Assembly: GCA_963681505.1 (NCBI GenBank) | Contig: OY811977.1 | Location: forward strand, 6,030,970 to 6,094,969 | DNA length: 64,000 nucleotides | DNA from: Eunapius fragilis | Lineage: Eukaryota; Porifera; Demospongiae; Spongillida; Spongillidae | Direction: 5' to 3' | Shown: positions 1-64,000 of the stretch, piece by piece | How positions within the stretch are numbered: the stretch's first letter is position 1 | Layout: each line of letters opens with the position of its first letter | The notes under the pieces: model-generated | Told to the model about the DNA's origin: nothing | Database searches by the model: none | What the model saw: the letters and a program-made list of their open reading frames with translations, nothing else | Translations under genes and position numbers: made by a program

Positions 1-96
1 TGGGAGGGCAATAATTAGGGCAGTATACTAGCATAATACTACGTTAGTATACCAGAGTACCTGTGGAACTGTAGCGTAGTATACCAGAATATCCTG

Positions 97-292
97 TGAA
101 GTGTATGTATGTATGTATGTATGTATGTATGTATGTATGTATGTATGTATGTATGTATGTATGTATGTGTGTGTGTGTATGCATGTATGTATGCATGTAT
201 GTATGTATGTATGTATGCATGTATGTATGTATGTATGCATGTATGTATGTATGTATGTATGTATGTATGTATGTATGTATGTATGTATGTAT
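97..292. repeat. (ATGT)n microsatellite
   Basis: About 195 bases of ATGT tetranucleotide with a short TG run near 167-178 and scattered GCAT variants. The Tyr-Val-Cys-Met and His-Thr-Tyr-Ile reading frames through it come from the repeat and are not genes. Confidence 0.97.
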
Positions 293-430
293 GAAGAACA
301 CGTGTTAATCTGCTACAATGTCAGTACAATATATTACACACATAATCTATGTCAATGCACAAAGTATCAATGGTTCTCACACAAGGTTGTTAATAGCTGA
401 AACATTTAGCTGCAAGCAGAAGTGCATAAG

Positions 431-528
431 GAGGTTACCTTTGGAGCGGGGAGGAGGGTAAGGTCACCTTTGGAGTGGGGAGGAGGTAGGCTCACCTTTG
501 GAGTGGGGAGGAGGGTAAGGTCACCTTT
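431..528. repeat. 31-base tandem repeat, three copies
   Basis: Three imperfect copies of a unit built on GGTCACCTTTGGAGTGGGGA, differing by small gaps. No coding potential is visible. Confidence 0.85.
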
Positions 529-883
529 TTCAGTGTGTACGTGTAATACTGAGGTGATAGGTGATAGGTGATACTGAGGACAGTAGAACCAGCAATTTTG
601 CAAATAGCACAGCAAGTCATGAATGTACAACACACCAAATGAATGTGCAATTGACAATAATTAGCTGGTGGTATTCACAGCCCACCCACCCTGATGGGCA
701 TCAGTGGTGATTATATTTAGCCGTGCCAACCTATGCACTGAGTATGGACTGGGCACCAGGCAGCAAGCAATGAATTAACTCACGGATAGGGTTTGAATAC
801 ACTGGTGGACACCCAGTGAGAGCAGCTGGTGTGCTATGCCAGTGAACTGAGGCCTGTATATGAGTTGCAGCTGTAAGGAGTTG

Positions 884-1568
<685 letters not shown>

Positions 1569-4469
1569 ATGGTCGGTTTAAGCCGTCTACAGAGGCGAAA
1601 GCACGCAAAACAAGCTGCGAATGCACGTTGGTCGAAAATGGAGTCTTCAACAAATGCTGATGGCGAAGAAAGTTTATCTACTCAGATTAGTGACCCGTCT
1701 CCAAATGCTATGGTATCCATTACTGAAAGTGATCTAAATGATGAAAATATGGAGTTGGAAGGAGATGCCGAAAGCCGTTCCGAAACTGACGAGGACAACT
1801 CCGATATCAGTGAGGACGAGTCATGTGATAATGACCCGGACTACGCCCCAGTGGATATTGGTAACGATGAAAGTGACTCACCTGATTCAGACGGTTTGTT
1901 CGTGGGTGAGTTGCGTAAGTTACACGATTTTATTGCATCAGTAAATTCGAATTCAGCATGCATGACACCTGGTTGTGCGGGAAAATTAGTTTGCTATTCA
2001 CTAAAGCGGTCTGGATTGGGAGGGGCTGTTGACATGACCTTTAAATGTAATGGTTGTGATAACAGAAATACAACATTTCAGAGTTCTACAAAGTATAAGC
2101 CAACCATGGGTCGGTCACAGCAAACTACTGTAGGATTCATGTTACAAGTTGCTTTTATGATTGGCGGTTGTACGTATGCTAAGTATCTTCGTGTTTTGAA
2201 GTATGGATTGGGTTTATATTGTTGTAATAAAAAATCATTTTGTAACACCATACGTAAGCTGTTGCCAAGTGTCACATCCGTTCTCGATAGCCAGTGTGAA
2301 ATAGCAAAGAATGATATGAAAGCCTTAAAAGATGATGAATTGGGTAATTGGAATAAGGCAATCACATGTGCAGATGGTGTGTGGTTAACTAAGGGATTTC
2401 ATAGTTCCAACGGCACTGCAACAGTTCGGAATTACATGAATAATTCATTGTTATATTATACACACAAGTGTCAGAAAGGCTCTCCAAATGACACTGATTT
2501 ATGGCATGGAACTTCAAAAGGGATGGAAGGTGTTGCATTAGACGAACTTTTTGAAAAAGCTAAGCTTGAAGGCTTAAATATTGTTGACCATATACAAGAC
2601 GCTGATTCATCAAGTGCGAAAGCATTAGAAAAAAATTTCCCTGAAGCTAATCTATTATTGTGTGGAGGACATTTTAACAGATCGTTCGGCAAAAGCCTAG
2701 ATAAAATAAAGAAGTTGAAAGGTTTTAGTACGAATAAAGAAAATGAAGAAAAAGGTTTAGGCAGTCTTAAATGTCATTGTACAAAACATTCCTATAAAAC
2801 TTGTGGTTGTTTATCTGATGAATTCATTACCCAAAGTAAGAAGTCATTCATGCAATTATTGATCAATGCAGGTACAAATCATCAAAAGTTTGCTAATGAT
2901 TTAGAGATTCTTGGGAAGTATCATAGCAGGGATATTCATGACCAATGTACATTTCATGATAAAGTTGTATGCAGCTGTGGTAAATGTAAGGGTGGTTTGA
3001 ATCTCTCATGTGGTGGGAAATTGTATCATAGTAAGTATGTATTGCATTGTCCGTTCCATGCTAAGGCATTTGAAATGGAATGTTTAGACCGTGCTAGACA
3101 ATCCAAAAATCTCATTCACCCTAGACTGGGAAAGGTACATACTAATCATTTAGAATCATCACATAGTGTTTTCATTAAGTTTCGATCAAAGGATATTGCA
3201 TTAAAAAAAGATCACTATATTCTTTCTACCAATATGGGGCTATTGCATGCTAACATGAGTTACATGTATCAGAAGTCTCCTGGCTACAATTGGATATTAG
3301 AATTGTATAAAAATGCTAATTTACCTTTGTATGAGCACCTGGTATATAGCTGTAAACAGTATTCACACAGTCGAAACAAAAAACTGAGAGCATTAAAAAC
3401 TGAAGGAGTAATGCGGAAACGTTCCATACAGAAACAGAAGTACAGAGGATCTGAACAAACAAAGCGGCAACAATTCATGGTACAGTATAAAAAAATAAGT
3501 GGGATTATGCATGACTACAACCCCCTCAAGTTTTCTAACCAGCAAAGGTCAAAAACTGTTATTTCAAAAGCGAAACACCATTTGCTTAAAAAGATAAGAG
3601 ACTCAAAATCAACTATGCCAAAAACTGTCCAAAAGGCCAAACCTAAAATTGTTCAAAAGGCCAGTAATAAAATGCATGTTAGTATGTCAAATGATATGTC
3701 AGTTTTTTGCACTTGTTATTCAAAGAGTGGTAATCATTTGATATGTTGTTTACTACATCCTTCCAATGAAGACAAACTATCCCGTTTTATGTCTTGTGTT
3801 TCAAGAAATTCTAACCCTCTTGAGGACAATGGGGTTGTAGAAATAGGTTTTGAAATAAATCCTGTAGAACCTCGTGGTCCTTTGCCTAATGAAGAATGGA
3901 AGACGTCGGTGTGCAGTTACATTGTTGATCTCTGTCATTCTAGTGGCTGCAGTAGCAAGGACAATTTTGATTGCTCAGTTCAGAGCAATCAGTTGACTCG
4001 TGGACAAACTGATACAACGCATTTGAAGCCACATGTGATTTTAAAAGTGCGAGGTGACGGTAATTGCCTCTACAGGTCACTGTCTGCATTGGTGTCCGGC
4101 ACTGAACATAATTTTGAATGCATAAAGAGGGCCATACTTGTATTTGTTCAATATAAAGAGAATGAAAGTTTATTTAAATCCAAATTAGGCCAAGATGTAG
4201 AGGGTACATATTTTGTGGTTGCGGACTTTGTGAAGAACAGAAAGCTTTCAGATTCATGTTGGGGCACTCATGAGGATATTTTAATTTTTGCTACGATGAT
4301 CCAAACACCTATTATTGTGTTTTGTACATATCAGAGTAAATGGGTTGAATTTAAACCATTGTTTGTAAATGATTTATGCTTCAGTTGCACACAGCAGTAT
4401 GCATTGCATTTGATCAATTATGATAACATGCATTATAATGCTATACAACCTCATGTTACATGTACTTGA
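1569..4469 (+). CDS. Mutator/Kolobok-like transposase domain fused to OTU protease domain
   Basis: Uninterrupted 966-residue ORF in one exon. Residues about 40-105 are acidic and probably disordered. Cys pairs near 130-170 (CMTPGCAGKL, CNGCDNR) look like a zinc ribbon. Residues about 175-380 resemble the Mutator-like transposase domain found in Kolobok-type and MULE proteins, with TCADGVW (D269) and QDADSSSAK (D344/D346) as candidate acidic catalytic residues. Cys-rich motifs follow near 400-415, 465-510 and 713-730; the last (CTCYSKSGNHLICC) is SWIM-like. Residues about 818-966 form an OTU deubiquitinase fold with DGNC (D830, C833) and a late NMHYN (H955), so the Cys-His pair is present. OTU enzymes cut ubiquitin chains. 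The role of the fusion is unknown. It could be an active transposon gene or a domesticated one; no flanking inverted repeats were found by eye. The start is the first Met of the open frame. Confidence 0.85.
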   Translation: MVGLSRLQRRKHAKQAANARWSKMESSTNADGEESLSTQISDPSPNAMVSITESDLNDENMELEGDAESRSETDEDNSDISEDESCDNDPDYAPVDIGNDESDSPDSDGLFVGELRKLHDFIASVNSNSACMTPGCAGKLVCYSLKRSGLGGAVDMTFKCNGCDNRNTTFQSSTKYKPTMGRSQQTTVGFMLQVAFMIGGCTYAKYLRVLKYGLGLYCCNKKSFCNTIRKLLPSVTSVLDSQCEIAKNDMKALKDDELGNWNKAITCADGVWLTKGFHSSNGTATVRNYMNNSLLYYTHKCQKGSPNDTDLWHGTSKGMEGVALDELFEKAKLEGLNIVDHIQDADSSSAKALEKNFPEANLLLCGGHFNRSFGKSLDKIKKLKGFSTNKENEEKGLGSLKCHCTKHSYKTCGCLSDEFITQSKKSFMQLLINAGTNHQKFANDLEILGKYHSRDIHDQCTFHDKVVCSCGKCKGGLNLSCGGKLYHSKYVLHCPFHAKAFEMECLDRARQSKNLIHPRLGKVHTNHLESSHSVFIKFRSKDIALKKDHYILSTNMGLLHANMSYMYQKSPGYNWILELYKNANLPLYEHLVYSCKQYSHSRNKKLRALKTEGVMRKRSIQKQKYRGSEQTKRQQFMVQYKKISGIMHDYNPLKFSNQQRSKTVISKAKHHLLKKIRDSKSTMPKTVQKAKPKIVQKASNKMHVSMSNDMSVFCTCYSKSGNHLICCLLHPSNEDKLSRFMSCVSRNSNPLEDNGVVEIGFEINPVEPRGPLPNEEWKTSVCSYIVDLCHSSGCSSKDNFDCSVQSNQLTRGQTDTTHLKPHVILKVRGDGNCLYRSLSALVSGTEHNFECIKRAILVFVQYKENESLFKSKLGQDVEGTYFVVADFVKNRKLSDSCWGTHEDILIFATMIQTPIIVFCTYQSKWVEFKPLFVNDLCFSCTQQYALHLINYDNMHYNAIQPHVTCT

Positions 4470-5392
4470 ATTGTTGAATTTATACAACTGTTTTATTTCA
4501 GTTATGCATAGCATTTGATCAAGTATGATATCATCCACCACTGCAACTTCATGTTAAAAATAAGGATGCATTTTCTGTTAATCAATGCACAATGTGTCTA
4601 GCATCTCACAGTGTTATTGCAGTCAACCTCATGATATTATTGCTGACTCTCATTCTCAGTTATTCTGTGTTTCGGTATAATTGTATGCGCAAGTTGTTTT
4701 TTTTTTTTTTTTTGGTTGAGCCCCCTGGTACAGGTCCAGACAAAACCCATAGTTTCAAGAATGAATGAAAACCCAGTCAAAGTGCAAATTTCACGAGACA
4801 CCGGCACCTATAATTTGGGTATGTTACTTTGAAGTTTGTAAATAAACACATGTATGTCCACTAATTCATCCCTCATCCAGTAAGGATGTTGACACCTGCA
4901 AGCAGGAATGGGACATTTGTGTTGTATGTTGTGTATGGTGTATGTGCAGCAGTGTGAGCTACCTGGTTATTTTCCCCTGAGTGGATTTTTCCCTTAGAGG
5001 GTTTGCCACAACAGGGTTTTTTTTTCCAAGGGGATTGTGCCCCTAAATGAGTGGTTTTTTGGCTCCACTGCCTTATTTATTTTGGTGTAATTATTTTATT
5101 TTCTGTACTGTTCTGAAAACTTATTTGATTAATGGTCAATAAAGCAATATCATAATTAATTAAGCTAGTCAGTTGCATATAGCCTATTCCGATGCGCAAG
5201 CCTTGTTAAGTTTGTCGTCCTAGAAGACATAGCCTTGCCATGACAAATCGCGGACATAGTCTAACGTCGAAGCAGGCACAGTCACATGTGGCGCCTGCCC
5301 CCGGGGAGGACAGCTAATACCTCGCGCATATGGCTAGCAAAAACTTGCTCTTTAACTCAGAAGCCATCACTGTATACAACAACTACCTTCCC
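4470..5392. other. 3' flank of the OTU-transposase gene
   Basis: AT-rich, without a gene. A T18 run lies near 4697-4714. AATAAA-type signals lie near 4842 and 5139, so the 3' UTR may reach about 5160. The stretch 4975-5080 contains odd G/T-rich text repeating GGTTTTTT. Confidence 0.5.
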
Positions 5393-6172
5393 TCATAGCC
5401 CCTCCTCATCTTCCCTTTTTTCTGCCTCAGACCTTTGCCTTTTGGAGCCAGTCCTCCTGTGCCGAGAGTCCCGTGGCTTGTGTTTCGGAACACGAAGCTT
5501 AATTTTGGTTTCATCCAGTAGGGTCTCCTTGTAGTAGTATAGGCTACCTGACCGCGAGGAAGAGTGTGGCTTGCTGCCAACGCCTGACATCACTAGGCTG
5601 GTCACTAAGGAACGCAATGACGACTGCTATGTTGTCGGCCAGCTGGCCTTTGGACTTCCACCTCTGCAAGGCCTCATTGATGAGTGCTCTGGCAACGTCC
5701 TTGGTCTCCTGATCGCGCAGTGGGATCAGGTCGTGCTTATAATCCCAAATGAAGCTCACCACTTCGTTGGGAGTCATAATGTTCCCCAGGCCATCGCTGG
5801 CTATGACCACAAACTTCTGTTCATTCAGGTCCAGCGGCACAACAGATACATCAGGACATGGGGAGACTGTGAACTTCTGAGTCCTTGGGTTGTATGACAA
5901 GAAGGGAATGCTGTCTCCTTGTCTTCTGCGCTTACTCTTAGCCTCTGGCATTCCCACACAACCCTGGGTACACCTTTCTTACTCACCACAACATGTCCCC
6001 CTAAAATGAGATAAATACCACTCTGTCAACATCTGGCTCTGTGTTGGTTTTCTTACCCAAGCTCTCAATCAGTTGAGTCTCTGATGGGTCATCTGGTTTA
6101 TGGTCCTTGGTAAGAACCTTGGCTAAGACTGCTGGTTCTCCAGGCATGTGTCTGTATGGGTTATTGACAGCT

Positions 6173-6225
<53 letters not shown>

Positions 6226-6243
6226 TGTGTACGTGTGTGTGCA

Positions 6244-6289
<46 letters not shown>

Positions 6290-6640
6290 CGCGCGCGCGC
6301 GCGCGCGTGCGGTCGTGAAAAAGATGACTACACCAAATTCTCGTTTGGCGTAGGCCTATACTGCCGTCGAGTCACCAACGTTCGCAACAAAAATCCTGTC
6401 GGAAGATGACCGCCGAAACAGTGGTCCCAGCCGTACTGGGGTCGCCCATCTGTTAGGTTTCCAAGTGCCTGAGATATAAGAGTGGAGGCGCACACAAGTT
6501 GGTGGCATTACGTCACTCGGCTAAGTAAATGATTAGTGTAAACAGAGCGTTGTAGCTACGGGTATTACCTCTATGTTGGAAGTGAAATAATTGAAAGGCG
6601 TCGCGTATGGTTTGTGACATTTTCTTGACTGTGAATTTGT
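5393..6640 (-). pseudogene. PPM1D (Wip1)-like PP2C phosphatase copy, damaged
   Basis: Minus-strand pieces match the second half of PPM1D-type protein phosphatases, which are nuclear metal-dependent Ser/Thr phosphatases. In order: KKMSQTIRDAFQLFH (about 6570-6640); [15 protein letters not shown] then [11 protein letters not shown] (about 6340-6455); [11 protein letters not shown] to IESLG (exon 6057-6170, acceptor inside a CA run); GGHVVVSKKGVPRVVW (exon from 6000); IPFL to SYNPRTQKFTVSPCPD, FVVIASDGLGN and GQLADNIAVVIAFL. A basic tail ends at 5393 and may be reached through a 58-base GT-AG intron. The GDS, SDG and ADN motifs are present, but the ARALGD-containing stretch of about 10 residues between IPFL and SYN is missing. 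The frame changes twice, after RQD and after VVWECQRL. The N-terminal half is not seen. It is a decayed or misassembled copy rather than a working enzyme. Confidence 0.75.
6176..6310. repeat. (TG)n/(CG)n microsatellite
   Basis: TG repeat ending in a GC-alternating run. It lies in an intron of the phosphatase copy and supplies the polypyrimidine-like side of an acceptor on the minus strand. Confidence 0.95.
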
Positions 6641-7815
6641 GAGTCAAGCCTGGGCATGCAGTAAATGTATAAATACATATTGTCCATACACGGATACCAA
6701 ATAACTTTTGTCTATAATTGTCTATGGGCAGGAATGATCAGGCACGTGACGTTTTCACATTGTACTTCCTTATGCTTCCATATCAATGACGTTTGGGTGG
6801 GGTGTGGGGGGGGGGGGGGGGAGGGGGTTTATAATGAAACGTCACAATGACGTTATCTTTTCCAAATAGTTTGGAGACGCCCCCTTAGCACGTTTGATGT
6901 ACCGCGCGGTAGCACGGCTTGTTTTACGAGCACCAAAAGCTTTGTTTTCTCGGCCCGATCCTAAAAGGACTTGTATTATGTGTCCATAGTATTCAGTCCT
7001 TGAAATACGAACGGCAAAAACTATTTTTTTGCTGTACATTCAGGATAATAGACCTTATGATCGAGTGTTGAGCATACTATTACGATTGGAGCTAAGCACC
7101 AAGAAGAGCGTACGCGTAGGAAAAGATTTTTTGAATCTCTTGTCCTCGTTTTCAAAATAAGTTACTTATTTCTAAATAGCCGAAAACCGCTACATTCCAA
7201 ACATCCATGGTGGTTATGAACCTATCTATTAATAACATTTCAATTACAAGGTACAAAAATGGCGTCCAGGGATGCATTACTTTGTAAAAAATTACTGTAA
7301 CTTTGTGGAAAAGGATAGTAATGTTATCGATGCACCAAAAAGTCAATTAAGTAATGAAGAACGTGTATTCTCGATAAACTAGCTATTCTGGAATGCCCAG
7401 CATGAGTAATCCATGAGTTGCCCAATTAGTTCATTCTGAAATGATGGTTAGTATAAGCTTTGGCACAAAACCTACCGCTCCATTTCAAAACGAATGCACC
7501 AAACGAAAGAGGATATTATTTCATATTTATCCTCCTAATATGGTGATTTTTAAGCACTACAGTTTTCAACAAACCAATTATAAAGTTTCATTCTTAGAAT
7601 ATTTGTACTATTTTTACTGCTCATCCAATAACTGTCAAAATGATACGGTCCTCTAAGATGCTCTCAGGCTACAAGCTAGTATGATTTTTTTTCAAAATCC
7701 AGGAGGGTACCCTATCACCTTAATACGCTGCCTCAAACAACGCGGATTTTTGTGATTTACGTACGAGGTTTAAATTTTTCCCCCCACGTCTAGAGTTCTA
7801 TGCTAACACTTAACT
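6641..7815. other. Gene-free stretch
   Basis: No gene can be supported. It contains a G17 run near 6805-6822 and AT-rich sequence with short chance ORFs only. Confidence 0.5.
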
Positions 7816-8058
7816 TCATCCGCGTTTCCTTATTTTCTTAGGTGGATCAGAACATTTATCAACATCGGATACCAACTTCTCTGCAAACTCGTAGAAGACC
7901 TCTTTACTAATAGGCAATGAAAACCACTGTAAGAGTTTTCGAGCGTCCTCAACAGCGCTTCTCGACGATGGAGTCTGAATCTTAAAGCCATCGTCAGCTA
8001 ACACATTTTCAACAGCTCTTTTCAGTATTTCGTCGGGTTTTGTCATTGCCTCAGCCAT
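7816..8058 (-). CDS. Hypothetical 80-residue protein
   Basis: Short ORF that looks more protein-like than its surroundings: charged and balanced, with no low complexity, predicted mostly helical and ending in a basic tail (PPKKIRKRG) that could be a nuclear signal. The start MAEAMTKPDEIL is the first Met of the frame. I do not recognise the family. It may be a complete small gene or one exon of a larger one. No strong promoter or poly(A) signal was found. Confidence 0.45.
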   Translation of the reverse strand: MAEAMTKPDEILKRAVENVLADDGFKIQTPSSRSAVEDARKLLQWFSLPISKEVFYEFAEKLVSDVDKCSDPPKKIRKRG

Positions 8059-8639
8059 AGATTAAGTACACGCAACTATCTATGCTCACAGCATACCAGC
8101 AGATCACGGAGTGTAGGTGATAAATCGTGACAATTAACCGTGCTTCCAATCCATCTCTAAACTATCTATGTATATTGCAATCGAACAACGTTGGAATGTA
8201 TGCTACTCTTTTGTAACACAAGCTTTGGTAGTATATTTGACGCTGTTTTATGGTTATAAAACTTGTACTCTATCCGACACCACAAGTACCATGATCGTAG
8301 CTTAAGCCATCGAACAATGTGCGACTTAAAACATATACACTTTTAGCGGTAGGTCATCTACTCATTGGTTAGTGTACAAACTGAGGAAGTTTTCTGGCTC
8401 CAACGGCGCATATAGCGTTGTATTGTACATGGAATGAACTTGATAATTTTTTTGTTTTCTAAGTGGCTCTGTTATACGTTTTGAAGTTAACAGTTCGTGC
8501 ACGAGACCTAGCAACTAGGTCAAAACGGCTAATCAATATAGTACTACGTTATAGTTGTACACGGACTGTTTTATACAACAGACACTGGCATTTTAGAAAA
8601 TGAAAGGTTCTAATGTCCATGCATGCTTGCATGGTCTCA
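8059..8639. other. Gene-free stretch
   Basis: AT-rich; nothing recognised. It may contain the upstream region of the 80-residue ORF. Confidence 0.4.
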
Positions 8640-9420
8640 CATACTGGCCCTGACCCAATGTACAACCAGCCCTACCCCCACAACCCAACCCTGACCCCAT
8701 GCACAACCAGCCCTGACACCATGCACAACCAGACCTGTCCCCATCCACAATCAGCTCTACCCTCAGAACCAATCCTGGGCCTATGCACAACCATGCAGCC
8801 CTGACCCCATGCACGCACAACCCACAACCAGCTCTGGCCCACAACCATGCCTCACAACCAGCTCTGGTCCCACACCAACCCTGGGCCCATGTACAACTGT
8901 GCTACCCTGACCACGTGAATGCACAACCCCACAACCAACTCTGGCTACACAACCAGCCCTGGTTCCACAACCAGCCCTGGCCCCACAACCAGCCCTGACC
9001 ACAAAACCATCTGGCTCCATGCCGGACCCACAACCAGCTCTGGCCCCACAACCAGCCCTTGCTCGACAACCAGCTCTGGCTCCACAACCAGCTCTGGCCC
9101 CACAACCAGCCTGGCCCCACAACCAGTACTGGTACCACAACCAGCTCTAGCCCCACAACCAGCTCTGGCTCCATACCCTGGACCCGCAATCAGCCCTGGC
9201 TCCACAACCAGCTCTGGCTCCATACCCTGGACCCACAACCAGCTCTAGCCCTACAACCAGCTATGGCACCACAACCAGCACTGGCTCCACAGCTAGCTTT
9301 GGGTCTAGGTCCCACAACCAGCTCTGGCCCCACAACCAGCTCTGGCTCTGGTCAGCCCTGGCACCCCAACCAGCTCTGGTCAGCACTAGCTCTGGCTCCT
9401 CAACCAGATGCACACAACCA
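8640..9420. repeat. 18-base minisatellite (ACAACCAGCTCTGGCCCC)n
   Basis: About 780 bases of imperfect 18-mers, most regular from 8930 to 9370. Because the unit is a multiple of three, frames stay open on both strands. They read as Pro-Gln-Pro-Ala-Leu-Ala on plus and Gly-Cys-Gly-Ala-Arg-Ala on minus. Copies vary freely at all codon positions, so I treat the ORFs as by-products. Confidence 0.9.
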
Positions 9421-12032
9421 TGCAGCTAGCTGCATGCACAACAAGCTCTCAGCGGCTCTTAAAAAACTTCTTAAGGATGATTTAGGTATAAAATATCATG
9501 AATTATTGTGTGTTTTTTTCTGTATTCCTGTGCATGCATATAGCTGTGATCTGTCTGTATATGTGTGTGCATGTGTGTGCGTGTGCGTGTGTGTGGTAAG
9601 GAATTAATGGACAAACATATGTATTTTTATGCAATTGTATTAACATGCATGCATGTTGCATGTGTAGGGGGGGGCGTGTCATTAAGTCAGGTCGAAGCGG
9701 TCGGGAGGGTGTAAAGTACAGTCAACTGTGAGCTTTGAACAATTGCATAGTACTTTGAATGCAATAAAGTGCATCCACAATATTAATGAAAGCATTTCTC
9801 TCAAGACAGCGTTGTGTCGTATTCCAGTCTACCATGCAAACAAGTCGAATATTCGTACTTTTTGTGCGCGAAAAACTAGCAAGATTATAACAGAGCCACT
9901 TTGAAATGTATCTTGATATATAGTGTAACAATGTCAGCACGTAATGTCGGATGGTGTGGCATGTCTCGAAAAACCTCCAGACGGGAACACTTTGAATCAA
10001 ACTAATAGTAGTCTCCCGCACCAATTGCACATGTTTACCACTGCGTAACATAGTACTGTATGCAGAGATATGCAGAGTCTGCCCACCTTAGTACATGCAG
10101 ATAAGTATGAAGACATGTGCGTATGGAGATCGATATGCTGATTCGTATCAAGATGTGATCAGTATGTAGATGGTATGAAGGGGGTGCAGTATGATAGCAG
10201 TATCCCGATGCGTATCCAACCCACTTTGAAACGCGCGTGTGATGTATAAACCCGTAAATAATAATAGTGCGCAGTAATAGTAATAGGGGGGTATAACCGG
10301 ATGGATCGAGGTACGCTATAATCATCGCAAGCGGTATAAACAATGCGTGTTCTGTTCTAACAAAAACACCAAGCGAGTGTGTATATATCGTGTCTTGTGA
10401 GTTTGGCAAATCAGTGTACAAAACTCGTCTCGCTCCGCGCATGCGCAATTATTTGTGCACATGTTGGTAAAAAGTTCTAATGGCGAACTGACCATCACTA
10501 GCCTAAATACGAAACGGAATCAAAGGTAAGACTACTGGGATGTTAAACTCACGTTAACAAACAAGACCCGTGTTTTCAATCGAACTGCAACAGTCAGACA
10601 AATCGAATTCTCAATCGGCTGCTGTTTTCTGCAGTACGTTCTACCCTAACGGACGTACGAATGAGCCAGGTCCACGATAAAGAGATTCAAACGTTGCAGA
10701 CAAAGACCGTGATTGAGGCAACGCTAGCGAAATTACTACGACTTTTCCTAAGAATGTAAAGGTAAGTTGCTGCGTGTTACGCTATGTACAAACGTTACTC
10801 TAGATGCATCTTGCCAAACCAGGACAATGTGAATGCGCTAATATGGACTCAGCGCTGTGTTTGAGTTGTCGCAAAGATATAACCGCCCGTATATACACGT
10901 CCTTTTTTATTTTTTTAATTATTATTTCAGATCCGAAATTGAGCATGATAGAACCTTTAAATGCCATGAAAAGGAATCTTGCTGTACAAGGATAACCTCA
11001 TCCATTGTGCACAGTACGTTGTAATGATATACATTATGTACACAAATAAAATAACGTACTAGTGTCACTATCAGGAGCTGTAAGGAGACACGATTCAATA
11101 TAGCAAGCACATTGAGACTCTGTAGCCAAATGTGAGGGGCCTAGTTAGGGTAACTCCAATGGATATCTGCGTGTATCTATGTTTATTTTTCAGACAGCTC
11201 TTTAGCCAATGAAATGCTGTAGTAAGGGAGGACTTTACAATAAGGTCTACGAAAAGGACAGCAGCCTGTGACTAAGGTAATCCTCTTCTTTGTTTATAGA
11301 AGATAACTGATTCTCCTACTATCTAGCTCAACAAGTGCCAAGATAGTAAAGGTTCATGCTGAATTTAAAGACCTCCACCAGATGAAAGTATGCTGCGTCT
11401 GAAATGTGGTGCTTGAAGAATGCTCCTGCCAACTGAACTCTCATAGTTTATTTTGGTAGTTTGTATTGAACTGTAGCTGTAATTGAACATTAAGTTTCCT
11501 GCTCTTAATTATTACTGGCGTATATGGGATTTAGACGTATAGCACCGCGTATACCGGTCCTGTCTATCTTCAGTATGCAGATCAGTGGGTGCATTGTAAA
11601 GTATTCGAATACAAGACGTGCACAGAATCTGTATACGTTCATCTGAAGTATGCAGACAGGTGACAATCAATATGCTGACGCCGTATGCAGACCGCGATAT
11701 GCGCGTATAAGTGAAGTGTTCGTATATACTGACCCTGCATACGAGCCGTGCGAAAAACTGCCCACGTGTCGATAGGTGTAATATACAGGACTGTATACGG
11801 TACTTTGTCACGCCGTGTAAAATAGAAACACCTCCCCGCGGAGTATAAAAAACTTTCTGCATCTGAATTAGGTACTTATGTGTACAGAAAGGTCCTTTCT
11901 ACATTACGTTGCTGCGGTTCATTCTGGTTGTGCAAAAAGTGGCTCCAAACAATGCACTAAGATAATGAGTTTAATGACGCCATTCTTCCGGCATGTTTAG
12001 CATTGTTCCAATTATACCCTTTTTTACCCACT
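9421..12032. other. Gene-free stretch with two GTAT-rich tracts
   Basis: No convincing gene. The tracts at about 10060-10400 and 11515-11850 are unusually rich in GTATGCAGA, CGTAT and GATATG words on both strands without a fixed period. A short TG-rich tract lies at 9560-9598. A G8 run lies near 9667. Confidence 0.5.
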
Positions 12033-12265
12033 CGGAACAATACACACCCAGGAAAGTTCGAATTTGTATCATAACTGGTAATTGTATCATAGCAAAAAAC
12101 ATATTTGAAACATCGATCTTAGCAAGCAGATATGTGTTTTGCTAGTATGTTACAAATACATGTATCTGATACAATTATGTATACGCTTGCGGAGATGAAT
12201 GTTTCAAATATGTATTATAGTATTAGATACAAAATTAACTTTCCTGGTGGTGTATAGTGTTCCGA
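12033..12265. mobile_element. Short inverted-repeat element (MITE-like)
   Basis: The left end CGGAACAATACACACC-AGGAAAGTT is mirrored at the right end, whose reverse complement reads CGGAACACTATACACCACCAGGAAAGTT. The match continues inward through TTTGTATC-like sequence. An inner pair (CATATTTGAAACAT against ATGTTTCAAATATG) extends the symmetry, so most of the roughly 230 bases can fold as one hairpin. It has no ORF. Target-site duplication is unclear. Confidence 0.65.
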
Positions 12266-13159
12266 TATGAGCACATATACAGATAGCACATTTTTAATTT
12301 GTGAGCTGCATGATAGGCCTATTTGTTTAAAGATATTAGACTGGTTTATTTTCTGGGGGAAATGGTCTGGTTAAAACGGTACAACCGGGCTGGAGGCAAC
12401 GGCCCTACATTTGACCGATGGTAGTTCTGATATGATACATATGAGAATGAAATTTGTCCCGTAAACGTTTCTGATGCGAGGGGAGAGGTTAACATCCAGG
12501 GTAACCAGCCCCTAATCCCTAGCTAGATACGTACCTTCCGCCGCACTGCGGGGACCGGTGCATCAGCGATGCGACCGCGCGACTTGGACCCATGCGAAGC
12601 ATCCATCACTATGGATTAGAAAGAAAGCCGACGTCCAGCTTGGTTGAGCTGTTACCATGTAACCAATCGTGAGGAAGTTATACGGCGGCCATCTTCTGGG
12701 TCCATTCACCCTGCATTGCACAATAAGGCTTTTTATTTTCTTTCTCTGGCTTAATTCTTCTGTACCATAATTACGCCCACGTTTTATTGCCGTCCGTAGA
12801 TGGGCGTGGCCCGACGGTATGGGTGTGTTTGAGATAGAGATCAGGCAGAAACTTATACAACAAATACACGAATTCACTACCATAGCTAGTGTTTGTGTAT
12901 GTGTGGATCAGATACTTATATAACACTCCATCTGATAGTTATTTTCACATTATCCCAAGTTTAAAAATACAATTCTCCTAACCACTGTATGGCCAAGGGA
13001 AACTGCTCAAAGTCTCATGCATGCCACCTGTCAGCAAAATGTATGACCAACTTTTATCCTCACTTTGATGCAACACAACTCAAAGCATTCATTTCACGGA
13101 GGATCATTATTTGAAGATCCATATATATGACTTAACTGTATATAATTATTTTACCCCTT
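12266..13159. other. Mostly non-coding, one weak minus-strand exon candidate
   Basis: A minus-strand stretch at about 12705-12795 reads KRGRNYGTEELSQRKKIKSL, ending at a possible donor, and could be an exon. GCGGCCATCTT at 12685-12695 resembles a YY1-type promoter motif. Neither is firm. Confidence 0.3.
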
Positions 13160-13319
13160 TCTCGTATCCTGGAGATTGTGCTGTGATCCCAAAAGCTGCG
13201 TCAATTGTGGCCAGTACCCTCAGCACTGATGCCTTCGAGGCCATGAAGGAGAACATTGAGTACAATGGTGTGGATTATAGGGTCACCCACACCTGCCAGG
13301 AAGCTAGGTGGACGTGTCC
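13160..13319 (+). CDS. Isolated exon-like fragment, unknown
   Basis: Plus-strand stretch reading CAVIPKAASIVAS, TDAFEAMKENIEYNGVDY and RVTHTCQEAR. Its composition is clearly protein-like in otherwise non-coding DNA. A donor-like AG/GTGGAC follows the last motif at about 13308. I do not recognise the family and cannot place neighbouring exons. It may be a captured or decayed exon. Confidence 0.35.
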
Positions 13320-13404
13320 AAGAGTTGTCCCACATCATTGGTTTGGGAGGAGGAGAAGAGGGCTGTGGTAGTGTTGGGCTGTTTCATCTAATACTAGGCT
13401 TTGA

Positions 13405-13555
13405 TATAGTGTGAAGGGGGAGGGACCTGTCCACAGGTTTGAAGGGGGGAGGGTCCAGACTGGTATGAAGGGGGAGGGACCAGTCTCACTAGTATGAATA
13501 ATTCCCACTGGTATGAAGGGGAGATCCCTCTGGTATGAAGAGGGATCCCTGGTTG
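13405..13555. repeat. Degenerate GGTATGAAGGGGGAGGG minisatellite
   Basis: Five or six irregular copies of a TATGAAGGGGGAGGG-like unit. Confidence 0.7.
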
Positions 13556-14519
13556 AAGTGTAAACCACAATACATCCAGTGCTTACCACAAGTACATATG
13601 TATGGACCCATCATAATAGATCAGTCCTACATGTATTACTTAACATACACTACATGATCACCCTCATCATCCAACAACAACCACACAAACACACACACAC
13701 ACACACACACATGTGCACACACACATGCACACACAGACAAAGAACAATAGGACCAATGATGGAACGGTACAACATACAACACACATGTGTATTCATACAC
13801 CTTGTACATATACCAAATATCAGTCGCACTGCTATCACTGAACCCTGCACATGTACGGGAGAGCAGGGACTCTACTTCTACATCGGTCGGATGCTCCACG
13901 TGATTAAGGACGGGTTTTTATAATTTATTTCATTGTGCAGTGTTACACGTTTATTTTTTATAATCTCGTGCACACTCTTCCGTTTAGGGAAACACTTTAC
14001 CAAACCAGGAACCTTGAAGTTGAGAGAACACAATACATGCCCTAAATACGCTGAAGCGGTTGAAGTTACGAAACTGGAAGACTCAGAATTCGTTCAATAA
14101 ACAGCCATTATTTATTCGTTTGCCAACTTGTAGAAGTCCAATTTGTCATTAAATTTGTATTTGTACATTACATACTTGCTTAGTACTACTTGACAAAGAC
14201 GAGTGCTTGTTCTTAACAGCCTTGGGTACGTTGGAAAATTTAACAAACGGTATATTAACATGCGTTTCTGTGGATAATTCCACTTTAAGGAGCGTTAAAC
14301 TCTTTAGGGAAGAATACATTACAAAGCACCTAGTGAAACCAAATAGATAATGCTTATCAAATTTTCACAAGAACAGTCCTGAATACTCTATTTTGGCCAT
14401 GGCAAACGCATACGAACACAACCGGTGCCAGGTATGCGGCCATTATACTTTTAGCCGCATTACTTTGGCGGGAGCGGGAATAATTAATACAGCCGCTTTG
14501 GCCCATATTACGTTCTTAG
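13556..14519. other. Gene-free stretch
   Basis: Contains a (CA)n run at 13690-13735 and otherwise AT-rich sequence. No gene is supported. Confidence 0.4.
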
Positions 14520-14632
14520 AAGTTCTTTGCGGCAGTCGGTTTTGGCAGGTTGTTCTTTGCGGCAGTCGGAGGTTTTGGCAGGTTGTTCTTTGCGGCACTC
14601 GGGGGTTTTGGCAGGTTTTGGCAAGTTTAAGG
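14520..14632. repeat. About 33-base tandem repeat
   Basis: Three copies of TTCTTTGCGGCAGTCGG followed by TTTTGGCAGG, with small length differences. Confidence 0.85.
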
Positions 14633-14928
14633 TAATTCATGCCACATGCAGCCCATAAATGTGCATCCATGCATATGTAATCTGCTGTCTCTGTTAAATG
14701 TGCGCAGTGGAACAGTTGATTTGAGAGCTGAAGGGCGGAAATAAATATCATAAAGAAATCTGAATCACAAGGTAACAAATACCCTGATATACACGGTCTC
14801 CATTTTTGGTTGCATATAGATCAGAGGAGGTGTAAGCTGTAACGGAACTCTGTTGTCTGTAAAGGTAAGAACCATATGGTAAACACATTTCAAGTATACA
14901 TTACATCTATTCAGCTATAGGGTTATTA

Positions 14929-17900
14929 ATGGCATCTATGGGTACAAATGTCAACTGTGGATTTGCACGTGTTGCAATGAAAGAACTTTCAGAGAATGTA
15001 TGCGAGTTTAAACTGCTCTTCCAGCATCCACTGCAGATATCAGATGAATACTTTGATTCTAAGTATGGGGGGAAAAAGTCAAGTAGGTATATTGTACAAT
15101 GCAATCAGATTAAGGCAGCGTTTTTGAAACGATGGCAGCCATCAAATGCTAGAGATGATTACTTAGCAATATTTTCACTGCTACAATGGGATCGCTTAGC
15201 CCAAACCGAAAGAGTAAAACACAGATTAGAAAAGTGCAATGCATGCTTCTCTAACTTTTATGCAACTCAGGAAAGTTTTCCATTGAAGCTGTGCTACACA
15301 CCATGTGAGATTTACATCAATCTAGCACATGATGTAACACAAGATACATTTCTAGCAGTAAGCCTGGAAGCATTGAATAATATATCATTAAATCGATACA
15401 ATGTCAGCTACCCAGACATGCTCATAAAGCACAAATTTGTAGACGAACACAGAACAAAGTCTGACATTAAAAAAGAAGCGGAGGTCATAATGAAGAAATG
15501 CAAGAGCTCAATAGAGAAAGAGCTTGATAAAACTGTACCAATAATTCGTATGAAAGAAAATGAGTCTAAAGCAAGCTACAATCGGAAAAGAATTGCACAA
15601 TATTACACAACAACACCCGCTTCAAAAAAGAAAAAGATGTCACACTCACCTAACTTTGATGGGGTACAGTGGGACAAGGAGAGAGTACTTAAATATCTGC
15701 AAGAAGTAGAAACCAAAGATGAAAAAGTTGTTTGGAGTACAGTGGCACAGGAGCATGGCATTGAAGGACATAATAAAGGACAAATACTGAAAGAATTTGC
15801 AGCAAAAAATGGAATCAACACAGCAAAAGTAAGTGCATGTATTGTAACAAAGCATACACAAAAAGCTAAAAAGAAATTCCCTGGAGGGAAAGTCTCAATC
15901 CCAGTGCCTCCAACAACTGAAGTTATCACAGTTGCATGGAAAAAAATGGTTGATTCCGGAGAACTAATGTTAGGCATACCATGTTCACCTTATACCATCA
16001 CAAGTTATAGAAATGACAAGGGGAGGATAACAGTTGAACACAAGAAAATAGAAGGTAGAAAGATTCCATTACATGATGTGCGATCCACGCTTTTAGACAA
16101 AAACAGGAAACATACATGCATATATACAGTGATTCAAAACTTGATGGTATGGGAATTGAGGATTTGCAAAGTGCTATTAGGTTGTTTAGACCACACTTAG
16201 ATGAAAATGTTAAGCATTGAAGAGCACAGTGTACACGGACATTGGCATTTTGGCATGACCATGCCACCATTTTAGGACATGGGTACATATTAATGACTGT
16301 GCATGTCATATATGATACAGCTGTATTTATGCAAGAGACAAGAATGGCAACATTCAAACTGTAGTTGAAGAACCATTTTTATACCTGTTTGGTCTAAATT
16401 CATCCACAACAGAAGACCAAGCAGGACTCATAGAAGACAGGGTGGAATGCTTAAGCAGGCTTAATGATCCAGTGATAGCATCAAATGGAGTACCTGTTCA
16501 CAATGTCGTTAGATTCTTCGTTGGTGACCATCCTGCCCAGCGGTTTGAAGGAGGTACACAAGTTGGAGGTACATATAAATGTGGAGCCTGTGGATGCAAG
16601 GACAAATTAATGGATGATCAAGCCCATGCACTGCACTGCAAGACCCGCTCATTACAGATTTGCAAGCACTTGCAATTTGAGACAAGTTGGGTAAGGTACC
16701 ATGTAAAGTAAAGCCTCTATATGTACATGTACCTGATCTCCTTGTCAATGACATTCGAAAGGAGCTCAATGCTCGAAAAATACATGTGGATACCACACAA
16801 CCACGTGATGAGCTACAGAAAATCCTGTAACAAATCTTACAAGGTGTACAAAGGGTTTCCCTCATTGCTGTTGCTTCATCCAGAAAAACAGCTGAAGGAT
16901 ATTAATTTAGAGCATTACACAATCCTTGCATGTGAACCCCTACATGATCTAAAGTGCCATTTACTCAACCTATTCAAAGAACTTCCAAGTGTACTTCCAT
17001 CTTGCAATCTTGAATGTGTTCAATGTATTGAAAAGTGCCTATTGCGAGAAAAAAAGAAAGCAGCCGAATTACTTGCAACTGCAATACAAGTTTACCAAAA
17101 CTTACAAATTTCCAGTCTGCAAATCAGACTGGAAAGTAAGGGCACTTGTAGAATCTATTGTAAGAATCTCCGAAATTATATATGCTAATGAGACTGAACG
17201 CTCCCCCAAAATGGTTCTGCGTCTATATAACAATGTTTGGCTCCATCATGAGCTCTGTTATGATATTTTTCAAACACCACAATCAAGAAATGCATTATTT
17301 GGTCTCTACTTACATTCAATAAGTAGGCATGTGGCAGAGCAGTATGAAATTGTATACCTAAGATCAGCCAACACTGAAAATCAAGAACGATTATTTGGGA
17401 AATGTCGACGAACAGCAGAGAGTGTTACAAACAGACACCCAGCAAACATCATCACTAATATAATGCTCAGCATGCAAGCAAAACAGATAGGTACTGCAAC
17501 AAAAGTGAATAATGACACAATTGTAAGCAAAGCAGCAAAAGGCAAGCCAGAATACACTGGTACACACATTCCAATTGTATTTGCGACTGCACATAGGGAC
17601 AGCTGCCAAGCCCATCTCGAAAAAATAATCCCATTTTAAATACATGGAGAGAACGTTTGGTGGACAGCAACAGAAAGTGAATACATCTTTAGTGATGGTG
17701 TAGACTCACCTAATCATCCCCTACCAGAACTTCTTCACTTTCGTGATAGTAGCCTACTTGATGTCCAAAGGCAAAGAATTCAAAGTTGGAAATCTATCAT
17801 GGAAAATAACACCACACTGCCAATACCTTACATCAAGATATATGGATATGATGAAGAATTGCTTTATACAAAGGAATTCTCACAAGTCACCATACCTGAC

Positions 17901-18519
17901 AGCCAAAGTTTAGGTTCTGATGAAACACCAGAAGCCATCAACAGATCTCTAGATGTCTTCAGTGAGCAGACATCTTCACATGATACTGGTCAACAGGAAT
18001 TGGCAATAACACATTATGACCCACAAAAAAGTACCAGCAATGCTTCTACAAATGCTACAGACATAACCTTTTCTAAAGACAACAGTAAACAATTTTCAAC
18101 AACTGAAGAACAACCCATAATAATGAACACTAATGCTGTAGAAATAAGCAGCAATAATCACACATCTCAAATATATATCAGGTTTCGAAACAAAATTAGG
18201 CTAAGCAATAGCCAACTGTATTGGAGTCACAAAGGAAGTGCAACAACTTGATACACTAAGAAAAGATCTAAAAATCCTAAAACATAGTCATCTGCCACAA
18301 GACAACGAGGACTACCAAAAATACAGATGCCTTTTATCAGCAAAGGTTACAGCTCTGCATAGAGAGTATTGTATGTCGCTAAAAAAACTTGAAAAAGAGT
18401 TCTATATGACTCATGGACGTGTCCCTAACTCAGAAAAAGATTCAGAGACTTGGATCAATTTGATATCAAAAAGAGACTATGCCAGAAAGCTACTTCTTAC
18501 GTGGGACAATATGGCATAA
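14929..18519 (+). pseudogene. Large gene of an unnamed repeated animal family, broken
   Basis: The longest open piece (14929-16200, 423 residues) begins MASMGTNVNCGFARVA. It has a basic cluster (ASKKKKMSH) and several short motifs of a long protein that I recall as uncharacterised and multi-copy in cnidarian, sponge and fish genomes. Downstream pieces keep the family order: a WHDHATILGHGY motif near 16240, a Cys-rich YKCGACGCKDK near 16575-16640 (probable zinc site), a conserved block with TENQERLFGKCR near 17370-17410, and a lysine-rich helical tail (18238-18519). About six breaks separate the pieces, so this copy is not functional. No terminal repeats were recognised, so its element class is open. 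Its biochemical role is unknown. Confidence 0.6.
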
Positions 18520-18838
18520 GCTACTATGTGTGGATTGTCCTGCATTTCTGTTCCAAAACAATAACAATTTGATTTGCACATTTCTAGAGCATATTTATTA
18601 TACAATATTTTGCTTATAAGCCACCAGGCGGGCTAAAAATAGAACAAACACTTGTGGTAAAATTAAATGTTAGCTAGTATCTAGTTTTAGTACCCAATAG
18701 TATATTTACCTTTGCATTATGAACACACTCCGTTCTATTAGATTAGGCTTAGTCGGGCCACGCCGAGTAGATTGGGCACGCAGATCGAAATACTGCCTAT
18801 TCAGACTAGTCTCGTCCCCAGACCCAGATTCCCAATAA
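18520..18838. other. Intergenic spacer
   Basis: About 320 bases without a gene between the broken family member and the DUF6589 gene. It probably includes the promoter of the latter. Confidence 0.5.
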
Positions 18839-21800
18839 TTGCGGGTGGATTACATCACCGCTACGTGGAAAGTGGGTCTGGGAAATAAGAACGACGCACT
18901 TGTTCCGAGCGTCCCTCAATGTTTATGTCCAAAAATAGTACGGCAATCTAAATTTAGAACTAATCTCGCACAATTAGAAAGCAATAAGCGCTATCATTTC
19001 CGCATGACTACGCGTGTTATGTATCGTTGCAAGATATGCTTGTCGCCCGTGCTGCTTCGGAAGAAGAGAATGAGACTGGATGTGCTCTCCTCTTCCTTCG
19101 TCAGGCAGGGTATTGCAGAACTAGCTTGTAAGCAAGGCAAAAGCTCTGATGAAGTGAAAGAGTTCTCGAAAGGTTACGCCTGTATTAGCTGTTTTCGAGC
19201 AGTCGGCAGATGTGTAATGCTAAAAGAAGCAGAATCTCAGCTTGTGAACAAGCTTTCTGCATCGCGGCCTGTGGAAATAGATGGATCTCTACAGGCGAAG
19301 TGTTGTACGGCAGGTACAAAGAGATCAGCTGGTTCCGTGGAAAGATCAATGAAGGTGAATCACCACCTCTGTAGTCATACTTTGTACATTCACTTGCTAT
19401 GCGTTTACATGTAGGTTGTTGTGACCAACCATGGTTACGAAAAGAGGTACACACTTTCACCTTCCAAGCAAGGGCTTGGTCTGTCCCTAGGACGCAAATC
19501 CTGGAAGGCTTTTGCAACAAATGCATTTCAAACAGCCGGTGTTTTGAGGCAGCACTTATTTAAAAGGATGCTGATTGAATTGAGAGTCGAATTTCTGCGT
19601 CTTTCATCTGATTCTACCCTTCTGACAACAGATTATGAGAATTTAAAACAGTTTGATTGGGATAAACTGTATACCACAATACAATCTAAAGCACCACTTC
19701 TTCATGGTGTCCTGGAAGCCTGTATCCCACAGAACAGCAGAATGAAGAAGTGTGTCATTGTTATGTGCACAGTCATGCTAATAAAAACTCATCGTCGACA
19801 TACTGTTGTACAAGCCATGGTCTCACTTATTTTGCATTCAGGCCATACTGCTAAACAAGTGAGTTTTAATGGCCATTTGTTATAATATTATATCCTAAGA
19901 ATTCAGGTTTACTGTCGGCTTCAAAACTTGGAATATGTCTCATGCAGCAGTGTGGCTACATGGTCATTGATTGACCAACTATGTAGAAATCACGATGAGA
20001 TAGTTAAACGCTGGAGTCACTCATTGGAAAAAACTATACCAACTGATCATGTTAGTCTTTTTTCCCCATGTTGTTAATAATTATGACTTAATTTTTTTAA
20101 GGGCTATGCAACTGTAATCCAGCAAACATATACCCAGTGCTCATCAGACACTTCTCAAACATCACACAACAACAGCGTTTTGTCAGTGTTTGGGTCTCCT
20201 ATGGTATTACCAGTCACAACTGCACACTCCTGTGATGAATCATCAATTTATCAGTCACCTAGTAGTCGTGATGATTCACCGTTTGGGGTTATTTTGGGTA
20301 ACAAACCTCCAGGTAGTGTACTAAACTGGTACCTATAAAAATGTAATTATATAGGCGGTGCTACACCTGATGATACACTGTCAGCAGCATCATCACCAGT
20401 GTATGGTATGTACTTTGCAACGAACCTCATCAAATTGTTACATGCATAATCAAATGTGTATGCAGGCCTCTTGGCTGAGAGCTCGTCAATGCTTGAACCT
20501 TCAGTTGAATGTTCTACACCTTGTCATGATGGTTTGGACGGTCATGTTGATCTCAACATGCTTATGTCACCATGTGCTCTGCCACGTATATCCAACTTTA
20601 GTGGGACACCAGATGCAGTCATGATTTATGGTATGTCAGTCATAACTGCTCAGCTAGGTGTATTATATATTCTCTTGCAGGTCAATCTGATAAATCAGAT
20701 ATCTACCAGTCGCCAAGTAGTCCAGATGTTTCACCTCTCAGTGCAATGCTTGACAACACAGCACAAGGTAGTATACATATAGCTTGTAACAATTCTACAT
20801 ATATAAATATTGTTACATAGGTGCAGCTGCTATACCTTCAGATACACTGTCAGCAGCATCATCACCAGTGTATGGTATGTACTTTGCAATGAACCTCATC
20901 AAATTGTTACATGCATAATCAAATGTGTATGCAGGCCTCTTGGCTGAGAGCTCGTCAATGCTTGAACCTCCAGTAGAATGTTCTACACCTTTTCATGATG
21001 GTTTGGACGGTCATGTTGATCTCAACATGCTAATGTCACCATGTGCTCTGCCACGTATATCCAACTTTAGTGGGACACCAGATGCAGTCACGATTTATGG
21101 TATGTCAGTCCTAGCTGCTCAGGTGCATTATATATTCTCTTGCAGGTCAATCTGATAAATCAGATATCTACCAGTCGCCAAGTAGTCCAGATGTTTCACC
21201 TCTCAGTGCAATGCTTGACAACACAGCACAAGGTAGTATACATATAGCTTGTAACAATTCTACATATATAAATGTTATTACATAGGTGCAGCTGCTATAC
21301 CTTCAGATACACTGTCAGCAGCATCATCACCAGTGTATGGTATGTACTTTGCAACGAACCCCTGCAAATTGTTACATGCATAATCAAATGTGTATGCAGG
21401 CCTCTTGGCTGAGAGCTCGTCAATGCTTGAACCTTCAGTTGAATGTTCTACACCTTGTCATGATGGTTTGGACGGTCATGTTGATTCATCAATTCTATTG
21501 TCACCATGCACTTCACCATGTACATCCAACTGTAGAGGGACACCAGATGTGGCATGGATTCTGGTACGTAGACAGTAGCTGTGGGGGCACCCCGGACCTG
21601 TGTTCGGGGGCTACCCTTGAAAGTGGGTTTTCCACCCACGTCCCCTTTCTCCACCTTTCTCACATCCTCTACCATGTATCCCATAATGGATGCCGACGCG
21701 GGGGGGGGGGGGGGGGGGGAAGATTTTGGGGGCCCTGATCGTGTTTACTATTACTGGAACTTCTATCTATGCACCTGTAGACCACAACACTAATAAAAAA

Positions 21801-23735
21801 CGTGTTTGTTACTCAGTCCATCTTGTCACCACATCTATCAGGTAAGTGTAGGAGGATTTTTTTCACTACTTGTAGCATGTTACCTTATTTTACTACATCC
21901 ATTTAGACAATGAGGCTTCATCGGAAGGAACCATGTCTATTCCACCACCTAGTGATCATGATGACACAGCTCCAACTGATTTGGAAGAGTGGTGTGGGTT
22001 TCGTTTGGTGGGAGATAATATTGATAAAACTGTTGGACCAAGAGATATGATAATAATCAGTCAAAGTCACTTCACTATTTCCATGTTTATGCAGTGAAGG
22101 ACCGAGTGGATGTGCGTCATCTTTCACCCAGTGTCACAATGCTTAGTCCTGGTGATATGGATGTTACAAAGTTTCTTCCATCTGCTGAAGATAATGATAC
22201 CCTACTAGCTAGTTACAAAGTATTGATGGCAAGGGTGATAACGAAGCATGTACCAGGTCTTGCGCACCTATCACCTTTGATTCCGAACATCCGTCATGCG
22301 CATTCTGATTCAATGTCCAAGAAATCAGAAGTGGTATGTTCAGCACACTGACATGTACATGGTGAATGGTTTACACTGTGTAATTTGGTTCATAGGTGCC
22401 CCTTGGAGTTTTGCTGAAGAATGAGAATAAATTAGATGACATGGTGGAAATAATGGATGAGCTGCAAAAATAATTCCCAGCAAAACAACAGTCCAGGTCT
22501 TTGATGATGGCAATGGTGATGTTGAAAGAATGGAAATCCATCATTTGAGTCCTATTGTACTTGGTGGCGACCAACTGACAACAGCTCGTGCAATAGGAAG
22601 TCAGCGTATGAGAAAGAACTACACGCCGTCTGGTAGGGTTCATCCCAGTTACTGAAGACTGGCATACGAAAGTGTGCTTCATGAAGGCAAGTGATGGTGT
22701 CAGCCTGTGCATTCCATACTTTTAAACACATGATGTGTTAAAATATTGTCACCTGAGGAAAATGTTTCACCTTTATTAGGTTGTGTGGACTTGCCTGTAC
22801 AAGACGACATCAGGCTTGGATGTAGGGACTCTGAACCAGCTAAGAAATGTAATAAACAGAAGGAACATTAGCAAAGATCCCAGCAGTAATGTTAATGCTA
22901 GTGAAGACTTTTTGGAGGTTGTTACATCAGCACATATTGTGGCAGCAGCAATGGAAGTTTTAGGAGTCAGACAAGTGGCAGAACTTCAAGATTCTGTCAA
23001 ACAATCTTCTACACATGGTGACCAGCTGTCAGCCATCCAAGCCATTACGAATACGATCTGCAGTGAGTTTGTAAAAGTTCCAATTCATGAGCCACCAGCA
23101 AGAAGAAAAGAACTGAATGATCCCATACAGCAGTACGCTATGGAGACGATATTGATGGGGTTATTGTTTTTAGAATTTAAGGATGCCATCAGAGAAGGTG
23201 ATGGGGAACGTGTACTGAGATGCTGGAAGTACTTCATGCTTCTGTTTCGTGGTTCAAGGCATTTAAATTATTGCATAGAAGCTTTGCGCCTACTTGCACT
23301 CTATTATTAGGATTATCCTGCCACCTCGGTATGCTGCTCAAATGCTATGGGGAAGATTTATAAATACACATGGCCAGGAAGGGTGCAATGTATCAGCAGA
23401 CATTCACATGGAGCATCTAAACCGGCTTTGCAAGGAGTCCATATCACACCTGGGTGCCAATAAGACACCACATGCTATTGAAAGGGTAAGCAGAGCACTT
23501 TGACCCCTTTTTCTCATTTTGAATAATTATGATCGTGTGACCAATACAAAATCTTCACTGTCTCACACAAAACGCTCTGAAGAAGAAGATTTGATAACGC
23601 TTATTAACGAACTAGTCCAATGCAAGGCATTTACCAAAAAAAAACAGGGAGAAAACACTATGCCTTTCCGTCAATAGAATGCAACCATATAGTAAGTTCA
23701 ATAAATATGCCCACCTTCAAGACATGGATCAAAAA
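18839..23735 (+). CDS. DUF6589-family gene, many short introns, some frame changes
   Basis: The exon from 18839 to about 19354 carries a four-cysteine site (CKICLSP ... CISC). The exon 19415-19858 includes MVSLILHSGHTAKQ, and 19907-20050 continues VYCRLQNLEYVSC, both typical of DUF6589 proteins. A Ser-rich region of tiny exons follows (20102-20312, 20355-20405, 20466-20630 and repeats). Then come GGDQLTTARAIGSQR near 22560-22615, PVTEDWHTK near 22645, a likely GC-AG intron, VVWTCLYKTTSG from 22781, AIREGDGERVLRCWKY near 23190, QMLWGRFINTHG near 23340, HMEHLNRLCKES near 23410 and a tail to about 23735. The frame shifts near 22470 (beside an A run), near 22625 and near 23312. The function of DUF6589 is unknown; it is widespread in cnidarians, sponges and fungi and often multi-copy. 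Decay and assembly error are both possible. Confidence 0.75.
20355..21590 (+). repeat. Tandem exon-intron cassette inside the DUF6589 gene
   Basis: A cassette of about 466 bases holding four small exons and their introns is present at 20355-20820, 20821-21285 and, cut short, 21286-21590. The exons read DTLSAASSPVYG, LLAESSSMLEP..., QSDKSDIYQSPSSPDVSP and similar. Copies are nearly identical in both exons and introns, indicating recent duplication. Confidence 0.9.
21590..21790. other. G-rich insertion-like sequence in a DUF6589 intron
   Basis: Holds a run of about 20 G near 21699-21719 and GC-rich text unlike the surrounding AT-rich introns. It interrupts the third cassette. Confidence 0.5.
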
Positions 23736-24033
23736 ACAGATCTCTAAATATACAAAGAACAATTATCTGAGTGTATAACAACTTTTTTTATCACCCTTGT
23801 AACATATTATCCTGATCTCTGCATGGGTAGTGGAATAGGCAGCCATGGCTCATGGAGCCCCAGTGTCTACATACTTTATACATAGGCAGCTGCAGCTGGT
23901 TGCACCAATGGATATGATCTACAAATGCCCCAGTGACTATCTATAATGCAGCTGCTGTGCATAGATAAGGCCTGTGAACCACAAGGCAAACAACATGCAC
24001 CTATGTACATGTAGCTTATGTAAATACGTTAAT
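23736..24033. other. Spacer before the 2.68-kb repeat array
   Basis: No gene seen. Confidence 0.4.
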
Positions 24034-24541
24034 TGCTCTGGTTTCAGAATCCGCTACGAGCTCCTCAATGCATTGTTCACGGGGTCAAGTAGCTAGGTTG
24101 GGTGGAATGATCAACGTCATTATACCATTGAATGTATCACTTATTTATATGCAATGCAATTTTCAGTATGCTTTAATACTGAAAACGTCACATACTCACT
24201 CACTCAATTTGAAAAATGTTGATTATAACAGCACATGACATAATCCTCCAATAGACTCGCTGTCTATCAAATTCCCAACCAACACTACAGCCTCCAAACA
24301 CACCTCCCTTCCCTCCCTTCGGAATTCTTTGGTCCTCTAGCATGCATTTACCTGTTAAATTGTAAAGAGCATTTATATCAAGTAGTATAAGAAATAACAT
24401 GTAACCATTGTCAAACTAACCAACCTACTCTACACTGTGAAGGCTGCATTTGTATTAATTGCAGGTGATCACGGATTAAGATTCGGATGAGAAGATTCGA
24501 TATCAGAGATCAATTCTTTTTATCTACATGACACATTTATA

Positions 24542-24703
24542 ATGGTTATACATACATCACAGACACACTTTGATGTGATATCTTATCCTTTCTCGAGAAG
24601 AGGAAAGGCGTTCAATAACACCTGTAACTTAATATGTATCGACCACAAAGAAACCCTAAGCATTAAAGGAATAGACTTTCTTCAATTAAAAACGTGGCCT
24701 TAA
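24542..24703 (+). CDS. Family A exon, copy 1 (small beta-rich protein, 3' exon)
   Basis: Open stretch reading MVIHTSQTHFDVIS, FSRRGKAFNNTCN, then LQLKTWP and stop. The same stretch stays open in all five units while the antisense strand does not, which favours plus-strand coding. It aligns loosely with the last exon of family B/C (pattern SF-hydrophobic-TH-F/Y-V ... G ... C-N ... I-F). The true 5' splice site is uncertain; ACATCACAG just before ACACAC is one candidate. Upstream exons were not found. Confidence 0.4.
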   Translation: MVIHTSQTHFDVISYPFSRRGKAFNNTCNLICIDHKETLSIKGIDFLQLKTWP

Positions 24704-24707
24704 TAAT

Positions 24708-25626
24708 TATCAGGAACTACGATAGTAGTTCCTATATAGGAATTGACCCGGGTCGTGAATATCATTAAAAAAACGCGACCCGCGTATAACTCGCGTACCA
24801 AGAAACGGATAGTTTAGCTCTTTGTTCCTATCGAACCAGAAGGCAAAGACGGCCATTTTAATGTTTTGTTCCAGTCTTCAAACAGTTTGCTTTAAGAGAA
24901 CAAAAAAGTTCGTGTTTTACCTCGTCCCCAGGCCAAATCTTCTCCGTCGTCGTCGTCGTCTTCTAATTCTCGGGTGAGTATAACTCCTGATAGGAATGGT
25001 TTTAAAGAGCGCCAATAATACCAATCACTTTAGAATCTCCTGGAAGGCCATCTTCAAGTATCAGATGTAGCATTAAACTGACATACGTAATCATTACGTA
25101 ATGCGTAGTGTTAAATAGAAGCGTTCCCATGGCGACATTTACGTATATTGCAAACAAATGAGGAGAGCAGACGACGTGTTTGAATTCTCCCGCGTTCCTT
25201 ACAGTGATCCCAAACAAAAGCGGGCGTCTGCTCGTGACGGTAATTGAAGCGGAGGGGGGGGGTGGGGGGGGGGGGGGGGGGGGGGGGCACTTGTCAGTAT
25301 CAATAATCGATAAAAAATGATAATTAAAAATAGAGGAAACAAGTAAAGAAAAACATTCTCTAACGAGAAAGTTGGTGGGATATAGGAATTGGAGGCAATG
25401 GTGGTGTAAAAAGGAGGGGAACAAGGTTTTGAGAAAAGGGTAAATGAGATAAAAATCCTATATTTAGCACATGTACATGCAACAACCAAACGTAGTGCTA
25501 AATATAGGATTATTATCTCATTTACCCTTTTCTCAAAACCTTGTTCCCCTCCTTTTTACACCACCATTGCCTCCAATTCCTATGTCCCACCAACTTTCTC
25601 GTTAGAGAATGTTTTTCTTTACTTGT
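24708..25626. mobile_element. Insertion in tandem unit 1
   Basis: Absent from units 2 and 3, where AATAATTAT runs directly into ATAATGAAATTTC. It begins with a small hairpin (GGAACTACGATAGTAGTTCC), contains a G-rich run at 25253-25287 and ends in a large palindrome. No transposase ORF, so the mechanism is unknown. Confidence 0.7.
25339..25626. repeat. Near-perfect 132-base inverted repeat (palindrome)
   Basis: Arms 25339-25470 and 25495-25626 are reverse complements with about two mismatches by eye, around a 24-base loop. The right arm ends exactly where the tandem unit resumes. The arm contains GTTGGTGGGATATAGGAAT, which resembles GTTGGTGGTATATAGGAAT in the unit itself near 26009-26027. Confidence 0.92.
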
Positions 25627-26638
25627 ATAATGAAATTTCACCACCCAGCACTTAAACTACAGCTGCCAGCACACACCAAGAGCTTCTGAGAACGTCCGCA
25701 AGTTACTGCACACAGTAACTCATTTGCATCCCATCACTCATTAAAGTGCCTAACAGTGTGTGGTCACTGTTGGATCGGAACGACCACTCGAGACTATACT
25801 GTTAAGCCATCATCTCTATCGCAGGGTGGGACACGATTTCGTTCTTTACTCATGGTACGAAAACCAATATAGTCGTGTTGCAAGACAAGCACAAACTCCT
25901 GCGCGTGTGCTAAATACATAAATACGTACACATATAACAACATATACATCATGTCACCGACTAATTTAAGACAAATTAAGGTGTTTTTATAATTACATCA
26001 ACGTCAAAGTTGGTGGTATATAGGAATGAAAAGCTATTGTGCATGGTCTACTACGCATGGAAACAATGCGTTCATCCAAACGAACACTCTACATGTTGTT
26101 GAACTGAGTCATTCGGAGGACGCGGTCGCCAACGTTGCGGGACGTCAACTTTCCAACCACAGAAGAATGTCCAGCCCCACACTCAGTGTGGGCGTTCGAA
26201 TATACGCTGTAACCATTTGTTATAAAAATTACATTCCTACTTATGACTCTACTACGTATTACTACTGGCTACCAGTTATAAATTAAGCACTAACAAGTGC
26301 ATAAGGTACATGCATAGCCAATTTCAATGAATTTTACAATTGTGTCTGGCTAGTTTGGACGGTAATACATGTAGTTGTAGTCCGCATGCATTAACCTCAC
26401 GTTGGCAGATAGCCCCGTTTCTGCGATGAACTGGCCGTTTTTGCAGTATGCAGTGTTTATAAGTGTAGTATAGGCTATTATATTTTAATTTGAGCCCTTG
26501 ATCTTCCCTTACATAATTATATTCACGATATTATTAATCTGAACACAAATGTTAATATATCAAATTTCTTCACAGCTAATTATAATATAGCGTTAAATGC
26601 CATTGTGTACAACTTCTACATGTTCAATGTTTTCATGG

Positions 26639-27160
26639 TTACTGCATAATACTATCGAAATTGACGGAGACAGTGTTGCCTGCAATGCGATAGTGCATAT
26701 CCATTTTTACACCATTGGCCGAGAGTGGATCGGAGCTGAGAGTAACCGTCCCGTCCATAGCTATCTTGAACTTGGCAAGAAATCGTGACCCTCCAAGAAA
26801 CTTCACCACAAAACTTCCCTCCACTTGTTGACCTGATAGCTGTTCAGAAGTATTTAATAGAAACTATATTGCGCAAGCATGCATGCATTGCTTACCGTGC
26901 CAGAGGTCTGACCACCACTGCTGGCTACAGGAGAACCGAGGTTACTGATCCATTGTCCGTTAACAACATTCTGATCAGTGATGTTGGCCTGCGTGATGCT
27001 GTTATTGGTGTAGGTAATGTTGACAGCTATTTAGATAGAAACAAAAGTTAGCACCAACGTGATGAAGCAGGAAGGCAAGCATAAGCCATACTGTAGGTAG
27101 CCATTTTTTTACAACTTTGCAGTCTTTAGACAAGAGGTTTAATAGCAGTCGGTTTTGATG
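26639..27160 (-). CDS. Family B gene, copy 1 (small putative secreted protein)
   Basis: Two exons are well supported on the minus strand. Exon 2 (27026-26896, 131 bases) reads AVNITYTNNSITQANIT to ASSGGQTSGT, with acceptor AAATAG and donor GTAAGC. Exon 3 (26839-26639) reads LSGQQVEGSFVVKFLGG to TVSVNFDSIMQ and stop. A branch-like TGCTAAC precedes exon 2. A first exon with a short hydrophobic start (MLAFLLHHV) near 27070-27100 is likely but its donor is not settled. The protein is about 110 residues plus leader, with alternating hydrophobic pattern, two NIT/NNS-type glycosylation sites and no Cys in exon 3. I recognise no family. A TATA box at 27190-27183 and a conserved upstream block support transcription. 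Near-identical copies lie in units 2 and 3 and at 58.4 kb. Confidence 0.7.
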
Positions 27161-27182
27161 GCTCTGTACATATCGGATGACT

Positions 27183-27290
27183 CTTATATAGATAAACTAA
27201 GCCATTAAAGCACCAATAAGATTTCACTTGATTGAATCATGACGTGTCAAAATTCACTGGAACTAAACCCAATAGGTCCACGTGATAATC
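27183..27290 (-). promoter_or_regulatory. Promoter of B1: E-box, ATTGG, TATA
   Basis: On the minus strand: CACGTGGACCTATTGGGTTT, then about 75 bases, then TATATAAG at 27190-27183. The same order is kept in the other B copies and in relics at 40.7 and 42.2 kb, so it is selected or recently shared. Confidence 0.6.
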
Positions 27291-28140
27291 ACAGAAGTCA
27301 TGCAAATCATAAGTATACGGCGCTGAAACGTTGCCAAAATCATATCTTCGATAGTCGTATACACAACGCCACTGGTGTAATCACCATTGTATTATTATAC
27401 CAAGGAAAGGTGCACGTTCGTTCTTGGACATCATACTCCACGGGTAAACGTGCATGTAGGGCGAGCATGGGCAAAAGCCAGATTTGGCAGGCCAGTAAAG
27501 CGCGGTGCTTGGGCAACGTTATGGCGTTTTGTTCAATTTTAATAATATATGGCTTGAACAGGTCTCAGAACTAACATACTTGATTCTAGAAATAGATATG
27601 CGCATAGCATAGATAGCTTATGTAAATGCTCTGGCCTCAGAATCCGCTACGAGCTCCTCAATGCATTGTTCACGGGGTCAAGTAGCTAGGTTGGGTGGAA
27701 TGATCAACGTCATTATACCATTGAATGTATCACTTATTTATATGCAATGCAATTTTCAGTATGCTTTAATACTGAAAACGTCACATACTCACTCCGATAT
27801 TTTCAATTTGAAAAATGTTGATTATAACAGCACATGACATAATCCTCCAATAGACTCGCTGTCTATTAAATCCCCAACCAACACTTCAGCCTCCAAACAC
27901 ACCTCCCTTCCCTCCCTTCGGAATTCTTTGGTCCTCTAGCATGCATTTACCTGTTAAATTGTAAAGAGCATTTATATCAAGTAGTATAAGAAATAACATG
28001 TAACCATTGTCAAACTAACCAACCTACTCTACACTGTGAAGGCTGCATTTGTATTAATTGCAGGTGATCACGGATTACAATTCGGATGAGAAGATTCGAT
28101 ATCAGAGATCAATTCTTCTTATCTAAGTAACACATTTATA

Positions 28141-28302
28141 ATGGTTATACGTACATCACAGACACACTTTGATGTGATATCTTATCCTTTCTCGAGAAGA
28201 GGAAAGGCGTTCAATAACACCTGTAACTTAATATGTATCGACCACAAAGAAACCCTAAGCATTAAAGGAATAGACTTTCATCAATTAAAAACGTGGCCTT
28301 AA
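28141..28302 (+). CDS. Family A exon, copy 2
   Basis: Same open stretch as copy 1, 54 codons including stop. It differs at a few positions (MVIRTSQ for MVIHTSQ, FHQL for FLQL). Upstream exon unknown. Confidence 0.4.
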   Translation: MVIRTSQTHFDVISYPFSRRGKAFNNTCNLICIDHKETLSIKGIDFHQLKTWP

Positions 28303-29316
28303 TAATTATATAATGAAATTTCACCACCCAGCACTTAAACTACAGCTGCCAGCACACACCAAGAGCTTCTGAGAACGTCCGCAAGTTACTGCACACAGCA
28401 ACTCATTTGCATCCCATCACTCATTAAAGTGCCTAACAGTGTGTGGTCACTGTTGGATCGGAACGACCACTCGAGACTATACTGTTAAGCCATCATCTCT
28501 ATCGCAGGGTGGGACACGATTTCGTTCTTTACTCATGGTACGAAAACCAATATAGTCGTGTTGCAAGACAAGCACAAACTCCTGCGCGTGTGCTAAATAC
28601 ATAAATACGTACACATATAACAACATATACATCATGTCACCGACTAATTTAAGACAAATTAAGGTGTTTTTATAATTACATCAACGTCAAAGTTGGTGGT
28701 ATATGGGAATGAAAAGCTATTGTGCATGGTCTACTACGCATGGAAACAATGCGTTCATCCAAACGAACACTCTACATGTTGTTGAACTGAGTCATTCGGA
28801 GGACGCGGTCGCCAACGTTGCGGGACGTGAGCTTTCCAAACACAGAAGAATGTCCAGCCCCACACTCAGTGTGGGCGTTCGAATATACGCTGTAACCATT
28901 TGTTATAAAAATTACATTCCTACTTATGACTCTACTACGTATTACTACTGGCTACCAGTTATAAATTAAGCACTAGCAAGTGCATAAGGTACATGCATAG
29001 CCAATTTCAATGAATTTTACAATTGTGTCTGGCTAGTTTGGACGGTAATACATGTAGTTGTAGTCCGCATGCATTAACCTCTCGTTGGCAGATAGCCCCG
29101 TTTCTGCGATGAACTGGCCGTTTTTGCAGTATGCAGTGTTTATAAGTGTAGTATAGGCTATTATATTTTAATTTGAGCCCTTGATCACCCTTACTTATAT
29201 TCACGATATTATTAATCTGAACGCAAATGTTAATATATCAAATTTCTTCACAGCTAATTATAATATAGCGTTACATGCCATTGTGTACAACTTCAACATG
29301 TTCAATGTTTTCATGG

Positions 29317-29840
29317 TTACTGCATAATACTATCGAAATTGACGGAGACAGTGTTGCCTGCAATGCGATATTGCATATCCATTTTTACACCATTGGCCGA
29401 GAGTGGATCGGAGCTGAGAGTAACCGTCCCGTCCATAGCTATCTTGAACTTGGCAAGAAATCGTGACCCTCCAAGAAACTTCACCACAAAACTTCCCTCC
29501 ACTTGTTGACCTGATAGCTGTTCAGAAGTATTTAATAGAAACTATATTGCGCAAGCATGCATGCATTGCTTACCGTGCTAGAGGTCTGACCACCACTGCT
29601 GGCTACAGGAGAACCGAGGTTACTGATCCATTGTCCGTTAACAACATTCTGATCAGTGATGTTGGCCTGCGTGATGCTGTTATTGGTGTAGGTAATGTTG
29701 ACAGCTATTTAGATAGAAACAAAAGTTAGCACCAACGTGATGAAGCAGGAAGGCAAGCATAAGCCATACTGTAGGTAGCCATTTTTTACAACTTTGCAGT
29801 CTTTAGACAAGAGGTTTAATAGCAGTCGGTTTTGATGGCT
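29317..29840 (-). CDS. Family B gene, copy 2
   Basis: Exon 2 is 29704-29574 and exon 3 is 29517-29317, with splice signals as in copy 1. The product is nearly identical to copy 1 (one visible change in exon 3: MDMQYRIAG for MDMHYRIAG). TATA box at 29871-29864. Confidence 0.7.
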
Positions 29841-30825
29841 CTGTACATATCGATCGGATGACTCTTATATAGATAAACTAAGCCATTAAAGCACCAATAA
29901 GATTTCACTTGATTGAATCATGACGTGTCAAAATTCACTGGAACTAAACCCAATAGGTCCACGTGATAATCACAGAAGTCATGCAAATCATAAGTATACG
30001 GCGCTGAAACGTTGCCAAAATCATATCTTCGATAGTCGTATACACAACGCCACTGGTGTAATCACCATTGTATTATTATACCAAGGAAAGGTGCACGTTC
30101 GTTCTTGGACATCATACTCCACGGGTAAACGTGCATGCCTATAGGGCGAGCATGGGCAAAAGCCAGATTTGGCAGGCCAGTAAAGCGCGGTGCTTGGGCA
30201 ACGTTATGGCGTTTTGTTGAATTTTAATAATATATGGCTTGAACAGGTCTCAGAACTAACATACTTGATTCTAGAAATAGATATGCGCATAGCATAGATA
30301 GCTTATGTAAATGCTCTGGCTTCAGAATCCGCTACGAGCTCCTCAATGCATTGTTCACGGGGTCAAGTAGCTAGGTTGGGTGGAATGATCAACGTCATTA
30401 TACCATTGAATGTATCACTTATTTATATGCAATGCAATTGTCAGTATGCTTTAATACTGAAAACGTCACATACTCACTCAGATATTTTCAATTTGAAAAA
30501 TGTTGATTATGACAGCACATGACATAATCCTCCAATAGACTCGCTGTCTATTAAATCCCCAACCAACACTTCAGCCTCCAAACACACCTCCCTTCCCTCC
30601 CTTCGGAATTCTTTGGTCCTCTAGCATGCATTTACCTGTTAAATTGTAAAGAGCATTTATATCACGTAGTATAAGAAATAACATGTAACCATTGTCAAAC
30701 TAACCAACCTACTCTACACTGTGAAGGCTGCATTTGTATTAATTGCAGGTGATCACGGATTAAAATTCGGATGAGAAGATTCGATATCAGAGATCAATTC
30801 TTCTTATCTAAGTAACACATTTATA

Positions 30826-30987
30826 ATGGTTATACGTACATCACAGACACACTTTGATGTGATATCTTATCCTTTCTCGAGAAGAGGAAAGGCGTTCAAT
30901 AACACCTGTAACTTAATATGTATCGACCACAAAGAAACCCTAAGCATTAAAGGAATAGACTTTCATCAATTAAAAACGTGGCCTTAA
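30826..30987 (+). CDS. Family A exon, copy 3
   Basis: Open stretch identical in layout to copy 2, ending LKTWP and stop. Confidence 0.4.
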   Translation: MVIRTSQTHFDVISYPFSRRGKAFNNTCNLICIDHKETLSIKGIDFHQLKTWP

Positions 30988-31977
30988 TAATTATATAATG
31001 AAATTTCACCACCCAGCACTTAAACTACAGCTGCCAGCACACACCAAGAGCTTCTGAGAACGTCCGCAAGTTACTGCACACAGCAACTCATTTGCATCCC
31101 ATCACTCATTAAAGTGCCTAACAGTGTGTGGTCACTGTTGGATCGGAACGACCACTCGAGACTATACTGTTAAGCCATCATCTCTATCGCAGGGTGGGAC
31201 ACGATTTCGTTCTTTACTCATGGTACGAAAACCAATATAGTCGTGTTGCAAGACAAGCACAAACTCCTGCGCGTGTGCTAAATACATAAATACGTACACA
31301 TATAACAACATATACATCATGTCACCGACTAATTTATGACAAAGGTGTTTTTATAATTACATCAACGTCAAAGTTGGTGGTATATGGGAATGAAAAGCTA
31401 TTGTGCATGGTCTACTACGCATGGAAACAATGCGTTCATCCAAACGAACACTCTACATGTTGTTGAACTGAGTCATTCGGAGGACGCGGTCGCCAACGTT
31501 GCGGGACGTGAGCTTTCCAAACACAGAAGAATGTCCAGCCCCACACTCAGTGTGGGCGTTCGAATATACGCTGTAACCATTTGTTATAAAAATTACATTC
31601 CTACTTATGACTCTACGTATTACTACTGGCTACCAGTTATAAATTAAGCACTAACAAGTGCATAAGGTACATGCATAGCCAATTTCAATGAATTTTACAA
31701 TTGTGTCTGGCTAGTTTGGACGGTAATACATGTAGTTGTAGTCCGCATGCATTAACCTCTCGTTGGCAGATGAACTGGCCGTTTTTGCAGTATGCAGTGT
31801 TTATAAGTGTAGTATAGGCTATTATATTTTAATTTGAGCCCTTGATCACCCTTACTTATATTCACGATATTATTAATCTGAACGCAAATGTTAATATATC
31901 AAATTTCTTCACAGCTAATTATAATATAGCGTTAAATGCCATTGTGTACAACTTCAACATGTTCAATGTTTTCATGG

Positions 31978-32500
31978 TTACTGCATAATACTATCGAAAT
32001 TGACGGAGACAGTGTTGCCTGCAATGCGATAGTGCATATCCATTTTTACACCATTGGCCGAGAGTGGATCGGAGCTGAGAGTAACCGTCCCGTCCATAGC
32101 TATCTTGAACTTGGCAAGAAATCGTGACCCTCCAAGAAACTTCACCACAAAACTTCCCTCCACTTGTTGACCTGATAGCTGTTCAGAAGTATTTAATAGA
32201 AACTATATTGCGCAAGCATGCATGCATTGCTTACCGTGCCAGAGGTCTGACCACCACTGCTGGCTACAGGAGAACCGAATTTACTGATCCATTGTCCGTT
32301 AACAACATTCTGATCAGCGATGTTGGCCTGCGTGATGCTGTTATTGGTGTAGGTAATGTTGACAGCTATTTAGATAGAAACAAAAGTTAGCACCAACGTG
32401 ATGAAGCAGGAAGGCAAGCATAAGCCATACTGTAGGTAGCCATTTTTTACAACTTTGCAGTCTTTAGACAAGAGGTTTAATAGCAGTCGGTTTTGATGGC
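31978..32500 (-). CDS. Family B gene, copy 3
   Basis: Exon 2 is 32365-32235 and exon 3 is 32178-31978. Same product as copy 1 apart from isolated changes. TATA box at 32528-32521. The conserved upstream block is slightly altered (CACTGAAGTC beyond it). Confidence 0.7.
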
Positions 32501-32735
32501 TCTGTACATATCGGATGACTCTTATATAGATAAACTAAGCCATTAAAGCACCAATAAGATTTCACTTGATTGAATCATGACGTGTCAAAATTCACTGGAA
32601 CTAAACCCAATAGGTCCACGTGATAATCACTGAAGTCATGCAAATCATAAGTATATGGCGCTGAATCAGTGCTTTAGTATAATTATATCTTCGATAGTCA
32701 TATACATAACGCCACTGGTGTAATCACCATTATAG

Positions 32736-33354
32736 GTAAACATGGGGTGTATATACTTCCATTCATTGGGCATGCACTCCCATTCATTCGGTACGTATGC
32801 ATGATATATACTTATAGCTAGGCCTCACACCTCTGTTTACATCAGCCTACCGTTCGCATTCTATATTATACCCATATCTGGGGTGGGCTCCTGAGAGCCC
32901 CAAAGGCTAAGGCGTGGATCCGCCGCTTGATATTTTGGCATTAGGTAGTCTCGCACATACTTGGAGATGACCCGTATTATATAATATTAGATAGTGCTTT
33001 GGTTAAGCAGTGAACACGTCAGTAACGCTGTATAAGATTTGCAATGCAATTAAGTGTCTCATTTGGAACTTAAGGTGAAAGAAGGTCGTATACATGAATA
33101 TACATATACGTCTGGTGAACAGAAAATCCATCGTTTATATTGTACACAAACTAATGAGATTCTGAATTTCTACGCCTTTATTTGGTGTGCTTTTATGTAC
33201 AAGACTGCATGTCATTGTTGCTTGTACTGGATATGTGTGACTGGTGTGTGCTATTTTTTTGTCTCATGTAAAGGATTTATGAGTCGTGTGTACTGGAGGT
33301 GTTCCTTCCCATCTATCGCTGTACTTTCCCTCAATAATTAATGTGCAGTGCATA
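32736..33354. other. Spacer between units 3 and 4
   Basis: No gene supported. The open frame 33054-33341 has no recognisable motif. Confidence 0.4.
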
Positions 33355-33612
33355 TTTTTTGTATTAACCTCCCAACCCACACTCCAGCCCCCAAACCCAC
33401 TTCCCTTTCCTCCCTTCTGAATTCTTTGCTTCTCTAGCATACGTTTACGTGTTAATTTGTAAAGAGCTATCTACCCAGTAAGAAATAACATGTATCCACT
33501 GTCAAACTGACTGACCTATACTACACTGTGAAGACTGCATCTATATTAATTGCAGTAGATCACGGCTTAGAATTCGGATACGAAGATTCGATATGACATA
33601 ATAATTCTTTTA

Positions 33613-33810
33613 ATGTACATAACACACATTGCTAATATAATGGTTATACATGTTTTGAATACATCACAGACACACTTTGATGTGATCCCTGGTCCTTTCT
33701 CAAGAACAGGAAAGGCGTTCAATAACACCTGTAACTTGATAAGTATCAACCACAAAGAATTCCTTAACATTTTACGAATAGACTTTCATCAATTAAGAAC
33801 GTGGGTTTAA
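33613..33810 (+). CDS. Family A exon, copy 4 (diverged)
   Basis: Reads ANIMVIHVLNTSQTHFDVIP, FSRTGKAFNNTCN and ILRIDFHQLRTWV with stop. It is open despite clear divergence from copies 1-3, the best hint that this exon has been under selection. Confidence 0.45.
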   Translation: MYITHIANIMVIHVLNTSQTHFDVIPGPFSRTGKAFNNTCNLISINHKEFLNILRIDFHQLRTWV

Positions 33811-33927
33811 TAATTATATAATGAAATTTCACCACGAAGAACTTAAACTACAGCTGCCAGCACACACCTAGAACACCTGAGAACGTCCGGAAGTTACTGC
33901 ACACAGTAACTCCCTTGTTACTCATTT

Positions 33928-34416
33928 CAGCGGCGGATCCAGGGGGGGGGCACTCGGGGCACGTGCCCCCCCCCCCCCCCCCCCCCCCTTCATTAATAAA
34001 TTCATAACTTTTCGGGCCGCATTTTATAATATAGCTGCACGATTGCGCTGTCTATTGATATCCGCACGCATGAACTCTACTACTGTACTATATCCCGGGC
34101 CCCCCGATACGCGATCATACTTCCCCCCCCCCCGCCCTTCGTATCGGGCCAGAAACCAACAGCACCCCCCCGCTCTTCGTTTTGGGCCAGAATCCGACAG
34201 CACCCCCCCCCCCCCCCCCCCGCTCCTCGTATCGGGCCATAAACCGACAGCACCCCCCCCCCCCCCCCCCCCCGCTCCTCGTATCGGGCCATAAACCGAC
34301 AGCACCCCCCCCCCCCCCCCCCCCGCTTTTCGTATCGGGCCAGAAGCCGACCCCACCCCCAGCCACACCCACCATCCGTGCCCCCCCCCCCCCCCCAAAA
34401 CCTGTATCCGCCGCTG
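33928..34416. mobile_element. 489-base non-autonomous DNA element with CAGCGGCGGAT termini
   Basis: The left end CAGCGGCGGATCCAGG is matched by the right end CCTGTATCCGCCGCTG as an inverted repeat (15 of 16). CATTT at 33923-33927 and 34417-34421 is a 5-base target duplication. Unit 5 (near 57524) keeps the empty site with one CATTT. It holds no transposase. The interior is C-rich runs and a minisatellite. Confidence 0.85.
34125..34395. repeat. About 60-base minisatellite with poly(C) runs
   Basis: Four to five copies of CTCGTATCGGGCCATAAACC followed by GACAGCA and a C run of variable length, inside the small element. The long Pro or Gly frames here are not genes. Confidence 0.9.
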
Positions 34417-35290
34417 CATTTCCACCTCATCACTCATTGAAGTGCCTAACAGTGTGTGGTCACTGTTGGATCGGAACGACCACTTTCGACTATCCAGTTA
34501 AGCCATCCTCACTACCGCAGGGTGGGACACGATTTCGTTCCTTACTTTTCTTGATTTTATGGTACGAAAACCAATATTCACTGAGACAAAAGAGTTTTTA
34601 ACATTAAATATTAATTGATAATAATTACCTCTACGTCAAAGTTGGTGGAATATAGGAATGAAACGCTATTGTGGTCTAATACGCAAGGAAACAATCCATT
34701 CATCCAAACGAACACGTACATGTTGTCGAACTGACTCATCTGGAGGACGCGTTCGCCAACGTTGCGGGACGTGAGCTTTCCAACCGAAGAAGAACGTCAT
34801 GCCCCACACTCAATGTGCGTGTTCATAAAACTAAATTTTGAAATTAAAATCTGCAATGGAACAGTGTTCCCAGATGCTACAGGCTGTAGCCAATGGTTAT
34901 AAAAAATACATTCCTACGTATGACTATACAGGTTACTTCCGGCTACCAGTTATTAATTAAGCACTTAAGGTACATGTACATGCATAACAAATTTCATGGA
35001 ATTTCACAATTGTTTCTGTCTAGTTTGGACGGTAATAGTTGATGTTAGCAAACATTGCATGCATTAACCGTTCGTTGGTAGATAGCCCCATTACTGTGAT
35101 GTACTGGCCGTTTCCAGTATGCAGTGTTTATTAGTATAGTATAGGCTATTATATTTTAAATTGAGTCCTTGAACAACCTTACTTGCACTCACGATAATAT
35201 TAATTTGAACGCGCATTTTTATATCCAGTATAACATAGCTTTAAGTACAAGTTCAACATGTTCAATGTCTACATGCTTTTCAGCATTTGT

Positions 35291-37055
35291 ATGAGGAATG
35301 ACCATGGTATGATAGGGGTAACCAATGTCGTTTCCTAAAAGAAATACAAATTCTGCTCTTATTGAATTTCTATAGTTACAGCCAATGTAATGACTGCACG
35401 GTGGTGCATGATGACTTCATGCCGATAAGCCTATTGCGGAAACTGCGTGCCAGATTGTAACGAAGTTGTTGAAGGGCATCTGCAGAGATGGAGGCAATGC
35501 CACAAAGGTAGCAGAGGTTCAGAGATGGGGTGAAAGCACAAGGATGGAGTTGAAAACACACCAGATATAACGCTCAGGACCGTTAAACATAACACTACAG
35601 TCCAGTACATACAACACATCAGTCCAGTACATACAACACAAGAATCCATGCAGTCTATATAAGACCAGTATATGTAATCATCAGCCCAGTACATACAACA
35701 CACAATTCCATTGCATGAGCAACACAGAAGCCCATGGCCAGTACATATTTGAATGTGGAGGACTCACATTATGAGCTGTTCATGTCAGAACCAATGGAGT
35801 AGGTTCCACATAGTGATGATGCGGTATGATGATGTCATTTTAAAAGTCACCCAACGATCGGGGGACTTATATCTATTCGTGCCAATCGACCGATTTAAAA
35901 AAGGAGAACAGATTGCGTTTTTCAGTATTGTTAAACTGCGGTACCCAGTGCCAGTACTCCATGTTCGTCGTCTTCATCTTAGCATAAGTCACAACAGGAA
36001 CCTAAAAACGCCAGTGTACTAATCGCTTCAGGATATCTCCGCGTGCTAAATTCAGGGCAGGGCTGCAGAAGGCCAGCCTTGTGAGATTTACGAATAAGTA
36101 AATGTATAACAATTGTCCGTAATTTTCGAAGGAATAAATATAACTGGTAATAAATTATCGCAGCTTGAATTTCACTGCGGCTTGCCTTCCAAGGCACAGG
36201 CTGGACACTTGCCAGACCTCCGTGGTCGCAGACTGGACCCTGCATGCATGCATGGCCGGACTTTCGGCAACTCTGTTCAGGGGTCTGTTACTTAGACACC
36301 TAACTGTTCGCGAAATTAATCAACTAAAGCTAGTATAGTTCCTTATTTGTTATTCTCTTACATCAGCTATTCTCTATTAACCTATTCCAGTGAGAGATGT
36401 ATGTCTGCGTTAATAATGAGTTTTCCGTTACCAAAGAATTTTTCAAGACTCTTTGAATCATTATACCCATTTGAATTTACTCATGTTCACTGACTGCTTT
36501 AGATTGTATTATTGAAACCCCGTTCCTGCCACATATCATTCCTCTGCTGCTTCTTTTTGCCTCATTTTATTATTCTACTTTGTTACTACGTTCCCGTTTA
36601 GATAGTCAGTGTAGGAATTTTACTCTCTTAGTACATATAATTAAACTACTTCCAAACAAATGCATAACAGATTACACACCTTTTGTACGGGTCCTGCGGC
36701 ATTTGATTTGGGCTACAAATATAACCGACAGAGCTAGGTACTTCATTCTTTATATACATGTGTATGGTTTGGAATCTGAGGCATGTTCGAATATACTTGC
36801 ATGCATAGCAAGGTTTCTGCGGTTGTCGGTTGTCAAGGGTGGTTTATTAGGGTTTACGAGGCATGACTTTTGTCCACATTTTCCGTGACCGCATCGGGCA
36901 GTGAGTCATGCCACTTCCGCATTGCGATAATATATAATGATACGTGGTTTATTCATCTGTGTCACTACAATATTTTCAAAATGTCCTGCAATTACTGTTC
37001 GTTTGTTTGACGCGGCTGTGTGATGTTTTATCTAAATTATCTTACGGTCTTATAG
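35291..37055. other. Gene-free stretch
   Basis: No gene supported. At 35595-35705, a short repeat of CAGTCCAGTACATACAACAC occurs three times. The upstream exon or promoter of the member at 37056 should lie near the end of this stretch. Confidence 0.4.
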
Positions 37056-39251
37056 GTGTCAATATAAACTACACCAATAATAGCCTCATTCAAGCGAACG
37101 TTTCAGAACAGATTGCAGAACAAGGGGAATGGACATCAAAACTTTCTGACGCCGTATCAAATGGTGGCGGTCACACCTCTGGGCAGGTAAGCACGTTTGA
37201 TTAAAAATAATAATAATAAAAAGAAAATCACTGTTTATATGCAAAAATGGGAATTAGGGTAGGAGACAAAATATACATTTTCCCGGCGCTAACCGTTTTC
37301 TTACTGCAAGCCACAACGTGCCTACATGAACGGCATTTGCTGGCTGTTTATACCAGACTTATTTGTGAACGGGCTATCCTGCATGGTTTAGGGGTGTTTA
37401 GTTCGTTTATTTGCATAATTATATAGCTTATCTATCGCTCGTACTAGCTGTATGTCATTGACCAAATTGAGTGCATTGCTTCGTAACCATTCAATTGATT
37501 GCTGCTTATCAATAATCTCGTTTTTTTAAAGGACTGTTTTCGTTGTTTCAATGTGTATCAACGAGGCCCGACCTGAGAGGAATTGAATACAGTAAAAGCA
37601 TTGTCATGGGAAATGTATATTAGCTCTACCGGGTGCCATGCCAACGGATTTCTAGACATTCTATTAGTTGAACAGACAAAATGAACCATGGCGAATGAGA
37701 TTTTTGTTGGGGGGGGGGGGGGGGGGGGGGGGGGTGAAACCAATAACTACTCGAAGCGCACAGACAAAAAGAAAACGCATACCGCCTCCGATTAATACTG
37801 CTATTTCTTGTAACCACGCAAGTTAACCCAAACAATAATAAGATAGTAGATAGATGAAGCATTTTTTTTTAACCCTCGTTCGTTGATACAGGTATATGTG
37901 CACTGGTCCGGCAAGTGGATATAAATATATCAAAGAATATTCACAATACATGTGTGGTATAAGTAATCCTCCATCACATGGCTGTCATTGCTGAAAATAT
38001 GGCCTAGAATGGATCTTCCAGTTGGTAGAACATCTGTTCATTGATGTCGTTTTATCCATGCCGTAATCTTCGTGAGTAGCATTAAACAGCATGCATCATC
38101 CCCCACAGATAAAGCCCGCCTCACAGCAAAAACTTATTGATGCAGGTCACTAGAAATTGAGAATAGGAATAGAAATCGAGTGCCCTATTCTCAATTTCAA
38201 GTGACATGCATGCCTTCTCTCAACATCAGCTTCTCCCGCTTCCGCTGTCAATTACCTCACCTAGCTCGGTAGAAACTAATATGCATTTTGATCCGATTGA
38301 ATTACGCATGGCAATCATTTGGTAGCTGGGCGTGAATTCTTCTTGGGGCTCTTGCTGTCCACTCTGCCTTGATATATTGATATGGATCCTCTTGGCCACC
38401 ATGCAATATCTTGTAGGCGACATTGTAATTCGTCATAATCAGCTTCAAGACACCATTGTAGACCTCTGTCACAGTGCACATTTAAGGGTGGGGATAGAAG
38501 CTGGCATTGGTCTTACTCCTGACCTTTCTTTGTTTCGCGCTGTCGATATCTTGGTCAAGATGGTTTCCAGCTGCTTTTGACTTGACAGTGACATCAAGTG
38601 TCACTTCCTGTACGTGCCCTAGTGGCTGAGCAAAGAAAGCACATTGCCATAATCACAAATGCCACACGCTCTGGGTTAGACTTGTTTGTTGAGTGCTATG
38701 CATGGTAATTGTGGTTCTCAGACAAGCCTTTGCATGCTTAGCCTCATGTCTTTCAATCAGCCTTCCGGAGCCTAAGTCTAAAATCTTGATGGATCTATAT
38801 GGGAAGACGAACACAACCCTTGTTAGATGTGACACATGGGCACTACTAGCTATATCTGTATATGAGTGTGTACCATGACATCATAGTTTGGTTTTTACTT
38901 GCTGTTAGGTGTGGTTGTTGTTTTAAATTATTATGTATTCTCTTTTGATTGGTATTACTTGCATGTCTATGTTGCACTTATTTATCCTGCTATTGTCAAG
39001 CACAAAATAATAATATATGTTCAATCTCCTCCACCAATTCAACCTTTAAGGTGTGTGGAGCATCAGGGGTAAAGGGAAGTTTCAAGTTGACTTTTCTAGG
39101 TGGAACTCACTATACAGTACAATTTGAAATCACTAGCGATGGTGAAATCAGGGTATCAGCTCAAGCAACGGTCTCAAGTTGTACAAATGTTCTACTCAAA
39201 CTTGTGACCGATATCGAAGGCCTCACTTTCTCAATCACATTGTTCACTTAA
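37056..39251 (+). CDS. Family member C (diverged B-type gene)
   Basis: Exon 37056-37186 (131 bases, same length and phase as B exon 2) reads GVNINYTNNSLIQANVS to NGGGHTSGQ, with acceptor TTATAG and donor GTAAGC. A matching last exon at about 39050-39251 reads GASGVKGSFKLTFLGGTHY to GLTFSITLFT and stop, aligned to B exon 3. The intron of about 1.86 kb is inferred from homology. AATAAA follows near 39342. The leader exon is unidentified; the frame just upstream contains VLQLLFVCLTRL, a possible hydrophobic leader. Function unknown. Two Cys (VCGAS, SSCTN) are present in the last exon, unlike B. Confidence 0.6.
37187..39049. other. Probable intron of member C
   Basis: Contains a G run of about 26 at 37709-37734 and a 62-base hairpin at 38145-38206. 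Short ORFs here have no motif. Confidence 0.5.
38145..38206. repeat. Short hairpin
   Basis: TCACTAGAAATTGAGAATAGG pairs with CCTATTCTCAATTTCAAGTGA around a loop of about 19 bases. Confidence 0.8.
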
Positions 39252-40724
39252 AATTTTTTTTTTTTCAAGTGGAGTTTATTATGTACGTGTGCATGGCTTA
39301 AGTATGTACCGCTCGTTCAATGAAAGTCTGTACTGATAGGATAATAAACGTGAAGTTTAAAATCGTAAGCGTTCGGACTGATTCAAGGGCGCAACCTTCT
39401 GGTGCGCATGTATAGAGGATCATGCAAGAGCCACAAATATCGTACAGTATCAGAAATGTGACCTAAAATTCGTGAATATTGTGGTCGAGGCATTGAAAAT
39501 ATTCCAGCAAGGATTCTCTCAGTTGACGCGTGCATTGAAATTAAAAAAAAATCAGGCTACTGTTACTTTGTGATGGGCAGACTAATTTCTAGTGCGTAAC
39601 GAAAAAGAAGTTCTAGAGGAGATATCTGTATCCTTGAATATGGAATGATTTTAAAAACTTGAAATACATGTAAAATACTCTAGGTCCCTTCACGCTGCCT
39701 TGGTCTCGTATAGCTTTCTATGCCAAACAGGGCCTTGTGGATTTACTTACATATCATATGCGATGTATCTACTACCACCTTCAAACATCCTGCTATGTCT
39801 TCGACTTAAGTCTACTCATCAACATTAAGCTTGATCAACTTGTATATATCCCAATGCAACATTTCTAACTTTTCTCACATTATAATACATTACCCGGGGT
39901 TTGATTCTTATCCAATAGTTTGCAAGCTTTGAATGTTGATTGCCATCAAGTTATTAAATCCGGATCGCTGTGACGTATTCATTTCCCTCTGTTTTTGTCT
40001 GCCATTGCATTTTGTGTTATGACAGAAGGATTGAAGTGATCTACCAATCCTGAACCTTGCAAAGGGTTGTCTCTAATTCACGTGTAAACTTTTCGACATG
40101 CAGAGAAATCATCAGGATGTGATAAAAGAAAACATGTAATGGCTCCATCCTTACCACAAGCAAGCACCATGTTGCTATCATTATCACGAACATGCTTTTT
40201 TAAAATCAGATGTACGATCGTTGTTAGGTTATAGCGGTCCAAACGGAGAGCATTTTAGTATAACTTTTTATTATACAGGTATACAGCGATGCGAAACTTT
40301 CGCGTGAACTGTTCCATGTAATAGTATAGATGGAAGGTGGAAAATATCCAACATCAAGCATGGTACTTCCTCGTATTGCTAGAGCACTCCGTGGATGGTC
40401 AAGCCGCAGTTCCCACAAATTCATTTCAATTAAGGAGCAGTTATGTGTGGTAAGCGATCTGACGAAACGATGGATTTTTGAACATGAAGTTGATGTGATG
40501 GATTTCTATACACTTGTAAACCCTCATTCAAGGACTTCTAATTCCTGTGATTATTATAACTTACATTTAAAGAGAACATTCTGCCACAGCAGAATGGTTT
40601 GCAAAATAACAAGCTGTTTCAAAGGTACAGTTCAATTTGATTGGTTAAGGTCAATTGAGGGAGTTGATGGAGCCCGCGGCAGGGCAGTTGAATTCCTGTG
40701 ATATTTATGATTGGATGGCTTCTG
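39252..40724. other. Gene-free stretch, 3' part duplicated at 41.9 kb
   Basis: The stretch 40455-40720 recurs at about 41885-42135. The open frame 40330-40701 is broken in the second copy, so coding is doubtful. Confidence 0.5.
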
Positions 40725-40734
40725 TGATTATCAC

Positions 40735-41012
40735 ATGGACCTATTGGGTTTAGTTCCAGTGAATTTTGCCATATTATGCTTCAATCAAATGCAATATTAT
40801 TCATGCTTTTGCTTTGTTTATCTGTATAAAAGTGATCCGGTATCTACAGCTATACCAATCGTCTGCTATTAAAGCTCTTGCCAAAAAGTAATTTATAATG
40901 CTAACTATATGCCCTATTCATCATGTTGATGCTAATTTAAATTCTATGTATTAGCTGTGAGCATTACTTACAACAACAGTAGTTCCTACATAGACAACAA
41001 CATGAAATAATT
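40735..41012 (+). pseudogene. Family B relic E with promoter
   Basis: Has the shared block CACATGGACCTATTGGGTTT, a TATA box TATAAAAG at 40825-40832, a TGCTAAT branch-like site, acceptor TATTAG and an exon 2 start at 40954 reading AVSITYNNSS, which then ends in a stop. Only the 5' part of a B-type gene remains. Confidence 0.6.
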
Positions 41013-41344
41013 GACCTCACCTGGACTCGAACCCCATAAATGTGTCACACGGACACTCCACGATGTTCGCGTTTGTCCAACTATACATGTTCCATGTACC
41101 GCATGTTCGTCCATTCCTGTTGGATCATCGGCTCCCTCGTGACCGTGATCGTGCGCGTGCGGTTACTCCTCGCACTATACACTACACAGACAAGCAGAAG
41201 GAAATGAAATAACGAAGCAAAGAAATTAAGAATAAATTATTTTGATTGGAATTATGAGGTGGCAAAATTCACTGGAATTAAACCCGTGAGCATAGAAACC
41301 ATGCAATCATAAGTATCACAGCAATTCAGCTGCACTTCCGCGAG

Positions 41345-42070
41345 CAACTGAAATGCAACAATGGCTTGCAAAAGCAACCCTGTTGTTTTTGCAAGCCATT
41401 CCGCTGTCAGAATGTTCTTTTATGATGGAAGTTGCTTTAATCACATTATAATTAGAGCACGTAGTCAATATTTGGTTGTGTTCAGTGGTAAGCTGCTGTT
41501 ATATCTGAAAGCAGTAATACATTTTCTATGAACATTGAATTACACAATGACAGAAAACCGCATAATCTTTTGACAGCCAATTTCTCGAAGTGGTTGCCAT
41601 CATGTTATTTGGTGGATATGAAATTCTTGAACGAGGGTGTAGAAGTGTAGCTATAAAATGTACTTGATCAGGATGTGCAACATGTACTTGATCAGGATTT
41701 TAAGACTCCATGGCAATCACGATCATCATGCAGGACTTCAGTCAAATTATTTGATAGAATCAACCCCCAGTGATGTTGTATCATGTGAGACATGCTGGAA
41801 ATGCTATGGATAAAGGCAAGTCGAGCAAGCTTAATGTTAATGAATAGACTGAGAAAAATAGCCAAAAGGTGGCAGACATCCGAAATCAAGTTTGACGAAA
41901 CGATGAAAATTTAGGACCGGAAGTTCATGTGATAGCTACACTTCTAAACCCTCATTCAAAAACTTCAAATTCCTGCGATTATAGTACATGTAACTTCCAT
42001 CATAAGAGAACATTCTGCCAGCGGAATAGTTTGCAAAATAACAAGCTGTTTCAAAGGTAGAGTTCAATTT
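41345..42070. repeat. Inverted-repeat cluster
   Basis: The stretches 41395-41450 and 41570-41660 reappear as reverse complements at 41925-42060, for example GAGGGTGTAGAAGTGTAGCT against AGCTACACTTCTAAACCCTC. At 41362-41403 a small hairpin pairs GGCTTGCAAAA with TTTTTGCAAGCC. A reversed relic of the family promoter block lies near 41255-41285. Confidence 0.65.
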
Positions 42071-42164
42071 TATTGGTTATGGTCAATTGAGGGAGTTGAG
42101 GGAGCCCGCGGCAGGGCAGTTGAATCCCTGTGATATTTATGATTGCATGGCTTCTGTGTTCATC

Positions 42165-42438
42165 ACATGGACCTATTGGGTTTAGTTCCAGTGAATTTTG
42201 CCACGTCAAGATTCAATCAAATGCAATTTTATTCATGCTTAAATTGCTTAATTTATCTAATACTAGAGTGATCCGGTATCGACCGCGATCACAGACGTCT
42301 GCTACAGTGTGTCATAGTTCTTTCCAACAATGGTTAACCATTGTACGCATTGCTATTCATCACGCTGATGCTAATTTTCTTTTTATAGCAGTCAACATTA
42401 CTACCTACACAACAAGTAGTTCCAAATTGCATTTGTAA
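42165..42438 (+). pseudogene. Family B relic F with promoter
   Basis: Repeats the layout of relic E: block CACATGGACCTATTGGGTTT, then WLTIVRIAIHHADANF in a leader-like position, acceptor TTATAG at 42388, and exon 2 start AVNITTYTTSSS followed by an early stop. Tandem with relic E at about 1.43 kb spacing. Confidence 0.6.
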
Positions 42439-42722
42439 AGGTTCGTTTACTTATGAGAACCGGAAGTAGTCTGCATGATCTTCAATAAATATGAATCCAG
42501 CATCGTCTCTAGTACAGTACTCGTCAAAAATCTTCAGGGTTAAAAAAATTATGGCTACCTACGGTACGACATATCAGTGCATGCATTAGTGCATGTTGGA
42601 TAACTGTATATGTATGTGTTTGGATGGGTAAGGTGTGCGTGTGTGTGGTGTGTGCTTGCGTGAGTGTTCGTGCATTTCCGCGTCTAAATTGTAACTGTTC
42701 ACATATGTATCTTTGTGTATAG

Positions 42723-45700
42723 TTGTCAAAATTGCTTACACCAACAACGTCATCCGTGAAGCCCAAATCAATGAAACTAAAGGAAATTGGCAGATTCATC
42801 TTACTTCGCCAGTAGAAGGCAGCGGAGGTAGTACTTATGGACAGGTATGCATATACCTACATCCCTTACCATGTCATCCCTTGAAGGATTGAATATGTTT
42901 CGTAGATTCAGTATTTCTGATAATCTTTTAGTTATTCAAGAATGCGTTATACTAACTCAGTGACAGCCAAGTGCACGTATATACGTACGCACGCATAATC
43001 GAAGTCCATTATGTGTCCCTTGGTTATTCACTTGTGCACAAAAAAGCTTTAGGGGCATTGGTATGTTGGTATTTAATTGAAAGGAATGCGGGGACAACAG
43101 CTGTAGGTGAAAGCGCAAAGGCGTCTTTATAGCCTGGGAGAGCGAAGCCTTATTAAGAAACTGGACGTTGGGACTAACATCCAGGGATAAAACTGTTGCA
43201 TTTTCATCGTCGATGTACGGCTACACCACTTCGCTCCGCCTATATCTGCCATGGCGTCGTTGACAACCGTCCTTTTTCAAGGTAGAAAACGAAATACATC
43301 AAAACAAACGTCATATAATTGCTCTTATATCACATTTAAAGGGAGGCTCCACTGATTTTTTTCAACATTTTTATTTGCTTAAAATAATCTACCTTATGTT
43401 AGCAGCTCATCGTAAAAAAATCAAGTCTTAAGCGCGTTCCGTACTGCAGATAAAATTGTTTTTAAAAACGTAAAACAAACGCGTCATGACGCGTATTTTC
43501 AACGTCATTGACTCCCATTATTAATTATAGTTATGGCTGTGAGACCGTATATATGTTTGAACCGACGCGAGTAGTAGGCCTAGGTTTGGAGGAAGCAGAT
43601 AGCAGTAGCAGTAGCGATGTAGAAGACAGCGGGCTACCAACGGCTTTAAACCGCCTAGTAAATACATCGTGGTGTTTGTGTAGCCACTACGGATCAGTGC
43701 ACATGTTGTAAAGAGGATCCAAACGCCGCACAGCTTGCTGAAGGGTTGACATGCCTAATGGACCACCATGAATTTGACATCGTATGTCTCAATCCAGCTG
43801 TTCTTCGTGTCGCATTGGCTGGAATTGCAGCAACTAGGGGAGATCCGATCAGGCTACCCTTAAGCAAGGAAGTGTGCGCTACACACACGAGCATTGCTTG
43901 GAAGTGGTAGAGACACGCTAAGCGTTTCAAGCCACTACATGTACACGCCATTATTTGATAAGAGATAGAACGCTTTAAACATACGAATACACTTACACAA
44001 TCCAGCAAGCGTGTTTTGGTTAAGGGGAAACGGTGGAAAGAAACCCCAAGGTCGTGTTTTCGAATAGTGTTGGAACAACCAGCAACGACGCCGAATAATC
44101 CCATGACGAGTTCGTTATAACTAGAATGCAGTTTTTAGTGACGTACGAGTCACATGACAGGGGCGGATGCTAATCACTTATTCCACAGCGAATAACTCAG
44201 TAACGAAGCGTCAAAAAAAAAAAAAAAAAAAAAAAAACGCCATGCTAAGCGTAAGATTATCTTTCATATAAAGGGCACTTATTTTTCCAGGTCAGTATCC
44301 TTTTAAGTTTAATACTAACCGCGAGATTCCGCTTCATGAATGAGCACAACTATGAAACAGGTAGCCACATGTTTAAAGAAAAGAGGAGATGCTACATAAA
44401 TAGTAGCCAAAGACGCAGCTTGCGCACGCCGAATCGATGCAAAAATCAATAAAAGGTGATTGGTTCCATCCGGAAGTCGCGTGAGCTCGACAACCATACT
44501 ATGGCGGATTTTTGTGAGCATTTCTGCTACTTTGATTCTAGCACAACCTTCTTAGCTATGTTGTTTTCACGGCGGGAAGATTTAGTACTTTTTAAAAATA
44601 CCTGATCGTACACTATGCGTGATCGATCGCTCGCTTTAATGTTAGTGATTTTGTACTGGTAAGCCTACTTTGTAGTAACAGTTATCAATACCGAGTTAAG
44701 CTGTGTATGTATTGGTCTATAAAGCGTCTTTTGGTCACTGTTACCAGCGCTGTGAGTTCTTACTCACGTGACCTACATACACGTAACTTAATGAAGCCAT
44801 AGCTGATCATGCAGCATAATTCGCTCGTTATCACAAACCACATCTCCATTCGATAGTAGCGTTCCGCTTGAGGGAAAACCGGCCTAGCTGGCTGCTTTAA
44901 ACCTACTCTGATAGGTGCATGTCCTTTTTTTCTTGAGAGTGTAACGCGACCCCGATCCCAACTGGCCGCTCTTGATGGCAAATTTGAAAATATTGCCCGC
45001 ACTGATAAAATACATGTCATTATATACTATCCAAACTACCAGTAGCTAATTTTGATTTTATCATTTTATCACCTGTTAGTAGTTTTCCATAAGTTCCGCC
45101 ATCAGACTGTTGCTATAAGAGCCCCGCATGCGTGCGGCGGTTGCGTCGTTACAAGAGCAAATTAAAGGGCTCGTTTAGGTGAGATCTGAAACGATCCCGC
45201 GACGATCAGGTTGCCATTACAAAAATTCGGGCTGTGTATGTGTATGGCGTACGAATGCAAGATGAAAGCTATTAGCACGCAAAGGTTGTATAGCATTCAA
45301 GATATGTGAAAAACTCGTGTTCGCTGTTATTGCCAAACTCCACGCCTAAAGTGCCACCATGTTTAATTTACAACTAATTTCGCCGGATGGTTCCCAAGCT
45401 TCTTGTATACGCTAATCTGATTCCTTTCAAAACATTGCAGGCAAATAATCAATTAACTATGTCATCTGTTCCATTGTCCAAAGAGTTATTCAATTGTAGT
45501 TGTAATTTGGTGTATTAATTTGCTGATGTGATGCGGCGATGTATTCCTTACTCATGGTGGACACAAAGTTTATTAACGAACACCGGCGAATGTGCATTCG
45601 CTTCTTTTACAGGAATGAAGATATCGAAACCTACGCGAGTAGGTTCCACATAGGAATCCTGCAGTATCATGAAGTCATTAAAAAACGCGTAAATATATAA

Positions 45701-48700
45701 AATTTGTTGAGCACAACAAAATCTATGACGCAATTAACACAACGATTCTACTTTGAACCAGCGCTTGCAATCATGCATACAATGGCAATATTGTAGCGGG
45801 AAATTCTATTGTCTTGGTGTTTGTATTGTACGAAGTTGTGCTTTTTTTAAGTAGCTACTTTATGATCGAGATTAACAAGCCATGTTAGGCACTGCGGAAA
45901 TTTATTAATGCTCAAAGGATTATAGTATTATTATCATTAGAAAGAGCGAAAAAAGCTGCGTTTAAAAGTACTTCTTGCGTCACCCTAGCATATTAAATAC
46001 CAGAGATATTTAGCCTCAAAGTGACAACTTTCTGAGTACAGAAGTCAGTGCGTAATGGCAATAAAAACGTTGACGGTTGAAGAATATCAAGGCATAACCT
46101 TGCCATTCAGTAAGATAATAATTCCAAACATTGCACATAAGTGTTCTGATATAGACTAGTCTTATAAAAGGTTCATTACTAAAAGATGCATTATTTTCAT
46201 CACTTGTGTCTTTTCAAATTGTTAACAAAAAACTGACAAGCATGCACACAATCAAGCACAATATCATTTAGCATAAAAGGATATAATTTCCATCGGCCAC
46301 AAACACTAAATCACCAGTTAAATAGTCCACGAGCATTTCAATAACTGTAATTGTATTATCAATTCCTTATTCTTCAGATTCATCCATTGTCCAATATGTA
46401 ATTGTTAGTTTGGGTAACTTTGCTTTATGACTTATCTTTACAACATGCCCATTGTATAGTACATTGGTGAAATTAACATACCACCCGACATATGAACCTA
46501 GCAGAGAAGCTAAGGCATAGGATTTTCCTTGAATTGTGTGTCTTTCTATTCCAAGATGTTTTACCAGTAGAGTGAAGGCGCAGAGGTCATCTACAAAAAT
46601 AAGAACTGGTTAGTGTGTGTAAACACAAATACGCAACTATGCTGATGGCCCATAAAGGCAAATAGTGGTCCATACACATGTGAGCAAACACATATCAAAC
46701 AACATGCAAAATTGTAAATTGTGTACCTTTGTGAACATCTCTAATTACCTTCAAAGTATTGCTGTACTTTCCTTTCAAAGATTCAGAGAATTTAAGGACA
46801 GCTGGAACAATTTTCCTCCACTTCTTCATAGCCTACTTAATCAAGTCTTTATTGTCTGTTATCAGGTCCAGCTCAGACTCAAGCTGCAAAATAGAAGAAA
46901 TTTGACCACACATTATGTATAGAATCCAGACACCTTTGAACCAATGTCTAATAAATAGTCTTATTTTTCATTGCTTTTACCTTTCCATCCATAAAGCCTA
47001 TCTTGGCATTGGGTGCTCTCCTGAGTTGATGATCAGCCAAACCAAGTGTTTTCTCTGCAAACATAATGTGCACTGGAGCAGATTTTTATTGATAACAATT
47101 TGGATGTGGACAGTCTAGCAAGAATAATCATCCATCTTTTTCTTAATTACATCAATTACACCTTGTATTAGTAATGCAAATATCTAATTGAATGTTTCAT
47201 GCTCCACACTGCTAAAGGATGACTCCTGTAAATGTTTTAACACACTTTCATCATCAAATAAAGTACCAAAAGCGTCTGTCTTGAAAGTGAGAGCTATAGA
47301 AGGATTAGTTCTTAACATATAATATGTATAAAGGCCCTCACCTGGCTGACTACTGCAGTACCAGCTATGGCTGTTGAATGGTTGACGTCTACGTTGTTGA
47401 TCGTATCCTAATTAGTGCCTGCTGAAATTCTTATTCATTTTTGGGTGGTGAACGAGTTCTGCAAGCGCTTTGGTTTTGCTTCCTCTTTGACATATTGATT
47501 TCATTGGCGATGGCAATGCGGCAACTTTCGCTAATAGAGCCGTCACATCGCGCATCCGGATTGGTCTCTTGGCTCTTGTTCCACTCGAGCTTGGTTCATC
47601 AAGGGAAGGGTCCATTTGGGATGCCACGCTGCATTGGTTCTGAATAGAACCCGTGGCGTTTGAAGCGGATAACTCGTCGTACATGGCTATCTGTAGCACA
47701 CACACCCACACTGACGTCACGTATATCTTATACATTTACTGAAGAATCCTCTAACATTGAATATAATTCCTTAAATTTTTCACTTTTCTGCTTTTGTAGC
47801 GATATTTATTATGGTTAGAAATTGTCCTATAAATGAATTTACAAATACATGGCTACTTTAGGGACCTCAGAGTAGTATGACATGATTTTCATCTCTTAAG
47901 TCGAATTGATTCGGCCATAATGATGCTAAGCAGCACTCATATCAAACACTTATAAAAACGAACCTAACTTCAAAACGAATTGGACTTAAGAGTTCAAACA
48001 TTCCATACGTAAATACATGTACAACGAATATGAGCTCTTAAGTCGAACTATTTGTTGAGTTGTAAGCCAAGAACCTTAGCCTGAAGATACCTTATTGTTT
48101 TGACCCTGAAAATTCAGTCTCAAATTGGAATTCTGACATTTTTCGTGATCCAAACTCAAAAGTTAAAAGATGTAAACATGAGGTTTTTTTTAAATCCTGG
48201 TGTACAGTACCATTGGATGTGTTGGTCCAATGATGCTCAGTAACTGGCGCATCATAGAACGTACCCAGCGCTTCGTCCAATCTTTATGAAATCTCGTAGA
48301 AAGATAGAAGGATGAATTATCTAGAGGGGATCATAATTACCTTGGAGGGGATGCAGCGTTTTAGAGTCGATAATCGTGGGCAGAAAACTGTATTCGATTT
48401 TAACAACACTTTCAAGGCTGTATGATTGGGAGAGATTCCATGCTTTGCCAGGCCTCTGATTTTGTATGGCATCAAGAGGTCAACAATAATTGCGTCACAT
48501 AACAAGATGATTCTATATAACCAAAACATTTATCCCCAAACAATGTATTAATACTTCCTGGGATGACAAGGCAAGAGGTCAATACTGATAATATCGATCT
48601 ACATTTACATGTATTCATCAAAGCTAACAGGCGAGCAAGTGGCTGCAGATTTCATCATATCATTCCAAAATGAGGCAGAGTTTAAAGTTTTCGTTGAAGT

Positions 48701-48827
48701 GAATGCTGAAGGGAATGTATCAGCGAATTGTACTCCATCTTCTCAGCGGATCAAAATGTCACTCAATTGGAGTATAGCGGACAATACAGTTTCCGTTAAT
48801 TTAGATACCAGCCCTTTTGAAATATAA
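42723..48827 (+). CDS. Family member D (exons split by insertions)
   Basis: Exon 42723-42844 reads VVKIAYTNNVIREAQINE to EGSGGSTYGQ, with acceptor GTATAG and donor GTATGC; it is B exon 2 with 9 bases fewer. Exon 48624-48827 reads LTGEQVAADFIISF to NTVSVNLDTSPFEI and stop, with acceptor ATCAAAG; it is B exon 3. They are the only complementary exons in the region. The 5.8 kb between them includes a Kolobok-like element and a broken unknown gene, so the intron may have grown by insertion. Pairing them into one gene is inference. Function unknown. Confidence 0.5.
43508..43891 (+). pseudogene. P2X7 C-terminal-tail-like domain fragment
   Basis: Starts MTPIINYSYGCE, then YMFEPTRV, an acidic Ser-rich linker and NTSWCLCSHYG, followed in a shifted frame by DQCTCCKEDPNAAQL and DHHEFDIVCLNPAVLRVALA with RGDP. 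This is the order of the Cys-rich, zinc-binding intracellular ballast domain of P2X7 receptors. The domain also occurs in many stand-alone, multi-copy genes of cnidarians and other animals. A likely donor follows SKE at 43891. The single frame change between the Cys pairs suggests decay. Confidence 0.65.
43997..44104 (-). CDS. THAP zinc-finger first exon
   Basis: Reads MGLFGVVAGCSNTIR, LGVSFHRFPLTKTRLLD and ends at donor GTAAGTG. It has the start of a THAP domain: first Cys of the C2CH site, then the SFHRFP signature. The rest of the domain would be on later exons, which are not seen. THAP domains bind DNA and head Kolobok and P-type transposases. Confidence 0.7.
44310..46366. other. Gene-free stretch
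   Basis: No gene supported. At 45628-45690, GAGTAGGTTCCACATAGGAA with a following ATGAAGTCATTAAAAAACGC recalls the start of the insertion at 24710 and a stretch at 35797. Confidence 0.4.
46367..47735 (-). pseudogene. Multi-exon gene of unknown family, broken
   Basis: Minus-strand exons in order: 47735-47412 (MYDELSASNATGS, a Ser-rich region, then RPIRMRDVTALLAKV); about 47300-47200 (LTFKTDAFGTLFDDESVLKH); about 47090-46985 (MFAEKTLGLADHQLRRAP to GFMDGK); about 46885-46749 (LESELDLITDNKD, a stop, then MKKWRKIVPAVLKF); and 46590-46367 (DLCAFTLLVKHLGIERHT to TITYWTMDESEE and stop). Splice-like ends flank most of them. I do not recognise the family; it could be an accessory gene of a transposon. 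The in-frame stop in the fourth exon suggests decay. Confidence 0.45.
47736..48623. other. Probable intron of member D
   Basis: Nothing recognised. The words CTTAAGTCGAA and TTCGAACTTAAG-like sequence recur at 47896, 47986 and 48037. Confidence 0.35.
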
Positions 48828-49289
48828 ATATTCCACTGTCAAAGTAAAAAATAATTATTTTTTGATTGAAGTGATGTTATTTACATACTATGCTACTTGT
48901 GATGGGAATAAATGCTGTTGCAATTGTATTGTGGTTTATAAATTATATTAAAAGACAATTTGTTAAGGTAAATGTTTTCAAGTGACGCAAGTTTATTTTC
49001 AGAGTTATTCTAAGCGACGATGGGAGGTACAAATCTAGCATGTGCTAGTAGCCACCCTTATTTGGAACATCGATGTGTTTTTCTGAAGTTAGTACCGCTC
49101 GTTGCGGTTTATTCATCGGATTAATCTTTTTTGGAGAGGAAGGATTACTGCAGCATCATTTGTGGAGCTATTGACTGGTCATGTACCGATTGGTACGTTC
49201 GTAGGAAGCGATTAAGCGTCAACACACACAGGATAAATACATTGGTTCATTTGTATGGAACGCCAAATGAGTCATAAATTTGTAATAAA
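48828..49289. other. 3' flank of member D
   Basis: No gene. GTACCGCTCGTT at about 49090 also occurs after member C at about 39307, a further sign that C and D share ancestry beyond the coding part. Confidence 0.4.
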
Positions 49290-49440
49290 TTTATCGACAG
49301 CTTTTGATCATTGATCGACATCAGTCGACAGCTTTCGACCATTGACAACTTTTGACCATCGACAGCTTTTGACCATCGATCGGCAGCTTTTGACCATCGA
49401 TGATAGGTGGATCGATGATCGATGCATCTATGATCGATGC
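49290..49440. repeat. CGACAGCTTTTGACCAT / ATCGATC repeat
   Basis: Six or more irregular copies of a CGACAGCTTTTGACCATCG unit merging into ATCGATGC repeats, directly outside the left inverted repeat. Confidence 0.85.
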
Positions 49441-49891
49441 ATCGACTATCGATGCATCGAGTATCTATGGCTGATTGATCGATGGCGATCGATCAATCAC
49501 ACATCGATCGACAGCTTTTGACAATCGACAGCTTTTGATCATCGATCGATCATTATGGGATGTGATTTGTATTCTAATTCAACGCAAGAATTACATATAG
49601 CGTGGGCGAAGAACAGCATAGGCGTATCCCGATTATTCTGTAGGCTGCCGTACTTTAAAGGTTGTCATTTTGGATCCGAAGAGAAGTGCAAGTAAGTCAC
49701 AACCCCTGACCCTACCCGAGCAGAAAATGATCGATCCATAAGGACCGTAATATATACCATAGTTGTATATATCCTCAAATAATTACCCATTCATTGTGGT
49801 AATAAATAGAGGTTGAAATTAAGCTATTTAGCTTACCAGCGTATACTCGATAACGAGCGCTTGGCCTGTATAGGCGGGTGCTGTCAAAACG

Positions 49892-49984
49892 CATAATAAT
49901 ATGCAAACGAATGCAAAACCCCTGATGAGTAGCGAGGCGCATAGCCCCACGAAACGCGTAGGGTTCAATGTAATGGCTATTATG
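49892..49984 (+). ncRNA. Candidate hammerhead ribozyme, type I, minimal stem III
   Basis: Core in order: AACCC (49917-49921), CTGATGA (49922-49928), stem II region 49929-49950, GAA (49951-49953), ACGCGT (49954-49959) as a two-pair stem III (A-C with G-U), A49960 as cleavage base of GUA, then GGGTT (49961-49965) pairing with AACCC. An outer helix CATAATA (49892-49898) with TATTATG (49978-49984) could extend stem I. Stem II is imperfect (GU/AC, then GAGGC with GCCCC around GCATA). Hammerheads with such short stem III are known from Penelope-like retroelements. By eye only, no covariance score. Confidence 0.5.
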
Positions 49985-50491
49985 TCAGAGCATTTACAAA
50001 TTTGCGTTTGTCCACATCCATTAAAGTTGATGGAGTCTCAAAAAAGCTGGGCTGACGCCATGTCAGATAAAGAAGAAAGTAAAGGGCTATCAAGCTCTGA
50101 AGATGAGAGCAATAAGCCCTTAAAAAAGAGAAAAATCGGTAAGACAACTACAAAATCCAATCAGATAACTGATTATCCCATCTCTATATCCATAGATGAA
50201 ATGGTTCTAGCGAGAGAAGTAGAAAGGGAACTGGCAAGAAGCCTCTCCTCTACTCCAGGCCAAACACCCAAAACGGTGAAAAAACTACAATCGGTAGGAG
50301 ACCACGGGCCCTCCATTGCCCAGGGTAATTTTACTCGGTTGAGCCGCTCCCCCTATTCCCATTGCCAGGGTGCTGTTCAAGAGCTATTTTCCTCCTTAAT
50401 GGAGGAAACTATTAACTCTTTGAGCGTCACTATTGCAATACGGGTGACGTCGTTAATTGCCAGCTATGTTTTTAATTATGGCTACCCGTAG
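49901..50491 (+). CDS. Unknown ORF of the inverted-repeat element
   Basis: 196-residue open frame beginning MQTNAKPLMSSEAHSP; it overlaps the hammerhead-like sequence, so the real start may be a later Met (MAIMSEHLQ or MESQKSWADAMSD). It has a Ser/Glu-rich acidic stretch (GLSSSEDESNK) followed by basic PLKKRKIGK, a likely nuclear signal, and an amphipathic part (MVLAREVERELARSL). No family recognised. Confidence 0.45.
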   Translation: MQTNAKPLMSSEAHSPTKRVGFNVMAIMSEHLQICVCPHPLKLMESQKSWADAMSDKEESKGLSSSEDESNKPLKKRKIGKTTTKSNQITDYPISISIDEMVLAREVERELARSLSSTPGQTPKTVKKLQSVGDHGPSIAQGNFTRLSRSPYSHCQGAVQELFSSLMEETINSLSVTIAIRVTSLIASYVFNYGYP

Positions 50492-50609
50492 CTTATTAGT
50501 CGCCGTTCTCGAAGAAAGACACAGTTAGTTTACTTAAAGATATTACTATGATATAAAAGCGTTTTATGATGTTTATTTTGATATATTTCGTGTACTAACT
50601 TAAAAAACA

Positions 50610-50873
50610 ATGGTGGCTAACAACACCCGATATAGGCGGTCCCAAGTGGCTCGGGATTTGAAGCCTTCGTACCGTGTAAACTGTAAAACAGAAGACGAAA
50701 ACACGTTATTTTTATTCCCAGGTGTTATTTCTAAGGTCCAGGTGTTTAAAAACGCTTCGCTCTGCCCTATTTTAGTAGAACAAGCGGGTGGGTATTCAAA
50801 GCCGCTAGTAACGATAGAGGCGCCATTACACGTACACCTGCAGCTGTTTGTTCCCGCTTTTCTTTTTGTTTAA
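50610..50873 (+). CDS. Unknown 87-residue ORF
   Basis: Begins MVANNTRYRRSQVARDLKP and ends FVPAFLFV. A TATA-like ATATAAAAG lies near 50552, about 58 bases upstream. The basic N-terminus and hydrophobic C-terminus give no known match. It sits just left of the nested transposon, which may have cut it short. Confidence 0.35.
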   Translation: MVANNTRYRRSQVARDLKPSYRVNCKTEDENTLFLFPGVISKVQVFKNASLCPILVEQAGGYSKPLVTIEAPLHVHLQLFVPAFLFV

Positions 50874-51291
50874 AACCAACACTCCAGTCATAGCTCCATG
50901 TCCTTAGGGCTTTTTGGTGCACAAAGTGTGTAACCATGCGACACTAATTGGTTTTCAAATACGTGTGCACATAAATGTGCACTTGGCAGTGAACGCGAGG
51001 GGCAATAATTGCACATACACAGCCAAATTGTATTTCCTGATTTGAAATGATGTCATGGTTGGTACGTTGATGATATCATGCTTGGGTCAGATTGGTTGAG
51101 ATACCTGTACCAATGCATATGTAGACAAATACAATGTACCAGGTTGATGCAACTTCCTGTATCAACTTTTTTATCATGCTTGAACCAATACTGATGACAG
51201 TTTGGATCAGGGAAAAGGCTTCCTTTTATGGACGTTGTTATAAAATTACATTCATGTCTGAAAATGAATAATATTTTGCTCAGTTATTGTT

Positions 51292-54200
51292 TTACAGCGT
51301 ACAGTACACGTTGTAACAATACATAGTGTTGTTCCAGTCATGGTTAAACACAAGTTTGTTAACTGCAATGTCCATTCTCTCTATGTTCTGCACTGCTGTA
51401 GTCTCACGAAATGTGCAGGTGCCTCCACATTCATGGATGATGGAGACTGCTCGCTTTACATTGGAGCCAGATGTACTGTATATCATTTTGCTGAGTTCCA
51501 GTAGAGGACACTCATGTTCGTTGAGGAGTGGCTGACCATCAGGTGTTTCAAGGCAATGAAAGCCTTGAACAAGGCAGTGCACAGAACCATTTGGCAGTGT
51601 AAAGACCGCAAGAAGAATTCCATACTTCATCTATTTAGAGCATAAAGCAAAGTTTGGCTCATATGCATTTTGTACGTGTGCATGAATTGATGCTTACGTT
51701 GTGCTGAGGTGATATGAGTTCAACATAATCTCCTGAGTTTACTAGTGTTGAACCTTGAGACATGATGGCATTATGTTGTGTAACAGTGTCCTCAGGCACA
51801 ATTCCTTCCAGTAGCGTGTTGAATTGTGTTCCAGAACTCATGAGGTTTTCAAGGGTACTCTTGCACTTTCCAACACCACTAAGTAACACAGCTGACAGGC
51901 TGCATGAGTGCCTTGATGCCTAGAACACAATTGCAACATAAAATAATACACTTGGTTGCAATATGTACACATATACGTACCTTTCTTGCTACTCCAGCCT
52001 TATACATGTTCTTGTCAGAATGTAGTTCTTGTGATGAAATACCACGAATCAAATGTTGTACAAAGGGTGCTAAATACAGTTCCTTTAGTGCACCTCCACA
52101 CCTGGAATAAAACAGTGATAGCAGTATGTTCAAATCTGTCACAATCTTTAACCTTGTAGCAGGGTTGCCACTAAGACATATTGAACGAAGATGCTGCAAT
52201 ACTGAAAAATGTTTAGCAATGTCACGGCTAGGAGCAAGCCTGTTTCCATACACATTGTACATGCGTACATGTGAGTTAAATGACTCAAATCTGTAGAAGC
52301 AAGGCGATGAAAAAAGGTTTAAAAGTAATATACACATACCGCTCTGCACTAAAAGATGAAGATGGTCCAAATCTCCTCATATTATCGACCAGATGAAGAA
52401 GCAGATGAGTTTTTTGCTTCTTAAGAAGAAGAGGCATGTGAAGCTTTATAGCCGTAACAAAATCAATGCATATTTGCTGCCACTGGTCATACATAGATGA
52501 CTTTAAAAAATCACAGTATGCTAGTTTGAAAACCTGTGAAAGGCAACAAAAAAACCCACTAAAATATGAATACAAATGAATGACTAACCTTTGAAAATGT
52601 TAAAAGAACTTGCTTTTCACCATCATTTAGGTATGGACTCAAAATAAACAATGCTTTTTGAGCCCATCCTTTAAAGTCTCGTCCCACAAATGACTGATAG
52701 TACTGGCAAACATTACCGTACATCTTGGAAGTAAACCCAGATTGGCTAAAAGCAGATATACGTGCCAGAATTTCCCTCTTGGTCTTTGCACTCATCTTGG
52801 GCATGATGACCTTCAGTATGTACTTACATAAGCCCAGTAATATAGTATGTAAGACTTCAACCGGGATGCATCTGAAATTGAGTACTCTTTAAAATGACAA
52901 TCAGTAGACAAGAAACTCTCTTACTGATACAGATCAGCAGGGATGGATAGCAAAGGATTTTCATCTTCCCGCAATCCAAAAGCCTTCCTTTTTTTTCTCC
53001 TCTGTTTTTCAGTTGGCTGTAATCTGATGTCCATCATATGTTGCAGCATTGCATATCTTGTTCTGAGTGCACAGATGGTTTCTGGGTTGTGTTTTCGCCT
53101 GACCTTTGCAACATAGAAAATAAAATGCATTAAATGAAATTAATAAATCTTGCTTCAAACTTACAGTGCAAATGCGGCAATGTAACAATGCCGTACTTCC
53201 TAGATGAATCACAAGTTGTGAAGCCCTTGGATTGTCACAAACAATACACATAAGTGGGGCAACAACTAAAACCTCCTCTTGGTACAATGCGTCAAATGCA
53301 ACCATCCCTTCACATTCCAGCTTAGTTAGTTCCTTTGCTATAGGGACACTTAAATCAAGGGCAGATACACTGTCGGAACAGCTGACAAAATGAATATTGT
53401 CTAGCCTAGCATTTTGGTGGCGTGGAAGACCAGCAAGAGACAAATACCAGCACTCAAACTTGTGCCATTTCTTGGATTTGTTGCCACTAGTGTCATCGGA
53501 GAATAAAATGAGAGGCACCATAACCACCTGCTTTCATGCTGCTTTAGCCTTCAACGGGTGTGGAGACAGATATGAGGAAAGTTCCTGCAAAGGAGTTAGG
53601 ATTGTTTGACACAGTATGGAAAGGTAACTCATTACATACCTCAGAATCCATCCTTGCAAAACCTGAATCAGATGACACCAACTTTATTACATGACATGGT
53701 GGTGTGGCTAAGCTAACAATACTAAACACCGGTATTGTAACTTTGCCATAAAGAATGAGAGCGTCAGCTAAATGTGTAACCGTTGTATTAGGTACCATGT
53801 ACTGAAACTGGTTAAGACTCAAAAGAGCATCAACATCAGCTAACACCTCATTGGAAGTATCCTGTTTGAATACATAATAATGCACACACCATGTGTATAA
53901 TGCTGTTTCTTACACCATGAAAGAATCTGCGAACAACTCCAATTGTGTTTCCCATCTCAACGTGACTGAAGTGTACACAGTCCCTAATAAACACTGAAGT
54001 AGTCCTGTCCTGGAGCTTCACCATGGGTGAGAAAAATCTTGGATCAGTGCTCCAGGCATCCCCATTGTATATTTCCCTAATGTTTAGACAAGGTTATGTA
54101 ACTCATAACATATAGCAATTTCAGTTTTACCTGAAAACTTCTTGTCCACAAACTGGATATCTAACAAGACTTTGGGATACATCCAATCGTACTAAACACT

Positions 54201-54966
54201 GACGAATTATGGATGTAAGTGGAATGGAATGAAATGGAACACCTTCAGAATTGGCACACTGCAATAGCAGATAAGGTTAATTCAAAACAACGTGTCTGTA
54301 AGACAACTACTACCTGATCAGGTTCTTGGTGATGAGGTAACTGAAATGCCTTAACACTCGCCAGTGTTGGAACCAAAATGCCCATCTGTTTCAATATGAA
54401 CCAAATAAAACTCAAGTTTTTTTCACCCTAAAAGAAAACGACAAATTTAAATACAAATGACTGGTAAAATTATAGTAATCATACAAGGGGGTATGGTGAG
54501 TGAACAAGGAAGAAAAGAAGAGCAAATATTTGTGATGGAAATGGGCTGTAAATGCCACCACTGGACTGGTAGAAATCCTCAAAGTATTCCTCTATTTCGG
54601 GTTCAAGTTCCTCAGTTTCTACTTCCTTTCCCTCATCAGATGGTTCAGTGAAGACGCCCTCGTTACTATAGCAACCATGCGCATGGTCCTCATCGTGGAG
54701 GTTGTCACACTGCACGTTTGATTATGCAAAGACAAACAAAAATACTCAACAAACCTCATACACTTCTTCTTCTTCAGATTGCAGTTCATCTTCCAACAGC
54801 TGCATCTCATCAACATGCCTTAGATGGGCTTTACTTGAAAGGTGCCGATTGTACACACTTAGGTATTGGAATCCCTCGCAGCATTTATCGCAACAAAATC
54901 CTATAAATTACCAGCAGGTAATGAGCCAATAGCATGTTCTGTACCACAACACTTACGTTTTGACAT
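51292..54966 (-). CDS. TNP2-family transposase, about 14 exons
   Basis: Minus-strand gene. Exon 1 is 10 bases (54966-54957, MSK); exon 2 (54900-54755) holds a C2H2 finger (CCDKCCEGFQYLS then NRHLSSKAHLRH); exon 3 starts at 54709 and is acidic. Later exons give LASVKAFQLPHHQ, RYPVCGQEVF, MVKLQDRTTSVFIRDCVH, HVIKLVSSDSGF, HPLKAKA, then VPLILFSDDTSGNKSKKW (53584-53165) with CDNPRASQLVIHLGSTAL and CRIC. CIPVEVLHTILLGLCKYIL near 52870 and NRLAPSRDIAKHF near 52240 follow. This order matches TNP2-type transposases, which act in the nucleus on element ends; D in SDDTSGN and D in CDNPRAS are candidate catalytic acids. The last exon ends at 51292. One in-frame TGA lies just before VPLILF (about 53533). 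Otherwise intact; a short intron there is a less likely explanation. Confidence 0.8.
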
Positions 54967-55080
54967 GGTTTGAAATCAGAGAAAGAGAAACGTCGGGGAT
55001 AAACATATGCATTAATAATAAACTTATTATTTTTAATAACAAGCTTTCCACGTGCTTCTCGCTTGCATTGATCGAATAAT
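54967..55080. promoter_or_regulatory. Shared divergent promoter of the transposon genes
   Basis: Only 114 bases separate the two start codons, which face away from each other. It is AT-rich (TTATTATTTTTAATAAC) with no clear TATA box in either direction. Bidirectional initiation is inferred. Confidence 0.5.
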
Positions 55081-56254
55081 ATGGCTAATCGTTTCCACCC
55101 TTACGAGACAAGCGATCTTCCCCTGGGAAACAGAGCAGTCCTGCCATCAACATCTGGTAGGGGGGGACAATTGCAACCACAAACCACTTCGCTATTAAGC
55201 CGACAGCCACAACCGCCAAATCATAGCGCGGACAGGTCTGTTACTTCGGGAAATCCCGCAGAGCCTATAAATAGCAGACCGGTGCAACCGCAAGGCACTC
55301 TACAACAGCGACAACCTGCGCCACACCAATTGCAACCAACATTAGACAGCATCAACATTCTTCTGGAAACTATCTCAAGAAGATTAGCGTCTTTGGAACA
55401 GGAGCAGAAGAACCAAGGTGATCTACTTCAAGAATTTATACAATCATCATTTACAATAGAGAAAAGTGGCTATAAGGTACATGTAACTGATGCATACAAA
55501 TAACATACTAATAACTATGTATGATCATTTACTTAGGATGATTTACTATCTGAAACGGGGAAATTATTTTGCAAAACCCTGAACAGGCAACCGGATCATC
55601 AATCGATTGTGGTAAGATGATGTAACATACTGACAGTACTATTTATATATATTCATGCACTAAAATAGTCAATGGTGACAAAAGTGATCAGAGCCGATGC
55701 AGCAAAAAAGTACAAAAAGTCTGTAGCAATAAGTTTTGTTAAGAATAGACTGACTGAACTACGTTCTGAAGAGCGGAGAAGGGTAAGTAAACTGTCTGAA
55801 TTAGTATTTTGTTATTCATTCATAAACACACTGCATGGACTACTTTCATGGATAGGTTTTAGGCATAAAGCCGTGTGAGGTTTTTCTAAACCTAAGGTGT
55901 GACGAATTTGTAGTTAGGTTTCAACAGCTGCTGAAAGTGGAGTCAGAGATGGCACTGTATAGCTGTCATGTGGCTATGTTGGTATGTAGCTGAATGAATG
56001 ATTTGTGTGCTACAAGATGTAGTTTTTATTTTCATTTGCAGAGGAAATTCTGCAGAAGTTCACCCAACTGTAGAGATAACACTTACAAGGGATTTGAGAA
56101 GTGGTTAAGAGAGGCTTATCAGGGTGGAAAGCCAACAATGGTGGAGCTTCAGGGTGCCTTGGAAGAAGACAATTCAACCATTGAGCCTCAGCTGCCACCG
56201 TCTTCCCCATCATTTGCCCCAGAATTCTTTCCTGAATCACCCCAACAGCGCTAA
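55081..56254 (+). CDS. Second gene of the TNP2 transposon
   Basis: Starts MANRFHPYETSDLPLGNRA, then a Gln/Pro-rich region and a helical segment likely to form a coiled coil (LETISRRLASLEQEQK). The first exon ends at about 55476 (GYK/GTACAT). Further exons: about 55537-55613 (LSETGKLFCKTLNRQPDHQS), 55670-55780 (VTKVIRADAAKKYKKSVA to LRSEERRR), about 55859-55980 (GIKPCEVFLNLRCDEFVVR) and 56041-56254 (RKFCRSSPNC, YKGFEKWLREAYQGG, ending SPQQR). It resembles small accessory proteins of CACTA elements in size and position, not in any sequence I know. The charged helical middle and the Cys pair could bind DNA. No break was seen. Confidence 0.6.
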
Positions 56255-56793
56255 TATGTTTTGCCATGCCTGTAAATGCATGCAGTTACTTTGATCGATT
56301 TGGAAATGTGAAGCTATACACTATACAATAATGGAAAGTGGGTACTGTGCAGCAGAACTGTAGTATTAATCTTTATTACACCTAATCACGTGGCTTTTAT
56401 CCAGTGCGCACTGAAGAACGTTGACTTCAATGCTGTAATACGGTATAAAATTATATTTATACGCGGCACATTTGAATGTTAATCATTATTGATTCAAGAT
56501 GTATTGCAACATGTCAGACTAATGATATCATCCTGCTACATGTTGTAATAATACATGTTACAGGAAGTGACATTTACCAGCTGCAGACTGTAAAAACATC
56601 CTGCATCAGATTGTGGCTTGCCATCATGCCTGGTTTGTACTGATCGTCATGCTTGATACTGACTGATAGAATCATCATTGCTTGGTACAGGTTGTATAAA
56701 TTTGGCTGTGTAAATGTGCACTTGGCGGTCAAAGAGTTAAAAGAGACAATGAATTATTTAACACAAAAAGGTTGGCCCCTACATACTGACACT

Positions 56794-57063
56794 CTATATG
56801 CATACCATCCATAACGCACCATTTCTGAAGAAATAAAAAAAAGTGGTGTACGGGTTGTTGAACCATAAAGGCTTTGAATGGTGTAAATTGTCAACTGTTT
56901 CATTTTCATTTTTCGGATCATATATTGCAGCATAGCAGCCATCGACATCGACGTCTCCAAATGTGCAAGTGCACCCTGGTTTCAGCCAAACCTTTAAAGT
57001 ACGGCAGCCTACAGTACACGCATAGAGAATAATCGGGATACGCCTATGCTGTTCTTCGCCCAC
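56794..57063 (-). CDS. ORF entering the right inverted repeat
   Basis: 89-residue open frame from MGEEQHRRIPIILYACTVG to NGALWMVCI. The first 20 or so codons lie within the inverted repeat; the left arm keeps VGEEQHRRIPIIL and then stops. The rest (CTCTFGDVDVDGCYAAIYD) looks protein-like but is unrecognised. Confidence 0.35.
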   Translation of the reverse strand: MGEEQHRRIPIILYACTVGCRTLKVWLKPGCTCTFGDVDVDGCYAAIYDPKNENETVDNLHHSKPLWFNNPYTTFFYFFRNGALWMVCI

Positions 57064-57248
57064 ACTATATGTAATTCTTGCGTTGAATTAGAATACAAAT
57101 CACATCCCATAATGATCGATCGATGATCAAAAGCTGTCGATTGTCAAAAGCTGTCGATCGATGTGTGATTGATCGATCGCCATCGATCATGATCAATCAG
57201 CCATCGATACTCAATGCATCGATAGTCAATTCTATTTATCCCCATAAC

Positions 57249-57410
57249 ACATTTATACATACATCACAGGCACACTTTGATGTGATCCCTGGTCCTTTCT
57301 CGAGAAGTGGAAAGGCGTTCAATAATACCTGTAACATAATACGTATCGACCACAAAGAAACCCTGAACATTTTTCGAATAGACTTTCATCAATTAAGAAC
57401 ATTGGCTTAA
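57249..57410 (+). CDS. Family A exon, copy 5
   Basis: Reads FIHTSQAHFDVIPG, FSRSGKAFNNTCNIIRID, then FHQLRTLA and stop. Open despite divergence from copies 1-3. Where the exon begins is unknown. Confidence 0.4.
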   Translation, partial: TFIHTSQAHFDVIPGPFSRSGKAFNNTCNIIRIDHKETLNIFRIDFHQLRTLA

Positions 57411-58393
57411 TAATTATATAATGAAATTTCACCACCCAGCACTTAAACTACAGCTGCCAGCACACACCCAGAGCATCTGAGAACGTCCGGAAGTTACTGC
57501 ACACAGTAACTCCCTTGTTACTCATTTTGCACCCCATCACAAGAATGTGCCTATAACAGTGTTTGGTCACTGATGGATCGGAACGACCACTCGAGACTAT
57601 CCAGTTAAGCCATCATCATTACCGCAGGGTGGGACACGATAACGTTCTTTACTTTTCTTGATTTCATGGTACCAAAACCAATATGCACTGAGACAAAAGA
57701 GCATTTATAATAATTACCTCTATGGCAAAGTTGGTGGAATGTAGCAATGAAACGCTATTGTGGTCTAAAAATTAAAGGAAACAATGCATTCATCCAAACG
57801 AACACTCTACATGTTGTTGAACTGAGTCATCTGGAGGACGCGGACGCTATCGTTGCGGGACGCGAGCTTTCCAACCACAGAAGAATGTCAAGCCCAACAC
57901 TCGATGTGCGTGTTCATAAAACTAATTTTTGAAGTTAAAATCTGCATTTGCAACAGTGTTCCCAGATGCTACAGGCTGTAGCCATTTGTTATAAAATCTA
58001 CATTCCTGCTTATATGACTATACGGGTTACTACCGACTACCAGTTATACATTAAGCACTAACAAGTGCATAAGGTACATGCATAGCAAATTTCAATGAAT
58101 TTTACAATTGTGTCTGGCTAGTTTGGACGGTAATACATGTAGTTGTAGTCCGCATGCATTAACCGCTAGTTGGCAGATAGCCCCGTTTCTGTGATGTACT
58201 GGCCGTTTACAGTATGCAGTGTTTATTGGTATAGTATAGGCTATTATATTATAATTTGAGCCCTTGAACACCCTTACTTGCACCCACGATATTATTAATC
58301 TGAACGCAAATGTTAATATATCAAATTTCTTCTCAGCTAATATAGCGTTAAATGCCATTGTGTACAACTTCAACATGTTCAATGTCTTCATGG

Positions 58394-58920
58394 TTACTCC
58401 ATAATACTATCAAAATTGACGGAGACAGTGTTGCCTGCAATGCGACAGTGCATATTCATTTTGACACCATTGGCCGAGGGTGGATCGGAGCTGAGAGTAA
58501 CCGTCCCGTCCATAGCTATCTTGAACTTTGCAAGAAATCGTGACCCTCCAAGAAACTTCACCACAAAACTTCCCTCCACTTGTTGACTTGATAGCTGTTC
58601 AGAATTTTTTAATACTGAGAAACTCTATTGCATAAGCATGCATGCATTGCTTACCGTGCCAGAGGTCTGACCACTACTGCTGGCTACAGGAGAACCAAGG
58701 ATATTGATCCATTGTCCGTTAACAGCATTCTGATCTGTGATGTTGGCCTGCGTGATCCTGTTATTGGTGTAGGCAATGTTGACAGCTATTTAGATAGAAA
58801 CAAAAGTTAGCACCAACTCGATGAATCAGCAACGCAAGCATACGCCGTACTGTAGGTAGCCATTTTCCTATAACTTTGCAGTCTTTAGACAAGAGGTTTA
58901 ATAGCAGTCGGTTTTGATGG
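58394..58920 (-). CDS. Family B gene, copy 5
   Basis: Exon 2 is 58785-58655 (131 bases, AVNIAYTNNRITQANITDQ to ASSSGQTSGT) and exon 3 is 58594-58394 (MEGSFVVKFLGG to TVSVNFDSIME and stop, after a spliced LSSQQV-like start). Splice signals match copies 1-3. The leader-like MLALLIHRV precedes exon 2. TATA-like TATAAAAG at 58949-58942. Differences from copies 1-3 are mostly conservative, suggesting the protein is maintained. Confidence 0.7.
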
Positions 58921-59666
58921 CTCTGTACATTTCGGATGACTCTTTTATAGATAAACAAAGCCATTAAAGCATCAATAAAATTTCATTTGATTGAATCATG
59001 ACGTGGCAAAGTTAGCCGCACATTCCTTAGCCGCACATTTTACAAAGAATAAGTTAACATTCCACTAGCGGCGGGTGACGGATGCGTGCGTTTGATGACT
59101 GTATGAGGTTGGTCCACGGTTGTCGATATGACCATTCTAACGGCGATGCTTAGGACATGGTAGGTACGCAACGCATCAAGTCTCAGCTCTCACCAAACTC
59201 AGAGAATATAATATAAAACGCCCATGACTATACACGAATTGAATCAAAAATCAAAAATGACACAACATGCAACTCATACGCTATGCTCACAGTTTCTAGA
59301 TGCTTAAAAAATGTAGCAAACATCCTTAGTGTTGGACCAATGTATGCGACTGTTCAGAACGGGTCCAAACCAATTCATCAGTTATTCATAGCTCAGGTAA
59401 CCATATCAATTTCATGATTGGGTAACATGCATCCAGCTTACATGTATATGAAAAGTGCATGCACCACTGGTTTCCAACATTGAGGGACTGAGTTGCACCA
59501 TGCTCTGAACCACAATTCATCTTATGAAATAGTGCATTGAACTGAATTCATGCAGTGCTATAGTTGTTTTGACACAATCCTTCGTTCTGTCATGTACATA
59601 AATAGGTAGCCTGCATGTGTGCAGATCAGTTCAAACATATTGAAGCAATACATTATTCTTCACTGG

Positions 59667-60800
59667 GGATGGATGCCACCTCTGTAAGTTCTAAAGCAGA
59701 TCCAGACATTCTGATGACTTTTCCCTGTTCCCACAGGGTAGGTATGTACATGCGAGGATGGGGAACCCAACGCCACGCGTAGTTCCCCAATGCCTGGCCA
59801 ACTTGTGAGTGACCCCGAAAAGAAATTATTTACATATCATCTTAACTGAAGATGGATGCCACCTCTGTAAGTTCTAAAGCAGATCCAGACATTCTGATGA
59901 CTTTTCCCTGTTCCCACAGCGTAGGTATGTACATGCGAGGATGGGGAACCCAACGCCACGCGTAGTTCCCCAATGCCTGGCCAACTTATGAGTGACCCCC
60001 AAATGAAATTATTCGCATATCATCTTAACTGAAGATGGATGCCACCTCTGTAAGTTCTAAAGCAGATCCAGATATTCTGATGAGAGTTCCATGTTCCCAC
60101 ACGGGAGATGTGCTCATTTGTGGATGGGGAACCCAATGCCACGCGAAGTTCCCCAATGCCTGGCCAACTTGTGAGTGAACCCCAAATGAAATTATTCACA
60201 TACCATCTTAACTGACGATAGATGCCCCCTCTGTAAGTTCTAAAGCAGATCCAGACATTTTGATGACAATTCCCTATTTCCACAGGGTAGGTGTGTACAT
60301 GTGAGGATGGGGTACCCAACACCACGCGTACTTCCCCAATGCCTGGCCAACTTGTGAGTGACCCCCAAATGAAATTTTTCACTTATCATCTTAACTGAAG
60401 ATGGATGCTACCTCTGTAAGTTCTAAAGTGGATCAAGACATTCTGATGACAGTTCGCTTTTCCCACAGGGTAGGTGTGCACATGTGAGGATGGAGAACCC
60501 AACGCCACGCGTAGTTCCCTAATGCCTGACCAACCTGTGAGTGAACCCCAAATGATATTATTAACTTATCAACTTCACTGAAGATGGATGCCACCTCTGT
60601 AAGTTCTAAAGCAGATCCAGACATTCCGATGATAGTTCCCTGTTCTAACAGGGTAGATGTGTACATGTCAGGATGGGGAACCCAACGCCACGCGTAGTTC
60701 CAAAATGCCAGGCCAGCCTGTGAGTGAACCCCAAAGGAAAGTATTAACATATCATCTTCACTGAAGATGGACGCCACCTCTGTAATTTCTAAAGCAGATC
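59667..60800. repeat. 180-base tandem repeat, six copies
   Basis: Unit starts near GATGCCACCTCTGTAAGTTC, passes CTGTTCCCACAGGGTAGG and CCCAACGCCACGCGTAGTTC, and ends before ACTGAAGATG. Length varies by a few bases. ORFs across it on minus repeat the same peptide and are not treated as genes. Confidence 0.92.
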
Positions 60801-61079
60801 CATACATTCTGTTCAAATTGTAAAATTAATGACAACACTTTAGCAACTGGTCTTAATAACTCCTCAGATTTCATCTATTAATACCTGCACACCAAACCTT
60901 TCAACTAACACATGCTCCACACCAACACGAATCCAGGTTTTTAAAAGCATAAACATGCACTGAAATGTATCATTGTTTTGCTTATTCCAAAATATAATAC
61001 ATCGGTCTTGCAGCACCATTCAGATTACTTGGTTATCCTTAAAAGCGTTGTCAAGTAGGCCATTGAAAAAGAGAGTCCC

Positions 61080-61810
61080 AGGAAAGAGACAGCATCCAGG
61101 AACTAGCCATGGCATAGTGCTTCCCATCCTCACATGTAAACACCTACCCTGTGGGAACAGGGAACTGTCATCAGAATGTGTGGATCTGCTATTAAACTTA
61201 CAGAGGTGGCATCCATCTTCTGTGAAGATGAGATGGGAATAATTTCATTTGGGGGTCCCTCACAAGTTAGTCAGGCATTGGGGAACTACGTGTGGCGTTG
61301 GGTTCCCCATCCTCACATGTACACATCTTCCCTGTGGGAACAGGGAATTGTCATCAGAATGTCTGGATCTGCTTTAGAACTTACAGAGGTGGCATCCATC
61401 TTCAGTGAAGTTGATGTGTGAATAATTTCATTTGGAGGTTACGCATTGGTCAGGCATTGGGGAATTACGCATGGCGTTGGGTTCTAGAACTTACAGAGGT
61501 GGCATCCATCTTCAGTGAAGTTGATGTGTGAATAATTTCATTTGAGGTTTGTCACAAGTTGGCTAGGCATTTGGGAACTACGCGTGGCGTTGGGTTCCCC
61601 ATCCCCACATGTACACACCTACACTGTGGGAACAGGAAATTGTCATCAGAATGTCTGGATCTGCTTTCAGAGGTGGCATCCATCGTTAGTGAAGATGATA
61701 TGTGAATAATTTCATTTGGGGGTCACTAACTAGTCAGTCAGGCATTGGGGAGCTACGTGTGGCGTTGGGACCCCCATCCTGACATGTGCACACCTACCCT
61801 GTGGGAACAG
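61080..61810. repeat. Same 180-base repeat, inverted, about four copies
   Basis: Reverse-complement copies of the 59.7-60.8 kb array, more diverged and partly truncated (one copy at about 61430-61500 lacks its middle). About 280 bases of unrelated sequence separate the two arrays. Confidence 0.9.
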
Positions 61811-63309
61811 GTCAAATGTATCATATTCCACTTATCACATTTCAGAACAGCAAATTGCCCAGTCAGGGAAACACAAGTGACTGTTGTATGTATGCATGTC
61901 TAGTAAGTTTATTGTACATCATTTTTTATGCACATTGCAATAATATCGCACATCAGGCTGCTAGGCTTGTGTTGGAAAATGTTACAATTGAATGCACCCA
62001 AGTACACTGCTAATGTATCCAGCAGGCCTTTCAAAAGTATTTCAATTTCAGGATATGGTGGAAAGGTTTCGTCTATGAGCTCTCAGTTAGTGATTTGTTC
62101 CCTATGAAGATATCAACAGGTCAATAACTATTCAGGATAAAAAGCATGCGTTACTGTCTTTTTTTAAAACTATGTTTCATAAGAGAATGCTGTGGATAAG
62201 GTATGGCTTTGGTGTGACATTAGCGTATTATCCTTTCTTGTTTACTTGGATAGGAAACACTACTTGATTGCCCATCAATGCTCATTGTAAAGCTGTTATT
62301 ATACCTGAAGACAGTAGGGTATGCTACATGTGAAAGAAATGGTGATGCGTATATTTTACGTTTTTTCCCCAGCTCCATTGCATTGTAATGACAATAAAAG
62401 TGACACATTTTCGAATCAAAGTACCCCTGACCACAATGATAGCAGTAATGACAACATTCATAGTAGTGAAAGAGGCTGTTTTGGTTCTAAGAATGTGGAG
62501 AAATTCCTGATCCCATCTTACTACAACAAGCCAGATGTGGATGATATATGTGCTCTGCATGAAGTGGGGTTTACATCATTATATGTTAAGATCTTTCCCT
62601 CATTGAGAAGACCTTGAGCTCCTTACACGTAAGACCACCTACAGTTTTCATTAGTAATCCTTGAAATATATAGTGAGCAGCGAATGCCCTTTCAGTAGAA
62701 ACTTCATAAGGAAAGTTGTGAAGGGCATGCATACATGGAGGTAAATATATATGTGATGTCAGTTCTATGCCTTGAGCATCATATCGTAGCCAAGGATAAG
62801 AAATTTACTGATGGAACAAACTCAATGAATATCGTACACGTGCATCATGCACGAGCTCTCCAATAACTCAACAGAGTTGATAGAGACTGCATGGCCATTA
62901 CAGAAGTGCCTGGATATGGTATGTGTATATCAGAATAATGGTCTTACAATATATAACAGTGTGATTTCATATACAGGTATCAGAAATCACCCTTTTCATA
63001 ATAGAGGTAGAAAGCGATATTAACGCTACCGCGTCAGTTTCAGAATCACAAATTAATTCATCGTTTGGCCTGAAGTAAGCTACATTCTTCAGTACTAGTA
63101 CTCATTCAGTGATTCCCTTTTCAGACTATCACCGCTCTTATAACGACGAAGTTTGATACAACCCGAGAAGCGGCTATTTCGCATGTCTTTACCCACACAT
63201 TGCCATAATACCTGCAAATACAAACCTATGCATGGCACAACAATGAATATTCAAAACGAAATGATTGTCATTAGCCGTACGGCCTAATTGTATAAGATAA
63301 TTGCTTGGA
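61811..63309. other. Interior of the 4.3-kb element
   Basis: No recognised gene. The open frame 62321-62617 (containing DNKSDTFSNQSTPDHNDSS and IPSYYNKPDVDDICALHEVG) is mildly protein-like but unknown. Confidence 0.4.
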
Positions 63310-63355
63310 ATGTGCGGCCGAAGAATGTGAGGCTGAATGTGCGGCTAACTTCAAC

Positions 63356-63715
63356 GGGGTCCGTACGCATCAGACTGGACTCAATAATATCTTATATATT
63401 TACCAGACACCACCAAACTAAGAACTACACAACATTTGACAAACAGTCTGCCTATACCACTGTATAGGCCCAACTGTATGATAGTAAACAGAGATTGTCT
63501 AGTTGTTGGATCAGTTTCCATCACAAAGGTGTGGGTGCCATGACAACTGTTGAAATTTGTGAGTTTGGACTGGGGACCATGCAACCAAAAGCCCCCCTGT
63601 CTCCCAAAGGGTGTGGTCACAGAGCACAAAGCTATGACAAAGGGCACTGGCCCACAACTTCTGGGAGTGTTTTGTGAGGGGCCAATGTAACTCCGACTTT
63701 GTTAGGTCATATGAC
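63356..63715. other. Gene-free stretch
   Basis: Nothing recognised. Short open frames only. Confidence 0.4.
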
Positions 63716-63718
63716 GAC

Positions 63719-63925
63719 GTGTGTGTATGTGTGTGTGCTTGTGTGCATGCATGTGTATGCATGTATGTATGTGTGTGCTTGTGTGCATGCATGTGTATGC
63801 ATGTGTGTATGTGTGTGCTTGTGTGCATGTGTATAGGCATGTGAATGTCAATGCACATGGATGCATGTGTGTGCATGTGCATGTGTGTGAATGTGTGTGT
63901 GCATGTGGATATTGTACTTGTGTGT
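63719..63925. repeat. TG/CATG-rich compound microsatellite
   Basis: Repeats of TGTGTGCTTGTGTGCATGCA with decay toward the right. Cys-Met-His frames here are by-products. Confidence 0.9.
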
Positions 63926-64000
63926 TCATTTGTGTCATTTACTTCATACACTCACATAGGTCTCAATAGTCTAGTATTTGGGCAAGCTGGACTGACAATA

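Follow-up and report, generated by a model that had tools for sequence, protein, structure and literature searches.

Accelerated exon change is known from the multigene families of snake venom toxins, among them three-finger toxins and phospholipase A2, in which introns are more alike than exons between paralogs and the three-finger toxin genes have three exons with two introns (PMC2474615). These venom families offer the nearest known evolutionary pattern for the family that we describe here, about 20 copies of a small three-exon gene on one chromosome of a sponge; the analogy concerns how some members of the family have changed, and we do not claim membership. Both are multigene families, and the sponge genes share the plan of three exons and two introns with the three-finger toxins. 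The sponge genes differ in that their predicted proteins (112-123 aa) have no visible signal peptide and contain 0-4 cysteines; moreover, the exon acceleration is seen in one pair only, and the sequences were compared through profile libraries alone.

Aegerolysins and other leaderless beta-sandwich proteins are small, all-beta and free of a leader, and the predicted sponge proteins are likewise small, likely all-beta and without a leader. A further point of comparison is the avidin family, genes of which the genome itself carries: a genome scan with PF01382, which reads exon by exon, matches 7 places, none of them in the gene family. The likeness lies in a G-x-W-x-N-x-L-G-S-like stretch in some members, which we take to correspond to an avidin motif; the PDB sequence search has weak avidin rows (E 0.55-0.56). 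In the gene family, however, this stretch comes after a 26-residue segment, and the T-x-W-x-L-T stretch of three of the genome's own avidins is missing. The original prediction had called the family uncharacterised, and in agreement with this there was no significant match in Pfam, NCBIfam, PHROGs or PDB sequences, nor did scanning prokaryote genomes and viral contigs for motifs turn one up.

Gene plan and copy census

The window, that is, the whole stretch of DNA analysed, covers 64 kb of contig C7 in a genome of 219 Mb on 24 contigs. As a side observation on this assembly, contig C24 (28,504 bases) carries COX1, readable under code 4, whose protein resembles that of demosponges. Minus-strand genes had been predicted at 26.6, 29.3, 32.0 and 58.4 kb with a shared 131-nt exon and a shared last exon, and comparison of the copies and splicing bear this out. 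The two-exon plan ascribed to them gives way to three exons, the first of which, with 13 coding nucleotides, carries the ATG. Gene B lies at 26639-27104 (coding part of exon 1 at 27104-27092, exon 2 at 27026-26896, exon 3 at 26839-26639; introns of 65 and 56 nt), gene C at 29317-29782 (29782-29770, 29704-29574 and 29517-29317), gene D at 31978-32443 (32443-32431, 32365-32235 and 32178-31978) and gene E at 58394-58863 (58863-58851, 58785-58655 and 58594-58394; introns of 65 and 60 nt). In all four, a 13-nt coding part of exon 1, ATGGCTACCTACA, is followed by exons of 131 nt and of 201 nt (stop included), and the spliced protein of 114 aa begins MATYTVNITYTNN.

The splice model is based on GT/AG sites, the conserved ATG, phase and the alignment of copies. 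Intron 1 measures 65 nt and intron 2 either 56 or 60 nt in B, C, D and E; across 13 core genes the lengths vary (65/67 nt and 55/56/60 nt). A conserved TGCTAAC...AG region closes intron 1, with the TGCTAAC element ahead of the acceptor. The YTNN motif and GG-T-x-G ending ascribed to the upstream exon are found in exon 2 of the minus-strand genes, with exceptions at the ending in E, which has SG, and in C, which has TSS; the 201-nt last exon of the four carries SF-x-x-x-FLGG and NTVSV. About 80 nt ahead of the ATG of gene B, on the same minus strand, stands a TATATAA (27184-27190) which, judging by its sequence, could act as a TATA box, C, D and E have such a box at about the same distance, and a like element is present in all 7 genes of the upstream alignment. 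The three-exon plan, the phase, the splice sites and the MATY start are conserved, with exon 1 of gene K tentative.

The diverged plus-strand members that had been predicted were recovered by tblastn from B, in the same phase, at 37.06/39.05 kb (gene K) and 42.72/48.62 kb (gene M). Gene K (36981-39251) has exon 2 at 37056-37186 and exon 3 at 39051-39251, a tentative exon 1 at 36981-36996 and splice sites placed by eye. Gene M (42551-48827) combines a coding part of exon 1 with the MATY start (42551-42563), exon 2 at 42723-42844, exon 3 at 48624-48827 and an intron 2 of 5.8 kb; its exon 2, of 122 nt, is the shorter variant of the upstream exon that had been noticed. The two proteins are 40% (K) and 43% (M) identical to B. 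Searched with B against the whole genome, K exon 2 gives E 8.4e-8 and M exon 3 E 4.6e-5, while K exon 3 (E 0.018) and M exon 2 (E 0.004) owe their membership partly to position and phase; against the two clusters alone the values are 3e-10 for K exon 2, 2.6e-5 for M exon 2, 2.6e-9 for M exon 3 and 3.9e-5 for K exon 3. Given how the paired exons are ordered, phased and oriented, chance is an unlikely explanation. The predicted relics were located as well, both on the plus strand, through alignment to the upstream regions of B and E: R40 (40691 to approximately 41000) and R42 (42123 to approximately 42440, upstream of gene M) each hold a promoter, a decayed exon 1, intron 1 and the start of exon 2.

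Whole-genome searches with the exons of B found at least 18 places for exon 2 and at least 19 for exon 3, all on C7, the counts of the census being lower bounds. The copies form two clusters, at 5.468-5.684 Mb (cluster 1) and 6.057-6.122 Mb (cluster 2), and the places listed for M exon 3, K exon 3 and K exon 2 as queries are on C7 alone, within these same two clusters. Fifteen genes are intact or plausible: c1a, c1b, c1c, c1d, c1g, c1h, B, C, D, E, c2b, c2c, c2d, M and K (the last with a tentative start), with c1d identical to c1c and c2b identical to B. Three are broken, c1e and c1f by a changed frame in exon 2 and c2a by loss of the ATG, and there are fragments besides, namely an exon-3 tail near 5.4737 Mb and a second K exon 3 at 6.1199 Mb; family counts leave out these broken genes and fragments as well as the two relics. 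The stretch at 38.4-42.5 kb of the window has an inverted second copy, 99.4% identical, near 6.117-6.121 Mb, and the B-D units have inverted second copies at 95-99%, noncoding DNA included. Cluster 2 therefore grew by tandem and inverted duplication, and the most similar copies may be residual haplotype duplication of the assembly.

Constraint and replacement change among the copies

Between B and E the exons are under constraint against the surrounding DNA: they differ at 16/345 sites and the noncoding DNA at 171/892 (p=3.7e-12). The pair c1b-E points in the same direction (34/345 against 272/895), part of the noncoding difference in both pairs possibly being misaligned insertions. This conservation, together with exon length changes that among intact genes are multiples of three and keep the frame, upholds the signs of selection originally proposed. 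Exon conservation, frame-keeping indels and splice phase also argue against the exons being passengers of a mobile element, or a noncoding repeat with frames open by chance, a reading that we disfavour as very improbable. It could draw on the dispersed repeat at 27399-27730, part of the region upstream of a gene and present on other contigs, and on the noncoding DNA that the duplicated units take in at 95-99% identity; against it, exon matches were found on C7 alone, in the two clusters, and a check against transposons found no matching transposon ORF, nor did any Pfam family score above a cut-off.

The expectation of a dN/dS simply below 1 fared less well. B against E gives 0.63, and the 15 comparisons involving M or K give 0.27-0.48 at a dS of 1.2-2.1, near saturation, yet dN/dS exceeds 1 in many cluster 1 pairs and in 4 of the 5 E-to-cluster-1 pairs. 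Compared with B, as had been proposed for C and D, the copies C, D, c2c and c2d show 7 changes, all of them replacements. Between c1c and c1h the exons differ at 30/345 sites and the noncoding DNA at 28/1282 (p=1.7e-7), with replacements in 23 of the 24 differing codons. This is the one pair of seven in which exons change faster than noncoding DNA; no difference was found in the near-identical pairs B-C, B-c2c, B-c2d and C-c2c, where exon change is not faster than that of the flanks, and B-E and c1b-E show the opposite.

Codon models were fitted to 11 of the 15 members, leaving out M, K, c1d (identical to c1c) and c2b (identical to B); they were written in Python, and their M0 and fixed-rate likelihoods agree with IQ-TREE to 0.003. 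Overall dN/dS is 1.68 (p=0.030 against 1), and M2a is preferred to M1a (LRT 22.5, p=1.3e-5); at residues 67 and 97, the strongest, the site model reaches a posterior of ≥0.99. M2a remains significant for exon 2 alone (p=0.002) and for exon 3 alone (p=0.003), while overall dN/dS is not significantly above 1 with either exon alone (p=0.06 and p=0.14, respectively). Cluster 1 alone gives a dN/dS of 2.09 (p=0.011) and p=5e-5 for M2a. Residues 67 and 97 belong to the 12 columns whose changes take multi-nucleotide steps; without these columns, M2a falls to p=0.033 and overall dN/dS to 1.39 (p=0.21 against 1). Site classes with dN/dS above 1 are thus supported by the site models, more weakly without multi-nucleotide codons, and the signal could look stronger than it is because of multi-nucleotide mutation or gene conversion. 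Pooled over seven close pairs, counts of 70 replacement to 11 synonymous changes, where 76% replacements are expected, give a modest excess (p=0.014); tested singly, three of the seven pairs reach p<0.05 and four do not. The excess is not significant in B-E, B-c1b, c1b-c1g and c1b-c1c, and in the first two of these the departure runs the other way.

These results bear on a reading in which the genes form a functional but ordinary tandem family, with relaxed constraint in cluster 1 and a replacement share owed to multi-nucleotide mutations and uneven gene conversion. The weakening of the signal once multi-nucleotide columns are removed, the four pairs without a significant excess and the existence of the broken copies c1e, c1f and c2a all favour it, and we regard it as a serious possibility that we are nevertheless inclined to doubt: relaxed constraint alone would not make exons four times more different than their flanks, as between c1c and c1h, and the six cluster 1 copies of the family set, from which broken copies are excluded, stay open despite many changes. 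Taken together, there is moderate evidence, short of proof, that the copies underwent episodes of diversifying selection once duplicated, most strongly at positions 67 and 97.

Predicted protein and possible role

A hydrophobic start had been proposed for the protein and taken as a hint of secretion. The hydrophobic stretch that probably suggested this spans exon 1 and intron 1 in another frame than the spliced protein; its best 9-residue mean hydropathy is 2.78, whereas the 15 spliced proteins reach 0.61-1.39 within their first 35 residues. In none of these 15 did a hydropathy scan (not a trained signal-peptide predictor) reveal a leader-like stretch, which goes against secretion through a leader. 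With the proposed start lying outside the reading frame of the protein, the hint taken from N-glycosylation sites falls too.

Structure prediction suggests that beta strands probably make up much of the protein. Exon 3 alone is modelled with good confidence as a five-strand meander (pLDDT 88, pTM 0.69); the model with exon 2 added, which includes 20 intron-coded residues, is poor (pLDDT 53). Compared with solved PDB structures, the exon-3 model finds no clear match, its fold matches lying within the tool's stated noise. The family might descend from a known leaderless beta-sandwich or barrel family of the aegerolysin, actinoporin, fungal lectin or avidin type and have lost sequence similarity to it. 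We consider it unlikely. Besides the fold matches being within noise, a Pfam scan of 9 members, in which HMMER filters may drop weak families, listed 11 families at E≤10, and none of these types, avidin PF01382 and the aegerolysins included, was among them; hhalign of the family against three of the genome's own avidins gives a probability of 0.1 over 7 columns. A genome search with the aegerolysin profile PF06355 gave 0 matches, as did its control.

The sequence itself shows how the genes are built, which copies were found and how they cluster, and that coding constraint holds between some of them; a binding role for the protein is what we infer. Our preferred reading, on which we are evenly divided, is a lineage-restricted tandem family of small, leaderless proteins, predicted to be beta-sheet binding proteins, with episodic diversification. 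Such a protein-coding family of a sponge, probably a freshwater one, would be kept as tandem and inverted arrays on one chromosome through repeated duplication and loss, each gene giving a compact binding protein, cytosolic or leaderless, in which no signal peptide is visible. Variable positions would tune the copies' binding to different or changing partners; the selected sites 67 and 97 may form the binding surface, and the fast-changing partner might be a microbial or symbiont ligand, a toxin or an allorecognition partner. More speculatively, and in our estimation rather doubtfully, this could be an unclassified family of hypervariable, leaderless proteins that serve sponges in recognition or as effectors: a fixed beta scaffold would be kept, and selection exerted by microbes, symbionts or non-self tissue would alter its exposed positions (67, 97 and their neighbours) once a gene has been duplicated.

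If selection were merely relaxed, these genes would make up an ordinary lineage-specific tandem family; searches of the profile libraries turned up no entry for the protein family. Among animals, sponges branched off very early and, to our knowledge, they have no adaptive immunity. For this reason a compact cluster with a possible signature of diversifying selection is a candidate for a part in recognition, defence or symbiosis in sponges.

Repeats and duplications around the family genes

Upstream of gene B, a copy of the small three-exon family, we observed a dispersed repeat (27399-27730), copies of which are found on contigs C1, C2, C3, C5 and C20 of the same genome at 73-80% identity. A C-rich minisatellite with units of 38-51 nt occupies 34127-34360, and an inverted repeat at 25339-25626, consisting of two 132-nt arms that are 98% complementary and separated by a 24-nt spacer, falls inside the duplicated unit. 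A 4.1-kb segment (38369-42492) recurs in inverted orientation at 6116697-6120817 of the window's own contig, C7, with 99.4% identity; it contains exon 3 of the diverged member K as well as both relics, R40 and R42.

Other open reading frames in the window

Gene M, a diverged family member, harbours within its long second intron a 136-aa ORF (43694-44104, minus strand), the start of which may resemble a THAP-type zinc finger. Outside the family genes, a 966-aa ORF (1569-4469, plus strand) looks like a transposon ORF; its C-terminal part is OTU-protease-like (PF02338, E 1.2e-4, slightly below the cut-off). We also found a DUF6589 fragment (22951-23310, plus strand; PF20231, E 6.6e-14) and a Protein phosphatase 2C fragment (5544-5951, minus strand; PF00481, E 2.2e-8), the latter probably a single exon of a gene.

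COX1 fragments and avidin-family matches elsewhere in the genome

Stop-containing COX1 fragments are present on nuclear contigs, among them C9:9625139-9626160, C9:9674219-9675257 and C11:5693715-5694134, and are probably nuclear copies of mitochondrial DNA. A profile search of the genome's contigs with PF01382 (avidin family) yielded seven matches above the curated cut-off: one on C11 (3412223-3412549), two on C1 (3145925-3146266 and 3154565-3154906) and four on C12 (5361178-5361522, 5372343-5372684, 5485948-5486289 and 5491914-5492246).
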